A stretch of 64,000 bases of DNA from Sialis fuliginosa (lineage: Eukaryota; Arthropoda; Insecta; Megaloptera; Sialidae). The position numbers and the translations under genes are program-made. The notes beneath the pieces are model-generated. The model was not told where the DNA came from. It ran no database searches and saw only the letters and a list, made by a program, of their open reading frames with translations. Shown piece after piece: positions 1 to 64,000 of this stretch. The stretch covers positions 1,922,001-1,986,000 of the forward strand of contig OY540821.1 of NCBI GenBank assembly GCA_961205875.1. The letters run 5' to 3'. The first letter of the stretch is position 1; every line of letters starts with the position of its first letter.

Positions 1-783
1 TTTAGAATCGCGATATCTCAGGAATGGTGATTCTTAGGAAAAAAGTATAAGGACCATTTTTGTAGATAATTTTATCATCTATAATTTTTGTCTAGGCTAC
101 TTTTTTGTTAAAACTTACCGTTTTCGAAAAAAATCCAAAAAACCTCAAATTTTGACCTTTGACCCCGAATAACTTTTTTAGCACACATGGGATCGATGGG
201 GACTTTTGACACTTTATTTCTAAAAGTGTACCCAAGGTCTCCACCAAAATTTAGCTCTGTCGGAATTTTTGTAATTTGAAATGTCTATTTTGACCGGGCT
301 ATAAGAAGAAATTACTTTATATAAATAAAATATAATAAAGATATAATAAAAGAGTTTAATTCGTCATATTAAGAAAACGATTCATATTTTTTTAACTTCT
401 TCTATTCTTTGGAACTTCAGGAACAATTTGACTTTAATTACGGGTCATTTGGAGGATTTTAACAAAAGTTATTAATTTTTAAACTATTTTCCCGAAAAGA
501 TGCATTTTTCTGTTTTTATGCCCTCTGGAAGAGGTAATTTTTGGCCAAATTTAGTAGTCACAATCGATTCGTCTGAGTGTCCTGAACATATATCAACGAT
601 AAAAATATACCTTCGTCGTTTTAGATTTTGTGATAAAATGAAAAAACGGTTGGAAATGGGGTTTTCACCCTTAAACCCCATTTTTAAGGGTGTTGCACCA
701 CTGCAATGTGTGACGAAACGTTGGCCGATAACACGACCAAACCAACGCGGCTTACACCCAGAAGCCAAGATCCATATGTTTAT
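1..783. other. Unclassified non-satellite segment, cut by window start
   Basis: AT-rich sequence without the hexamer pattern, ending where TTTATG repeats begin. It holds two overlapping opposite-strand open frames of 94-97 codons (484-768 and 500-793). Neither shows a recognisable domain and each is the shadow of the other, so I do not call a gene. It could be the end of an interspersed repeat or the edge of flanking DNA. Confidence 0.4.
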
Positions 784-1319
784 GTATGTTTAATCTTTTG
801 CTTATTTATTTTTATGTTTAAGTTTATGTTTAAATTTATGTTCATTGTTCATGTTTATGTTTAAGTTTATATTTTAATTTATGTTTAAGTTTATGTTTAA
901 ATTTATGTTTAAGTTTATGTTTTAATTTATGTTTATGTTTATTATTATGTTTTAGGTTTTTGATTATGATTATGTTAATTATTATGTTTTAGTTTATTTT
1001 TATTCTTATGCTTATGTTTATTTTTATGTTTATGCTTATGCTTATGTTTATATTTATGTTTATGTTTATGTTGAAATTTATGTTCATGTTTATGTTTAAG
1101 TTTATATTTTAATTTATGTTTAAGTTTATGTTTAAATTTATGTTTAAGTTTATATTTAAGTTTATGTTTAAATTTATGTTTATGTATATTATGTTTTAGG
1201 TTTTTGATTATGATTATGTTAATTATTATGTTTTAGTTTATTTTTATTCTTATGCTTATGTTTATGTTTATGCTTATGCTTATGTTTATGTTTATGATTA
1301 TAATAATATTTAAAAAAAT
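784..1319 (+). repeat. Degenerate TTTATG satellite
   Basis: Strongly diverged TTTATG/TTTAAG hexamers with many TTATTATG and GCTTATG variants. It starts with a remnant of the spacer tail (TTTAATCTTTTGCTTAT at about 791-807). It also contains a diverged internal duplication: the blocks at about 940-1070 and 1185-1300 share the run GGTTTTTGATTATGATTATG. Confidence 0.85.
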
Positions 1320-1625
1320 AGAATAAATAACACACCATAAAAAAAAATAAAAAAATTATATAAAAAATAACAAATCTGTCTATTTCAAAAGATTTAAAAT
1401 AATTATTTTTGTTTGTCGAAAATAATCATTTCACTCAAATTACATTAAATTATGTCAAATCTAGATCTATGACTAAATTTCCGATTAGCATCCAAACTTA
1501 TCGATTTGATTTAAAAAAATTTGATACGATAGTAATGGTATACGAATCGAGACAATTATTATCAAAAAAAAATACACCGAATTAAAACAAATCGTGTCGA
1601 TTTGTATTAATTCGGAATATTTTGT
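1320..1625 (-). repeat. Spacer 1 (orientation A), diverged
   Basis: Conserved non-hexamer spacer. It carries the shared blocks CTATTTCAAAAGATTTAAAA, TCATTTCACTCAAATTACAT and a TACGAATCGAGAC-type block. It is more diverged than later copies and is followed directly by a short TTTATG stretch. Strand '-' means reverse complement of the form seen at 42-64 kb. Confidence 0.8.
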
Positions 1626-1704
1626 TTATGTTTATGTTTAAGTTTATGGTTATGCTTATGTTTATGATTATATTAATGTTAAAAAAAATTGAATAAATAA
1701 TATA

Positions 1705-2052
1705 AAAAATTTCAAAACTGTCTATTTCAAAAGATTTAAAATAATTATTTTTAATTGTAAAAATGAATTGAGCCGAAAATCATCATTTCACTCAAATTAC
1801 ATCAAATAATGTCAAATCTAGTCTTTTTGACACTAAATTTCCGATTAGTATCCAAACTGATGGAATTGATTCAAAAAAATTTGATCCGATTGTCATTGAT
1901 ACGAATCGAGACGTTTATTATCAAAATACACAATACACCGAATTAATACAAATCCAGTCGATTTGCAGATGTTGTTATATGTTTATTTATGTGTACGATT
2001 TACTTTATGTTTAATCTTTTGTGGTTGTTTATGGATGTTTAATCTTTTGCTT
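1705..2052 (-). repeat. Spacer 2 (orientation A)
   Basis: Second spacer copy, in tandem with spacer 1 and separated from it by less than 100 bp of hexamers. It runs from the CTGTCTATTTCAAAAG block to the TTTAATCTTTTGCTTATG tail, followed by pure (TTTATG)n at 2053-2145. The tail element is present twice, at about 2010 and 2038. Confidence 0.85.
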
Positions 2053-2145
2053 ATGTTTATGTTTGTTTATTTTTATGTTTATGTTTATGTTTATGTTTAT
2101 GTTTATGTTTATGTTTATGTTTATGTTTATGTTTAAATTTATGTT
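2053..2145 (+). repeat. (TTTATG)n arm
   Basis: Short, nearly pure hexamer run after spacer 2, interrupted by the LTR fragment. Confidence 0.9.
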
Positions 2146-3294
2146 AAAGAAGCACGCCGCCCGCTGACGCCTACCGAGAGACGTCCACCGCCGCTGTGAC
2201 ACTCAAAATCACAAACGCGCACCGGAAGCCGAGCGCCATCTCACGACCAAGAGACCGCTGACGCTCCGAGAAGAACGCAGCCCGCTGACACTCTCCGAGA
2301 CACGTCCACCGCCGTTGTGACACCCAAACTCACAGACGCGCACCGGAAGCAGAGCGCCACCACATTCTCAAAGACCGCCGACTCCAGGCGAAGGACGTCC
2401 AACGCCGACTGGCTGCCAAAGACCGAGGTCGCCCGCCGGATGCTGCACGCCGTCTCACTACCGAAGACCGCTGCCTACGACGCACGACGCCCATCGCCGC
2501 TTTGCCGCCAAGGAACCGAGCGCCAATACAGCTTCCACCGCGAAGCCCGCCGTCATCCTCATGACGCCCAACCCAGCTTCCACCGCGAAGCCGCCGTCAT
2601 CCTCATGACGCCCAAAAGCTTCCACCGCGAAGCCCGCCGTCATCCCAAATGACGCCCAACACAGCTTCCACTGAGAATCCCGCCGTCATCTTCATGACGC
2701 CCAACACAGCTTCCACCGAGAAGCCCACCGTCATATTCATGACGCCCAACACAGCTTCCACCGAGAAGCCCACCGTCATCTTCATGACACCCAACACAGC
2801 ATCCACCGCGAAGCCCGCCGTCATCCCAATGACGCCCAACACAGCTTCCACCGAGAAGCCCGCCGTCATCTTCATGACGCTCAACACAGCTTCCACCGAG
2901 AAACCCGCCGTCATCTTCGTGACGCCCAACACCTCTTCCACCGCGAAGCCCGCCGTCATCTTCATGACGCCCAACACAGCTTCCACCGCGAAGCCCGCCG
3001 TCATCCCAAATGACGCCCAACCCAGCTTCCACCGAGAAGCCCACCATCACACGAATGACGTCTGCCCCATTGACATCTCAAGGATCGCACCGGCCCAGCT
3101 GATCTCAACATCAGCCCAGCCGATTCCAACGACACTGGAATCCTCGTCGATCCCCGTCAAGACAGAAAAGACGCCCCCCCTTCCATTGTAAATAATATTA
3201 TAATTTGTATATAAAAATCAGCGACGAAATAAATATTTCATCCTAAGCTAACATTGTTTTTATTTCTCCTCAACACACGAGCGAGGGTACAACA
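2146..3294 (+). mobile_element. Gypsy-type LTR fragment with 45-bp minisatellite
   Basis: A GC-rich island in the AT-rich satellite. Its 3' end (TTGTTTTTATTTCTC, then GAGGGTACAACA) matches the LTR 3' end of the solo LTR at 23358-24036 and of Gypsy element 1. The middle (about 2530-3050) holds about 12 copies of a 45-bp unit with the core CAGCTTCCACCG. Because 45 is divisible by 3, all frames give 15-residue pseudo-repeats, which I do not regard as coding. The expected LTR start TGATATGCCCC is missing, so the 5' end is truncated or rearranged. AATAAA lies near the 3' end. No internal retroelement genes adjoin it. Confidence 0.75.
2530..3050 (+). repeat. 45-bp minisatellite inside LTR fragment
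   Basis: About 12 head-to-tail units marked by CAGCTTCCACCG, mostly at 45-bp spacing, with scattered substitutions and one shortened unit near 2600. The same unit is present about 6 times in the solo LTR at 23532-23770. Confidence 0.85.
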
Positions 3295-3468
3295 ATGATT
3301 ATATTAATGTTAAAAAAAAAATTGAATAAATTATATAAAACATTTCAAAACTGTCTATTTCAAAAGATTTAAAATAATTATTTTTAATTGTAAAAACGAA
3401 TTGAGTCGAAAATCATCATTTCACTCAAATTACACCAAATAATGTCAAATCTAGTTATATTGACACTT
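3295..3468 (-). repeat. Spacer 3 (orientation A), truncated
   Basis: Matches the first half of spacer 2, including the preceding ATGATTATATTAATGTTAAA flank. It stops after the TCAAATCTAG block and passes directly into CATAAA satellite. The other half is absent. Confidence 0.8.
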
Positions 3469-4215
3469 TTAAACATAAACTTTAACATAAATTAAAACAT
3501 AAACTTAAACATAAACATAAACATAAATTCAAAAATAAACTTAAACATAAACTTAGACATAAACTTAAACATAAATTTAAACATAAATTTAAACATAAAT
3601 TTAAACATAAATTTAAACATAAACTTAAACATAAATTTAAACATAAACTTAAACATAAATTTAAACATAAAATTAAACAAAAATTAAAACGTAAATTTAA
3701 ACATAATTTAAAACATAAACTTAAACATAAACTTAAACATAAATTTAAACATAAATTTAAACATAAATTTAAACATAAATTTAAACATAAACTTAAACAT
3801 AAATTAAAACATAAACTTAAACATAAACATAAACATAAATTCAAAAATATACTTAAACATAAACTTAGACATAAAATTAAACATAAACTTAAACATAAAC
3901 TTAAACATAAACTTAAACATAAACTTAAAGATAAACTTAAACATAAACTTAAACATAAATTCAAACATAAATTTAAACATAAATTTAAACATAAACTTAA
4001 AAGTAAAGTTAAACATAAATTAAAACATAAATTTAAACATAAACTTAAACATAAACTTAAACTAAAATTTAAACATAAATTTAAACATAAACTTAAACAT
4101 AAACTTAAACATAAACTTAACCATAAACTTAAACATAAACTTAAACATAAACTTAAACATAAACTTAAATATAAACTTAAACATAAATTTAAACATAAAT
4201 TTAAACAAACATAAA
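3469..4215 (-). repeat. CATAAA/dodecamer arm
   Basis: CATAAACTTAAA and CATAAATTTAAA dodecamers with minor variants. The long open frames in it (FMFKFM-like and CLSLCL-like) are products of the 6-bp period. Confidence 0.95.
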
Positions 4216-4518
4216 CATAAGCAAATGTTTAAACATAAACTAAATTATAAACGTAAATAATCAAACATAAATCGGTGTATTTTGATAATAAACGTCTCGA
4301 TTCGTACTAATAACAATCGGATCAAATTATTTTAAATCAATTCCATCAGTTTGGATACTTATCGGAAATTTAGCGTCTAAAATGACTAGATTTGACATAA
4401 TTTGATGTAATTTGAGTGAAATGATGATTTTCGACTTAATTCGTTTTTACAATTAAAAATAATTATTTTAAATCTTTTGAAATAGACTGATTTGTTATTT
4501 TTGATATTTTTATTAATG
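4216..4518 (+). repeat. Spacer 4 (orientation B)
   Basis: Spacer in the opposite orientation to spacers 1-3: ATAAACGTCTCGATTCGTAC, then ACAATCGGATCAAATTATTT, ending near GACTGATTTGTTATTTTTG. The AAATCGACTCGATTT dyad present in most copies is missing here. Left arm is CATAAA, right arm TTTATG. Confidence 0.9.
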
Positions 4519-5164
4519 TTTGAATTTATGTTTAAGTTTATTTTTAAATTTATGTTTAAATTTACGTTTTAATTTATGTTTAATTTTATGTTTTAATTTA
4601 TGTTTAAATTTATGTTTAAATTTATGTTTAAGTTTATGTTTAAATTTATGTTTAAATTTATGTTTAAATTTATGTTTAAGTTTATGTCTAAGTTTATGTT
4701 TAAGTTTATGTTTATATTTATTTTTAAATTTATGTTTAAATTTATGTTTAAGTTTATGTTTAAGTATATGTTTAAATTTATGTTTAAATTTACGTTAGAA
4801 TTTATCTTTAATTTTATGTTTTAATTTATGTTTAAATTTATGTTAAAGTTTATGTTTAAGTTTATGTTTTAATATATGTTTAATTTTATGTTTTAATTTA
4901 TGTTTAAATTTATGTTTAAGTTTATGTTTTAATATATGTTTAAGTTTATTTTTAAATTTATGTTTAAATTTATGTTTAAATTTATATTTAAGTTTATGTT
5001 TAAGTTTATGTTTCAATTTATGTTTAAGTTTATGTTTAAATTTAAGTTTAAATTTATGTTTAAATTTATGTTTAAATTTATGTTTAAATTTATATTTAAA
5101 TTTATGTTTAAGTTTATGTTTAAGTTTATGTTTAAATTTATGTTTAAATTTATTTTTAAATTTA
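4519..5164 (+). repeat. TTTATG/dodecamer arm, left of Helitron
   Basis: Dodecamer TTTATGTTTAAA/G array with several one-base variants. It is interrupted at A5164 by the Helitron-like element and resumes at T6623 in frame. Confidence 0.95.
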
Positions 5165-5167
5165 CTA

Positions 5168-5196
5168 GGGGCTTTGCCCCTGGGCGCTTCGCGCCC
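5168..5196 (-). other. Tandem GC hairpins at Helitron 3' end
   Basis: Two adjacent perfect hairpins in otherwise very AT-rich DNA: GGGGC/GCCCC (5168-5172 with 5176-5180, loop TTT) and GGGCGC/GCGCCC (5182-5187 with 5191-5196, loop TTC). Their position next to CTAG fits the subterminal hairpin that marks Helitron 3' ends. Confidence 0.8.
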
Positions 5197-5589
5197 CAAC
5201 CCCTTATCGCGCCACATTTGATTGATAAAATATAAATTATTTTTTTATATTAACTTTTGTCTTATCAAATTTTCATAAAATATTTCACTGTAATTGTTTT
5301 AAATGCTGATAAGTAAGTAATTCTTGAATTTGACTGTGAGTGATAATAATCATTTATCATTATTACATTTCCAGTAATGTTACTATTTACATGTACAAAT
5401 CACCCTAACCTCAGACGTACTCGGGTCTCAGCCTTCGACTGCGACCCTCGTATACATAATAATTTATACCTTTACCATTAATTTTGATAATACCTTTAAG
5501 AAATTACCGAAAAATCATTGTGAATATCAATTTCCATATTTTTTTGCATACAACATATTCAAAGAATGCATTGAAGCAATTTTCAAGAC

Positions 5590-6240
5590 CGCACTCCTGA
5601 CTTTGACTTATTTATTATTTTTATAAATTTATAAAGTTTTTAAATTTTGTTCAATTTCAATCAAATCAATTTTTTTCGTCACGATTAAAAAATAGCAATT
5701 TTAAATATTTTATAATACGATGCCACTGACAATACTAAAAGAATTAATTAAATAAATTTAAAAAATCGCAAAAATAAATTTTTCAACATATCTCATTGGT
5801 GTTTCTCCTTAATACTCTACCCCTGTCTTTATAATTATTTAGTATAAATTGTTTGATACATTACATATTTGAACTTTCAAATGATTTTCAAAATTGTTTA
5901 TTATACAACTCTTAAAAAATAACAATTTAAAATATTTTTTACTACGCCGCATCTGACTTAATTGTTAATAAATATTAATTTTTTGGCAAATTACATCAAT
6001 CCCCAATGACTAATATAACTTTTTCATTTTAATAAAATTATATATAAAAAAAAAAAAACAAAAAATGTTCTTGTAGCCACGCTCCTGACGTAATTCTTAT
6101 TAAATATAAATTATTATACTAATTACATCAAAAAACTAACCAATTTTGGTTAAAATTTTCATTTATAAACAATTTAATTGAAATGTACCAATTTGACACA
6201 TTTCTGTACACGCCCCTGACGTATTTCAAATAAAAAAAAG
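5590..6240 (-). repeat. Diverged ~130-bp tandem repeats inside Helitron
   Basis: A CGC-CCTGAC-like core recurs at about 5591, 5719, 5818 (degenerate), 5944, 6077 and 6211, usually 125-135 bp apart. Similar AT-rich flanks recur, such as AAATAACAATTTAAAATATT before the core and AAATTACATCA after it. The copies are clearly diverged. Confidence 0.55.
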
Positions 6241-6622
6241 CTGTTTATGACAGGCAAATATCAAGTCCACGTGGAGTGTTTAAAATTCATACGAAATGTC
6301 AATTTTTGACCAATCACAGCGACGAAATTCTAAGAATTCCAAAAACAAAAGCCGAGTGTCGAAACTGCTAAATTTCAAATTAAACGTCAGAAAGTAAAAT
6401 TTTGTGCCAATTTTACATGTCGTTTCTCGGAAAAAAATACACATCACAGAAACTACTGTAGTTTTGCATAAGAATATAAGCCTGTTAACTGCATAAAGGA
6501 CGAATCTAAAAATAGGCAAAGTATGAAAAAAATCCAGTGAAAGGTTTACCGGGATATAAATTGATTGCTACCGGACAGATTTATAAATATATATACTCAC
6601 GGTTTTATATATAATAGAGGGA

Positions 6623-7886
6623 TGTTTAAATTTATGTTTAAGTTTATATCTAAGTTTATGTTTAAGTTTATTTTTGAATTTATGTTTTTGTTTATGTTTA
6701 TGTTTATGTTTAAGTTTATGTTTTAATTTATGTTTATGTTTAAATTTATCTTTAAATTTATGTTTAAATTTATGTTTAAATTTATGTTTAAGTTTATGTT
6801 TAAGTTTATGTTTTAATATATGTTTAAGTTTAAGTTTAAATTTATGTTTAAATTTTTGTTTAAATTTATGTTTGAATTTATGTTTAAGTTTATGTTTAAA
6901 TTTATATTTAAATTTATGTTTAAATTTATTTTTAAATTTATGTTTAAATTTATGTTTAAGTTTATGTCTAAGTTTATGTTTAAGTTTATTTTTGAATTTA
7001 TGTTTATGTTTATGTTTAAGTTGATGTTTTAATTTGTGTTTAAATTTATGTTTAAATTTATGTTAAAATTTATGTTTAAGTTTATGTCTAAGTTTATGTT
7101 TAAGTGTATTTTTGAATTTATGTTTAAGCTTATGTTTAAATTTATGTTTAAATTTATGTTTAAATTTATGTTAAAGTTTATGTTTAAATTTATGTTTAAA
7201 TTTATGTTTAAATTTATTTTTAAATTTATGTTAAAATTTATGTTTAAGTTTATGTCTAAGTTTATGTTTAAGTTTATTTTTGAATTTATGTTTATATTTA
7301 TGTTTATGTTTAAGTTTATGTTTTAATTTATGTTTAAATTTATATTTTAATTTATGTTTAAATTTATGTTTAAGTTTATGTCTATGTTTTAATTTATGTT
7401 TAAATTTATGTATAAATTTATGTTTAAATTTATGTTTAAATTTATGTTTAAATTCATGATTTAATTCATGTGTAAATTTATGTTTAAGTTTATGTTTAAA
7501 TTTAAGTTTAAGTTTATATTTTAATTTTTGTTTAAATTTATGTTTAACTTTATGTTTATGTTTATGTTTAAGTTTATGTTTTAATTTATGTTTAAGTTTA
7601 TGTTTAAATTTATGTTTATATTTATCTTTAAATTTATGTTTAAATTTATGTTTTAATTTATGTTTAAGTTTATGTTTAAGTTTATGTTTAAATTTATGTT
7701 TAAGTTTATGTTTAAGTTTATGTTTCAATTTATGTTTAAGTTTATGTTTAAATTCATATTTATATTTATGTTTAAATTAATGTTTAAATTTATGTTTAAA
7801 TTTATATTTAAATTTATGTTTAAGTTTATGTTTAAGTTTATGTTTAAATTTATGTTTAAATTTATGTTTAAATTTATTTTTAAATA
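6623..7886 (+). repeat. TTTATG/dodecamer arm, right of Helitron
   Basis: Continuation of the 4519-5164 arm: mixed TTTATGTTTAAA/G with TTTATGTCTAAG and TTTTTGAA variants, ending at a flip to CATAAA near 7886. Confidence 0.95.
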
Positions 7887-8130
7887 TAAACATAAACATA
7901 AAAGTAAACGTAAACGTAAACGTAAACGTAAACGTAAACGTAAACGTAAACGTAAACGTAAACGTAAACGTAAACGTAAACGTAAACGTAAACGTAAACG
8001 TAAACGTAAACGTAAACGTAAACGTAAACGTAAACGTAAACGTAAACGTAAACGTAAACGTAAACGTAAACGTAAACTTAAACGTAAACGTAAACGTAAA
8101 CGTAAACGTAAACATAAACATAAACATACA
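7887..8130 (-). repeat. CATAAA arm with homogeneous CGTAAA block
   Basis: Short CATAAA arm in which positions 7909-8112 are about 34 copies of the one-base variant CGTAAA, with a single CTTAAA inside. The copies next to the spacer revert to CATAAA. The block looks like local expansion of one mutant hexamer. Confidence 0.95.
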
Positions 8131-8459
8131 TAAGCAAAAGATTAAACATAAACTAAATCATACACGTAAATAAACATATAACATCTTCAAATCGACTCGA
8201 TTTGTATTAAATCGGTGTATTTTGATAATAAACGTCTCGATTCGTACCAATAACAATCGGATCAAATTATTTTAAATCAATTCCATCAGTTTGGATACTT
8301 ATCGGAAATTTAGTGTCTAAAATGACTAGATTTGACATAATTTGATGTAATTTGAGTGAAATGATGATTTTCGACTTAATTCGTTTTTACAATTAAAAAT
8401 AATTATTTTAAATCTCTTGAAAAAGACTGATTTGTTAATTTTTATATTTTTATTAATGT
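8131..8459 (+). repeat. Spacer 5 (orientation B)
   Basis: Full-length spacer from TAAGCAAAAGATTAAACATA through the AAATCGACTCGATTT dyad and ACAATCGGATCAAATTATTT to TTTTTATTAATG. Confidence 0.95.
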
Positions 8460-8976
8460 TTGAATTTATGTTTATATTTAAATTTATGTTTATGATTAAA
8501 TTTATGTTTAAATTTATGTTTAAATTTATGTTTAAATTTATGTTTAAGTTTATGTTTAAGTTTATGCTTAAATTAACGTTTTAATTTATGTGTAATTTTA
8601 TGTTTTAATTTATGTTTAAATTCATGATTAAATTTATGTTTAAATTTATGTTTAAGGTTATGTTTAAGTTTATGTTTAAATTTATGTTTAAGTTTATGTT
8701 TAAGTTTATGTTTAAATTTATGTTTAAATTTACGTTTTAATTTACTTTTAATTTAATGTTTTAATTTATGTTTAAATTTATGTTTAAATTTATGTTTAAG
8801 TTTATGTCGAAGTTTATGTTTAAGTTTATGTTTAAATTTATGTTTAAATTTATGTTTAAATTTATGTTTGAATTTATGTTTAAATTTATGTTTAAATTTA
8901 TGTTTAAATTTATGTTTAAATTTATGTTTAAATTTATGTTTAAGTTTATGTTTAAGTTTATGTTAAAGTTTATGTC
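8460..8976 (+). repeat. TTTATG/dodecamer arm
   Basis: Dodecamer-type TTTATG satellite that flips to CATAAA at TTTATGTCTAAACATAAA (about 8968-8985). Confidence 0.95.
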
Positions 8977-9124
8977 TAAACATAAACATAAACATAAATT
9001 AAAACATAAACTTAAACATAAACATAAACATAAATTCAAAAATAAACTTAAAAATAAACTTAGACATAAACTTAAACATAAATTAAAACATAAAATTAAA
9101 CGTAAATTAAAACGTAAATTAAAA
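8977..9124 (-). repeat. Degenerate CATAAA arm
   Basis: Mixed CATAAA, CTTAAA and AAATTCAAAAAT variants, between the flip junction and the long pure array. Confidence 0.9.
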
Positions 9125-10940
9125 CATAAACATAAACATAAACATAAACATAAACATAAACATAAACATAAACATAAACATAAACATAAACATAAACATA
9201 AACATAAACATAAACATAAACATAAACATAAACATAAACATAAACATAAACATAAACATAAACATAAACATAAACATAAACATAAACATAAACATAAACA
9301 TAAACATAAACATAAACATAAACATAAACATAAACATAAACATAAACATAAACATAAACATAAACATAAACATAAACATAAACATAAACATAAACATAAA
9401 CATAAACATAAACATAAACATAAACATAAACATAAACATAAACATAAACATAAACATAAACATAAACATAAACATAAACATAAACATAAACATAAACATA
9501 AACATAAACATAAACATAAACATAAACATAAACATAAACATAAACATAAACATAAACATAAACATAAACATAAACATAAACATAAACATAAACATAAACA
9601 TAAACATAAACATAAACATAAACATAAACATAAACATAAACATAAACATAAACATAAACATAAACATAAACATAAACATAAACATAAACATAAACATAAA
9701 CATAAACATAAACATAAACATAAACATAAACATAAACATAAACATAAACATAAACATAAACATAAACATAAACATAAACATAAACATAAACATAAACATA
9801 AACATAAACATAAACATAAACATAAACATAAACATAAACATAAACATAAACATAAACATAAACATAAACATAAACATAAACATAAACATAAACATAAACA
9901 TAAACATAAACATAAACATAAACATAAACATAAACATAAACATAAACATAAACATAAACATAAACATAAACATAAACATAAACATAAACATAAACATAAA
10001 CATAAACATAAACATAAACATAAACATAAACATAAACATAAACATAAACATAAACATAAACATAAACATAAACATAAACATAAACATAAACATAAACATA
10101 AACATAAACATAAACATAAACATAAACATAAACATAAACATAAACATAAACATAAACATAAACATAAACATAAACATAAACATAAACATAAACATAAACA
10201 TAAACATAAACATAAACATAAACATAAACATAAACATAAACATAAACATAAACATAAACATAAACATAAACATAAACATAAACATAAACATAAACATAAA
10301 CATAAACATAAACATAAACATAAACATAAACATAAACATAAACATAAACATAAACATAAACATAAACATAAACATAAACATAAACATAAACATAAACATA
10401 AACATAAACATAAACATAAACATAAACATAAACATAAACATAAACATAAACATAAACATAAACATAAACATAAACATAAACATAAACATAAACATAAACA
10501 TAAACATAAACATAAACATAAACATAAACATAAACATAAACATAAACATAAACATAAACATAAACATAAACATAAACATAAACATAAACATAAACATAAA
10601 CATAAACATAAACATAAACATAAACATAAACATAAACATAAACATAAACATAAACATAAACATAAACATAAACATAAACATAAACATAAACATAAACATA
10701 AACATAAACATAAACATAAACATAAACATAAACATAAACATAAACATAAACATAAACATAAACATAAACATAAACATAAACATAAACATAAACATAAACA
10801 TAAACATAAACATAAACATAAACATAAACATAAACATAAACATAAACATAAACATAAACATAAACATAAACATAAACATAAACATAAACATAAACATAAA
10901 CATAAACATAAACATAAACATAAACATAAACATAAACATA
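9125..10940 (-). repeat. Uninterrupted (CATAAA)n array, ~302 copies
   Basis: About 1816 bp of CATAAA with no visible substitution. Every 60-base line from 9181 to 10920 is identical. Two frames on each strand stay open for 600-700 codons (HK, YV or MF dipeptides). This is a consequence of the hexamer and not evidence for a gene. It ends immediately before spacer 6. Confidence 0.98.
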
Positions 10941-11274
10941 CATAAGCAAAAGATTAAACATAAACTAAATCATACACGTAAATAAACATATAACATCTTC
11001 AAATCGACTCGATTTGTATTAAATCGGTGTATTTTGATAATAACCATCTCGATTCGTACCAATAACAATCGGATCAAATTATTTTAAATCAATTCCATCA
11101 GTTTGGATACTTATCGGAAATTTAGTGTCTAAAATGACTAGATTTGACATTATTTGATGTAATTTGAGTGAAATGATGATTTTCGACTTAATTCGTTTTT
11201 ACAATTAAAAATAATTATTTTAAATCTTTTGAAATAGACTGATTTGTTATTTTTTTTATTTTTATTCATGTTTG
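10941..11274 (+). repeat. Spacer 6 (orientation B)
   Basis: Near copy of spacer 5, with AACCATCTCG for AACGTCTCG and few other changes. CATAAA arm on the left, TTTATG arm on the right. Confidence 0.95.
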
Positions 11275-14200
11275 AATTGATGTTTAAGTTTATGTTTAAA
11301 TTTATGTTTAAGTTTATGTTTAAATTTATATTTAGGTTTATGTCTAAGTTTATGTTTAAGTTTATTTTTGAATTTATGTTTAAGTTTATGTTTAAGTTTA
11401 TGTTTAAGTTTATGTCTAAGTTTATGTTTGAATTTATGTTTTAATTTATGTTTAAATTTATGTTTAAATTTATGTTTAAATTTATGTTTAAATTTATGTT
11501 TAAATTTATGTTTAAATATATGTTTAAATTTTTGTTTGAATTTATGTTTAAATTTATGTTTAAATTTATGTTTAAATATATGTTTAAATTTATGTTTCAG
11601 ATTATGTTTAAGTTTATGTTTAAATTTATGCTTAAATTTACGTTTTAATTTATGTTTAATCTTATGTTTTAATTTATGTTTAAATTTATGTTTAAATTTA
11701 TGTTTAAATTTATGTTTAATTAATTTATTATTTATGTTTATGTTTATGTTTATGTTTATGTTTATGTTTATGTTTATGTTTATGTTTATGTTTATGTTTA
11801 TGTTTATGTTTATGTTTATGTTTATGTTTATGTTTATGTTTATGTTTATGTTTATGTTTATGATTATGTTTATGTTTATGTTTATGTTTATGTTTATGTT
11901 TATGTTTAAGTTTATGTTTATGTTTAAATTTATGTTTATATTTATGTTTCAATTTGTGTTTAAATTTATGTTTAAATTTATGGTTAGGTTTATGTCTAAG
12001 TTTATGTTTAAGTTTATGTTTAAGTTTATGTTTAGATTTATGTTTAAATTTATGTTTAAATTTATGTTTAAGTTTATGTCTAAGTTTGTTTAAGTTTATG
12101 TTTAAATTTATGTTTAAATTAACGTTTTAATTTATGTTTAAATTTATGTTTAAATTTATGTTTAAATTTATGTTTAAATTTATGTTTAAATTTATGTTTA
12201 AGTTTATGTTTTAATTTATGCTTAAATTTACGTTTAAATTTATGTTTAAATTTATGTTTAAATTTATGTTTAAATTTATGTTTGAATTTTTGTTTAAATT
12301 TATGTTTAAATTTATGTTTAAATATATGTTTAAATTTATGTTTCAGATTATGTTTAAGTTTATGTTTAAATTTATGCTTAAATTTACGTTTTAATTTATG
12401 TTTAATCTTATGTTTTAATTTATGTTTAAATTTATGTTTAAATTTATGTTTAAATTTATGTTTAATTTATTTATTATTTATGTTTATGTTTATGTTTATG
12501 TTTATGTTTATGTTTATGTTTATGTTTATGTTTATGTTTATGTTTATGTTTATGATTATGTTTATGTTTATGTTTATGTTTATGTTTATGTTTATGTTTA
12601 TGTTTATGTTTAAATTTATGTTTATATTTATGTTTCAATTTGGTTTTAAATTTATGTTTAAATTTATGGTTAGGTTTATGTCTAAGTTTATGTTTAAGTT
12701 TATGTTTAAGTTTATGTTTAAATTTATGTTTAAATTTATGTTTAAATTTATGTTTAAGTTTATGTCTAAGTTTGTTTAAGTTTATGTTTAAATTTATGTT
12801 TAAATTAACGTTTAAATTTATGTTTAAATTTATGTTTAAATTTATGTTTAAATTTATGTTTAAGTTTATGTTTTAATTTATGCTTAAATTTACGTTTAAA
12901 TTTATGTTTAAATTTATGTTTAAATTTATGTTTAAATTTATGTTTAAATTTATGTTTAAGTTTATGTTTAAATTTATGCTTAAATTTACGTTTTAATTTA
13001 TGTTTAATTTTATGTTTTAATTTATGTTTAAATTTATGTTGAAATTTATGTTTAAATTTATGTTTAAATTCATGTTTAAATTTATGTTTAAATTCATGTT
13101 TAAATTTATGTTTCAATTTATGTTTAAGTTTATGTTTAAGTTTATGTCTAAGTTTATGTTTAAGTTTATGTCTAAGTTTATGTTTAAGTTTATGTTCGAA
13201 TTTATGTTTAAATTTATGTTTAAATTTATGTTTAAATTTATGTTTAATTTATTTATTATTTATGTTTATGTTTATGTTTATGTTTATGTTTATGTTTATG
13301 TTTATGTTTATGTTTATGTTTATGTTTATGTTTATGTTTATGTTTATGTTTATGTTTATGTTTATGTTTATGTTTATGTTTATGTTTATGTTTATGTTTA
13401 TGATTATGTTTATGTTTATGTTTATGTTTATGTTTATGTTTAAGTTTATGTTAATGTTTAAATTTATGTTTATATTTTAGTTTAAGTTTATGTTTAAATA
13501 TATGTTTAAATTTATGTTTAAATTTAAGTTTATATTTATGTTTCAATTTGTGTTTAAATTTATGTTTAAATTTATGGTTAGGTTTATGTCTAAGTTTATG
13601 TTTAAGTTTATGTCTAAGTTTGTTTAAGTTTATGTTTAAATTTATGTTTAAATTAACGTTTTAATTTATGTTTAAATTTATGTTTAAATTTATGTTTAAA
13701 TTTATGTTTAAATTTATGTTTAAATTTATGTTTAAGTTTATGTCTAAGTTTGTTTAAGTTTATGTTAAATTTATGTTTAAATTAACGTTTTAATTTATGT
13801 TTAAATTTATGTTTAAATTTATGTTTAAATTTATGTTTAAGTTTATGTTTTAATTTATGCTTAAATTTACGTTTAAATTTATGTTTAAATTTTTGTTTAA
13901 ATTTATGTTTAAATTTATGTTTAAATTTATGTTTAAGTTTATGTTTAAATTTATGCTTAAATTTACGTTTTAATTTATGTTTAATTTTATGTTTAAATTT
14001 ATGTTTAAGTTTATGTCTAAGTTTGTTTAAGTTTATGTTTAAATTTATGTTTAAATTAACGTTTTAATTTATGTTTAAATTTATGTTTAAATTTATGTTT
14101 AAATTTATGTTTAAATTTATGTTTAAATTTATGTTTAAGTTTATGTTTTAATTTATGCTTAAATTTACGTTTAAATTTATGTTTAAATTTATGTTTAAAT

Positions 14201-14622
14201 TTATGTTTAAATTTATGTTTAAGTTTATGTTTAAATTTATGCTTAAATTTACGTTTTAATTTATGTTTAATTATATGTTTTAATTTATGTTTAAATTTAT
14301 GTTTAAATTTATGTTTAAATTTATGTTTAAATTTATGTTTAAGTTTATGTTTTAATTTATGCTTAAATTTACGTTTAAATTTATGTTTAAATTTATGTTT
14401 AAATTTATGTTTAAATTTATGTTTAAATTTATGTTTAAGTTTATGTTTAAATTTATGCTTAAATTTACGTTTTAATTTATGTTTAATTTTATGTTTTAAT
14501 TTATGTTTAAATTTATGTTGAAATTTATGTTTAAATTTATGTTTAAATTCATGTTTAAATTTATGTTTAAATTCATGTTTAAATTTATGTTTACATTTAT
14601 GTTTACGTTTATGTTTAAGTTT
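11275..14622 (+). repeat. Long TTTATG satellite arm with internal duplications
   Basis: Dodecamer satellite with three pure (TTTATG)n islands (about 11733-11905, 12477-12612 and 13259-13442). Each island is preceded by TTTAATTTATTTATTATT-like sequence and followed by TTTATATTTATGTTTCAATTTG or close variants. Each cycle of about 740-780 bp repeats the same order of variants (AACGTTTTAATTTATG, GTCTAAGTTTGTTTAAG), so this is a local higher-order repeat. There is no spacer within these 3.3 kb. The arm is interrupted by Gypsy element 1 at 14623. Confidence 0.9.
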
Positions 14623-15793
14623 TGTTATACCCTCGTATGTATAATAGCGAGAAATAAAAACAATGGCTGGATAAAAAATAATTTTATTTTATTTTATACA
14701 AGTTTATTTGATGAATGGGCGTGGGGGTGTCGTTTCTTCTCGTTCCGGCAAGGGGCGACGGGGATTCCGGGGTTGTTAGAATCTGCGTGGCGTCCGTGAA
14801 CGTGGGCGTCTCGTGGCGGCCGTCAGGTCTCGGCGTGCGGCTTCCGGCGATCGTCCTTGGGTACGGCGGCGTCTCTGACTGATCGTCAGCGGTCCTCAAA
14901 CGTGAGGTGGCGGGCGGCGTCCTTCGGCGGTCGGCAGTGGTCCTCAAACGTGAGGCGGTGGGCGTCTCCTTCGGCGGCAGCAGCGGTCTTCAACGTGAGT
15001 CGGCAGTGGTCCTCAAACGTGAGGTAGTGGGCGTCTTCGTTGGCGGTCGACAGTGGTCCCCAAACGTCCGGTGGTGGACGTCTTCTTCGGCGGCGGCAGT
15101 GGTCCTCAAACGTCCGGTGGTGGACGTCTCCTTCGGCGGCGACAGTGGTCCTCAAACGTCCGGTGGTGGACGTCTTCTTCGGCGGCAGCAGTGGTTCTCA
15201 AACGTCCGGTGGTGGACGTCTTCTTCGGCGGTGGCAGTGGTCCTCAAACGTCCGGTGGTGGACGTCTTCTTCGGCGGCGGCAGTGGTCCTCAAACGTCCG
15301 GTGGTGGACGTCTTCTTCGGCGGCGGCAGTGGTCCTCAAACGTCCGGTGGTGGACGTCTTCTTCGGCGGCGGCAGTGGTCCTCGAAAAGCGTCACTGGAA
15401 CGAGTCTGGGAGCTTCCTGGGTTTGCTCGGCAGCAAAGTTCTATGTGACAGTCGCAATTGTACATAGAATGTTACAATTGAACGAACTAGTCGTACAAGT
15501 GGTTGGTAGGGCACTTGTTCCCTTGACTTTTCATAAAAAACCGGGAGGCCTTATATCGCCCACGGATGCGCTTCGTTGGTGAGAGCCAACTCGCAACTTC
15601 ACCCTTCTCCCTTTCATTAAGGAAGGATGGACTGATATTGTGGCGCGTTCGGATGGCGGTTTACCCTAGTTTTGGGTTTTGACGGTGATCCGTTTGAGCT
15701 AGGAGCGCCGGCGAGATGTCATTCGACAGCTGAAAGGATTCTCCAGTGCGTGGCGGACGAAATTTCATTGTCCGGTGAGGGGGGGGCATATCA
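14623..15793 (-). repeat. 3' LTR of Gypsy element 1
   Basis: About 1171 bp. The element-side start is TGATATGCCCC (at 15793 downwards) and the end is GAGGGTATAACA (at 14623). AATAAA repeats and TTGTTTTTATTTCTCGCTAT lie near the end. Its 46-bp minisatellite at 15004-15386 has one unit more than the 5' LTR. Confidence 0.92.
15004..15386 (-). repeat. 46-bp minisatellite in 3' LTR
   Basis: CAGTGGTCC recurs (plus strand) at 15004, 15051, 15097, 15143, 15189, 15235, 15281, 15327 and 15373. The core is CAAACGTCCGGTGGTGGACG. The open frames across it on both strands are repeat shadows. Confidence 0.9.
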
Positions 15794-15795
15794 AT

Positions 15796-15806
15796 CCTCC
15801 CTGCCT
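15796..15806 (-). promoter_or_regulatory. Polypurine tract of Gypsy element 1
   Basis: Minus-strand GGCAGGGAGGA, next to TGATATG of the 3' LTR. This is the expected plus-strand primer position and it supports the LTR boundary. Confidence 0.75.
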
Positions 15807-15827
15807 GTTTTGAAGTTTCGTACGCTT

Positions 15828-18800
15828 CTATTGGTCCATCGGGGGTGCTGCCCGCAACTGGTCTTCGTGGACCTTGATTTGGTGGTTGCCCTTAGCTAGT
15901 AGGTAAACATGGGGCCCTAGGATGGCCTCTATTTGATGTGGTGCTGACCATTTTGCTGCGAATGGCGCGTGGAAATTTTCGGCGGCGTCTGAGAGGTGGT
16001 GCTCTCTGTACAAGACCCAACTGCCAGGTAGGTATTGATTCTGGTCTGGCGGGTCTGCGGTCAGGTACTTGTGTTGGTAGTCGTGTTGGCGTGCGGCGAT
16101 GATCTGATTCCGTTCCGCGGCCTCGGGCAACTGACTTGTGTTCAGGGAATTGGCGATTCTCCAGTGACCGGGACGTTGTAGGTTGTAGCCAAACAAGGCT
16201 TCGCTGGGAGTATAGCCTGTGGCGGCATTCCGTCGTGTCCGAATGTTGTACAGAGTGTCGGCGATATACTGATCCCATTTTGTGTGGACTTCGTTATGAA
16301 GGTGTAATCTTAACCCCTTCTTCAACTCTTGATTGCGCCGTTCCGTGGGGTTGGCGCGGGGGTGATAGACGGCAGTGGTCCAATGCAAGCTCTCCCATCG
16401 TTCGCAAGCCCTCTTCCATGAATGGCTAATGAACTGGCGTCCGTTATCCGAGATGATTGCTTTCGGATAACCATACCTTGCGTAAATTTCTGTGTCCAAA
16501 AGACGTATCAGAGTTGGAGCTTTGGACGTCCCGATGGGAAAGGCTTCGACCCATCGCGTAAATAGATCGGTGACTACGAAGATGAATCGCTTCCCTTTTG
16601 TGCTCTTAGGATAAGGTCCCATGATGTCCACGGCAATCGTCTCCCAAGGTTTTGTTGGCTGATGCGCTCGTTGCGGAGCGGTGTGAGGATGATTGTTTGC
16701 TTTGTAGCAACTGCAAATCAGACAGTTCCGGACGTGTTTTGTTACGTCCTGTCTCAGATGAGGCCAAAAGTAACGCTTACTAATGGCCCGTAACGTCTCC
16801 CTGTATCCTGGATGTCCCGCGAGTGTGTGGTCGTGATAATGATGTAGGACTGTGGGACGTTCCGCGCTTGGGACGTACAGACGGAAGTCGGTTGGTCCGC
16901 CGTACCACAGTGCATTATCGCGTATTTGATACCCCGCTGGGAGGTCCTCGTGATTGCCTTCTCTTTCAGGAAGTAACCACTGTTGAATGGAGGGGTCGTT
17001 ATGTTGTTCCTGCTGAATCTCTTCGTCGAGATTAGGCGCCGTTATTTGCATCAGCCGGGGCGTTGTCTCTGCGACATACCCCTTCCTCCTGGGTGGTGTG
17101 AGATTGGGTTGGACCTCAAGGGCTTCGGGCAGGCCTTGAGCGTCCGGGTTCCGTGACAGTACGTCCGGAAGTTCATTGTCCTTCCCTGGGCAGTGTTCAA
17201 TGTTGAACGCAAACTCCTGTAGTAGTAAGGCCCATCGTGTGAGCTTCGCCCGATGATCCTTTGTTTGGTGCAGCCAGGTAAGAGCGCGGCTATCTGTACG
17301 AAGGGTGAACGGTCTATCCTCCAAGTAGGGGCGGTAACGCTTTATCGCCCATACCGCTGCAAGGCATTCCTGCTCGTTGCAGTGGTATTTTCTCTCGGCA
17401 GGATTAAATCGTGAGCTCGCATAGGATATTATGCGTCGGTTCTTGTTTTCACCTTCTTGGTACAGGACAGCGGCTACTCCTTCCTGACTGGCATCAGTTT
17501 GGAGAACGAACGGAAGCGTCGGATCGGGGCGGTGGAGTTTCAAAGGTTCTGATAGGGCATGCTTGATTTTAAGGAACCCTTCTTGGGCCTGTGGTGTCCA
17601 GGAATACTTCTTCTTCTCGCTCAGAAGATCGTTGAGCGGGGCAGCGATATCGGCGAAATGATCGATGTATTCTCGAAGCCAGTTGCATAGGCCCAAGAAG
17701 CTTCGCAACTCCTTCCTGGTTCTTGGAGCGGAGAAGTTTTGGATTTGGTGCAAGTGATGTTCTTGCGGGTGGTTGTACTCCTCGCTAATAGTATGCCCCA
17801 AGTATTCCAGGGAGCGGCAGCCAAATTTACATTTCTCCGGTGCACCAACCAATCCGTGCAGTCGCAAACGCTCAAATACCTTCTGCAGATGTCCAAGGTG
17901 CTCATCGTACGTGTTGGAATAGACGATTATGTCGTCGATGTAGACGAGGCAGAAGTCCCGGAGATAGCCTGTCAATACTTGTTGGCTCATCAGACGTTGG
18001 AACGTCCCTGGCGCTCCCTTTAGGCCGAACGGCATGACCTTGAACTCATAACAGCCTCCGGAAGGAGTGCAGAAAGCGGTCGCGTGTTGTGAGTCGGGAT
18101 GCATCGGAATCTGCCAGTAGCCAGATTTTAGGTCGATGGCTGAGAACACCTTGGCGAGGCCGAGGTCCTTGAGCGTCTCGTGTATCAATGGTAGGGGGGT
18201 GACTTCATCCTTCGTAATGGCGTTGATCTTCCGGTAGTCAACGCAGAAGCGAGACTCTCCGTTTTTCTTGGCGACCATCACGATCGGCGAGCTGTATGGT
18301 GACGTGCTGGGCTTGATGACTCCCTCTGCCAGCATCTCCTCCACTTGCTGGTGGATGAGTCGTCTCTTCTCCACCGAGTAGCGATACATCGGCGATCGAA
18401 CGGGTGCAGAAGTGATGAGCGGTATTTTGTGTGTAGTGGAGTTTGTTGGGACCTGTGGTGATCGGAAAACGTCCCTGAATCGCTCCATTAACGCTTGAGC
18501 AGTGGGTTGGAGGTGCGGCGGAAATTCTCCAATCTGGGGCAGCGTGATTACTTCCTCGGTGCATGGCGGCAGTGCCCAATGAATAGTGTGACGCTGCGTG
18601 GTGCCGTAATAGACACACTTTCGAGCAAAGTCCATTGTGGCTTCCTGACTTGTGAACCACGGCAGGCCCAAAATAAAGTCTTCCCGCAAGTCGTGCACGG
18701 TCAGTACGTCCAACTGCGAGCAAACGTCCTCTATTGTGATGGTTATAGATTGCGCTCCTGAAGCGATGGCGTATTCCCCCTTCTTGGCGAGCTCTACCTC

Positions 18801-19169
18801 CTGATAGGATGACGTATGGGAGGCGGGTAAATATTCGTCGTTTATGAAGTTGTGGGATGCGGCCGAGTCCAGGAGAGCGTAGTAGGTCCGGTTCTTAAAA
18901 CTAATTTTGATTCTGGGAAGTGCGGTTACGCTGGTGGCGATCTGGTATGACCGGCTCCCGACGTTGTTGGCCCTGTCGTCGTAGGAGGGTTGTCGGTGCT
19001 TCTCCCTGGCCGATGGTAGTTTTCCCGGGCTGGATATCTTGTGTTCAGCATGGGGCAGTCCCGGTGGAAGTGTCGTTGTGAACAGTGATGACATCGCGGA
19101 AGTGATGGCACTGTTGGTGACGGCTGCTTGTTTGCGGCCGCCTGGTTTGTCGTCGTCATCTCCTGCCAA
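15828..19169 (-). CDS. pol: Pol polyprotein of Gypsy element 1 (PR-RT-RNase H-IN)
   Basis: Retrotransposon polyprotein that copies element RNA into DNA and integrates it. Visible domains in order: aspartic protease LLDSAASHNFI (D101, with Ala where most relatives have Gly); reverse transcriptase VDYRKIN, AIDLKSGYWQIP and YIDDIIV (D412/D413); RNase H with QTDAS and RTDS; integrase zinc region HTLAGH...CLIC; integrase core with D848, D908 and E943 (D-X34-E); GPY/F-like C-terminus. The frame is uninterrupted over 1113 codons. The first codon given here is TTG, not ATG, and the frame is open upstream to about 19355. It lies in the -1 register relative to gag and overlaps it by about 430 nt, so it is probably made as a Gag-Pol frameshift product. 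No canonical slippery heptamer is seen in the overlap. The integrase follows RNase H, as in Ty3/Gypsy and unlike Ty1/Copia. Confidence 0.93.
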   Translation of the reverse strand: MAGDDDDKPGGRKQAAVTNSAITSAMSSLFTTTLPPGLPHAEHKISSPGKLPSAREKHRQPSYDDRANNVGSRSYQIATSVTALPRIKISFKNRTYYALLDSAASHNFINDEYLPASHTSSYQEVELAKKGEYAIASGAQSITITIEDVCSQLDVLTVHDLREDFILGLPWFTSQEATMDFARKCVYYGTTQRHTIHWALPPCTEEVITLPQIGEFPPHLQPTAQALMERFRDVFRSPQVPTNSTTHKIPLITSAPVRSPMYRYSVEKRRLIHQQVEEMLAEGVIKPSTSPYSSPIVMVAKKNGESRFCVDYRKINAITKDEVTPLPLIHETLKDLGLAKVFSAIDLKSGYWQIPMHPDSQHATAFCTPSGGCYEFKVMPFGLKGAPGTFQRLMSQQVLTGYLRDFCLVYIDDIIVYSNTYDEHLGHLQKVFERLRLHGLVGAPEKCKFGCRSLEYLGHTISEEYNHPQEHHLHQIQNFSAPRTRKELRSFLGLCNWLREYIDHFADIAAPLNDLLSEKKKYSWTPQAQEGFLKIKHALSEPLKLHRPDPTLPFVLQTDASQEGVAAVLYQEGENKNRRIISYASSRFNPAERKYHCNEQECLAAVWAIKRYRPYLEDRPFTLRTDSRALTWLHQTKDHRAKLTRWALLLQEFAFNIEHCPGKDNELPDVLSRNPDAQGLPEALEVQPNLTPPRRKGYVAETTPRLMQITAPNLDEEIQQEQHNDPSIQQWLLPEREGNHEDLPAGYQIRDNALWYGGPTDFRLYVPSAERPTVLHHYHDHTLAGHPGYRETLRAISKRYFWPHLRQDVTKHVRNCLICSCYKANNHPHTAPQRAHQPTKPWETIAVDIMGPYPKSTKGKRFIFVVTDLFTRWVEAFPIGTSKAPTLIRLLDTEIYARYGYPKAIISDNGRQFISHSWKRACERWESLHWTTAVYHPRANPTERRNQELKKGLRLHLHNEVHTKWDQYIADTLYNIRTRRNAATGYTPSEALFGYNLQRPGHWRIANSLNTSQLPEAAERNQIIAARQHDYQHKYLTADPPDQNQYLPGSWVLYREHHLSDAAENFHAPFAAKWSAPHQIEAILGPHVYLLAKGNHQIKVHEDQLRAAPPMDQ

Positions 19170-19924
19170 TCTCGCTCGACATCGCGGGCGCGATCCACGA
19201 GCTCTTCCAACGTGGATGGCGTCGGTACCCTCAGGAATGGGCGTATGGTCGGTTTCACGAGTTCCACGAGGAATCGGACGATTTCTTCGGCTTCCTTCTC
19301 TGGGTGGAGGCGTTGGAACAAACTAATTTTGTTCAGTAGGAAAAGTTCGCAAGATTCAGTGTTCTTCTGCTTCTGGCCATACAGTTGTGACATCAACAGT
19401 GCTATAGTTTTAGGTCCGGCGAACTTCTTTTGTAGCCGTTCGCTAAAGTCTGACCACGGTAGTTGAAGGCGCTTGTATGTTCTCCACCAGCTTGCGGCAT
19501 TGTCCTTCAATTGCGGGGTGATGGTGTCAACCCACTGGCTCCGTGGAATTCTTAGGTCTTGCAAATGTTCCTCGCACTTCCTCAGGTAGATTCCCGGATC
19601 TTCCGATACGTCTCCTCGGAATACTGGTGGTGTCGGACTTGACTGAACCAGCAACTTGGATAGTAGCTGGTTCAGTGTGGTAATTCCCATAGGAATTGTT
19701 TCTGGGTCCATTGTGACTCTTGGCGTTTCTATTTCTCTCAGTGTTTCCCTGGGAAATAACTCTGTTTCCGTTGTGGGTCTTATTGGTGTAGTTTCAGTTT
19801 CCCTTGGGGTCTCCCTCAGAGTTACTTCGTGTTGTGTTGGGCGCCACCGGGTAGTTACTCCCGGATGTAACGGCGGAGTGCCGTTGTTTGTTCGTGGTTC
19901 AGACAATGAGCGTTTTCTTGTCAT
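18926..19924 (-). CDS. gag: Gag of Gypsy element 1
   Basis: Structural protein of the retrotransposon particle, 332 residues, starting at an ATG 65 nt downstream of the LTR. Residues 38-70 repeat an RET/ETP motif. About 100-256 form a retrotransposon-gag capsid region (VFRGDVSEDP, AASWWRTY, TLEELVDRARDVE). A single zinc knuckle lies at C278, C281, H285 and C290. Its spacing is CX2CX3HX4C, one residue shorter than the usual CX2CX4HX4C. The stop TAA is at 18926-18928, about 430 nt into the open pol frame. Nucleic-acid binding by the knuckle is inferred from the family. Confidence 0.88.
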   Translation of the reverse strand: MTRKRSLSEPRTNNGTPPLHPGVTTRWRPTQHEVTLRETPRETETTPIRPTTETELFPRETLREIETPRVTMDPETIPMGITTLNQLLSKLLVQSSPTPPVFRGDVSEDPGIYLRKCEEHLQDLRIPRSQWVDTITPQLKDNAASWWRTYKRLQLPWSDFSERLQKKFAGPKTIALLMSQLYGQKQKNTESCELFLLNKISLFQRLHPEKEAEEIVRFLVELVKPTIRPFLRVPTPSTLEELVDRARDVERDWQEMTTTNQAAANKQPSPTVPSLPRCHHCSQRHFHRDCPMLNTRYPARENYHRPGRSTDNPPTTTGPTTSGAGHTRSPPA

Positions 19925-19966
19925 GTTCAGGGCGTTGGGTCGGAAGCTCTCGCTTAAGTTTCCTGG

Positions 19967-19985
19967 CCACTACGTTGGGCCGCCA
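19967..19985 (-). other. Primer-binding site region, Gypsy element 1
   Basis: Minus-strand TGGCGGCCCAACGTAGTGG begins 3 nt inside the 5' LTR. It resembles the tRNA-Lys-type site of element 2 (TGGCGCCCAACGTGGGG) with an extra G and two changes. The exact primer tRNA is uncertain. Confidence 0.6.
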
Positions 19986-19988
19986 AAT

Positions 19989-21113
19989 TGTTATACCCTC
20001 GTATGTATAATAGCGAGAAATAAAAACAATGGCTGGATAAAAAAATAATTTTATTTTATTTTATACAAGTTTATTTGATGAATGGGCGTGGGGGTGTCGT
20101 TTCTTCTCGTTCCGGCAAGGGGCGACGGGGATTCCGGGGTTGTTAGAATCTGCGTGGCGTCCGTGAACGTGGGCGTCTCGTGGCGGCCGTCAGGTCTCGG
20201 CGTGCGGCTTCCGGCGATCGTCCTTGGGTACGGCGGCGTCTCTGACTGATCGTCAGCGGTCCTCAAACGTGAGGTGGCGGGCGGCGTCCTTCGGCGGTCG
20301 GCAGTGGTCCTCAAACGTGAGGCGGTGGCGTCTCCTTCGGCGGCGGCAGCGGTCCTAAACGTGAGTCGGCAGTGGTCCTCAAACGTGAGGTAGTGAGTGT
20401 CTTCGTCGGCGGTCGACAGTGGTCCTCAAACGTCTGGTGGTGGACGTCTTTTTCGGCGGCGGCAGTGGTCCTCAAACGTCCGGTGGTGGACGTCTCCTTC
20501 GGCGGCGACAGTGGTCCTCAAACGTCCGGTGGTGGACGTCTTCTTCGGCGGCGGCAGTGGTCCTCAAACGTCCGGTGGTGGACGTCTTCTTCGGCGGCGG
20601 CAGTGGTCCTCAAACGTTTGGTGGTGGACGTCTTCTTCGGCGGCGGCAGTGGTCCTCAAACGTCCGGTGGTGGACGTCTTCTTCGGCGGCGGCAGTGGTC
20701 CTCGAAAAGCGTCACTGGAACGAGTCTGGGAGCTTCCTGGGTTTGCTCGGCAGCAAAGTTCTATGTGACAGTCGCAATTGTACATAGAATGTTACAATTG
20801 AACGAACTAGTCGTACAAGTGGTTGGTAGGGCACTTGTTCCCTTGACTTTTCATAAAAAATCGGGAGGCTTTATATCGTCCACGGATGCGCTTCGTTGGT
20901 GAGAGCCAACTCGCAACTTCACCCTTCTCCCTTTCATTAAGGAAGGATGGACTGACATTGTGGCGCGTTCGGATGGCGGTTTACCCTAGTTTTGGGTTTT
21001 GACGGTGATCCGTTTGGGCTAGGAGCGCCGACGAGATGTCATTCGACAGCTGAAAAGATTCTCCAGTGCGTGGCGGACGAAATTTCATTGTCCGGTGAGG
21101 GGGGGGCATATCA
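19989..21113 (-). repeat. 5' LTR of Gypsy element 1
   Basis: About 1125 bp, collinear with the 3' LTR. In the 421 bp outside the minisatellite at the U3 start I count 7 substitutions. It has one 46-bp unit fewer (CAGTGGTCC at 20369, 20416, 20462, 20508, 20554, 20600, 20646 and 20692). The U3 start borders ATTTAAAG of the satellite. Confidence 0.92.
20369..20705 (-). repeat. 46-bp minisatellite in 5' LTR
   Basis: Eight marker positions (seven intervals) against nine in the 3' LTR. The total LTR length difference of 46 bp equals one unit. Confidence 0.9.
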
Positions 21114-22012
21114 ATTTAAAGTTTAAGTTTATGTTTTAATTTATGTTTAAATTAATGTTTAAATTTATGTTTAAGTTTATGTTTAAGTTTATGTCTAAGT
21201 TTATGTTTAAGTTTATGTTTAACATTATGTTTTACATATACAAAAACATAAACTTAAACATAAAATTAAACAAAAATTTACACATAAACTTAAACATAAA
21301 ATTAAATATAAATTTAAACATAAAATTAAACATAAATTAAAACATAAATTTAAACATAAATTTTAACATAAATTTATACATAAATTTAAACATAAATTAA
21401 AACATAAACTTAAACATAAATTTAAACACAAATTTAAACATAAATTTAAACATAAACTTAAACTAAAATATAAACATAAATTTAAACAAAAACTTAAACA
21501 TAAATTTAAACATAAATTTAAAAATAAATTTAAACATAAATTTAAACGTTAATTTAAACATAAATTTAAACATAAATTCAAAAATAAACTTAAACATAAA
21601 CATAGACATAAACTTAAACATAAATTTAAACATAAATTAAAACATAACATTAAACATAAATTAAAACGTAAATTTATACATAAATTTAAACATAAATTTA
21701 AACATAAATTTAAACATAAATTTAAACATTAATTCAAACATAAATTTAAACATAAATTTAAACATAAATTTAAACATAAATTCAAACATAAATTTAAACA
21801 TAAAATTAAACATAAATTAAAACGTAAATTTAAGCATAAATTTAAACATAAACTTAAACATAAATTGAAACATAGATTTATACATAAATTTAAACATAAA
21901 TTTAAACATAAATTTAAACATAAATTTAAACATAAATTTAAACATAAATTCAAACATAAATTTAAACATAAATTTAAACATAAATTTAAACATAAATTTA
22001 AACATAAATTCA
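21114..22012. repeat. Inverted satellite arms (TTTATG then CATAAA)
   Basis: TTTATG at 21122-21235, flipping near ATGTTTTACATATACAAAAA (about 21225-21245) to CATAAA dodecamers that run to spacer 7. Confidence 0.93.
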
Positions 22013-22297
22013 AACATTAATAAAAATTTAAAAAATAACAAATCAGTCTATTTCAAAAGATTTAAAATAATTATTTTTAATTGTAAAAACGAATTAAGTC
22101 GAAAATCATCATTTCACTCAAATTACATCAAAAAATGTCAAAACTAGTCATTTATAATTTGATCCGATTGTTATTGGTACGAATCCGAGACGTTTATTAT
22201 CAAAATACACCGATTTAATACAAATCGAGTCGATTTGAAGATATTATATGTTTATTTACGTGTATGATTTAGTTTATGTTTAATCTTTTGCTTATGT
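22013..22297 (-). repeat. Spacer 7 (orientation A), internal deletion
   Basis: From ACATTAATAAAAATTTAAAA to TTTAATCTTTTGCTTATG. Relative to spacer 8 it lacks about 50 bp after CTAGTCATTT (near 22152), removing the AAATTTCCGATAAGTATCC block. Confidence 0.92.
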
Positions 22298-23357
22298 ATG
22301 TTTATGTTTATATTTATGTTTATGTTTATGTTTATGTTTATGTTTATGTTTATGTTTATGTTTATGTTTATGTTTATGTTTATGTTTATGTTTATGTTTA
22401 TGTTTATGTTTATGTTTATGTTTATGTTTATGTTTATGTTTATGTTTATGTTTATGTTTATGTTTATGTTTATGTTTATGTTTATGTTTATGTTTATGTT
22501 TATGTTTATGTTTATGTTTTTGTTTATGTTTATGTTTATGTTTATGTTTATGTTTATGTTTATGTTTATGTTTATGTTTATGTTTATGTTTATGTTTATG
22601 TTTATGTTTATGTTTATGTTTATGTTTATGTTTATGTTTATGTTTATGTTTATGTTTATGTTTATGTTTATGTTTATGTTTATGTTTATGTTCATGATTA
22701 TGTTCATGTTCATGTTCATGTTCATGTTCATGTTCATGTTCATGTTCATGTTCATGTTCATGTTCATGTTCATGTTCATGTTCATGTTCATGTTCATGTT
22801 CATGTTCATGTTCATGTTCATGTTCATGTTCATGTTCATGTTTATGTTTATGTTTATGTTTATGTTTATGTTTATGTTTATGTTTATGTTTATGTTTATG
22901 TTTATGTTTATGTTTATGTTTAAATTTATGTTTATATTTTAGTTTAAGTTTATGTTTAAATTTATGTTAAAATTTATGTTTAAATTTATGTTTATATTTA
23001 CGTTTCAATTTGTGTTTAAATTTATGTTTAAATTTATGGTTAGGTTTATGTCTAAGTTTATGTTTAAGTTTATGTTTAAGTTTATGTTTAAATTTATGTT
23101 TAAATTAACGTTTTAATTTATGTTTAATTTTATGTTTAAATTTATGTTTAAATTAATGTTTAAATTTATGTTTATGTTTATGTTTAAATTTATGTTTTAG
23201 TTTTTGTTTAAATTTATGTTTATATTTTAGTTTAAGTTTATGTTTAAATTTATGTTTAAATTTATGTTTAAATTTATGTTTCAATTTGTGTTTAAATTTT
23301 TGTTTAAATTTATGGTTAAGTTAATGTTATGTCTAAGTTTATGTTTAAGTTTATGTT
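22298..23357 (+). repeat. TTTATG arm with homogeneous CATGTT block
   Basis: Pure (TTTATG)n to about 22688, then about 26 units of the variant CATGTT (22689-22842), then TTTATG again to 22920, then dodecamers. The solo LTR interrupts the arm at 23358. Confidence 0.95.
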
Positions 23358-24036
23358 TGATATGCCCCACCCAAAATCACAGACGCGCACCGGAAACCGA
23401 GCGCCATCTCACGACCAGAGACCGCTGACGCTCCGAGAAGAACGCCGACCGCCGAGAGACGTTCACCGCCACTGTGATGCCAACATTCACAGACGTGCAC
23501 CGGAAGCCGAGCGCCGTCTCACGACTAGACACAGCTTCCACCGCAAAGCCCGCCGTCATCTTCATGACGCCCAACCCAGCTTCCACCGAGAAGCCCACCG
23601 TCATCTTCATGACGCCTAGCACAGCTTCCACCGAGAAGCCCGCCGTCATCTTCATGACGCCAAACACAGTTTCCAGCGAGAAGCCCGCCGTCATCTTCAT
23701 GACGCCCAGCACAGCTTCCACCGCGAAGCCCGCCGTCATCCCAAATGACGCTCAACCCAGCTTCCACCGAGAAGCCCACCATTACACGAATGACGTCTGC
23801 CCCATTGACATCTTAAGGATCGCACCGGCCCAGCTGATCCCAACATCAGCCCAGCCGATTCCAACGACACTGGAATCCCCGTCGATCCCAGTCAAGACAG
23901 AAAAAACGCCCCCCCCCCCCCACCATTGTAAATAACTGTATAATTTGTATATAAAAATCAGCAACGAAATAAATATTCCTTCCTAAGCCAACATTGTTTT
24001 TATTTCTCGCTATAACACAAACGCGAGAGTAGAACA
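23358..24036 (+). mobile_element. Solo LTR of a Gypsy-type element, TSD TGTT
   Basis: 679 bp starting TGATATGCCCC and ending GAGAGTAGAACA, with TG...CA termini. It is flanked by TGTT on both sides (23354-23357 and 24037-24040), the 4-bp duplication usual for Gypsy elements. Both ends match the LTR ends of element 1 (TGATATGCCCC, TTGTTTTTATTTCTCGCTAT), but the body carries a different minisatellite, about 6 units of 45 bp at 23532-23770. A C14 tract lies near 23908 and AATAAA near 23968. No internal genes remain, consistent with LTR-LTR recombination. Confidence 0.88.
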
Positions 24037-25876
24037 TGTTTAAGTTTATGTTTAAATTTATGTTTAAATTTATGTTTAAATTTATGTTTAAGTTTATGTC
24101 TATGTTTATGTTTAAGTTTATTTTTGAATTTATGTTTATGTTTATGTTTAAATTTATGTTTTAATTTATGTTTAAGTTTATGTTTTAATTTATGTTTAAA
24201 TTTATGTTTAAATTTATGTTTAAATTAATATTTAAATTTATGTTTTAATTCATGGTTAATTTTATGTTTAAATTTATGTTTAATTTTTAGTTTAAGTTTA
24301 TGTGTAAATTTATGTTTAAATATATGTTTAAATTTATGTTTAAATTTATATTTAAGTTCATGTTTAAGTTTATGTTTAAATTTATGTTTAAATTTATGTT
24401 TAAATTAATATTTAAATTTATGTTTTAATTCATGGTTAATTTTATGTTTAAATTTATGTTTAATTTTTAGTTTAAGTTTATGTGTAAATTTATGTTTAAA
24501 TATATGTTTAAATTTATGTTTAAATTTATATTTAAGTTCATGTTTAAGTTTATGTTTAAATTTATGTTTAAATTTATGTTTAAATTTATGTTTAAATTTA
24601 TGTTTAAGTTTATGTTTTTGTATATGTAAAAAATAATTAACTTAAACATAAACTTAGACATAAACTTAAACATAAACTTAAACATAAATTTAAACATTAA
24701 TTTAAACATAAATTAAAACATAATCTTAAACTTAAATTTAAACATAAACTTGAACAAAAACAAAAATTTAAACATAAATTTAAACATGAATTTAAACATA
24801 AATTTAAACATGAATTTAAACATAAATTGGAATATAAATTTAAACATAAATTTAAACATAATTTAAAACATAAATTCAAACATAAACTTAGACATAAACT
24901 TAAACATAAACTTAAACATAAACTTAAACATAAATTTAAACATAAATTTAAACATAAATTTAAACATAAATTTAAACATAAATTAGAACATAATATTAAA
25001 CATAAATTTAACATAAAATTAAACATAAAATAAAACGTAAATTTAAGCATAAATTTAAACATAAATTAAAACGTAAATTTAAGCATAAATTTAAACATAA
25101 ATTTAAACATAAATTTAAACATAAATTTAAACATAAATTCAAACATAAATTTAAACATAAATTTAAACATAAATTTAAACATAAATTTAAACATAAATTT
25201 AAACATAAATTTAAAGATAAATTTAAACATAAATTTAAACATAAATTCAAACATGAATTTAAACATAAATTTAAACATAAATTAAAACATAAATTCAAAT
25301 ATAAACATAGACATAAACTTAAACATAAACTTAAACATAAATTTTAACATAAACTTAAACATAAACTTAAACATAAATTTAAACATAAATTAAAACATAA
25401 AATTAAACATAAATTAAAACGTAAATTTAAGCATAAAATTAAACATAAATTAAAACGTAAATTTAAGCATAAATTTAAACATAAATTTAAACATAAATTT
25501 AAACATAAAATTAAACATAAATTAAAATGTAAATTTAAGCATAAATTTAAACATAAATTTAAACATAAATTTAAACATAAATTTAAACATAAATTCAAAC
25601 ATAAATTTAAACATAAATTTAAACATAAATTAAAACATAAATTCAAACATAAACTTAGACATAAACTTAAACATAAACCTAAACATAAACTTAAACATAA
25701 ACTTAAACATAAATTTAAACATAAACTTAAACATAAACTTAAACATAAATTTAAACATAAATTTAAACATAAATTTAAACATAAATTTAAACATAAATTC
25801 AAACATAAATTTAAACATAAATTTAAACATAAATTTAAACATAAATTTAAACTTAAACTTAAATATAAATTCAAAC
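24037..25876. repeat. Inverted satellite arms (TTTATG then CATAAA)
   Basis: TTTATG dodecamers to about 24636, including a tandem duplication of about 180 bp (24220-24400 and 24400-24580). The flip is at TATGTAAAAAATAATTAACT. CATAAA dodecamers then run to spacer 8. The whole block recurs at 26777-28712. Confidence 0.93.
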
Positions 25877-26206
25877 ATTAATAAAAATATAAAAATTAAC
25901 AAATCAGTCTATTTCAAAAGATTTAAAATAATTATTTTTAATTGTAAAAACGAATTAAGTCGAAAATCATCATTTCACTCAAATTACATCAAATAATGTC
26001 AATACTGATTATTTTAGACACTAAATTTCCGATAAGTATCCAAACTGATGGAATTGATTTAAAATAATTTGATCCGATTGTTATTGGTACGAATCGAGAC
26101 GTTTATTATCAAAATACACCGATTTAATACAAATCGAGTCGATTTGAAGATGTTATAAGTTTATTTACGTGGATGATTTAGTTTATGTTTAATCTTTTGC
26201 TAATGT
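25877..26206 (-). repeat. Spacer 8 (orientation A)
   Basis: Full-length copy, ACATTAATAAAAATATAAAA to TTTAATCTTTTGCTAATG, containing the AAATCGAGTCGATTT dyad near 26135. Spacers 8-11 are nearly identical. Confidence 0.95.
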
Positions 26207-26586
26207 ATGTTTAAGTTTATGTTTATGTTTATGTTTATGTTTATGTTTATGTTTATGTTTATGTTTATGTTTATGTTTATGTTTATGTTTATGTTTATGT
26301 TTATGTTTATGTTTATGTTTATGTTTATGTTTATGTTTATGTTTATGTTTATGTTTATGTTTATGTTTATGTTTATGTTTATGTTTATGTTTATGTTTAT
26401 GTTTATGTTTATGTTTATGTTTAAGTTAATGTTTACGTTTATGTTTATGTTAATGTTTATGTTTATATTTAAGTTTATGTTTAAGTTTATGTTTAAATTT
26501 ATGTTTCAATTTATGTTTAAATTAATGTTTAAATTTATGTTTAAATTTATGTTTAAATTTATGTTTAAAATAATTGTTTAAATTTA
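26207..26586 (+). repeat. TTTATG arm, ends in duplication breakpoint
   Basis: Pure hexamers to about 26420, then TTAATGTTTACG and dodecamers, ending at AATTTA where LTR sequence begins abruptly. Confidence 0.95.
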
Positions 26587-26776
26587 CAGCCCAGCCGATT
26601 CCAACGACACTGGAATCCCCGTCGATCCCAGTCAAGACAGAAAAAACGCCCCCCCCCCCCCACCATTGTAAATAACTGTATAATTTGTATATAAAAATCA
26701 GCAACGAAATAAATATTCCTTCCTAAGCCAACATTGTTTTTATTTCTCGCTATAACACAAACGCGAGAGTAGAACA
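26587..26776 (+). mobile_element. Duplicated 3' fragment of the solo LTR
   Basis: Same sequence as 23847-24036 (offset exactly 2740), including the C14 tract and the terminal AGAACA followed by TGTT. The downstream satellite also matches 24037 onward. This is therefore part of a segmental duplication, not a second insertion. Confidence 0.92.
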
Positions 26777-28712
26777 TGTTTAAGTTTATGTTTAAATTTA
26801 TGTTTAAATTTATGTTTAAATTTATGTTTAAGTTTATGTCTATGTTTATGTTTAAGTTTATTTTTGAATTTATGTTTATGTTTATGTTTAAATTTATGTT
26901 TTAATTTATGTTTAAGTTTATGTTTTAATTTATGTTTAAATTTATGTTTAAATTTATGTTTAAATTAATATTTAAATTTATGTTTTAATTCATGGTTAAT
27001 TTTATGTTTAAATTTATGTTTAATTTTTAGTTTAAGTTTATGTGTAAATTTATGTTTAAATATATGTTTAAATTTATGTTTAAATTTATATTTAAGTTCA
27101 TGTTTAAGTTTATGTTTAAATTTATGTTTAAATTTATGTTTAAATTAATATTTAAATTTATGTTTTAATTCATGGTTAATTTTATGTTTAAATTTATGTT
27201 TAATTTTTAGTTTAAGTTTATGTGTAAATTTATGTTTAAATATATGTTTAAATTTATGTTTAAATTTATATTTAAGTTCATGTTTAAGTTTATGTTTAAA
27301 TTTATGTTTAAATTTATGTTTAAGTTTATGTTTTTGTATATGTAAAAAATAATTAACTTAAACATAAACTTAGACATAAACTTAAACATAAACTTAAACA
27401 TAAATTTAAACATTAATTTAAACATAAATTAAAACATAATCTTAAACTTAAATTTAAACATAAATTTAAACATAAACTTGAACAAAAACAAAAATTTAAA
27501 CATAAATTTAAACATGAATTTAAACATAAATTTAAACATGAATTTAAACATAAATTGGAATATAAATTTAAACATAAATTTAAACATAATTTAAAACATA
27601 AATTCAAACATAAACTTAGACATAAACTTAAACATAAACTTAAACATAAACTTAAACATAAATTTAAACATAAATTTAAACATAAATTTAAACATAAATT
27701 TAAACATAAATTAGAACATAATATTAAACATAAATTTTACATAAAATTAAACATAAAATAAAACGTAAATTTAAGCATAAATTTAAACATAAATTAAAAC
27801 GTAAATTTAAGCATAAATTTAAACATAAATTTAAACATAAATTTAAACATAAATTTAAACATAAATTCAAACATAAATTTAAACATAAATTTAAACATAA
27901 ATTTAAACATAAATTTAAACATAAATTTAAACATAAATTTAAAGATAAATTTAAACATAAATTTAAACATAAATTCAAACATGAATTTAAACATAAATTT
28001 AAACATAAATTAAAACATAAATTCAAATATAAACATAGACATAAACTTAAACATAAACTTAAACATAAATTTTAACATAAACTTAAACATAAACTTAAAC
28101 ATAAATTTAAACATAAATTAAAACATAAAATTAAACATAAATTAAAACGTAAATTTAAGCATAAAATTAAACATAAATTAAAACGTAAATTTAAGCATAA
28201 ATTTAAACATAAATTTAAACATAAATTTAAACATAAAATTAAACATAAATTAAAATGTAAATTTAAGCATAAATTTAAACATAAATTTAAACATAAATTT
28301 AAACATAAATTTAAACATAAATTCAAACATAAATTTAAACATAAATTTAAACATAAATTAAAACATAAATTCAAACATAAACTTAGACATAAACTTAAAC
28401 ATAAACCTAAACATAAACTTAAACATAAACTTAAACATAAATTTAAACATAAACTTAAACATAAACTTAAACATAAATTTAAACATAAATTAAAACGTAA
28501 ATTTAAGCATAAATTTAAACATAAATTTAAACATAAATTTAAACATAAATTTAAACATAAATTCAAACATAAATTTAAACATAAATTTAAACATAAATTT
28601 AAACATAAATTTAAACATAAATTTAAACATAAATTCAAACATAAATTTAAACATAAATTTAAACATAAATTTAAACATAAATTTAAACTTAAACTTAAAT
28701 ATAAATTCAAAC
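26777..28712. repeat. Duplicated inverted satellite arms
   Basis: Copy of 24037-25876 with the same variants in the same order. Length differences against the first copy are about -12 and +108 bp, both multiples of the 12-bp unit. Confidence 0.93.
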
Positions 28713-29042
28713 ATTAATAAAAATATAAAAATTAACAAATCAGTCTATTTCAAAAGATTTAAAATAATTATTTTTAATTGTAAAAACGAATTAAGTCGAA
28801 AATCATCATTTCACTCAAATTACATCAAATAATGTCAATACTGATTATTTTAGACACTAAATTTCCGATAAGTATCCAAACTGATGGAATTGATTTAAAA
28901 TAATTTGATCCGATTGTTATTGGTACGAATCGAGACGTTTATTATCAAAATACACCGATTTAATACAAATCGAGTCGATTTGAAGATGTTATAAGTTTAT
29001 TTACGTGGATGATTTAGTTTATGTTTAATCTTTTGCTAATGT
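28713..29042 (-). repeat. Spacer 9 (orientation A)
   Basis: Copy of spacer 8 at offset 2836, apparently identical. Confidence 0.95.
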
Positions 29043-30744
29043 ATGTTTAAGTTTATGTTTATGTTTATGTTTATGTTTATGTTTATGTTTATGTTTACGT
29101 TTATGTTTATGTTTATGTTTATGTTTATGTTTATGTTTATGTTTATGTTTATGTTTATGTTTATGTTTATGTTTATGTTTATGTTTATGTTTATGTTTAT
29201 GTTTATGTTTATGTTTATGTTTATGTTTATGTTTATGTTTATGTTTATGTTTATGTTTATGTTTATGTTTATGTTTATGTTTATGTTTATGTTTATGTTT
29301 AAGTTAATGTTTACGTTTATGTTTATGTTAATGTTTATGTTTATATTTAAGTTTATGTTTAAGTTTATGTTTAAATTTATGTTTCAATTTATGTTTAAAT
29401 TAATGTTTAAATTTATGTTTAAATTTATGTTTAAATTTATGTTTAAAATAATTGTTTAAATTTAAGTTTATGTTTTAATTTATGTCTAAATTTAAACATA
29501 AATTTATACATAAATTTAAACATAAATTTAAACATAAAATTTAACATAAATTAAAAAAAAAATTTAAACATAAATTTAAACATAAATTTAAACATAAACT
29601 TAAACATAAATTAAAACATAAATTTAAACATAAATTAAAACATAAATTTAAATAAAATTTAAACATAAATTTAAACATAAATTTAAACATAAATTTAAAC
29701 ATAAATTTAAATATTAATTTAAACATAAATTTAAACATAAATTTAAACATAAATTAAAACATAAATTTAAACATAAATTTAAACATAAATTTAAATATAA
29801 ATTTAAACATAAATTAAAACATAAACATAAACATAAACTTAAACATAAATTTAAACATAAATTTAAACATAAATTTAAACATAAATTTAAACATAAATTT
29901 AAACATAAATTTAAACATAAATTTAAACATAAATTTAAACATAAATTAAAACATAAATTTAAACATAAATTTTAAGATAAATTTAAACATAAATTTTAAC
30001 ATAAATTTAAACATAAATTAAAACATAAACTTAAACATAAACTTAAACATAAATTTAAACATAAATTTAAACATAAATTTAAACATAAATTTAAACATAA
30101 ATTTAAACATAAATTTAAACATAAATTCAAACATGAATTTAAACATAAATTTAAACATAAATTAAAACATAAATTCAAATATAAACATAGACATAAACTT
30201 AAACATAAACTTAAACATAAATATTAACATAAACTTAAACATAAACTTAAACATAAATTTAAACATAAATTAAAACATAAAATTAAACATAAATTAAAAC
30301 GTAAATTTAAGCATAAAATTAAACATAAATTAAAACGTAAATTTAAGCATAAATTTAAACATAAATTTAAACATAAATTTAAACATAAAATTAAACATAA
30401 ATTAAAATGTAAATTTAAGCATAAATTTAAACATAAATTTAAACATAAATTTAAACATAAATTCAAACATAAATTTAAACATAAATTTAAACATAAATTA
30501 AAACATAAATTCAAACATAAACTTAGACATAAACTTAAACATAAACCTAAACATAAACTTAAACATAAACTTAAACATAAATTTAAACATAAACTTAAAC
30601 ATAAACTTAAACATAAATTTAAACATAAATTTAAACATAAATTTAAACATAAATTTAAACATAAATTCAAACATAAATTTAAACATAAACTTAAACATAA
30701 ATTTAAACATAAATTTAAACTTAAACTTAAATATAAATTCAAAC
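29043..30744. repeat. Inverted satellite arms (TTTATG then CATAAA)
   Basis: Pure TTTATG with one TTTACG, dodecamers, then the conserved flip TTTATGTCTAAATTTAAACA near 29483, then CATAAA dodecamers to spacer 10. The right part repeats the variant order of 27990-28712. Confidence 0.93.
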
Positions 30745-31074
30745 ATTAATAAAAATATAAAAATTAACAAATCAGTCTATTTCAAAAGATTTAAAATAAT
30801 TATTTTTAATTGTAAAAACGAATTAAGTCGAAAATCATCATTTCACTCAAATTACATCAAATAATGTCAATACTGATTATTTTAGACACTAAATTTCCGA
30901 TAAGTATCCAAACTGATGGAATTGATTAAAAATAATTTGATCCGATTGTTATTGGTACGAATCGAGACGTTTATTATCAAAATACACCGATTTAATACAA
31001 ATCGAGTCGATTTGAAGATGTTATAAGTTTATTTACGTGGATGATTTAGTTTATGTTTAATCTTTTGCTAATGT
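30745..31074 (-). repeat. Spacer 10 (orientation A)
   Basis: Copy of spacer 9 at offset 2032, with a single difference noted (GATTAAAAATAATTTG for GATTTAAAATAATTTG). Confidence 0.95.
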
Positions 31075-32356
31075 ATGTTTAAGTTTATGTTTATGTTTAT
31101 GTTTATGTTTATGTTTATGTTTATGTTTATGTTTATGTTTATGTTTATGTTTATGTTTATGTTTATGTTTATGTTTATGTTTATGTTTATGTTTATGTTT
31201 ATGTTTATGTTTATGTTTATGTTTATGTTTATGTTTATGTTTATGTTTTTGTTTATGTTTATGTTTATGTTTATGTTTATGTTTATGTTTATGTTTATGT
31301 TTATGTTTAAGTTAATGTTTACGTTTATGTTTATGTTAATGTTTATGTTTATATTTAAGTTTATGTTTAAGTTTATGTTTAAATTTATGTTTCAATTTAT
31401 GTTTAAATTAATGTTTAAATTTATGTTTAAATTTATGTTTAAATTTATGTTTAAAATGAATGTTTAAATTTAAGTTTATGTTTTAATTTATGTCTAAATT
31501 TAAACATAAATTTATACATAAATTTAAACATAAATTTAAACATAAAATTTAACATAAATTTAAAAAAAAATTTAAACATAAATTAAAACATAAATTTAAA
31601 CATAAACTTAAACATAAATTAAAACATAAATTTAAACATAAATTAAAACATAAATTTAAATAAAATTTAAACATAAATTTAAACATAAATTTAAACATAT
31701 ATATAAACATAAATTTAAGTATAAATTTAAACATAAATTTAAACATAAATTTAAACATAAATTAAAACATAAATTTAAACATAAATTTAAACATAAATTT
31801 AAATATAAATTTAAACATAAATTAAAACATAAACTTAAACATAAACTTAAACATAAATTTAAACATAAATTTAAACATAAATTTAAACATAAATTTAAAC
31901 ATAAATTTAAACATAAATTTAAACATAAATTTAAACATAAATTTAAACATTAATTAAAACATAAATTTAAACATAAATTTTAACATAAATTTAAACATAA
32001 ATTTTAACATAAATTTAAACATAAATTAAAACATAAACTTAAACATAAACTTAAACATAAATTTAAACATAAATTTAAACATAAATTTAAACATAAATTT
32101 AAACATAAATTTAAACATAAATTTAAACATAAATTCAAACATGAATTTAAACATAAATTTAAACATAAATTAAAACATAAATTCAAATATAAACATAGAC
32201 ATAAACTTAAACATAAACTTAAACATAAATTTTAACATAAACTTAAACATAAACTTAAACATAAATTTAAACATAAATTAAAACATAAAATTAAACATAA
32301 ATTAAAACGTAAATTTAAGCATAAAATTAAACATAAATTAAAACGTAAATTTAAGC
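31075..32356. repeat. Inverted satellite arms, interrupted by Gypsy 2
   Basis: TTTATG arm with one TTTTTG hexamer near 31245, flip at about 31490, CATAAA arm ending TTTAAGC at 32356. The arm resumes with AAGCATAAATTT at 38473. Confidence 0.95.
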
Positions 32357-33092
32357 TGTGACAGCACAGAATGAAACATCGTTATTTTAATCTATTACAT
32401 AAGTTTTAATCATACTTCGATAAATTTTATCAAATAAATTATATAACTACTGATATAAAAGCCGACCCAAAAATGGAGAGAATTCAGTAACTATTCAGTA
32501 GTGACTGAGTAGACAGCCAGGGTTTCGTGCTACAGTCTGCAGTGTTTCATAAAGGTACATATTTTCTGTATTATATTGTCAGTGATTTTATTTTCGGCGA
32601 GCCAAGCTAGCTATCATCCAGCGACCGAGAAGTTACGCAGTGTTGGTGGTACGCTCTGTCTTCGGCTTGAAGAAGAGTCCGAGCCAGCTCGGAGATTACC
32701 AACGTCGCGGAACGAGGATTTTAGGAGTGGTGGTCCACCTAATTTCCCTTTCTGGTGATCCAGGATCTGCTCGTTGGAGGTGTAACGGCTTGAGGCTGCC
32801 GAAGCCATCAGTGACTATTTTTGTTTGTTATATTTCTTTTTTTTTGTGAGCAGAATATTGCGAACTTTACTCTGGTTGTTGTGTATATATTTTTTTTATT
32901 GATATATATTTTTTTTGAATATACTTTTATTATTGAACCTATATATTTTATTTTTCGTAGTTTTAGATTAAAATTACGTGGCGCCCTTCTGGCACCTCGA
33001 CACTCCCTTCCTGTCCGTCCGAACGTCGAACCACCCCGTCTCCACTGTGCTACGCCGAGGCAAACTATTTCTATTTACCGATAGTGGTAATA
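32357..33092 (+). repeat. 5' LTR of Gypsy element 2
   Basis: Starts TGTGACAGCACAG and ends GTGGTAATA. The end is TA instead of the usual CA, but it is fixed by the target duplication after the 3' copy. Short open frames in it recur identically in the 3' LTR and are not called genes. Confidence 0.95.
32454..32488 (+). promoter_or_regulatory. Predicted LTR core promoter (TATA plus Inr)
   Basis: TATAAAA at 32454-32460, followed 30 nt downstream by TCAGT at 32484-32488, an arthropod-type initiator. Spacing and order fit RNA polymerase II initiation near 32485, which would define the U3/R border. Confidence 0.6.
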
Positions 33093-33098
33093 GAATTT

Positions 33099-33117
33099 TG
33101 GCGCCCAACGTGGGGCT
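33099..33117 (+). other. Primer-binding site, tRNA-Lys(CUU) type
   Basis: TGGCGCCCAACGTGGGGCT lies 6 nt after the 5' LTR. It is complementary to the 3' end of insect tRNA-Lys(CUU) with its CCA, as I recall that tRNA. It is the start of minus-strand DNA synthesis. Confidence 0.8.
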
Positions 33118-33254
33118 TGGCCGACTGCGTGAGCAGGTGGATAACGTTTGTGTGTTCGGACGATTGGAGGTAGTGTCGCGGGTACGTTTTTCTAATTGTG
33201 TTAATTTTTTTGTTTTGTTTCACTGTATTTTTGTTGATATATATAGTTTCAATA

Positions 33255-34586
33255 ATGTCATATAAGTTAGACATAGATAGGTTAGCGAAGGATGAGTTAT
33301 GTTATGAGTTATTGGTGAGAGGTTTCGTCGAGGTCGGTACGGTTGAGGAAATGCGCAAGTGTTTGCGGCAGGTGTTGCGAAGGGAGAAAGATGGCCAATC
33401 GCTGACCTACCCTCAATTCGATATCGATCTCGATGAGGAATTTGAAACCTGCAGTAACAAAGTCCAAGAAATCGCGGTTTTGATTGGCCAATTTCAAGGG
33501 CAGAAAACTAGTGGGGAGTACAAAAAAATCGAGTCTAAGTTAGCTCACCTGATTGACAGGGTCGATCGATTCGATAATTCTGATCGAGATAACGCGGTAA
33601 GACGGTCCAAACTTTTGAGCAAGATCTTAGCATTAGGTGCGGATCTTGAATCAAAGGTTGGAACCGCCCCCAACATTGATGATGTGTTAAATGTAACTCA
33701 CATAAATTTGAATAACCCCGCCAGTAATGACGCTCATAACACGACCATCCTGGATCTAGATCCAATAGAATTAGATGTTAAACTTAGACATAGTCAATAT
33801 TGTAAATCTGTGCCAGTGTCAAAGTGGGACTTAAAGTTCAGTGGTGATTCTGGTACCATTAGTGTGTGTGCGTTTCTTGAACGTGTCGACGAATTAAAGG
33901 TCGCGCGTAACGTCGATGATGTGCAACTGTGGAGTTCAGCCGTAGATCTGTTTACGGGCTCTGCATTGGTCTGGTTTCGAGCAGTGCGTCACAGCATCCG
34001 TTCGTGGGCGGGACTTCGACAGAAGCTAAAGGAGCAATTCCAGCCCTTTGATTACGATGACCGCTTGTGGATCGAAATCAAGCAGAGGACCCAAGGACCG
34101 GACGAGCCCATAGGCATATACATCGCCGTCATGGTCAACTTATTCGCTAGGTTGAGCGAAAATGTTACAGAATCTGCTAAACTTAAGATTCTAATGCAGA
34201 ATATCTCCCCATTCTACCAGGAGAGATTATGTCTGGTGACAGTCAACACCATCGACGAGTTGCTGTCATACGGACGACGCTTAGAACGAACCAAGTCATC
34301 CGTAGAGTCGTTCCGAACGCCGAGCACCTCGGGTAGTTTCCTGGAACCCGACCTGGCTTACCATCGTACCAGTCGAGGGAAGTCATATGCAGTCAACGCC
34401 GTTGCTGACAATCCATCGTCCAAGGCATGCTGGAACTGTCAAAAATCCGGCCATGCATTTAAAAATTGTCAGTCTCCGCGGTCGATGTTCTGTTACGGCT
34501 GTGGAAAGAAAAACGTCGTGAAGGGTTCCTGTCCTTGCTGCAAGAGTCGTAAGGCTTCAGCAAAAAACGACAATACGGGTCATTAG
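33255..34586 (+). CDS. gag: Gag of Gypsy element 2
   Basis: Structural protein of the retrotransposon particle, 443 residues from the chosen ATG (MSYKLDIDRLAKDELCYELL). An upstream in-frame ATG at 33198 would add 19 hydrophobic residues encoded by leader-like AT-rich DNA, so I prefer 33255. The middle is a retrotransposon-gag capsid region (FSGDSG, ALVWFRAV, LRQKLKEQF). The C-terminus has a CCHC zinc knuckle (C392, C395, H400, C405) and a second knuckle-like motif (C413, C416, C426) with Val at 421 where His is expected. The last codons hold the slippery heptamer. Stop TAG at 34584-34586. No internal stop. Confidence 0.92.
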   Translation: MSYKLDIDRLAKDELCYELLVRGFVEVGTVEEMRKCLRQVLRREKDGQSLTYPQFDIDLDEEFETCSNKVQEIAVLIGQFQGQKTSGEYKKIESKLAHLIDRVDRFDNSDRDNAVRRSKLLSKILALGADLESKVGTAPNIDDVLNVTHINLNNPASNDAHNTTILDLDPIELDVKLRHSQYCKSVPVSKWDLKFSGDSGTISVCAFLERVDELKVARNVDDVQLWSSAVDLFTGSALVWFRAVRHSIRSWAGLRQKLKEQFQPFDYDDRLWIEIKQRTQGPDEPIGIYIAVMVNLFARLSENVTESAKLKILMQNISPFYQERLCLVTVNTIDELLSYGRRLERTKSSVESFRTPSTSGSFLEPDLAYHRTSRGKSYAVNAVADNPSSKACWNCQKSGHAFKNCQSPRSMFCYGCGKKNVVKGSCPCCKSRKASAKNDNTGH

Positions 34587-34628
34587 ACAGCCGTATGATG
34601 ACCTCAAAATCTTCCCACAAGTCGGCTG
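34562..34628 (+). promoter_or_regulatory. Predicted -1 ribosomal frameshift signal (slip site and pseudoknot)
   Basis: A AAA AAC at 34562-34568 is in the exact gag phase (GCA AAA AAC) for -1 slippage, and the shifted frame is pol. After an 8-nt spacer, GGGTCATT (34577-34584) pairs with GATGACCT (34597-34604), 8 pairs with G-U at both ends. Six loop bases, CAGCCG (34588-34593), pair perfectly with CGGCTG (34623-34628). Together this is an H-type pseudoknot. The gag stop lies within the structure. Confidence 0.82.
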
Positions 34629-37600
34629 AGAGACAAACATCTGCAACGAAGACTAAAATCGACTTATTGTTATCTCAAATGGATGGTGATGATAGACCTT
34701 ATCTCAAGATCAACGTACTTGGTCGAAGTATGTATGGACTTCTTGACTCAGGTGCATCACGGTCAATTGTGAACAAGAAGGGATGGTCCATTCTTGAAGG
34801 TCTTGGCCTGTGCATCGATCGAAGTTGTCTTTCCAATTGCACAGTCGCGAATGGAGAGCAAGTACAGAGTAATGGGGTAGTGCAGACTCCAATTACCGTT
34901 CAACGTCAGACGAAGCTTGTAGATATCTTGGTTGTTCCAAATCTTAAGCCAACCTTGCTTCTTGGGTTAGACTTTTGGCGTACAATGGGGATCGTACCGG
35001 ACGTGCGTAGAGGGGTATGTTTCCTAGCGGACGAATACGTAGACGTGGTCGATATTCCTCCAAGATGCCAAGAACCAACAGATCTAGACCCACCTGATCA
35101 AGCTAGATTGAACACGTTACTAGAGACTTATTTTCCACAAGTGTCCAACAAATTAGGATGTACGTCACTGGTAGAGCATACCATCATTGTTAATTCATCT
35201 CCGATAAAACAAAGATATTATCCTGTATCACCGAAGATCCAGCAGCAAATCGACTTAGAACTACAGCAGATGCTAGAGAATGGCATCGTAGAACCTTCAA
35301 CAAACGCGTGGTCGTCACCAATCTTGTTGGTGAAGAAGAAGGACGGCGGCTATCGTTTCTGTGTCGATTACAGAAAATTGAACAGTGTAACACGACGAGA
35401 TGCTTACCCTCTACCATACGTCAGTGCCATCCTAGATAAATTGAGGAACGCACAATTTCTGTCTTCGCTAGATTTAAAATCTGCGTATTGGCAAATACCT
35501 GTGGCAGAAGCAAGTAGGGACAAAACGGCATTCACAGTACCAGGACGAGGACTTTTCCAGTTTCGTCGAATGCCATTCGGGCTTCACAACGCCCCGGCTA
35601 CGTGGCAACGCCTGATTGATACCGTCTTGGGTCCCGAACTAGAGCCATACGTATTTGTATATCTTGACGATATAATTGTGGTGACACCTACATTCGAAGA
35701 ACATCTCAAGGTCCTAGAAGAGATATTCCAACGTCTTATAAAGGCAGGCTTGTCATTGAGTAAGGACAAATGTATGATCTGTCGATCGGAACTGCGTTAC
35801 CTAGGGTACATTGTTAATCGACAAGGTCTACATGTGGATCCCGATAAAGTGGCTGCCATTTTGGACATTAAATCTCCAAGCAATATTTCGGAAGTCCGGA
35901 GAATCATAGGAATGGCTTCGTGGTATAGAAGATTCATACCGAACTTTTCTTCTATTATCGCTCCGATGACCGATCTTCTGAAGAAAAATAAAAAGTGGAT
36001 GTGGTCCCCCGAGTGTGAGGCGTCATTCCACACGATAAAGGAAGCATTGGTAGCAGCACCAATTTTGACATGCCCTGATTTTGACATACCATTCGTGGTG
36101 CAGACCGACGCTAGTGGATATGGCATCGGTGCTGTATTAACACAACACCATGCAGACGGCGAACACGTTATTTGTTACGCAAGCCGATCCCTCAATCGAG
36201 CCGAACGTAATTATTCCACCACCGAGAGAGAATGCTTGGCAGTGATATGGGCCGTGGAGAAGTTAAGGCCATATTTGGAAGGCTCCAGGTTTACGGTGAT
36301 CACTGACCACCACTCTCTCATTTGGCTTCATAACCTAAAAGACCCAACAGGAAGATTAGCTCGGTGGGCAGTTCGTCTCCAACAATATACGTTCGACATC
36401 ATACATCGAAAAGGCAAGGACAACGTGGTACCAGATGCTTTGTCAAGATCTGTTAACGTTGACTTTCTGGAGATACCCGCTGATGTCAAAGACAAGTGGT
36501 ATCTCAGAACAATGGACAAAGTTCAGAAAACGCCGTTGTCGATGAAAGATTGGCGAGTCGAAGATGGCGTACTTTTTAAACATGTCGCATCAGTGAACAA
36601 TGAGGCAAGCAGTTCGTGGAGAATGGTCGTGCCAAAAGAGTGTCGTTCCCAAGTGTTAGAAGACAGTCACGACGCACCAACTTCTGGACACCTGGGTATC
36701 TACAAAACATTCTCACGACTGGCTCAACAGTATTACTGGCCGAAAATGCGAGCTGATGTCACGAGGTATGTTCGTGGATGTCGCACTTGTATTCAGCACA
36801 AGGTTGAGCAAAGAGCACAACCAGGACTGATGGGTCAACGACATACCATTACACAACCGTGGCGAACCATTTGCACCGACATCATGGGACCTTTACCCAG
36901 ATCTACGAAGGGTCATTGCTATATCTTAGTCGTCACAGATTGTTTTAGCAAGTTTACACTTCTTTTCGCGTTGCGGAATGCGACGGCAAAGAAGGTCTGT
37001 GAGAAGATAGAAGATGAAGTTTTCATGATGTTTGGAGTGCCTGAATACATTATATGTGATAATGGAGTTCAATACCGAAGTAAAGAATTCATGAATATGA
37101 CGAAGAAATACGGTTCCAAGATTCTGTTCAACGCTGCATATCATCCGCAAGCCAATCCTGCTGAAAGAGTGAACAGAGTAGTAAAGACGATGATTTCTTC
37201 TTACATCAAAGACGATCAAAGAAGATGGGATGAACATCTACCCAAGGTTGCGTGTGCCTTAAGAACATCTAAACATGAAGTTACTGGCCACACTCCGTAT
37301 TTTGTCAATTTCGGTCGTGAGATGATGGCAGATGGACGAAGTTTCTCGATGAAAGTCCCTGCTGCCGAAGACGTTCACGATAACCGAGAAAATATGTTCA
37401 AGACCATATATGCCAATATCAACCAACGTTTATTAGCCGCTCATCAAAAATCGGCTAATCGCTATAACCTCCGAAGAAGACCAATCACCTATTCTGTCGG
37501 GGACAGAGTCTGGAAGAAGAACTACGTGCTTTCGGATGCCACACGACATTTTTCCGCCAAACTCGCTCCTAAGTTCACCGGTCCATTTGTGATCAAGAAA

Positions 37601-37741
37601 AAGGTCTCAACGTGGACGTATGAGTTGATGGATGAAGATGGGAGAAGTAGAGGAAACTGGCACGTCAAGGATTTGAAGGCTCACCCACCAGATTCGATTT
37701 TCGATGAAAATCGCCCCGAAGAAGAGGGGGAGATTCTGTGA
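34568..37741 (+). CDS. pol: Pol polyprotein of Gypsy element 2 (PR-RT-RNase H-IN)
   Basis: Polyprotein for reverse transcription and integration. The start given is the first codon after the predicted -1 shift; the frame is open from 34553 and its first ATG is 34595, which I use for residue numbers (1048 residues). Protease LLDSGAS (D51). Reverse transcriptase SLDLKSAYWQ (D293) and YLDDIIV (D358/D359). RNase H with D505, E546 and D571. Integrase zinc region H692, H699, C729, C732 (HX6HX29CX2C). Integrase core D762, D822, E857 (D-X59-D-X34-E). C-terminal GPF segment. All catalytic positions are present and there is no internal stop. The stop TGA at 37739-37741 lies inside the 3' LTR, and the final acidic residues are encoded by the polypurine tract. 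Integrase after RNase H places it in Ty3/Gypsy (Metaviridae). Confidence 0.95.
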   Translation, partial: RQYGSLDSRMMTSKSSHKSAERQTSATKTKIDLLLSQMDGDDRPYLKINVLGRSMYGLLDSGASRSIVNKKGWSILEGLGLCIDRSCLSNCTVANGEQVQSNGVVQTPITVQRQTKLVDILVVPNLKPTLLLGLDFWRTMGIVPDVRRGVCFLADEYVDVVDIPPRCQEPTDLDPPDQARLNTLLETYFPQVSNKLGCTSLVEHTIIVNSSPIKQRYYPVSPKIQQQIDLELQQMLENGIVEPSTNAWSSPILLVKKKDGGYRFCVDYRKLNSVTRRDAYPLPYVSAILDKLRNAQFLSSLDLKSAYWQIPVAEASRDKTAFTVPGRGLFQFRRMPFGLHNAPATWQRLIDTVLGPELEPYVFVYLDDIIVVTPTFEEHLKVLEEIFQRLIKAGLSLSKDKCMICRSELRYLGYIVNRQGLHVDPDKVAAILDIKSPSNISEVRRIIGMASWYRRFIPNFSSIIAPMTDLLKKNKKWMWSPECEASFHTIKEALVAAPILTCPDFDIPFVVQTDASGYGIGAVLTQHHADGEHVICYASRSLNRAERNYSTTERECLAVIWAVEKLRPYLEGSRFTVITDHHSLIWLHNLKDPTGRLARWAVRLQQYTFDIIHRKGKDNVVPDALSRSVNVDFLEIPADVKDKWYLRTMDKVQKTPLSMKDWRVEDGVLFKHVASVNNEASSSWRMVVPKECRSQVLEDSHDAPTSGHLGIYKTFSRLAQQYYWPKMRADVTRYVRGCRTCIQHKVEQRAQPGLMGQRHTITQPWRTICTDIMGPLPRSTKGHCYILVVTDCFSKFTLLFALRNATAKKVCEKIEDEVFMMFGVPEYIICDNGVQYRSKEFMNMTKKYGSKILFNAAYHPQANPAERVNRVVKTMISSYIKDDQRRWDEHLPKVACALRTSKHEVTGHTPYFVNFGREMMADGRSFSMKVPAAEDVHDNRENMFKTIYANINQRLLAAHQKSANRYNLRRRPITYSVGDRVWKKNYVLSDATRHFSAKLAPKFTGPFVIKKKVSTWTYELMDEDGRSRGNWHVKDLKAHPPDSIFDENRPEEEGEIL
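37718..37733 (+). promoter_or_regulatory. Polypurine tract of Gypsy element 2
   Basis: GAAGAAGAGGGGGAGA-type purine run ending a few bases before TGTGAC of the 3' LTR. It is also coding (Glu/Gly) for the end of Pol. Confidence 0.85.
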
Positions 37742-38472
37742 CAGCACAGAATGAAACATCGTTATTTTAATCTATTACATAAGTTTTAATCATACTTCGA
37801 TAAATTTTATCAAATAAATTATATAACTACTGATATAAAAGCCGACCCAAAAATGGAGAGAATTCAGTAACTATTCAGTAGTGACTGAGTAGACAGCCAG
37901 GGTTTCGTGCTACAGTCTGCAGTGTTTCATAAAGGTACATATTTTCTGTATTATATTGTCAGTGATTTTATTTTCGGCGAGCCAAGCTAGCTATCATCCA
38001 GCGACCGAGAAGTTACGCAGTGTTGGTGGTACGCTCTGTCTTCGGCTTGAAGAAGAGTCCGAGCCAGCTCGGAGATTACCAACGTCGCGGAACGAGGATT
38101 TTAGGAGTGGTGGTCCACCTAATTTCCCTTTCTGGTGATCCAGGATCTGCTCGTTGGAGGTGTAACGGCTTGAGGCTGCCGAAGCCATCAGTGACTATTT
38201 TTGTTTGTTATATTTCTTTTTTTTTGTGAGCAGAATATTGCGAACTTTACTCTGGTTGTTGTGTATATATTTTTTTTATTGATATATATTTTTTTTGAAT
38301 ATACTTTTATTATTGAACCTATATATTTTATTTTTCGTAGTTTTAGATTAAAATTACGTGGCGCCCTTCTGGCACCTCGACACTCCCTTCCTGTCCGTCC
38401 GAACGTCGAACCACCCCGTCTCCACTGTGCTACGCCGAGGCAAACTATTTCTATTTACCGATAGTGGTAATA
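37737..38472 (+). repeat. 3' LTR of Gypsy element 2
   Basis: Copy of 32357-33092 at offset 5380 with no difference found. Followed by the AAGC target duplication and satellite. The AATAAA at 38467-38474 is created by the junction with the target site. Confidence 0.95.
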
Positions 38473-38884
38473 AAGCATAAATTTAAACATAAATTTAAAC
38501 ATAAATTTAAACATAAAATTAAACATAAATTAAAATGTAAATTTAAGCATAAATTTAAACATAAATTTAAACATAAATTTAAACATAAATTTAAACATAA
38601 ATTCAAACATAAATTTAAACATAAATTTAAACATAAATTAAAACATAAATTCAAACATAAACTTAGACATAAACTTAAACATAAACCTAAACATAAACTT
38701 AAACATAAACTTAAACATAAATTTAAACATAAACTTAAACATAAACTTAAACATAAATTTAAACATAAATTTAAACATAAATTTAAACATAAATTTAAAC
38801 ATAAATTCAAACATAAATTTAAACATAAATTTAAACATAAATTTAAACATAAATTTAAACTTAAACTTAAATATAAATTCAAAC
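38473..38884 (-). repeat. CATAAA arm, right of Gypsy 2
   Basis: Continuation of the arm broken at 32356. Same variant order as 30357-30744. Confidence 0.95.
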
Positions 38885-39214
38885 ATTAATAAAAATATAA
38901 AAATTAACAAATCAGTCTATTTCAAAAGATTTAAAATAATTATTTTTAATTGTAAAAACGAATTAAGTCGAAAATCATCATTTCACTCAAATTACATCAA
39001 ATAATGTCAATACTGATTATTTTAGACACTAAATTTCCGATAAGTATCCAAACTGATGGAATTGATTTAAAATAATTTGATCCGATTGTTATTGGTACGA
39101 ATCGAGACGTTTATTATCAAAATACACCGATTTAATACAAATCGAGTCGATTTGAAGATGTTATAAGTTTATTTACGTGGATGATTTAGTTTATGTTTAA
39201 TCTTTTGCTAATGT
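38885..39214 (-). repeat. Spacer 11 (orientation A)
   Basis: Copy of spacers 8 and 9. Without Gypsy 2 it lies 2020 bp after spacer 10, close to the 2032-bp step between spacers 9 and 10. Confidence 0.95.
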
Positions 39215-42106
39215 ATGTTTAAGTTTATGTTTATGTTTATGTTTATGTTTATGTTTATGTTTATGTTTATGTTTATGTTTATGTTTATGTTTATGTTTAT
39301 GTTTATGTTTATGTTTATGTTTATGTTTATGTTTATGTTTATGTTTATGTTTATGTTTATGTTTATGTTTATGTTTATGTTTATGTTTATGTTTATGTTT
39401 ATGTTTATGTTTATGTTTATGTTTATGTTTATGTTTTTGTTTATGTTTATGTTTATGTTTATGTTTATGTTTATGTTTATGTTTAAGTTAATGTTTACGT
39501 TTATGTTTATGTTAATGTTTATGTTTATATTTAAGTTTATGTTTAAGTTTATGTTTAAATTTATGTTTCAATTTATGTTTAAATTAATGTTTAAATTTAT
39601 GTTTAAATTTATGTTTAAATTTATGTTTAAAATGAATGTTTAAATTTAAGTTTATGTTTTAATTTATGTCTAAATTTAAACATAAATTTATACATAAATT
39701 TAAACATAAATTTAAACATAAAATTTAACATAAATTTAAAAAAAAATTTAAACATAAATTAAAACATAAATTTAAACATAAACTTAAACATAAATTAAAA
39801 CATAAATTTAAACATAAATTAAAACAAAAATTTTAATAAAATTTAAACATAAATTTAAACATAAATTTAAACATAAATTTAAACATAAATTTAAATATAA
39901 ATTTAAACATAAATTTAAACATAAATTTAAACATAAATTAAAACATAAATTTAAACATAAATTTAAACATAAATTTAAATATAAATTTAAACATAAATTA
40001 AAACATAAACTTAAACATAAACTTAAACATAAATTTAAACATAAATTTAAACATAAATTTAAACATAAATTTAAACATAAATTTAAACATAAATTTAAAC
40101 ATAAATTTAAACATAAATTAAAACATAAATTTAAACATAAATTTTAACATAAATTTAAACATAAATTTTAACATAAATTTAAACATAAATTAAAACATAA
40201 ACTTAAACATAAACTTAAACATAAATTTAAACATAAATTTATACATAAATTTAAACATAAATTTAAACATAAATTTAAACATAAATTTAAACATAAATTT
40301 AAACATAAATTTAAACATAAAATTAAACATATATTTAAACATAAATTTAAACATAAATTTAAACATAAATTTAAACATAAATTTGAACATAAATTTAAAC
40401 ATAAATTTAAACATAAATTTAAACATAAATTTAAACATAAATTAAAACATAAATTTAAACATAAATTTAAACATAAATTTAAACATAAATTTAAACATAA
40501 GTTTAAACATAAATTTAAACAAAAATTTAAACATAAATTTAAACATAAACTTAAACATAAATTTAAACATAAATTAAAACATAAATTTAAACATAAATTT
40601 AAACATAAATTTAAACATAAATTTAAACATAAATTTAAACATAAATTTAAACATAAATAAAAACATAAATTTAAACATAAATTTAAACATAAATTTAAAC
40701 ATAAATTTAAACATAAATTTAAACTAAAATTAAAACATAAATTTAAACATAAATTTAAACATAAATTTAAACATAAATAAAAACATAAATTTAAACATAA
40801 ATTTAAACATAAATTTAAACATAAATTTAAACATAAACTTAAACATAACTTTAAACATAAATTTAAACATAAATTTAAACTAAAATTTGAAAATAAATTT
40901 AAACATAAATTTAAACATAAATTTAAACATAAACTTAAACATAAATTTAAACATAAATTTAAACATAAATTTAAACATAAATTTAAACTAAAATTAAAAC
41001 ATAAATTTAAACATAAATTTAAACATAAATTTAAACATAAATAAAAACATAAATTTAAACATAAATTTAAACATAAATTTAAACATAAATTTAAACATAA
41101 ACTTAAACATAAATTTAAACATAAATTTAAACATAAATTTAAACATAAATTTAAACTAAAATTAAAACATAAATTTAAACATAAATTTAAACATAAATTT
41201 AAACATAAATAAAAACATAAATTTAAACATAAATTTAAACATAAATTAAAACATAAATTAAAACATAAACTTAAACATAAACTTAAACATAAATTTAAAC
41301 ATAAATTTAAACATAAATTTAAACATAAATTTAAACATAAATTTAAACATAAATTTAAACATAAATTTAAACATAAATTAAAACATAAATTTAAACATAA
41401 ATTTTAACATAAATTTAAACATAAATTTTAACATAAATTTAAACATAATTTAAAACATAAACTTAAACATAAACTTAAACATAAATTTAAACATAAATTT
41501 ATGCATAAATTTAAACATAAATTTAAACATAAATTTAAACATAAATTTAAACATAAATTTAAACATAAATGAAAACATAAATTTAAACATAAATTTAAAC
41601 ATAAATTTAAACATAAATTTAAACATAAATTTAAACATAAATTTAAACATAAATTTAAACATAAATTTAAACATAAACTTAAACATAAATTTAAACATAA
41701 ATTTAAACATAAATTTAAACATAAATTTAAACTAAAATTAAAACATAAATTTAAACATAAATTTAAACATAAATTTAAACATATATTTAAACATAAATTT
41801 AAACATAAACTTAAACATAAATTTAAACATAAATTTAAACATAAATTTAAACATAAATTTAAACATAAACATAAACATAAACATAAACATAAACATAAAC
41901 ATAAACATAAACATAAACATAAACATAAACATAAACATAAACATAAACATAAACATAAACATAAACATAAACATAAACATAAACATAAACATAAACATAA
42001 ACATAAACATAAACATAAACATAAACATAAACATAAACATAAACATAAACATAAACATAAACATAAACATAAACATAAACATAAACAAGAACATAAACAT
42101 AAACAT
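39215..42106. repeat. Inverted satellite arms, long CATAAA side
   Basis: TTTATG to the flip near 39663, then about 2.4 kb of CATAAATTTAAA dodecamers, ending in pure (CATAAA)n from about 41865. A TTTAAACATAAATAAAAACAT variant recurs at about 120-190 bp steps between 40650 and 41220, a short higher-order unit. Spacer orientation changes from A to B across this block. Confidence 0.93.
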
Positions 42107-42373
42107 AAGCTTTAAACATAAACTAAATCATACACCTAAATAAAAATATAACAACAACTGCAAATCGACTCGATTTGTATTAAATCGGTCTATTTTGATA
42201 ATAAACGTCTCGATTCGTACTAATAACAATCGGATCAAATTATTTTAATTCAATTCCTTCAGTTTGGATACTTATCGGAAATTTAGTGTTTAAATGACTA
42301 GATTTGACATTATTTGATGTAATTTGAGTCAAATGATGATTTTCGACTCAATTCTTTTTTACAATTAAAAATA
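42107..42373 (+). repeat. Spacer 12 (orientation B, short form)
   Basis: AAGCTTTAAACATAAACTAA to ACAATTAAAAATAATG. Compared with spacers 4-6 it has CACCTAAAT, ACAACAACTGC and CAATTCCTTCAG changes and lacks the GACTGATTTGTT end. This short form is used from here to 64 kb. Confidence 0.95.
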
Positions 42374-43859
42374 ATGTTTATGTTTATGTTGTTGTTTATG
42401 TTTAAGTTTATGTTTATGTTTATGTTTATGTTTATGTTTATGTTTATGTTTATGTTTATGTTTATGTTTATGTTTATGTTTATGTTTATGTTTATGTTTA
42501 TGTTTATGTTTATGTTTATGTTTATGTTTATGTTTATGTTTATGTTTATGTTTATGTTTATGTTTATGTTTATGTTTATGTTTATGTTTATGTTTATGTT
42601 TATGTTTATGTTTATGTTTATGTTTATGTTTATGTTTATGTTTATGTTTATGTTTATGTTTATGTTTATGTTTATGTTTATGTTTATGTTTATGTTTATG
42701 TTTATGTTTATGTTTATGTTTATGTTTATGTTTATGTTTATGTTTATGTTTATGTTTATGTTTATGTATATGTTTAAGTTAATGTTTACGTTTATGTTTA
42801 TGTTAATGTTTATGTTTATATTTAAGTTTATGTTTAAGTTTATGTTTAAATTTATGTTTCAATTTATGTTTAAATTTAAGTTTATGTTTTAATTTATGTC
42901 TAAATTTAAACATAAATTTAAAAATAAATTTAAACATAAATTTAAACATAAATTTAAACATAAAATTTAACATAAATTTAAAAAAAAATTTAAACATAAA
43001 TTAAAACATAAATTTAAACATAAACTTAAACATAAATTAAAACATAAATTTAAACATAAATTAAAACATAAATTTAAATAAAATTTAAACATAAATTTAA
43101 ACATAAATTAAAACATAAATTTAAACATAAATTTAAACATAAATTTAAACATAAATTAAAACATAAACTTAAACATAAACTTAAACATAAATTTAAACAT
43201 AAATTTAAACATAAATTTAAATTTAAACATAAATTTAAACATAAATTAAAACATAAATTTAAACATAAATTTAAACATAAATAAAAACATAAATTTAAAC
43301 ATAAATTTAAACATAAATTTAAACATAAACATAAACATAAACATAAACATAAACATAAACATAAACATAAACATAAACATAAACATAAACATAAACATAA
43401 ACATAAACATAAACATAAACATAAACATAAACATAAACATAAACATAAACATAAACATAAACATAAACATAAACATAAACATAAACATAAACATAAACAT
43501 AAACATAAACATAAACATAAACATAAACATAAACATAAACATAAACATAAACATAAACATAAACATAAACATAAACATAAACATAAACATAAACATAAAC
43601 ATAACATAAACATAAACATAAACATAAACATAAACATAAACATAAACATAAACATAAACATAAACATAAACATAAACATAAACATAAACATAAACATAAA
43701 CATAAACATAAACATAAACATAAACATAAACATAAACATAAACATAAACATAAACATAAACATAAACATAAACATAAACATAAACATAAACATAAACATA
43801 AACATAAACATAAACATAAACATAAACATAAACGTAAATATGAACATAAACATAAACAT
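42374..43859. repeat. Inverted satellite arms
   Basis: Pure TTTATG to about 42765, dodecamers, flip near 42896, CATAAA dodecamers, then pure CATAAA from 43318 to 43832 with one 5-bp unit (CATAACATAAAC) at 43601. Confidence 0.95.
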
Positions 43860-44124
43860 AAGCTTTAAACATAAACTAAATTACACCTAAATAAACATAT
43901 AACAACAACTGCAAATCGACTCGATTTGTATTAAATCGGTCTATTTTGATAATAAACGTCTCGATTCGTACTAATAACAATCGGATCAAATTATTTTAAT
44001 TCAATTCCTTCAGTTTGGATACTTATCGGAAATTTAGTGTTTAAATGACTAGATTTGACATTATTTGATGTAATTTGAGTCCAATGATGATTTTCGACTC
44101 AATTCTTTTTTACAATTAAAAATA
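43860..44124 (+). repeat. Spacer 13 (orientation B, short form)
   Basis: Near copy of spacer 12, missing a few bases in AAATTACACCTAAA. Confidence 0.95.
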
Positions 44125-46465
44125 ATGTTTATGTTTATGTTGTTGTTTATGTTTAAGTTTATGTTTATGTTTATGTTTATGTTTATGTTTATGTTTATGT
44201 TTATGTTTATGTTTATGTTTATGTTTATGTTTATGTTTATGTTTATGTTTATGTTTATGTTTATGTTTATGTTTATGTTTATGTTTATGTTTATGTTTAT
44301 GTTTATGTTTATGTTTATGTTTATGTTTATGTTTATGTTTATGTTTATGTTTATGTTTATGTTTATGTTTATGTTTATGTTTATGTTTATGTTTATGTTT
44401 ATGTTTATGTTTATGTTTATGTTTATGTTTATGTTTATGTTTATGTTTATGTTTATGTTTATGTTTATGTTTATGTTTATGTTTATGTTTATGTTTATGT
44501 TTATGTTTATGTTTATGTTTATGTTTATGTTTATGTTTATGTTTATGTTTATGTTTATGTTTATGTTTATGTTTATGTTTACGTTTATGTTTATGTTAAT
44601 GTTTATGTTTATATTTAAGTTTATGTTTAAGTTTATGTTTAAATTTATGTTTCAATTTATGTTTAAATTAATGTTTAAATTTATGTTTAAATTTATGTTA
44701 AAATTTATGTTTAAATTTATGTTTAAATTTATGTTAAAATTTATGTTTAATATGAATGTTTAAATTTAAGTTTATGTTTTAATTTATGTCTAAATTTAAA
44801 CATAAATTTAAACATAAATTTAAACATAAATTTAAACATAAATTTAAACATAAATTTTAACATAAACTTAAACATAAATTTAAACATAAATTTAAACATA
44901 AATTTAAACATAAATTAAAACATAAATTTAAACATAAATTTAAACATGAATTTAAACATAAATTTAAACATAAATTTAAACATAAATTTAAACATAAATT
45001 TGAACATAAATTTAAACATATATTTAAACATAAATTTAAACATAAATTTAAACATAAATTTAAACATAAATAAAAACATAAATTTAAACATAAATTTAAA
45101 CATAAATTTAAACATAAATTTAAACTAAAATTAAAACATAAATTTAAACATAAATTTAAACATAAATTTAAACATAAACATAAACATAAACATAAACATA
45201 AACATAAACATAAACATAAACATAAACATAAACGTAAACATAAACATAAACATAAACATAAACATAAACATAAACATAAACATAAACATAAACATAAACA
45301 TAAACATAAACATAAACATAAACATAAACATAAACATAAACATAAACATAAACATAAACATAAACATAAACATAAACATAAACATAAACATAAACATAAA
45401 CATAAACATAAACATAAACATAAACATAAACATAAACATAAACATAAACATAAACATAAACATAAACATAAACATAAACATAAACATAAACATAAACATA
45501 AACATAAACATAAACATAAACATAAACATAAACATAAACATAAACATAAACATAAACATAAACATAAACATAAACATAAACATAAACATAAACATAAACA
45601 TAAACATAAACATAAACATAAACATAAACATAAACATAAACATAAACATAAACATAAACATAAACATAAACATAAACATAAACATAAACATAAACATAAA
45701 CATAAACATAAACATAAACATTAACATTAACATTAACATTAACATTAACATAAACATAAACATAAACATAAACATAAACATAAACATAAACATAAACATA
45801 AACATAAACATAAACATAAACATAAACATAAACATAAACATAAACATAAACATAAACATAAACATAAACATAAACATAAACATAAACATAAACATAAACA
45901 TAAACATAAACATAAACATAAACATAAACATAAACATAAACATAAACATAAACATAAACATAAACATAAACATAAACATAAACATAAACATAAACATAAA
46001 CATAAACATAAACATAAACATAAACATAAACATAAACATAAACATAAACATAAACATAAACATAAACATAAACATAAACATAAACATAAACATAAACATA
46101 AACATAAACATAAACATAAACATAAACATAAACATAAACATAAACATAAACATAAACATAAACATAAACATAAACATAAACATAAACATAAACATAAACA
46201 TAAACATAAACATAAACATAAACATAAACATAAACATAAACATAAACATAAACATAAACATAAACATAAACATAAACATAAACATAAACATAAACATAAA
46301 CATAAACATAAACATAAACATAAACATAAACATAAACATAAACATAAACATAAACATAAACATAAACATAAACATAAACATAAACATAAACATAAACATA
46401 AACATAAACATAAACATAAACATAAACATAAACATAAACATAAACATAAACATGAACATAAACAT
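44125..46465. repeat. Inverted satellite arms with ~1.3-kb pure CATAAA
   Basis: TTTATG arm, flip near 44786, dodecamers, then almost pure CATAAA from 45173 to 46450. The exceptions are one CGTAAA at 45233 and a block of five CATTAA units at about 45719-45749. Confidence 0.95.
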
Positions 46466-46730
46466 AAGCTTTAAACATAAACTAAATTACACCTAAATAA
46501 ACATATAACAACAACTGCAAATCGACTCGATTTGTATTAAATCGGTCTATTTTGATAATAAACGTCTCGATTCGTACTAATAACAATCGGATCAAATTAT
46601 TTTAATTCAATTTCTTCAGTTTGGATACTTATCGGAAATTTAGTGTTTAAATGACTAGATTTGACATTATTTGATGTAATTTGAGTCAAATGATGATTTT
46701 CGACTCAATTCTTTTTTACAATTAAAAATA
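46466..46730 (+). repeat. Spacer 14 (orientation B, short form)
   Basis: Near copy of spacer 13, with CAATTTCTTCAG. Confidence 0.95.
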
Positions 46731-48183
46731 ATGTTTATGTTTATGTTGTTGTTTATGTTTAAGTTTATGTTTATGTTTATGTTTATGTTTATGTTTATGT
46801 TTATGTTTATGTTTATGTTTATGTTTATGTTTATGTTTATGTTTATGTTTATGTTTATGTTTATGTTTATGTTTATGTTTATGTTTATGTTTATGTTTAT
46901 GTTTATGTTTATGTTTATGTTTATGTTTATGTTTAAGTTTATGTTTATGTTTATGTTTATGTTTATGTTTATGTTTATGTTTATGTTTATGTTTATGTTT
47001 ATGTTTATGTTTATGTTTATGTTTATGTTTATGTTTATGTTTATGTTTATGTTTATGTTTATGTTTAAATTAATGTTTACGTTTATGTTTATGTTAATGT
47101 TTATGTTTATATTTAAGTTTATGTTTAAGTTTATGTTTAAGTTTATGTTTAAGTTTATGTTTAAATTTATGTTTCAATTTATGTTTAAATTTATGTTTAA
47201 TATGAATGTTTAAATTTAAGTTTATGTTTTAATTTATGTCTAAATTTAAACATAAATTTAAACATAAATTTAAACATAAATTTAAACATAAATTTAAACA
47301 TAAATTTTAACATAAACTTAAACATAAATTTAAACATAAATTTAAACATAAATTTAAACATAAATTAAAACATAAATTTAAACATAAATTTAAACATGAA
47401 TTTAAACATAAATTTAAACATAAATTTAAACATAAATTTAAACATAAATTTAAACATAAATTTAAACATATATTTAAACATAAATTTAAACATAAATTTA
47501 AACATAAATTAAAACATAAATTTAAACATAAATTTAAACATAAATTTAAACATAAATTTAAACATAAATTTAAACATAAATTTAAACATAAATTTAAACA
47601 TAAATTTAAACATAAACGTAAACATAAATTTAAACATAAATTTAAACATAAATTTAAACATAAATTTAAACATAAATAAAAACATAAATTTAAACATAAA
47701 TTTAAACATAAATTTAAACATAAATTTAAACATAAATTTAAACATAAATTTAAACATAAACATAAACATAAACATAAACATAAACATAAACATAAACATA
47801 AACATAAACATAAACATAAACATAAACATAAACATAAACATAAACATAAACATAAACATAAACATAAACATAAACATAAACATAAACATAAACATAAACA
47901 TAAACATAAACATAAACATAAACATAAACATAAACATAAACATAAACATAAACATAAACATAAACATAAACATAAACATAAACATAAACATAAACATAAA
48001 CATAAACATAAACATAAACATAAACATAAACATAAACATAAACATAAACATAAACATAAACATAAACATAAACATAAACATAAACATAAACATAAACATA
48101 AACATAAACATAAACATAAACATAAACATAAACATAAACATAAACATAAACATAAACATAAATATGAACATAAACATAAACAT
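46731..48183. repeat. Inverted satellite arms
   Basis: Pure TTTATG with one TTTAAG near 46933, dodecamers, flip near 47236, CATAAA dodecamers, pure CATAAA from 47755 to 48160. Confidence 0.95.
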
Positions 48184-48343
48184 AAGCTTTAAACATAAAC
48201 TAAATTACACCTAAATAAACATATAACAACAACTGCAAATCGACTCGGAAATTTAGTGTTTAAATGACTAGATTTGACATTATTTGATGTAATTTGAGTC
48301 AAATGATGATTTTCGACTCAATTCTTTTTTACAATTAAAAATA
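48184..48343 (+). repeat. Spacer 15 (orientation B), ~105-bp deletion
   Basis: AAATCGACTCG is joined directly to GAAATTTAGTG. Against spacer 12 about 105 bp are lost between two TCG sites, which is 3-bp microhomology. The satellite arms still flip around it. Confidence 0.93.
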
Positions 48344-51300
48344 ATGTTTATGTTTATGTTGTTGTTTATGTTTAAGTTTATGTTTATGTTTATGTTTATG
48401 TTTATGTTTATGTTTATGTTTATGTTTATGTTTATGTTTATGTTTAAGTTAATGTTTATGTTTATGTTTATGTTTATGTTTATGTTTATGTTTATGTTTA
48501 TGTTTATGTTTATGTTTATGTTTATGTTTATGTTTATGTTTATGTTTATGTTTATGTTTATGTTTATGTTTATGTTTATGTTTATGTTTATGTTTATGTT
48601 TAAATTTATGTTTCAATTTATGTTTAAATTAATGTTTTAATTTATGTTTAAATTTATGTTTAAATTTATGTTTAATATGAATGTTTAAATTTATGTTTAA
48701 ATTTATGTTTAATATGAATGTTTAAATTTATGTTTAATATGAATGTTTAAATTTAAGTTTATGTTTTAATTTATGTCTAAATTTAAACATAAATTTAAAC
48801 ATAAATTTAAACATAAATTTAAACATAAAATTAAACATAAATTTAAACATAAATTTAAACATAAAATTAAACATAAATTTAAACATAAATTTAAACATAA
48901 ATTTTAACATAAACTTAAACATAAATTTAAACATAAATTTAAACATAAATTTAAACATAAATTAAAACATAAATTTAAACATAAATTTAAACATGAATTT
49001 AAACATAAATTTAAACATAAATTTAAACATAAATTTAAACATAAATTTGAACATAAATTTAAACATATATTTAAACATAAATTTAAACATAAATTTAAAC
49101 ATAAATTTAAACATAAATTTAAACATAAACTTAAACATAAATTTAAACATAAATTTAAACATAAATTTAAACATAAATTTAAACATAAATTTAAACTAAA
49201 ATTAAAACATAAATTTAAACATAAATTTAAACATAAATTTAAACATAAATAAAAACATAAATTTAAACATAAATTTAAACATAAATTAAAACATAAATTT
49301 AAACATAAATTTAAACATAAATTTAAACATAAATTTAAACATTAATTTAAACATAAATAAAAACATAAATTTAAACATAAATTTAAACATAAATTTAAAC
49401 TAAAATTAAAACATAAATTTAAACTAAAATTAAAACATAAATTTAAACATAAATTTAAACATAAATTTAAACATAAATAAAAACATAAATTTAAACATAA
49501 ATTTAAACATAAATTTAAACATTAATTTAAACATAAATTTAAACATAAATTTAAACATAAATTTAAACATAAATTTAAACATAAATTTAAACATAAATTT
49601 AAACATAAATTTAAACATAAATTTAAACATAAATTTAAACATAAATTTAAACATAAATTTAAACATAAATTTAAACATAAATTTAAACATAAATTTAAAC
49701 ATAAATTTAAACATAAATTTAAACATAAATTTAAACATAAATTTAAACATAAATTTAAACATAAATTTAAACATAAATTTAAACATAAATTTAAACATAA
49801 ATTTAAACATAAATTTAAACATAAATTTAAACATAAATTTAAACATAAATTTAAACATAAATTTAAACATAAATTTAAACATAAATTTAAACATAAATTT
49901 AAACATAAATTTAAACATAAATTTAAACATAAATTTAAACATAAATTTAAACATAAATTTAAACATAAATTTAAACATAAATTTAAACTAAAATTAAAAC
50001 ATAAATTTAAACATAAATAAAAACATAAATTTAAACATAAATTTAAACATAAATTTAAACATAAATTTAAACATAAATTTAAACATAAATTTTAACATAA
50101 ACTTAAACATAAATTTAAACTAAAATTAAAACATAAATTTAAACATAAATAAAAACATAAATTTAAACATAAATTTAAACATAAATTTAAACATAAATTT
50201 AAACATAAATTTAAACATAAATTTAAACATAAATTTAAACATAAATTTAAACATTAATTTTAACATAATTTAAAACATAAATTTAAACATAAATTAAAAA
50301 ATAAATTTAAATAAAATTTAAACATAAATTTAAACATAAATTTAAACATAAATTTAAACATAAATTTAAACATAAATTAAAACATAAACTTAAACATAAA
50401 CTTAAACATAAATTTAAACATAAATTTAAACATAAATTTAAAAATAAATTTAAACATAAATTTAAATAAAATTTAAACATAAATTTAAACATAAATTTAA
50501 ACATAAATTTAAACATAAATTTAAACATAAATTTAAACATAAATTAAAACATAAACTTAAACATAAACTTAAACATAAATTTAAACATAAATTTAAACAT
50601 AAATTTAAAAATAAATTTAAACATAAATTTAAACATAAATTTAAACATAAATTTAAACATAAACTTAAACATAAATTTAAACATAAATTTAAACATAAAT
50701 TTAAACATAAATTTAAACATAAATTTAAACATAAATTTAAACATAAATTTAAACATAAATTTAAACATAAATTTAAACATAAATTTAAACATAAATTTAA
50801 ACATAAATTTAAACATAAGTTTAAACATAAATTTAAACATAAATTTAAACTAAAATTAAAACATAAATTTAAACATAAATTTAAACATAAATTTAAACAT
50901 AAATAAAAACATAAATTTAAACATAAATTTAAACATAAATTTAAACATAAATTTAAACATAAATTTAAACATAAATTTAAACATAAGTTTAAACATAAAT
51001 TTAAACATATATTTAAACATAAATTTAAACATAAATTAAAACATAAATTTAAACATAAATTTAAACTAAAATTAAAACATAAATTTAAACATAAATTTAA
51101 ACATAAATTTAAACATAAATAAAAACATAAATTTAAACATAAATTTAAACATAAATTTAAACATAAATTTAAACATAAATTTAAACATAAATTTAAACAT
51201 AAATTTTAACATAAACTTAAACATAAATTTAAACATAAATTTAAACATAAATTTAAACATAAATTAAAACATAAATTTAAACATAAATTTAAACATAAAT

Positions 51301-52088
51301 TTAAACATTTATTTAAACATAAATTTAAACTAAAATTAAAACATAAATTTAAACATAAATTTAAACATAAATTTAAACATAAATTTAAACATGTATTTAA
51401 ACATAAATTTAAACATAAATTTAAACATAAATTTAAACATAAATTTAAACATAAATTTAAACATAAATTTAAACATAAACTTAAACATAAATTTAAACAT
51501 AAATTTAAACATAAATTTAAACATAAATTAAAACATAAATTTAAACATAAATTTAAACATAAATTTTAACATATATTTAAACCTAAATTTAAACATAAAT
51601 TAAAACATAAATTTAAACATAAATTTAAACATAAATTTAAACCAAAATTAAAACATAAATTTAAACATAAATTTAAACATAAATTTAAACATAAATAAAA
51701 ACATAAATTTAAACATAAATTTAAACATAAATTTAAACTAAAATTAAAACATAAATTTAAACATAAATTTAAACATAAATTTAAACATAAACATAAACAT
51801 AAACATAAACATAAACATAAACATAAACATAAACATAAACATAAACATAAACATAAACATAAACATAAACATAAACATAAACATAAACATAAACATAAAC
51901 ATAAACATAAACATAAACATAAACATAAACATAAACATAAACATAAACATAAACATAAACATAAACATAAACATAAACATAAACATAAACATAAACATAA
52001 ACATAAACATAAACATAAACATAAACATAAACATAAACATAAACATAAACATAAACATAAACATAAACATAAACATAAACATAAACAT
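48344..52088. repeat. Inverted satellite arms, very long CATAAA side
   Basis: TTTATG to about 48775, flip, then 3.3 kb of CATAAATTTAAA dodecamers with pure CATAAA from 51785. Positions about 49527-49985 are about 38 identical dodecamers. The variants AAATAAAAACAT and TTTAAACTAAAATTAAAAC recur and outline short higher-order units. Confidence 0.93.
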
Positions 52089-52147
52089 AAGCTTTAAACA
52101 TAAACTAAATCATACACCTAAATAAACATATAACAACAACTGCAAAT
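52089..52147 (+). repeat. Spacer 16 (orientation B), severely truncated
   Basis: Only the first 59 bp remain, AAGCTTTAAACATAAACTAA to CAACAACTGCAAAT. Satellite to its right continues as CATAAA, so this is the one place in the 42-64 kb region where the arms do not flip. Confidence 0.93.
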
Positions 52148-53664
52148 AAATTTAAACATAAATTTAAACATAAATTTAAACATAAATTTAAACATAAATT
52201 TAAACATAAATTTAAACATAAATTTAAACATAAATTCAAACATAAATTTAAACATAAATTTAAACATAAATTTAAACATAAATTCAAACATAAATTTAAA
52301 CATATATTTAAACATAAATTTAAACATAAATTTAAACATAAATTTAAACATAAATTTAATCATAAATTTAAACATAAATTAAAACATAAATTTAAACATA
52401 AATTTAAACATAAATTTAAACATAAATTTAAACATAAATTTAAACATAAATTTAAACATAAATTTAAACATAAATTTAAACATAAATTTAAACATAAATT
52501 TAAACATAAATTTAAACATAAATTTAAACATAAATTTAAACATAAATTTAAACATAAATTTAAACATAAATTTAAACATAAATTTAAACATAAATTTAAA
52601 CATAAATTTAAACATAAATTTAAACATAAATTTAAAATAAAATTTTAACATAAATAAAAACATAAATTTAAACATAAATTTAAACATAAATTTAAACATA
52701 AACTTAAACATAAATTTAAACATAAATTTAAACATAAATTTAAACATAAATTTAAACATAAATTTAAACATAAATTTAAACTAAAATTAAAACATAAATT
52801 TAAACATAAATTTAAACATAAATTTAAACATAAATTTAAACATAAATTTAAACATAAATTCAAACATAAATTTAAACATAAATTTAAACATAAATTTAAA
52901 CATAAATTTAAACATAAATTTAAACATAAATTTAAACATAAATTTAAACATAAATTTAAACATAAATTTAAACATAAATTCAAACATAAATTTAAACATA
53001 AATTTAAACATAAATTTAAACATAAATTTAAACATAAATTTAAACATAAATTTAAACATAAATTTAAACATAAATTTAAACATAAATTTAAACATAAACA
53101 TAAACATAACATAAACATAAACATAAACATAAACATAAACATAAACATAAACATAAACATAAACATAAACATAAACATAAACATAAACATAAACATAAAC
53201 ATAAACATAAACATAAACATAAACATAAACATAAACATAAACATAAACATAAACATAAACATAAACATAAACATAAACATAAACATAAACATAAACATAA
53301 ACATAAACATAAACATAAACATAAACATAAACATAAACATAAACATAAACATAAACATAAACATAAACATAAACATAAACATAAACATAAACATAAACAT
53401 AAACATAAACATAAACATAAACATAAACATAAACATAAACATAAACATAAACATAAACATAAACATAAACATAAACATAAACATAAACATAAACATAAAC
53501 ATAAACATAAACATAAACATAAACATAAACATAAACATAAACATAAACATAAACATAAACATAAACATAAACATAAACATAAACATAAACATAAACATAA
53601 ACATAAACATAAACATAAACATAAACATGAACATGAACATGAACATGAACATAAACATAAACAT
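52148..53664 (-). repeat. CATAAA arm without partner
   Basis: Dodecamers, then pure CATAAA from about 53095, with one 5-bp unit near 53105 and a CATGAA block at 53627-53650 before spacer 17. Confidence 0.95.
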
Positions 53665-53930
53665 AAGCTTTAAACATAAACTAAATCATACACCTAAATA
53701 AACATATAACAACAACTGCAAATCGACTCGATTTGTATTAAATCGGTCTATTTTGATAATAAACGTCTCGATTCGTACTAATAACAATCGGATCAAATTA
53801 TTTTAATTCAATTCCTTCAGTTTGGATATTTATCGGAAATTTAGTGTTTAAATGACTAGATTTGACATTATTTGATGTAATTTGAGTCAAATGATGATTT
53901 TCGACTCAATTCTTTTTACAATTAAAAATA
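53665..53930 (+). repeat. Spacer 17 (orientation B), start of 4.58-kb repeat
   Basis: AAGCTTT type with GGATATTTATCGG. Identical-looking copies at 58246 and, with a 6-bp loss, at 62365. Confidence 0.95.
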
Positions 53931-55418
53931 ATGTTTATGTTTATGTTGTTGTTTATGTTTATGTTTATGTTTATGTTTATGTTTATGTTTATGTTTATGT
54001 TTATGTTTATGTTTATGTTTATGTTTATGTTTATGTTTATGTTTATGTTTATGTATATGTTTATGTTTATGTTTATGTTTATGTTTATGTTTATGTTTAT
54101 GTTTATGTTTATGTTTATGTTTATGTTTATGTTTATGTTTATGTATATGTTTATGTTTATGTTTATGTTTATGTTTATGTTTATGTTTATGTTTATGTTT
54201 AAGTTTATGTTTATGTTTATGTTTATGTTTATGTTTATGTTTATGTTTATGTTTATGTTTATGTTTATGTTTATGTTTATGTTTATGTTTATGTTTATGT
54301 TTATGTTTATGTTTATGTTTATGTTTATGTTTATGTTTATGTTTATGTTTATGTTTATGTTTATGTTTATGTTTATGTTTATGTTTATGTTTATGTTTAT
54401 GTTTATGTTTATGTTTATGTTTATGTTTATGTTTATGTTTATGTTTATGTTTATGTTTATGTTTATGTTTATGTTTATGTCTATGTCTATGTCTATGTTT
54501 ATGTTTATGTTTATGGTTATGTTTATGTTTATGTTTATGTTTATGTTTATGTTTATGTTTATGTTTATGTTTATGTTTATGTTTATGTTTATGTTTATGT
54601 TTATGTTTATGTTTATGTTTATGTTTATGTTTATGTTTATGTTTATGTTTATGTTTAAGTTAATGTTTACGTTTATGTTTATGTTAATGTTTATGTTTAT
54701 ATTTAAGTTTATGTTTAAGTTTATGTTTAAATTTATGTTTCAATTTATGTTTAAATTTATGTTTAAATTTATGTTTAAATTTATGTTTAAATTTATGTTT
54801 AAAATGAATGTTTAAATTTAAGTTTATGTTTTAATTTATGTCTAAATTTAAACATAAATTTAAACATAAATTTAAACATAAATTTAAACATAAATTTAAA
54901 CATAAATTTAAACATAAATTTAAACATAAATTTAAACATAAATTTAAACATAAATTTAAACATAAATTAAAACATAAATTTAAACATAAATTTAAACATA
55001 AATTTAAACATAAATTTAAACATAAATTTAAACATAAATTTAAACATAAATTTTAACATAAATTTAAACATAAATTTAAACATAAATTTAAACATAAATT
55101 TTAACATAAACTTAAACATAAATTTAAACATAAATTTAAACATAAATTTAAACATAAATTAAAACATAAACTTAAACAAAACATAAACTTTAACATAAAC
55201 ATAAACATAAACATAAACATAAACATAAACATAAACATAAACATAAACATAAACATAAACATAAACATAAACAGTAACATAAACAGTAACATAAACATAA
55301 ACATAAACATAAACATAAACATAAACATAAACATAAACATAAACATAAACATAAACATAAACATAAACATAAACATAAACATAAACATAAACATAAACAT
55401 AAACATAAACATAAACAT
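53931..55418. repeat. Inverted satellite arms
   Basis: TTTATG with markers TATATG (54053, 54143), a TCTATG triplet (54479-54496) and GGTTATG. Flip near 54837. CATAAA side with two CAGTAA units near 55271-55288. Confidence 0.95.
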
Positions 55419-55686
55419 AAGCATTAAACATAAACTAAATCATACACCTAAATAAACATATAACAACAACAGCAAATCGACTCGATTTGTATTAAATCGG
55501 TCTATTTTGATAATAAACGTCTCGATTCGTACCAATAACAATCGGATCAAATTATATTAATTCAATTCCTTCAGTTTGGATACTTATCGGAAATTTAGTG
55601 TTTAAATGACTAGATTTGACATTATTTGATGTTATTTGAGTCAAATGATGAATTTCGACTCAATTCTTTTTTACAATTAAAAATAA
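55419..55686 (+). repeat. Spacer 18 (orientation B, AAGCATT subtype)
   Basis: Second spacer subtype: AAGCATT, CGTACCAATAAC, TTATATTAATTC, GATGTTATTTGAG and GATGAATTTCGAC. It alternates with the AAGCTTT subtype. Confidence 0.95.
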
Positions 55687-58245
55687 TGTTTTTGTTTATG
55701 TTGTTGTTTATGTTTAAGTTTATGTTTATGTTTATGTTTATGTTTATGTTTATGTTTATGTTTATGTTTATGTTTATGTTTATGTTTATGTTTATGTTTA
55801 TGTTTATGTTTATGTTTAAGTTAATGTTTACGTTTATGTTTATGTTAATGCTTATGTTTATATTTAAGTTTATGTTTAAGTTCATGTTTAAATTTAAGTT
55901 TCAATTTATGTTTAAATTAATGTTTAAATTTATGTTTAAAATGAATGTTTAATTTTATGTTTATGTTTAAATTTAAGTTTATGTTTTAATTTATGTCTAA
56001 TTTTATGATTAAATTTATGTTTAAATTTAAACATATATTTAAACAAAAAAAAATTTATGATTAAATTTATGTTTAAATTTAAACATAAATTTAAACATAA
56101 ATTTAAACATAAATTTAAACATATATTTAAACATAAATTTAAACATAAATTTAAACATAAATTTAAACATAAATTTAAACATAAATTTAAACATAAATTT
56201 AAACATAAATTTAAACATAAATTTAAACTAAAATTAAAACATAAATTTAAACATAAATTTAAACATAAATTTAAACATAAATAAAAACATAAATTTAAAC
56301 ATAAATTTAAACATAAATTTAAATATAAATTTAAACATAAATTTAAACATAAATTTAAACATAAATTTTAACATAAACTTAAACATAAATTTAAACATAA
56401 ATTTGAACATAAATTTAAACATAAATTTAAACATAAATTCAAACATAAATTTAAACATAAATTTAAACATAAATTTAAACATAAATTTAAACATATATTT
56501 AAACATAAATTTAAACATAAATTTAAACATAAATTTAATCATAAATTTAAACATAAATTAAAACATAAATTTAAACATAAATTTAAACATAAATTTAAAC
56601 ATAAATTTAAACATAAATTTAAACATAAATTTAAACATAAATTTAAACATAAATTTAAACATAAATTTAAACATAAATTTAAACATAAATTTAAACATAA
56701 ATTTAAACATAAATTTAAACATAAATTTAAACATAAATTTAAACATAAATTTAAACATAAATTTAAACATAAATTTAAACATAAATTTAAACATAAATTT
56801 AAACATAAATTTAAACATAAATTTAAAAAAAAATTTAAACATAAATAAAAACATAAATTTAAACATAAATTTAAACATAAATTTAAACATAAACTTAAAC
56901 ATAAATTTAAACATAAATTTAAACATAAATTTAAACATAAATTTAAACATAAATTTAAACATAAATTTAAACTAAAATTAAAACATAAATTTAAACATAA
57001 ATTTAAACATAAATTTAAACATAAATTTAAACATAAATTTAAACATAAATTCAAACATAAATTTAAACATAAATTTAAACATAAATTTAAACATAAATTT
57101 AAACATAAATTTAAACATAAATTTAAACATAAATTTAAACATAAATTTAAACATAAATTTAAACATAAATTTAAACATAAATTTAAACATAAATTTAAAC
57201 ATAAATTTAAACATAAATTTAAACATAAATTTAAACATAAATTTAAAATAAAATTTTAACATAAATAAAAACATAAATTTAAACATAAATTTAAACATAA
57301 ATTTAAACATAAACTTAAACATAAATTTAAACATAAATTTAAACATAAATTTAAACATAAATTTAAACATAAATTTAAACATAAATTTAAACTAAAATTA
57401 AAACATAAATTTAAACATAAATTTAAACATAAATTTAAACATAAATTTAAACATAAATTTAAACATAAATTCAAACATAAATTTAAACATAAATTTAAAC
57501 ATAAATTTAAACATAAATTTAAACATAAATTTAAACATAAATTTAAACATAAATTTAAACATAAATTTAAACATAAATTTAAACATAAATTCAAACATAA
57601 ATTTAAACATAAATTTAAACATAAATTTAAACATAAATTTAAACATAAATTTAAACATAAATTTAAACATAAATTTAAACATAAATTTAAACATAAATTT
57701 AAACATAAACATAAACATAACATAAACATAAACATAAACATAAACATAAACATAAACATAAACATAAACATAAACATAAACATAAACATAAACATAAACA
57801 TAAACATAAACATAAACATAAACATAAACATAAACATAAACATAAACATAAACATAAACATAAACATAAACATAAACATAAACATAAACATAAACATAAA
57901 CATAAACATAAACATAAACATAAACATAAACATAAACATAAACATAAACATAAACATAAACATAAACATAAACATAAACATAAACATAAACATAAACATA
58001 AACATAAACATAAACATAAACATAAACATAAACATAAACATAAACATAAACATAAACATAAACATAAACATAAACATAAACATAAACATAAACATAAACA
58101 TAAACATAAACATAAACATAAACATAAACATAAACATAAACATAAACATAAACATAAACATAAACATAAACATAAACATAAACATAAACATAAACATAAA
58201 CATAAACATGAACATGAACATGAACATGAACATAAACATAAACAT
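55687..58245. repeat. Inverted satellite arms with double flip
   Basis: Short TTTATG arm, then a flip region at 55995-56100 with two copies of a TTATGATTAAATTTATG motif around an A-rich tract. It includes the perfect 34-bp palindrome 56061-56094. A long CATAAA side follows, pure from about 57707, ending with a CATGAA block at 58206-58229. Confidence 0.95.
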
Positions 58246-58511
58246 AAGCTTTAAACATAAACTAAATCATACACCTAAATAAACATATAACAACAACTGC
58301 AAATCGACTCGATTTGTATTAAATCGGTCTATTTTGATAATAAACGTCTCGATTCGTACTAATAACAATCGGATCAAATTATTTTAATTCAATTCCTTCA
58401 GTTTGGATATTTATCGGAAATTTAGTGTTTAAATGACTAGATTTGACATTATTTGATGTAATTTGAGTCAAATGATGATTTTCGACTCAATTCTTTTTAC
58501 AATTAAAAATA
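58246..58511 (+). repeat. Spacer 19 (orientation B, AAGCTTT subtype)
   Basis: Copy of spacer 17 at offset 4581. Confidence 0.95.
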
Positions 58512-60005
58512 ATGTTTATGTTTATGTTGTTGTTTATGTTTATGTTTATGTTTATGTTTATGTTTATGTTTATGTTTATGTTTATGTTTATGTTTATGTT
58601 TATGTTTATGTTTATGTTTATGTTTATGTTTATGTATATGTTTATGTTTATGTTTATGTTTATGTTTATGTTTATGTTTATGTTTATGTTTATGTTTATG
58701 TTTATGTTTATGTTTATGTATATGTTTATGTTTATGTTTATGTTTATGTTTATGTTTATGTTTATGTTTATGTTTAAGTTTATGTTTATGTTTATGTTTA
58801 TGTTTATGTTTATGTTTATGTTTATGTTTATGTTTATGTTTATGTTTATGTTTATGTTTATGTTTATGTTTATGTTTATGTTTATGTTTATGTTTATGTT
58901 TATGTTTATGTTTATGTTTATGTTTATGTTTATGTTTATGTTTATGTTTATGTTTATGTTTATGTTTATGTTTATGTTTATGTTTATGTTTATGTTTATG
59001 TTTATGTTTATGTTTATGTTTATGTTTATGTTTATGTTTATGTTTATGTTTATGTTTATGTCTATGTCTATGTCTATGTTTATGTTTATGTTTATGGTTA
59101 TGTTTATGTTTATGTTTATGTTTATGTTTATGTTTATGTTTATGTTTATGTTTATGTTTATGTTTATGTTTATGTTTATGTTTATGTTTATGTTTATGTT
59201 TATGTTTATGTTTATGTTTATGTTTAAGTTAATGTTTACGTTTATGTTTATGTTAATGTTTATGTTTATATTTAAGTTTATGTTTAAGTTTATGTTTAAA
59301 TTTATGTTTCAATTTATGTTTAAATTTATGTTTAAATTTATGTTTAAATTTATGTTTAAATTTATGTTTAAAATGAATGTTTAAATTTAAGTTTATGTTT
59401 TAATTTATGTCTAAATTTAAACATAAATTTAAACATAAATTTAAACATAAATTTAAACATAAATTTAAACATAAATTTAAACATAAATTTAAACATAAAT
59501 TTAAACATAAATTTAAACATAAATTTAAACATAAATTAAAACATAAATTTAAACATAAATTTAAACATAAATTTAAACATAAATTTAAACATAAATTTAA
59601 ACATAAATTTAAACATAAATTTTAACATAAATTTAAACATAAATTTAAACATAAATTTAAACATAAATTTTAACATAAACTTAAACATAAATTTAAACAT
59701 AAATTTAAACATAAATTTAAACATAAATTAAAACATAAACTTAAACAAAACATAAACTTTAACATAAACATAAACATAAACATAAACATAAACATAAACA
59801 TAAACATAAACATAAACATAAACATAAACATAAACATAAACATAAACAGTAACATAAACAGTAACATAAACATAAACATAAACATAAACATAAACATAAA
59901 CATAAACATAAACATAAACATAAACATAAACATAAACATAAACATAAACATAAACATAAACATAAACATAAACATAAACATAAACATAAACATAAACATA
60001 AACAT
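58512..60005. repeat. Inverted satellite arms, copy of 53931-55418
   Basis: Same markers in the same order (TATATG, TCTATG triplet, GGTTATG, flip, CAGTAA pair). Hexamer runs differ slightly in copy number. Confidence 0.95.
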
Positions 60006-60272
60006 AAGCATTAAACATAAACTAAATCATACACCTAAATAAACATATAACAACAACAGCAAATCGACTCGATTTGTATTAAATCGGTCTATTTTGATAA
60101 TAAACGTCTCGATTCGTACCAATAACAATCGGATCAAATTATATTAATTCAATTCCTTCAGTTTGGATACTTATCGGAAATTTAGTGTTTAAATGACTAG
60201 ATTTGACATTATTTGATGTTATTTGAGTCAAATGATGAATTTCGACTCAATTCTTTTTTACAATTAAAAATA
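60006..60272 (+). repeat. Spacer 20 (orientation B, AAGCATT subtype)
   Basis: Copy of spacer 18 at offset 4587. Confidence 0.95.
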
Positions 60273-62364
60273 ATGTTTTTGTTTATGTTGTTGTTTATGT
60301 TTAAGTTTATGTTTATGTTTATGTTTATGTTTATGTTTATGTTTATGTTTATGTTTATGTTTATGTTTATGTTTATGTTTATGTTTATGTTTATGTTTAT
60401 GTTTAAGTTAATGTTTACGTTTATGTTTATGTTAATGCTTATGTTTATATTTAAGTTTATGTTTAAGTTCATGTTTAAATTTAAGTTTCAATTTATGTTT
60501 AAATTAATGTTTAAATTTATGTTTAAAATGAATGTTTAATTTTATGTTTATGTTTAAATTTAAGTTTATGTTTTAATTTATGTCTAATTTTATGATTAAA
60601 TTTATGTTTAAATTTAAACATATATTTAAACAAAAAAAAATTTATGATTAAATTTATGTTTAAATTTAAACATAAATTTAAACATAAATTTAAACATAAA
60701 TTTAAACATAAATTTAAACATATATTTAAACATAAATTTAAACATAAATTTAAACATAAATTTAAACATAAATTTAAACATAAATTTAAACATAAATTTA
60801 AACATAAATTTAAACATAAATTTAAACTAAAATTAAAACATAAATTTAAACATAAATTTAAACATAAATTTAAACATAAATAAAAACATAAATTTAAACA
60901 TAAATTTAAACATAAATTTAAATATAAATTTAAACATAAATTTAAACATAAATTTAAACATAAATTTTAACATAAACTTAAACATAAATTTAAACATAAA
61001 TTTGAACATAAATTTAAACATAAATTTAAACATAAATTCAAACATAAATTTAAACATAAATTTAAACATAAATTTAAACATAAATTTAAACATATATTTA
61101 AACATAAATTTAAACATAAATTTAAACATAAATTTAATCATAAATTTAAACATAAATTAAAACATAAATTTAAACATAAATTTAAACATAAATTTAAACA
61201 TAAATTTAAACATAAATTTAAACATAAATTTAAACATAAATTTAAACATAAATTTAAACATAAATTTAAACATAAATTTAAACATAAATTTAAACATAAA
61301 TTTAAACATAAATTTAAACATAAATTTAAACATAAATTTAAACATAAATTTAAACATAAATTTAAACATAAATTTAAACATAAATTTAAACATAAATTTA
61401 AACATAAATTTAAACATAAATTTAAAAAAAAATTTAAACATAAATAAAAACATAAATTTAAACATAAATTTAAACATAAATTTAAACATAAACTTAAACA
61501 TAAATTTAAACATAAATTTAAACATAAATTTAAACATAAATTTAAACATAAATTTAAACATAAATTTAAACTAAAATTAAAACATAAATTTAAACATAAA
61601 TTTAAACATAAATTTAAACATAAATTTAAACATAAATTTAAACATAAATTCAAACATAAATTTAAACATAAATTTAAACATAAATTTAAACATAAATTTA
61701 AACATAAATTTAAACATAAATTTAAACATAAATTTAAACATAAATTTAAACATAAATTCAAACATAAATTTAAACATAAATTTAAACATAAATTTAAACA
61801 TAAATTTAAACATAAATTTAAACATAAATTTAAACATAAATTTAAACATAAATTTAAACATAAATTTAAACATAAACATAAACATAACATAAACATAAAC
61901 ATAAACATAAACATAAACATAAACATAAACATAAACATAAACATAAACATAAACATAAACATAAACATAAACATAAACATAAACATAAACATAAACATAA
62001 ACATAAACATAAACATAAACATAAACATAAACATAAACATAAACATAAACATAAACATAAACATAAACATAAACATAAACATAAACATAAACATAAACAT
62101 AAACATAAACATAAACATAAACATAAACATAAACATAAACATAAACATAAACATAAACATAAACATAAACATAAACATAAACATAAACATAAACATAAAC
62201 ATAAACATAAACATAAACATAAACATAAACATAAACATAAACATAAACATAAACATAAACATAAACATAAACATAAACATAAACATAAACATAAACATAA
62301 ACATAAACATAAACATAAACATAAACATAAACATAAACATAAACATAAACATAAACATAAACAT
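60273..62364. repeat. Inverted satellite arms, copy of 55687-58245
   Basis: Same double flip and 34-bp palindrome (60648-60681). The CATAAA side is about 420 bp shorter through loss of one dodecamer block, and it lacks the CATGAA block. Confidence 0.95.
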
Positions 62365-62624
62365 AAGCTTTAAACATAAACTAAATCATACACCTAAATA
62401 AACATATAACAACAACTGCAAATCGACTCGATTTGTATTAAATCGGTCTATTTTGATAATAAACGTCTCGATTCGTACTAATAACAATCGGATCAAATTA
62501 TTTTAATTCAATTCCTTCAGTTTGGATATTTATCGGAAATTTAGTGTTTAAATGACTAGATTTGACATTATTTGATGTAATTTGAGTCAAATGATGATTT
62601 CAATTCTTTTTACAATTAAAAATA
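62365..62624 (+). repeat. Spacer 21 (orientation B, AAGCTTT subtype)
   Basis: Copy of spacer 19 at offset 4119, with a 6-bp loss (GATGATTTCAATTC). Confidence 0.95.
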
Positions 62625-63950
62625 ATGTTTATGTTTATGTTGTTGTTTATGTTTATGTTTATGTTTATGTTTATGTTTATGTTTATGTTTATGTTTATGT
62701 TTATGTTTATGTTTATGTTTATGTTTATGTTTATGTTTATGTTTATGTTTATGTATATGTTTATGTTTATGTTTATGTTTAAGTTTATGTTTATGTTTAT
62801 GTTTATGTTTATGTTTATGTTTATGTTTATGTTTATGTTTATGTTTATGTTTATGTTTATGTTTATGTTTATGTTTATGTTTATGTTTATGTTTATGTTT
62901 ATGTTTATGTTTATGTTTATGTTTATGTTTATGTTTATGTTTATGTTTATGTTTATGTTTATGTTTATGTTTATGTTTATGTTTATGTTTATGTTTATGT
63001 TTATGTTTATGTTTATGTTTATGTTTATGTTTATGTTTATGTTTATGTTTATGTTTATGTCTATGTTTATGTTTATGTTTATGTTTATGGTTATGTTTAT
63101 GTTTATGTTTATGTTTATGTTTATGTTTATGTTTATGTTTATGTTTATGTTTATGTTTATGTTTATGTTTATGTTTATGTTTATGTTTATGTTTATGTTT
63201 ATGTTTAAGTTAATGTTTACGTTTATGTTTATGTTAATGTTTATGTTTATATTTAAGTTTATGTTTAAGTTTATGTTTAAATTTATGTTTCAATTTATGT
63301 TTAAATTAATGTTTAAATTTATGTTTAAATTTATGTTTAAATTTATGTTTAAAATGAATGTTTAAATTTAAGTTTATGTTTTAATTTATGTCTAAATTTA
63401 AACATAAATTTAAACATAAATTTAAACATAAATTTAAACATAAATTTAAACATAAATTTAAACATAAATTTAAACATAAATTTAAACATAAATTTAAACA
63501 TAAATTTAAACATAAATTAAAACATAAATTTAAACATAAATTTAAACATAAATTTAAACATAAATTTAAACATAAATTTAAACATAAATTTAAACATAAA
63601 TTTAAACATAAATTTAAACATAAATTTAAACATAAATTTAAACATAAATTTAAACATAAATTTAAACATAAATTTAAACATAAATTTTAACATAAACTTA
63701 AACATAAATTTAAACATAAATTTAAACATAAATTTAAACATAAATTAAAACATAAACTTAAACAAAACATAAACTTTAACATAAACATAAACATAAACAT
63801 AAACATAAACATAAACATAAACATAAACATAAACAGTAACATAAACAGTAACATAAACATAAACATAAACATAAACATAAACATAAACATAAACATAAAC
63901 ATAAACATAAACATAAACATAAACATAAACATAAACATAAACATAAACAT
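62625..63950. repeat. Inverted satellite arms, third copy
   Basis: Same order as 58512-60005, with one TATATG and one TCTATG in place of two and three, a flip near 63388, and a CAGTAA pair at 63834-63851. Confidence 0.95.
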
Positions 63951-64000
63951 AAGCATTAAACATAAACTAAATCATACACCTAAATAAACATATAACAACA
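63951..64000 (+). repeat. Spacer 22 (AAGCATT subtype), cut by window end
   Basis: First 50 bp of a spacer of the subtype seen at 55419 and 60006, so the higher-order repeat continues beyond the window. Confidence 0.93.

What the first reader, a model, noticed from the sequence alone, without database searches (positions are those of the whole stretch)
3469..64000. Hexamer satellite organised as a chain of inverted arms around a conserved spacer
Seen directly: nearly every full spacer has CATAAA on its left and TTTATG on its right, whichever way the spacer itself points. Between spacers the strand flips back. The array is thus a series of large inverted repeats, not a head-to-tail satellite. 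Such DNA can form hairpins or cruciforms and would yield double-stranded RNA if transcribed. A role in centromere, heterochromatin or replication is only inference. I know of no described satellite with this exact TTTATG/spacer layout.
Basis: partly seen in the sequence, partly recalled or inferred. Interest (0 to 1): 0.88.

Follow-up and report, generated by a model that had tools for sequence, protein, structure and literature searches.

The report
Palindromic, likely centromeric, satellite DNA
The window is the edge of a large block of repeated DNA, built from a conserved core between two opposite-facing arms of six-letter repeats; similar blocks sit at one place on several other chromosomes of this insect-like genome, which suggests that they mark centromeres, although no protein evidence was available.

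Summary
The layout is real. In the window and 14 other array stretches, 75 of 84 core ('spacer') copies have CATAAA arms on the left and TTTATG arms on the right, whichever way the core points. Nine do not (edge, truncated, cut or ambiguous copies; two have TTTATG on both sides); none is fully reversed. 'Not head-to-tail' needs correcting: each unit (core plus two inverted arms, median spacing 1.3-2.1 kb) is a dyad, but units run head-to-tail in long blocks that sometimes switch direction (C5, C10).

The window is the left edge of a ~0.35-Mb array on C13 of a 392-Mb assembly with 14 chromosome-size contigs. Arrays were shown on seven of the 14 (C1, C5, C9-C13). C7 has a 24-base hexamer probe, and C3 a single core hit that could be an isolated copy. 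Each has one place, 1.4-2.6 Mb from an end except on C1. C2, C4, C6, C8 and C14 are unresolved.

Best reading: a (peri)centromeric satellite with macro-dyad organisation, like that published for Tribolium madens but with a different composite unit. Centromere function was not tested. New variant of a known kind.

The parts
775..2145 (.). left edge of the array: hexamer runs and two diverged core copies (1358-1666 and 1699-2021, both pointing left)
   Evidence: the 10 kb to the left (L010) holds no array
3469..4271 (-). CATAAA arm (left arm of the first complete unit)
4215..4510 (+). core (spacer), right-pointing
   Evidence: 88% to the copy at 10940
4512..5164 (+). TTTATG arm (right arm of the first complete unit)
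6622..8974 (.). TTTATG array, flip, (TAAACG)n variant arm 7887-8125, right-pointing core 8128-8450, TTTATG arm
8981..10964 (-). nearly pure (CATAAA)n arm, 313 hexamers
10940..11262 (+). core used as query, long form; its 3' extension was found only within this window
11264..14626 (+). TTTATG arm
21128..24614 (.). left-pointing core 22023-22297 with its arms; includes a 45-bp tandem repeat 23529-23777
24647..32337 (.). three units with left-pointing long cores (25884-26206, 28720-29042, 30752-31074), arms flipping at 27330/27363, 29484/29497, 31492/31505
   Evidence: stretches around the cores 99.6-100% identical
32357..38472 (+). Ty3-type LTR retrotransposon inserted in the array; LTRs 32357-33092 and 37737-38472 identical over the 733 bases compared; AAGC on both sides
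38476..41497 (.). unit with left-pointing core 38892-39214 and arms
42097..42375 (+). core, short form, right-pointing; followed by the TTTATG arm 42377-42898, flip, CATAAA arm 42911-43875
43850..44126 (+). core
46456..46732 (+). core; 46281-46910 folded as single strand, z -27.6
48174..48345 (+). core with an internal deletion
   Evidence: two pieces
48788..53680 (-). longest CATAAA arm of the window, 439 hexamers
53655..62380 (.). two copies of a ~4.6-kb higher-order block, each with two cores (53655-53932, 55409-55693; 58236-58513, 59996-60280); stretches of 545-762 bases identical between the copies
62355..64000 (.). core 62355-62626, TTTATG arm, flip, CATAAA arm, start of the next core

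Best explanation
The window is the left edge of a (peri)centromeric satellite array. Shown: the unit is (CATAAA-type array)-core of about 250 bp-(TTTATG-type array); units are tandemly repeated in long same-direction blocks with occasional block reversals; arrays lie in one place on each of seven chromosome-size contigs, are about 0.35-0.6 Mb on C1, C5, C12 and C13 (at least 0.41 on C10), and core variants differ between the chromosomes compared. Inferred: the first dyad arose when a break or stalled fork copied back at the self-complementary TTTAAA step of the 12-mer, giving head-to-head arms; unequal exchange or break-induced copying within each chromosome then amplified and homogenised the dyad unit; the AT-rich, hairpin-capable arrays form the centromeric or pericentromeric chromatin, and the best-conserved part of the core (alignment columns 61-120, with the 17-base dyad CAAATCGACTCGATTTG) is a plausible protein-binding site.
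For: One place per contig. C1: 32.108-32.71 Mb of 47.1. C5: 32.43-32.87 of 35.4. C13: 1.92-2.27 of 17.9. C12: 1.83-2.29 of 19.3, 39 hits, hexamers at 2.0 Mb. C10: 1.81 to at least 2.22 of 20.4, 72 hits listed (list cut), probe at 2.30 negative. C9: core hits at 2.117 and 2.119, hexamers at 2.118, core at 2.25, negative at 2.0, of 23.3. C11: hexamers at 1.40, cores with arms at 1.495, negative at 1.60, of 20.3. Weaker: C3, one core hit at 34.99 of 36.8; C7, two 12-mers in a 24-base probe at 2.40 of 24.9, 1 of 6 probes on C7, placed there because the other arrays suggested it. The complete lists show no hit outside these places. Homogenisation: the T-allele 25-mer has 63 hits, all on C13; C1 cores form two groups, 1.5-1.7% diverse within and 6.5% between. 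Recent local amplification: direct repeats of 0.5-1.0 kb at 99.6-100%. The 1-kb and 600-base probes outside the C1, C5 and C13 arrays have GC 0.22-0.45 and at most 9 hexamers. Conservation in columns 61-120; exact dyad in 65 of 77 cores.
Against: No CenH3, Hi-C or cytological data. Five of 14 chromosomes are unresolved; C3 and C7 rest on one observation each and the C3 hit could be an isolated copy. All placed arrays except C1's lie 1.4-2.6 Mb from an end, which would also suit a subterminal heterochromatin block. One probe inside the C1 range (32.68 Mb) is GC 0.63 without hexamers, so arrays are interrupted. The fold-back origin is inferred from junction sequence only; arms at one flip are no more alike than random arms, so any founding inversion is old. 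In C1 core direction goes with subfamily, so there is no sign of frequent ongoing flips. Core conservation may partly reflect recent common descent of the 77 copies.
Confidence: 0.66

Rival explanations
1. A heterochromatic or subterminal satellite block without centromere function, amplified only because hairpin-forming DNA breaks and recombines easily.
For: Eight of the nine places lie 1.4-2.6 Mb from a chromosome end. Recent local duplications show that amplification alone can make such arrays.
Against: One place per contig wherever it was seen, including an internal place on the largest chromosome (C1, 14.4 Mb from the nearer end), which suits acrocentric chromosomes plus one (sub)metacentric.
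Confidence: 0.18
2. A foldback-type transposable element (inverted arms of short tandem repeats around a middle) whose copies became a tandem satellite, as proposed for Tetris in Drosophila virilis.
For: The unit has foldback-like anatomy: opposed tandem-repeat arms around a middle. Tetris is described in print as a foldback element that supplied building blocks for a satellite (PMC4079207, passages). The single core hit on C3 could be an isolated copy; its surroundings were not read.
Against: No copy outside array places in four complete lists; the 3' extension of the long core has 9 hits with up to 3 mismatches, all inside this window. No terminal domain or target duplication was seen at unit borders; flips join arms directly. 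These patterns would miss diverged copies.
Confidence: 0.12
3. Assembly artefact: flips produced by collapsed or wrongly joined repeats.
For: Near-identical kilobase repeats are hard to assemble, and no reads could be checked.
Against: The same layout occurs in the sampled array stretches of C1, C5 and C13, with different core variants and 23 distinct flip junctions, and a retrotransposon with an AAGC duplication sits in the array.
Confidence: 0.04

Closest known systems
Tribolium madens major and minor satellites TmSat1/TmSat2 (macro-dyad symmetries), PMC13081366
   Same: Satellite arrays in putative (peri)centromeric regions made of opposed subarrays that could form hairpins or cruciforms; conserved inversion sites; the authors propose, without proof, a role in (peri)centromeric chromatin (passages and part 1 of the discussion seen).
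   Different: There both satellites derive from a ~110-bp unit, occupy multi-megabase regions, and macro-dyads span a few to tens of kilobases. Here the arms are a 6/12-bp repeat, each unit is a dyad of its own around a ~250-bp core, and arrays measured are ~0.35-0.6 Mb.
Tetris foldback element and TIR-220 satellite, Drosophila virilis, PMC4079207
   Same: Inverted arms of internal tandem repeats; link to a satellite (passages seen).
   Different: Tetris has structurally complete copies with target duplications and a terminal domain; none was found here.
Yeast regional centromeres with a mid core flanked by inverted repeats (Komagataella phaffii, Candida tropicalis, C. parapsilosis), PMC7263194
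   Same: Core flanked by inverted repeats; [quoted passage not shown]
   Different: A yeast centromere has one core; here arrays hold dozens to over a hundred units in an insect-like genome, and there is no CenH3 evidence.
Intra-unit dyad satellites: Tribolium brevicornis 1061-bp satellite (~470-bp inverted segments), Trichogramma brassicae 385-bp satellite (80-bp inverted repeats)
   Same: Inverted segments inside one satellite unit (as cited in PMC13081366; the original papers were not seen).
   Different: The passages do not describe hexamer arms or a separate core.

Membership tests
macro-dyad (peri)centromeric satellite (Tribolium madens type) | arrays of one satellite containing opposed subarrays | tested here: met
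   75 of 84 cores with opposed arms, 90 flips; block reversals on C5 and C10
macro-dyad (peri)centromeric satellite (Tribolium madens type) | conserved inversion sites | tested here: met
   four of 23 junction sequences account for 55 of 90 flips; copying of whole units may explain part of this
macro-dyad (peri)centromeric satellite (Tribolium madens type) | present on all chromosomes in (peri)centromeric regions | tested here: inconclusive
   arrays on 7 of 14 chromosome-size contigs, single observations on C3 and C7; C2, C4, C6, C8, C14 unresolved
macro-dyad (peri)centromeric satellite (Tribolium madens type) | sequence relationship to TmSat1/TmSat2 | not tested
   Tribolium sequences were not looked up
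functional centromere | CenH3/CENP-A occupancy | not testable with these tools
   no chromatin data
functional centromere | one array per chromosome | tested here: inconclusive
   one place on each contig where seen; 5 of 14 unresolved, C3 and C7 weak
foldback (FB/Tetris) transposable element | arms of short tandem repeats in inverted orientation around a middle | tested here: met
foldback (FB/Tetris) transposable element | dispersed copies at single sites | tested here: inconclusive
   0 hits outside array places in the complete lists; but one lone core hit on C3 was not examined, and diverged copies could be missed
foldback (FB/Tetris) transposable element | target-site duplications at element ends | tested here: inconclusive
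   unit borders are direct arm-to-arm flips; no isolated copy was inspected

The most novel reading that the evidence does not exclude
Each unit is a small centromere module, comparable to a yeast core flanked by inverted repeats, reiterated dozens to over a hundred times per array: the conserved 17-base dyad in the core binds a sequence-specific (dimeric) protein, and the hexamer arms extrude hairpins that favour CenH3 loading whichever way the core points. That would explain why polarity of arms around the core is kept while core direction is free.
Probability: 0.13. Interest if true: 0.82.

Novelty: new variant of a known kind. Interest (0 to 1): 0.55.

Why it matters
The 2026 Tribolium madens paper proposed that opposed satellite subarrays, rather than one sequence, may be a feature of (peri)centromeric DNA. 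Here is a case with a different unit plan and compact arrays inside chromosome-scale contigs, so the idea can be tested by mapping CenH3 on arrays of known structure. The kept arm polarity around a freely oriented core also separates 'symmetry matters' from 'direction matters'.

Tried and rejected
Foldback transposon as the present state: weakened, not excluded, by the absence of copies outside array places in four complete lists; the lone C3 hit was not followed. Frequent spacer inversion by crossing-over between its own arms: not supported, because in C1 the two core directions are two groups 6.5% apart, each 1.5-1.7% diverse. Fresh exact palindromes at flips: rejected; own arms are not more alike than random arms (the ungapped version was uninformative because of phase shifts). 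Coding potential: frames over the hexamer arrays are long but repetitive and were not pursued. RNA families: none at gathering score and none at E up to 0.1. Relatives elsewhere: no exact match of core patterns in viral contigs or genome contigs, no blastn match in phages; these collections are not of insect genomes, so this says little. Host: the gag search gave 236 hits, 120 listed; the four with organism names are beetles at 36-41% identity, so 'insect' is inference. Self-BLAST with long words timed out and was replaced by a k-mer script. CENP-B-box likeness: looked at by eye from recall, no match seen, not tested.

Limits: pattern searches list only the first 100 places, in contig order; some searches were cut, searches were complete. 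The DNA search scored 40 of 1632 candidates. Nine of 12 genome searches were answered; one more, for the C9 variant, did not complete, so C2, C4, C6, C8 and C14 stay open. Two probes (L107 on C14, L128 on C8) read N.
Full report
What was given. The window is G000:C13:1922001-1986000 of a 392,097,322-base assembly in 20 contigs. Fourteen contigs are chromosome-size (C1 47.1 Mb down to C14 16.8 Mb) and six are 15.6-25.6 kb (lengths).

Anatomy in the window. Hexamer arrays cover 40,759 of 64,000 bases. From 38.4 kb on they alternate almost strictly: minus array, core, plus array, flip, minus array. BLAST of the core copy at 10940-11262 finds 20 core copies: a long form up to 39 kb and a form ~47 bases shorter at the 3' end from 42 kb on. 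Sixteen of the 20 have CATAAA on the left and TTTATG on the right. The four others are three copies at the left edge, of which one (1699-2021) is near full length with TTTATG on both sides, and one whose left arm is a TAAACG variant.

Beyond the window. Fourteen further array stretches from C13, C1 and C5 bring the total to 84 cores: 75 with C-left/T-right, 9 others, none with T-left/C-right. Spacing from core to core is 319-5862 bases; medians are 2113 (C13, n=25), 1274 (C1, n=25) and 1804 (C5, n=9). Of 90 flips, 23 sequences occur, and 34 of the 90 are perfectly palindromic around TTTAAATTTAAA. A core with its arms folds at -200.2 kcal/mol as single-stranded DNA against a mean of -64.1 for 20 shuffles; this shows potential only.

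Is it head-to-tail? At the level of the arm, no; at the level of the unit, yes. On C5 the listed hits of one core pattern are 80 minus-strand and 2 plus-strand up to 32.674 Mb, then 17 plus-strand from 32.824 Mb (first 100 of 185 listed). On C10 they are 14 minus-strand up to 1.871 Mb, then 57 plus-strand to 2.223 Mb with one minus among them (first 100 of 136 listed). So long same-direction blocks exist with a reversal between blocks, which is the macro-dyad pattern one level up. On C1, left- and right-pointing cores are mixed.

Where it lies. Arrays: C1 32.108-32.71 Mb; C5 32.43-32.87; C13 1.92-2.27; C12 1.83-2.29 (39 hits plus a probe at 2.0 Mb); C10 1.81 to at least 2.22; C9 2.12-2.25; C11 1.40-1.50. 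Weaker: C3, one core hit at 34.99 Mb of 36.8, surroundings not read; C7, two 12-mers in a 24-base probe at 2.40 Mb. C7 came from guessing that arrays lie near 2 Mb from an end: of the 20 probes (on C6, C7, C8, C14) one hit, one read N (C8 at 2.4 Mb) and 18 showed ordinary sequence. Probes at 2.0 Mb on C2, C3, C4, C6, C7 and C8 were negative. C2 and C4 gave no hit; C6 and C8 none; C14 none. These are exact patterns and would miss chromosome-specific variants: the C9 probe at 2.25 Mb, for example, carries an inserted T in the pattern region (L118). The complete lists contain no hit outside the array places. Inside the C1 range one 600-base probe (32.68 Mb) is GC 0.63 without hexamers, so the array is interrupted.

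Evolution. The T allele at core position 121 occurs 63 times, all on C13. C1 cores form two groups 6.5% apart, one per direction, each 1.5-1.7% diverse; C5 is 0.7-2.2% diverse within directions and 2.5% between (77 cores with at least 230 aligned bases). Direct repeats of 0.5-1.0 kb at 99.6-100% within the window point to recent local amplification. The 3' extension of the long core form has 9 hits in the genome with up to 3 mismatches, all within the window, so the array edge keeps an older or separate form. Arms meeting at a flip are no more alike than random arms, and arms around a core only slightly more, so the founding inversions are not recent copies.

How it probably works. Shown: dyad unit, head-to-tail blocks, one place per chromosome where seen, differing core variants with one shown to be C13-specific. 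Inferred: origin by copying back at the self-complementary TTTAAA step; growth by unequal exchange or break-induced copying; (peri)centromeric identity. The best-conserved stretch of the core is alignment columns 61-120 apart from column 90, with a perfect 17-base dyad present unchanged in 65 of 77 cores; common descent may explain part of this, and protein binding is a guess.

Comparison with print. The nearest published case is Tribolium madens (PMC13081366; passages and part 1 of the discussion seen): opposed subarrays of two satellites in putative (peri)centromeric regions, conserved inversion sites, hairpin potential, function unproven. Tetris (PMC4079207; passages) is described as a foldback element that seeded a satellite; its copies with target duplications have no counterpart found here. 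Yeast centromeres with a core between inverted repeats (PMC7263194; passages) are similar in plan only. My ten literature searches listed no paper that I recognised as describing this TTTATG/core unit; apart from the three papers named, I saw listings only.

Verdict. Function remains untested.

Noticed in passing
window 32357-38472: Ty3-type retrotransposon with identical LTRs, open gag (33174-34586) and pol (34553-37741) frames, inserted in the satellite with a 4-base duplication; apparently a recent insertion into a putative centromeric array.
   Followed up: partly
window 14600-21140: second, GC-rich Ty3-type element (gag 18926-19969 and pol 15828-19322, minus strand) whose flanking repeats contain 46-bp tandem repeats (15001-15383, 20367-20703).
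   Followed up: partly
window 2523-3049 and 23529-23777: 45-bp tandem repeat with an open frame, present in two places; no Pfam match in the frames scanned.
   Followed up: no
window 7887-8125 and about 22700-22840: the hexamer arm switches to (TAAACG)n over ~240 bases, and elsewhere to TTCATG: local hexamer variants amplified in place.
   Followed up: no
L052 (C5:32880000-32880999): a different tandem repeat of roughly 175 bases (by eye) beside the right end of the C5 array.
   Followed up: no
L040 (C1:32080000-32080999): about 27 kb left of the C1 array the sequence reads like the start of an NRAMP-type metal transporter gene (my reading, no search), so genes may lie close to the array.
   Followed up: no
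L107 (C14:1001-1048), L128 (C8:2400000-2400023): read as N: withheld stretch or assembly gap; C8 at 2.4 Mb is just where an array might be expected.
   Followed up: no
C1:32680000-32680599 (L094): 600 bases of GC 0.63 without hexamers inside the C1 array range, probably an inserted element.
   Followed up: no
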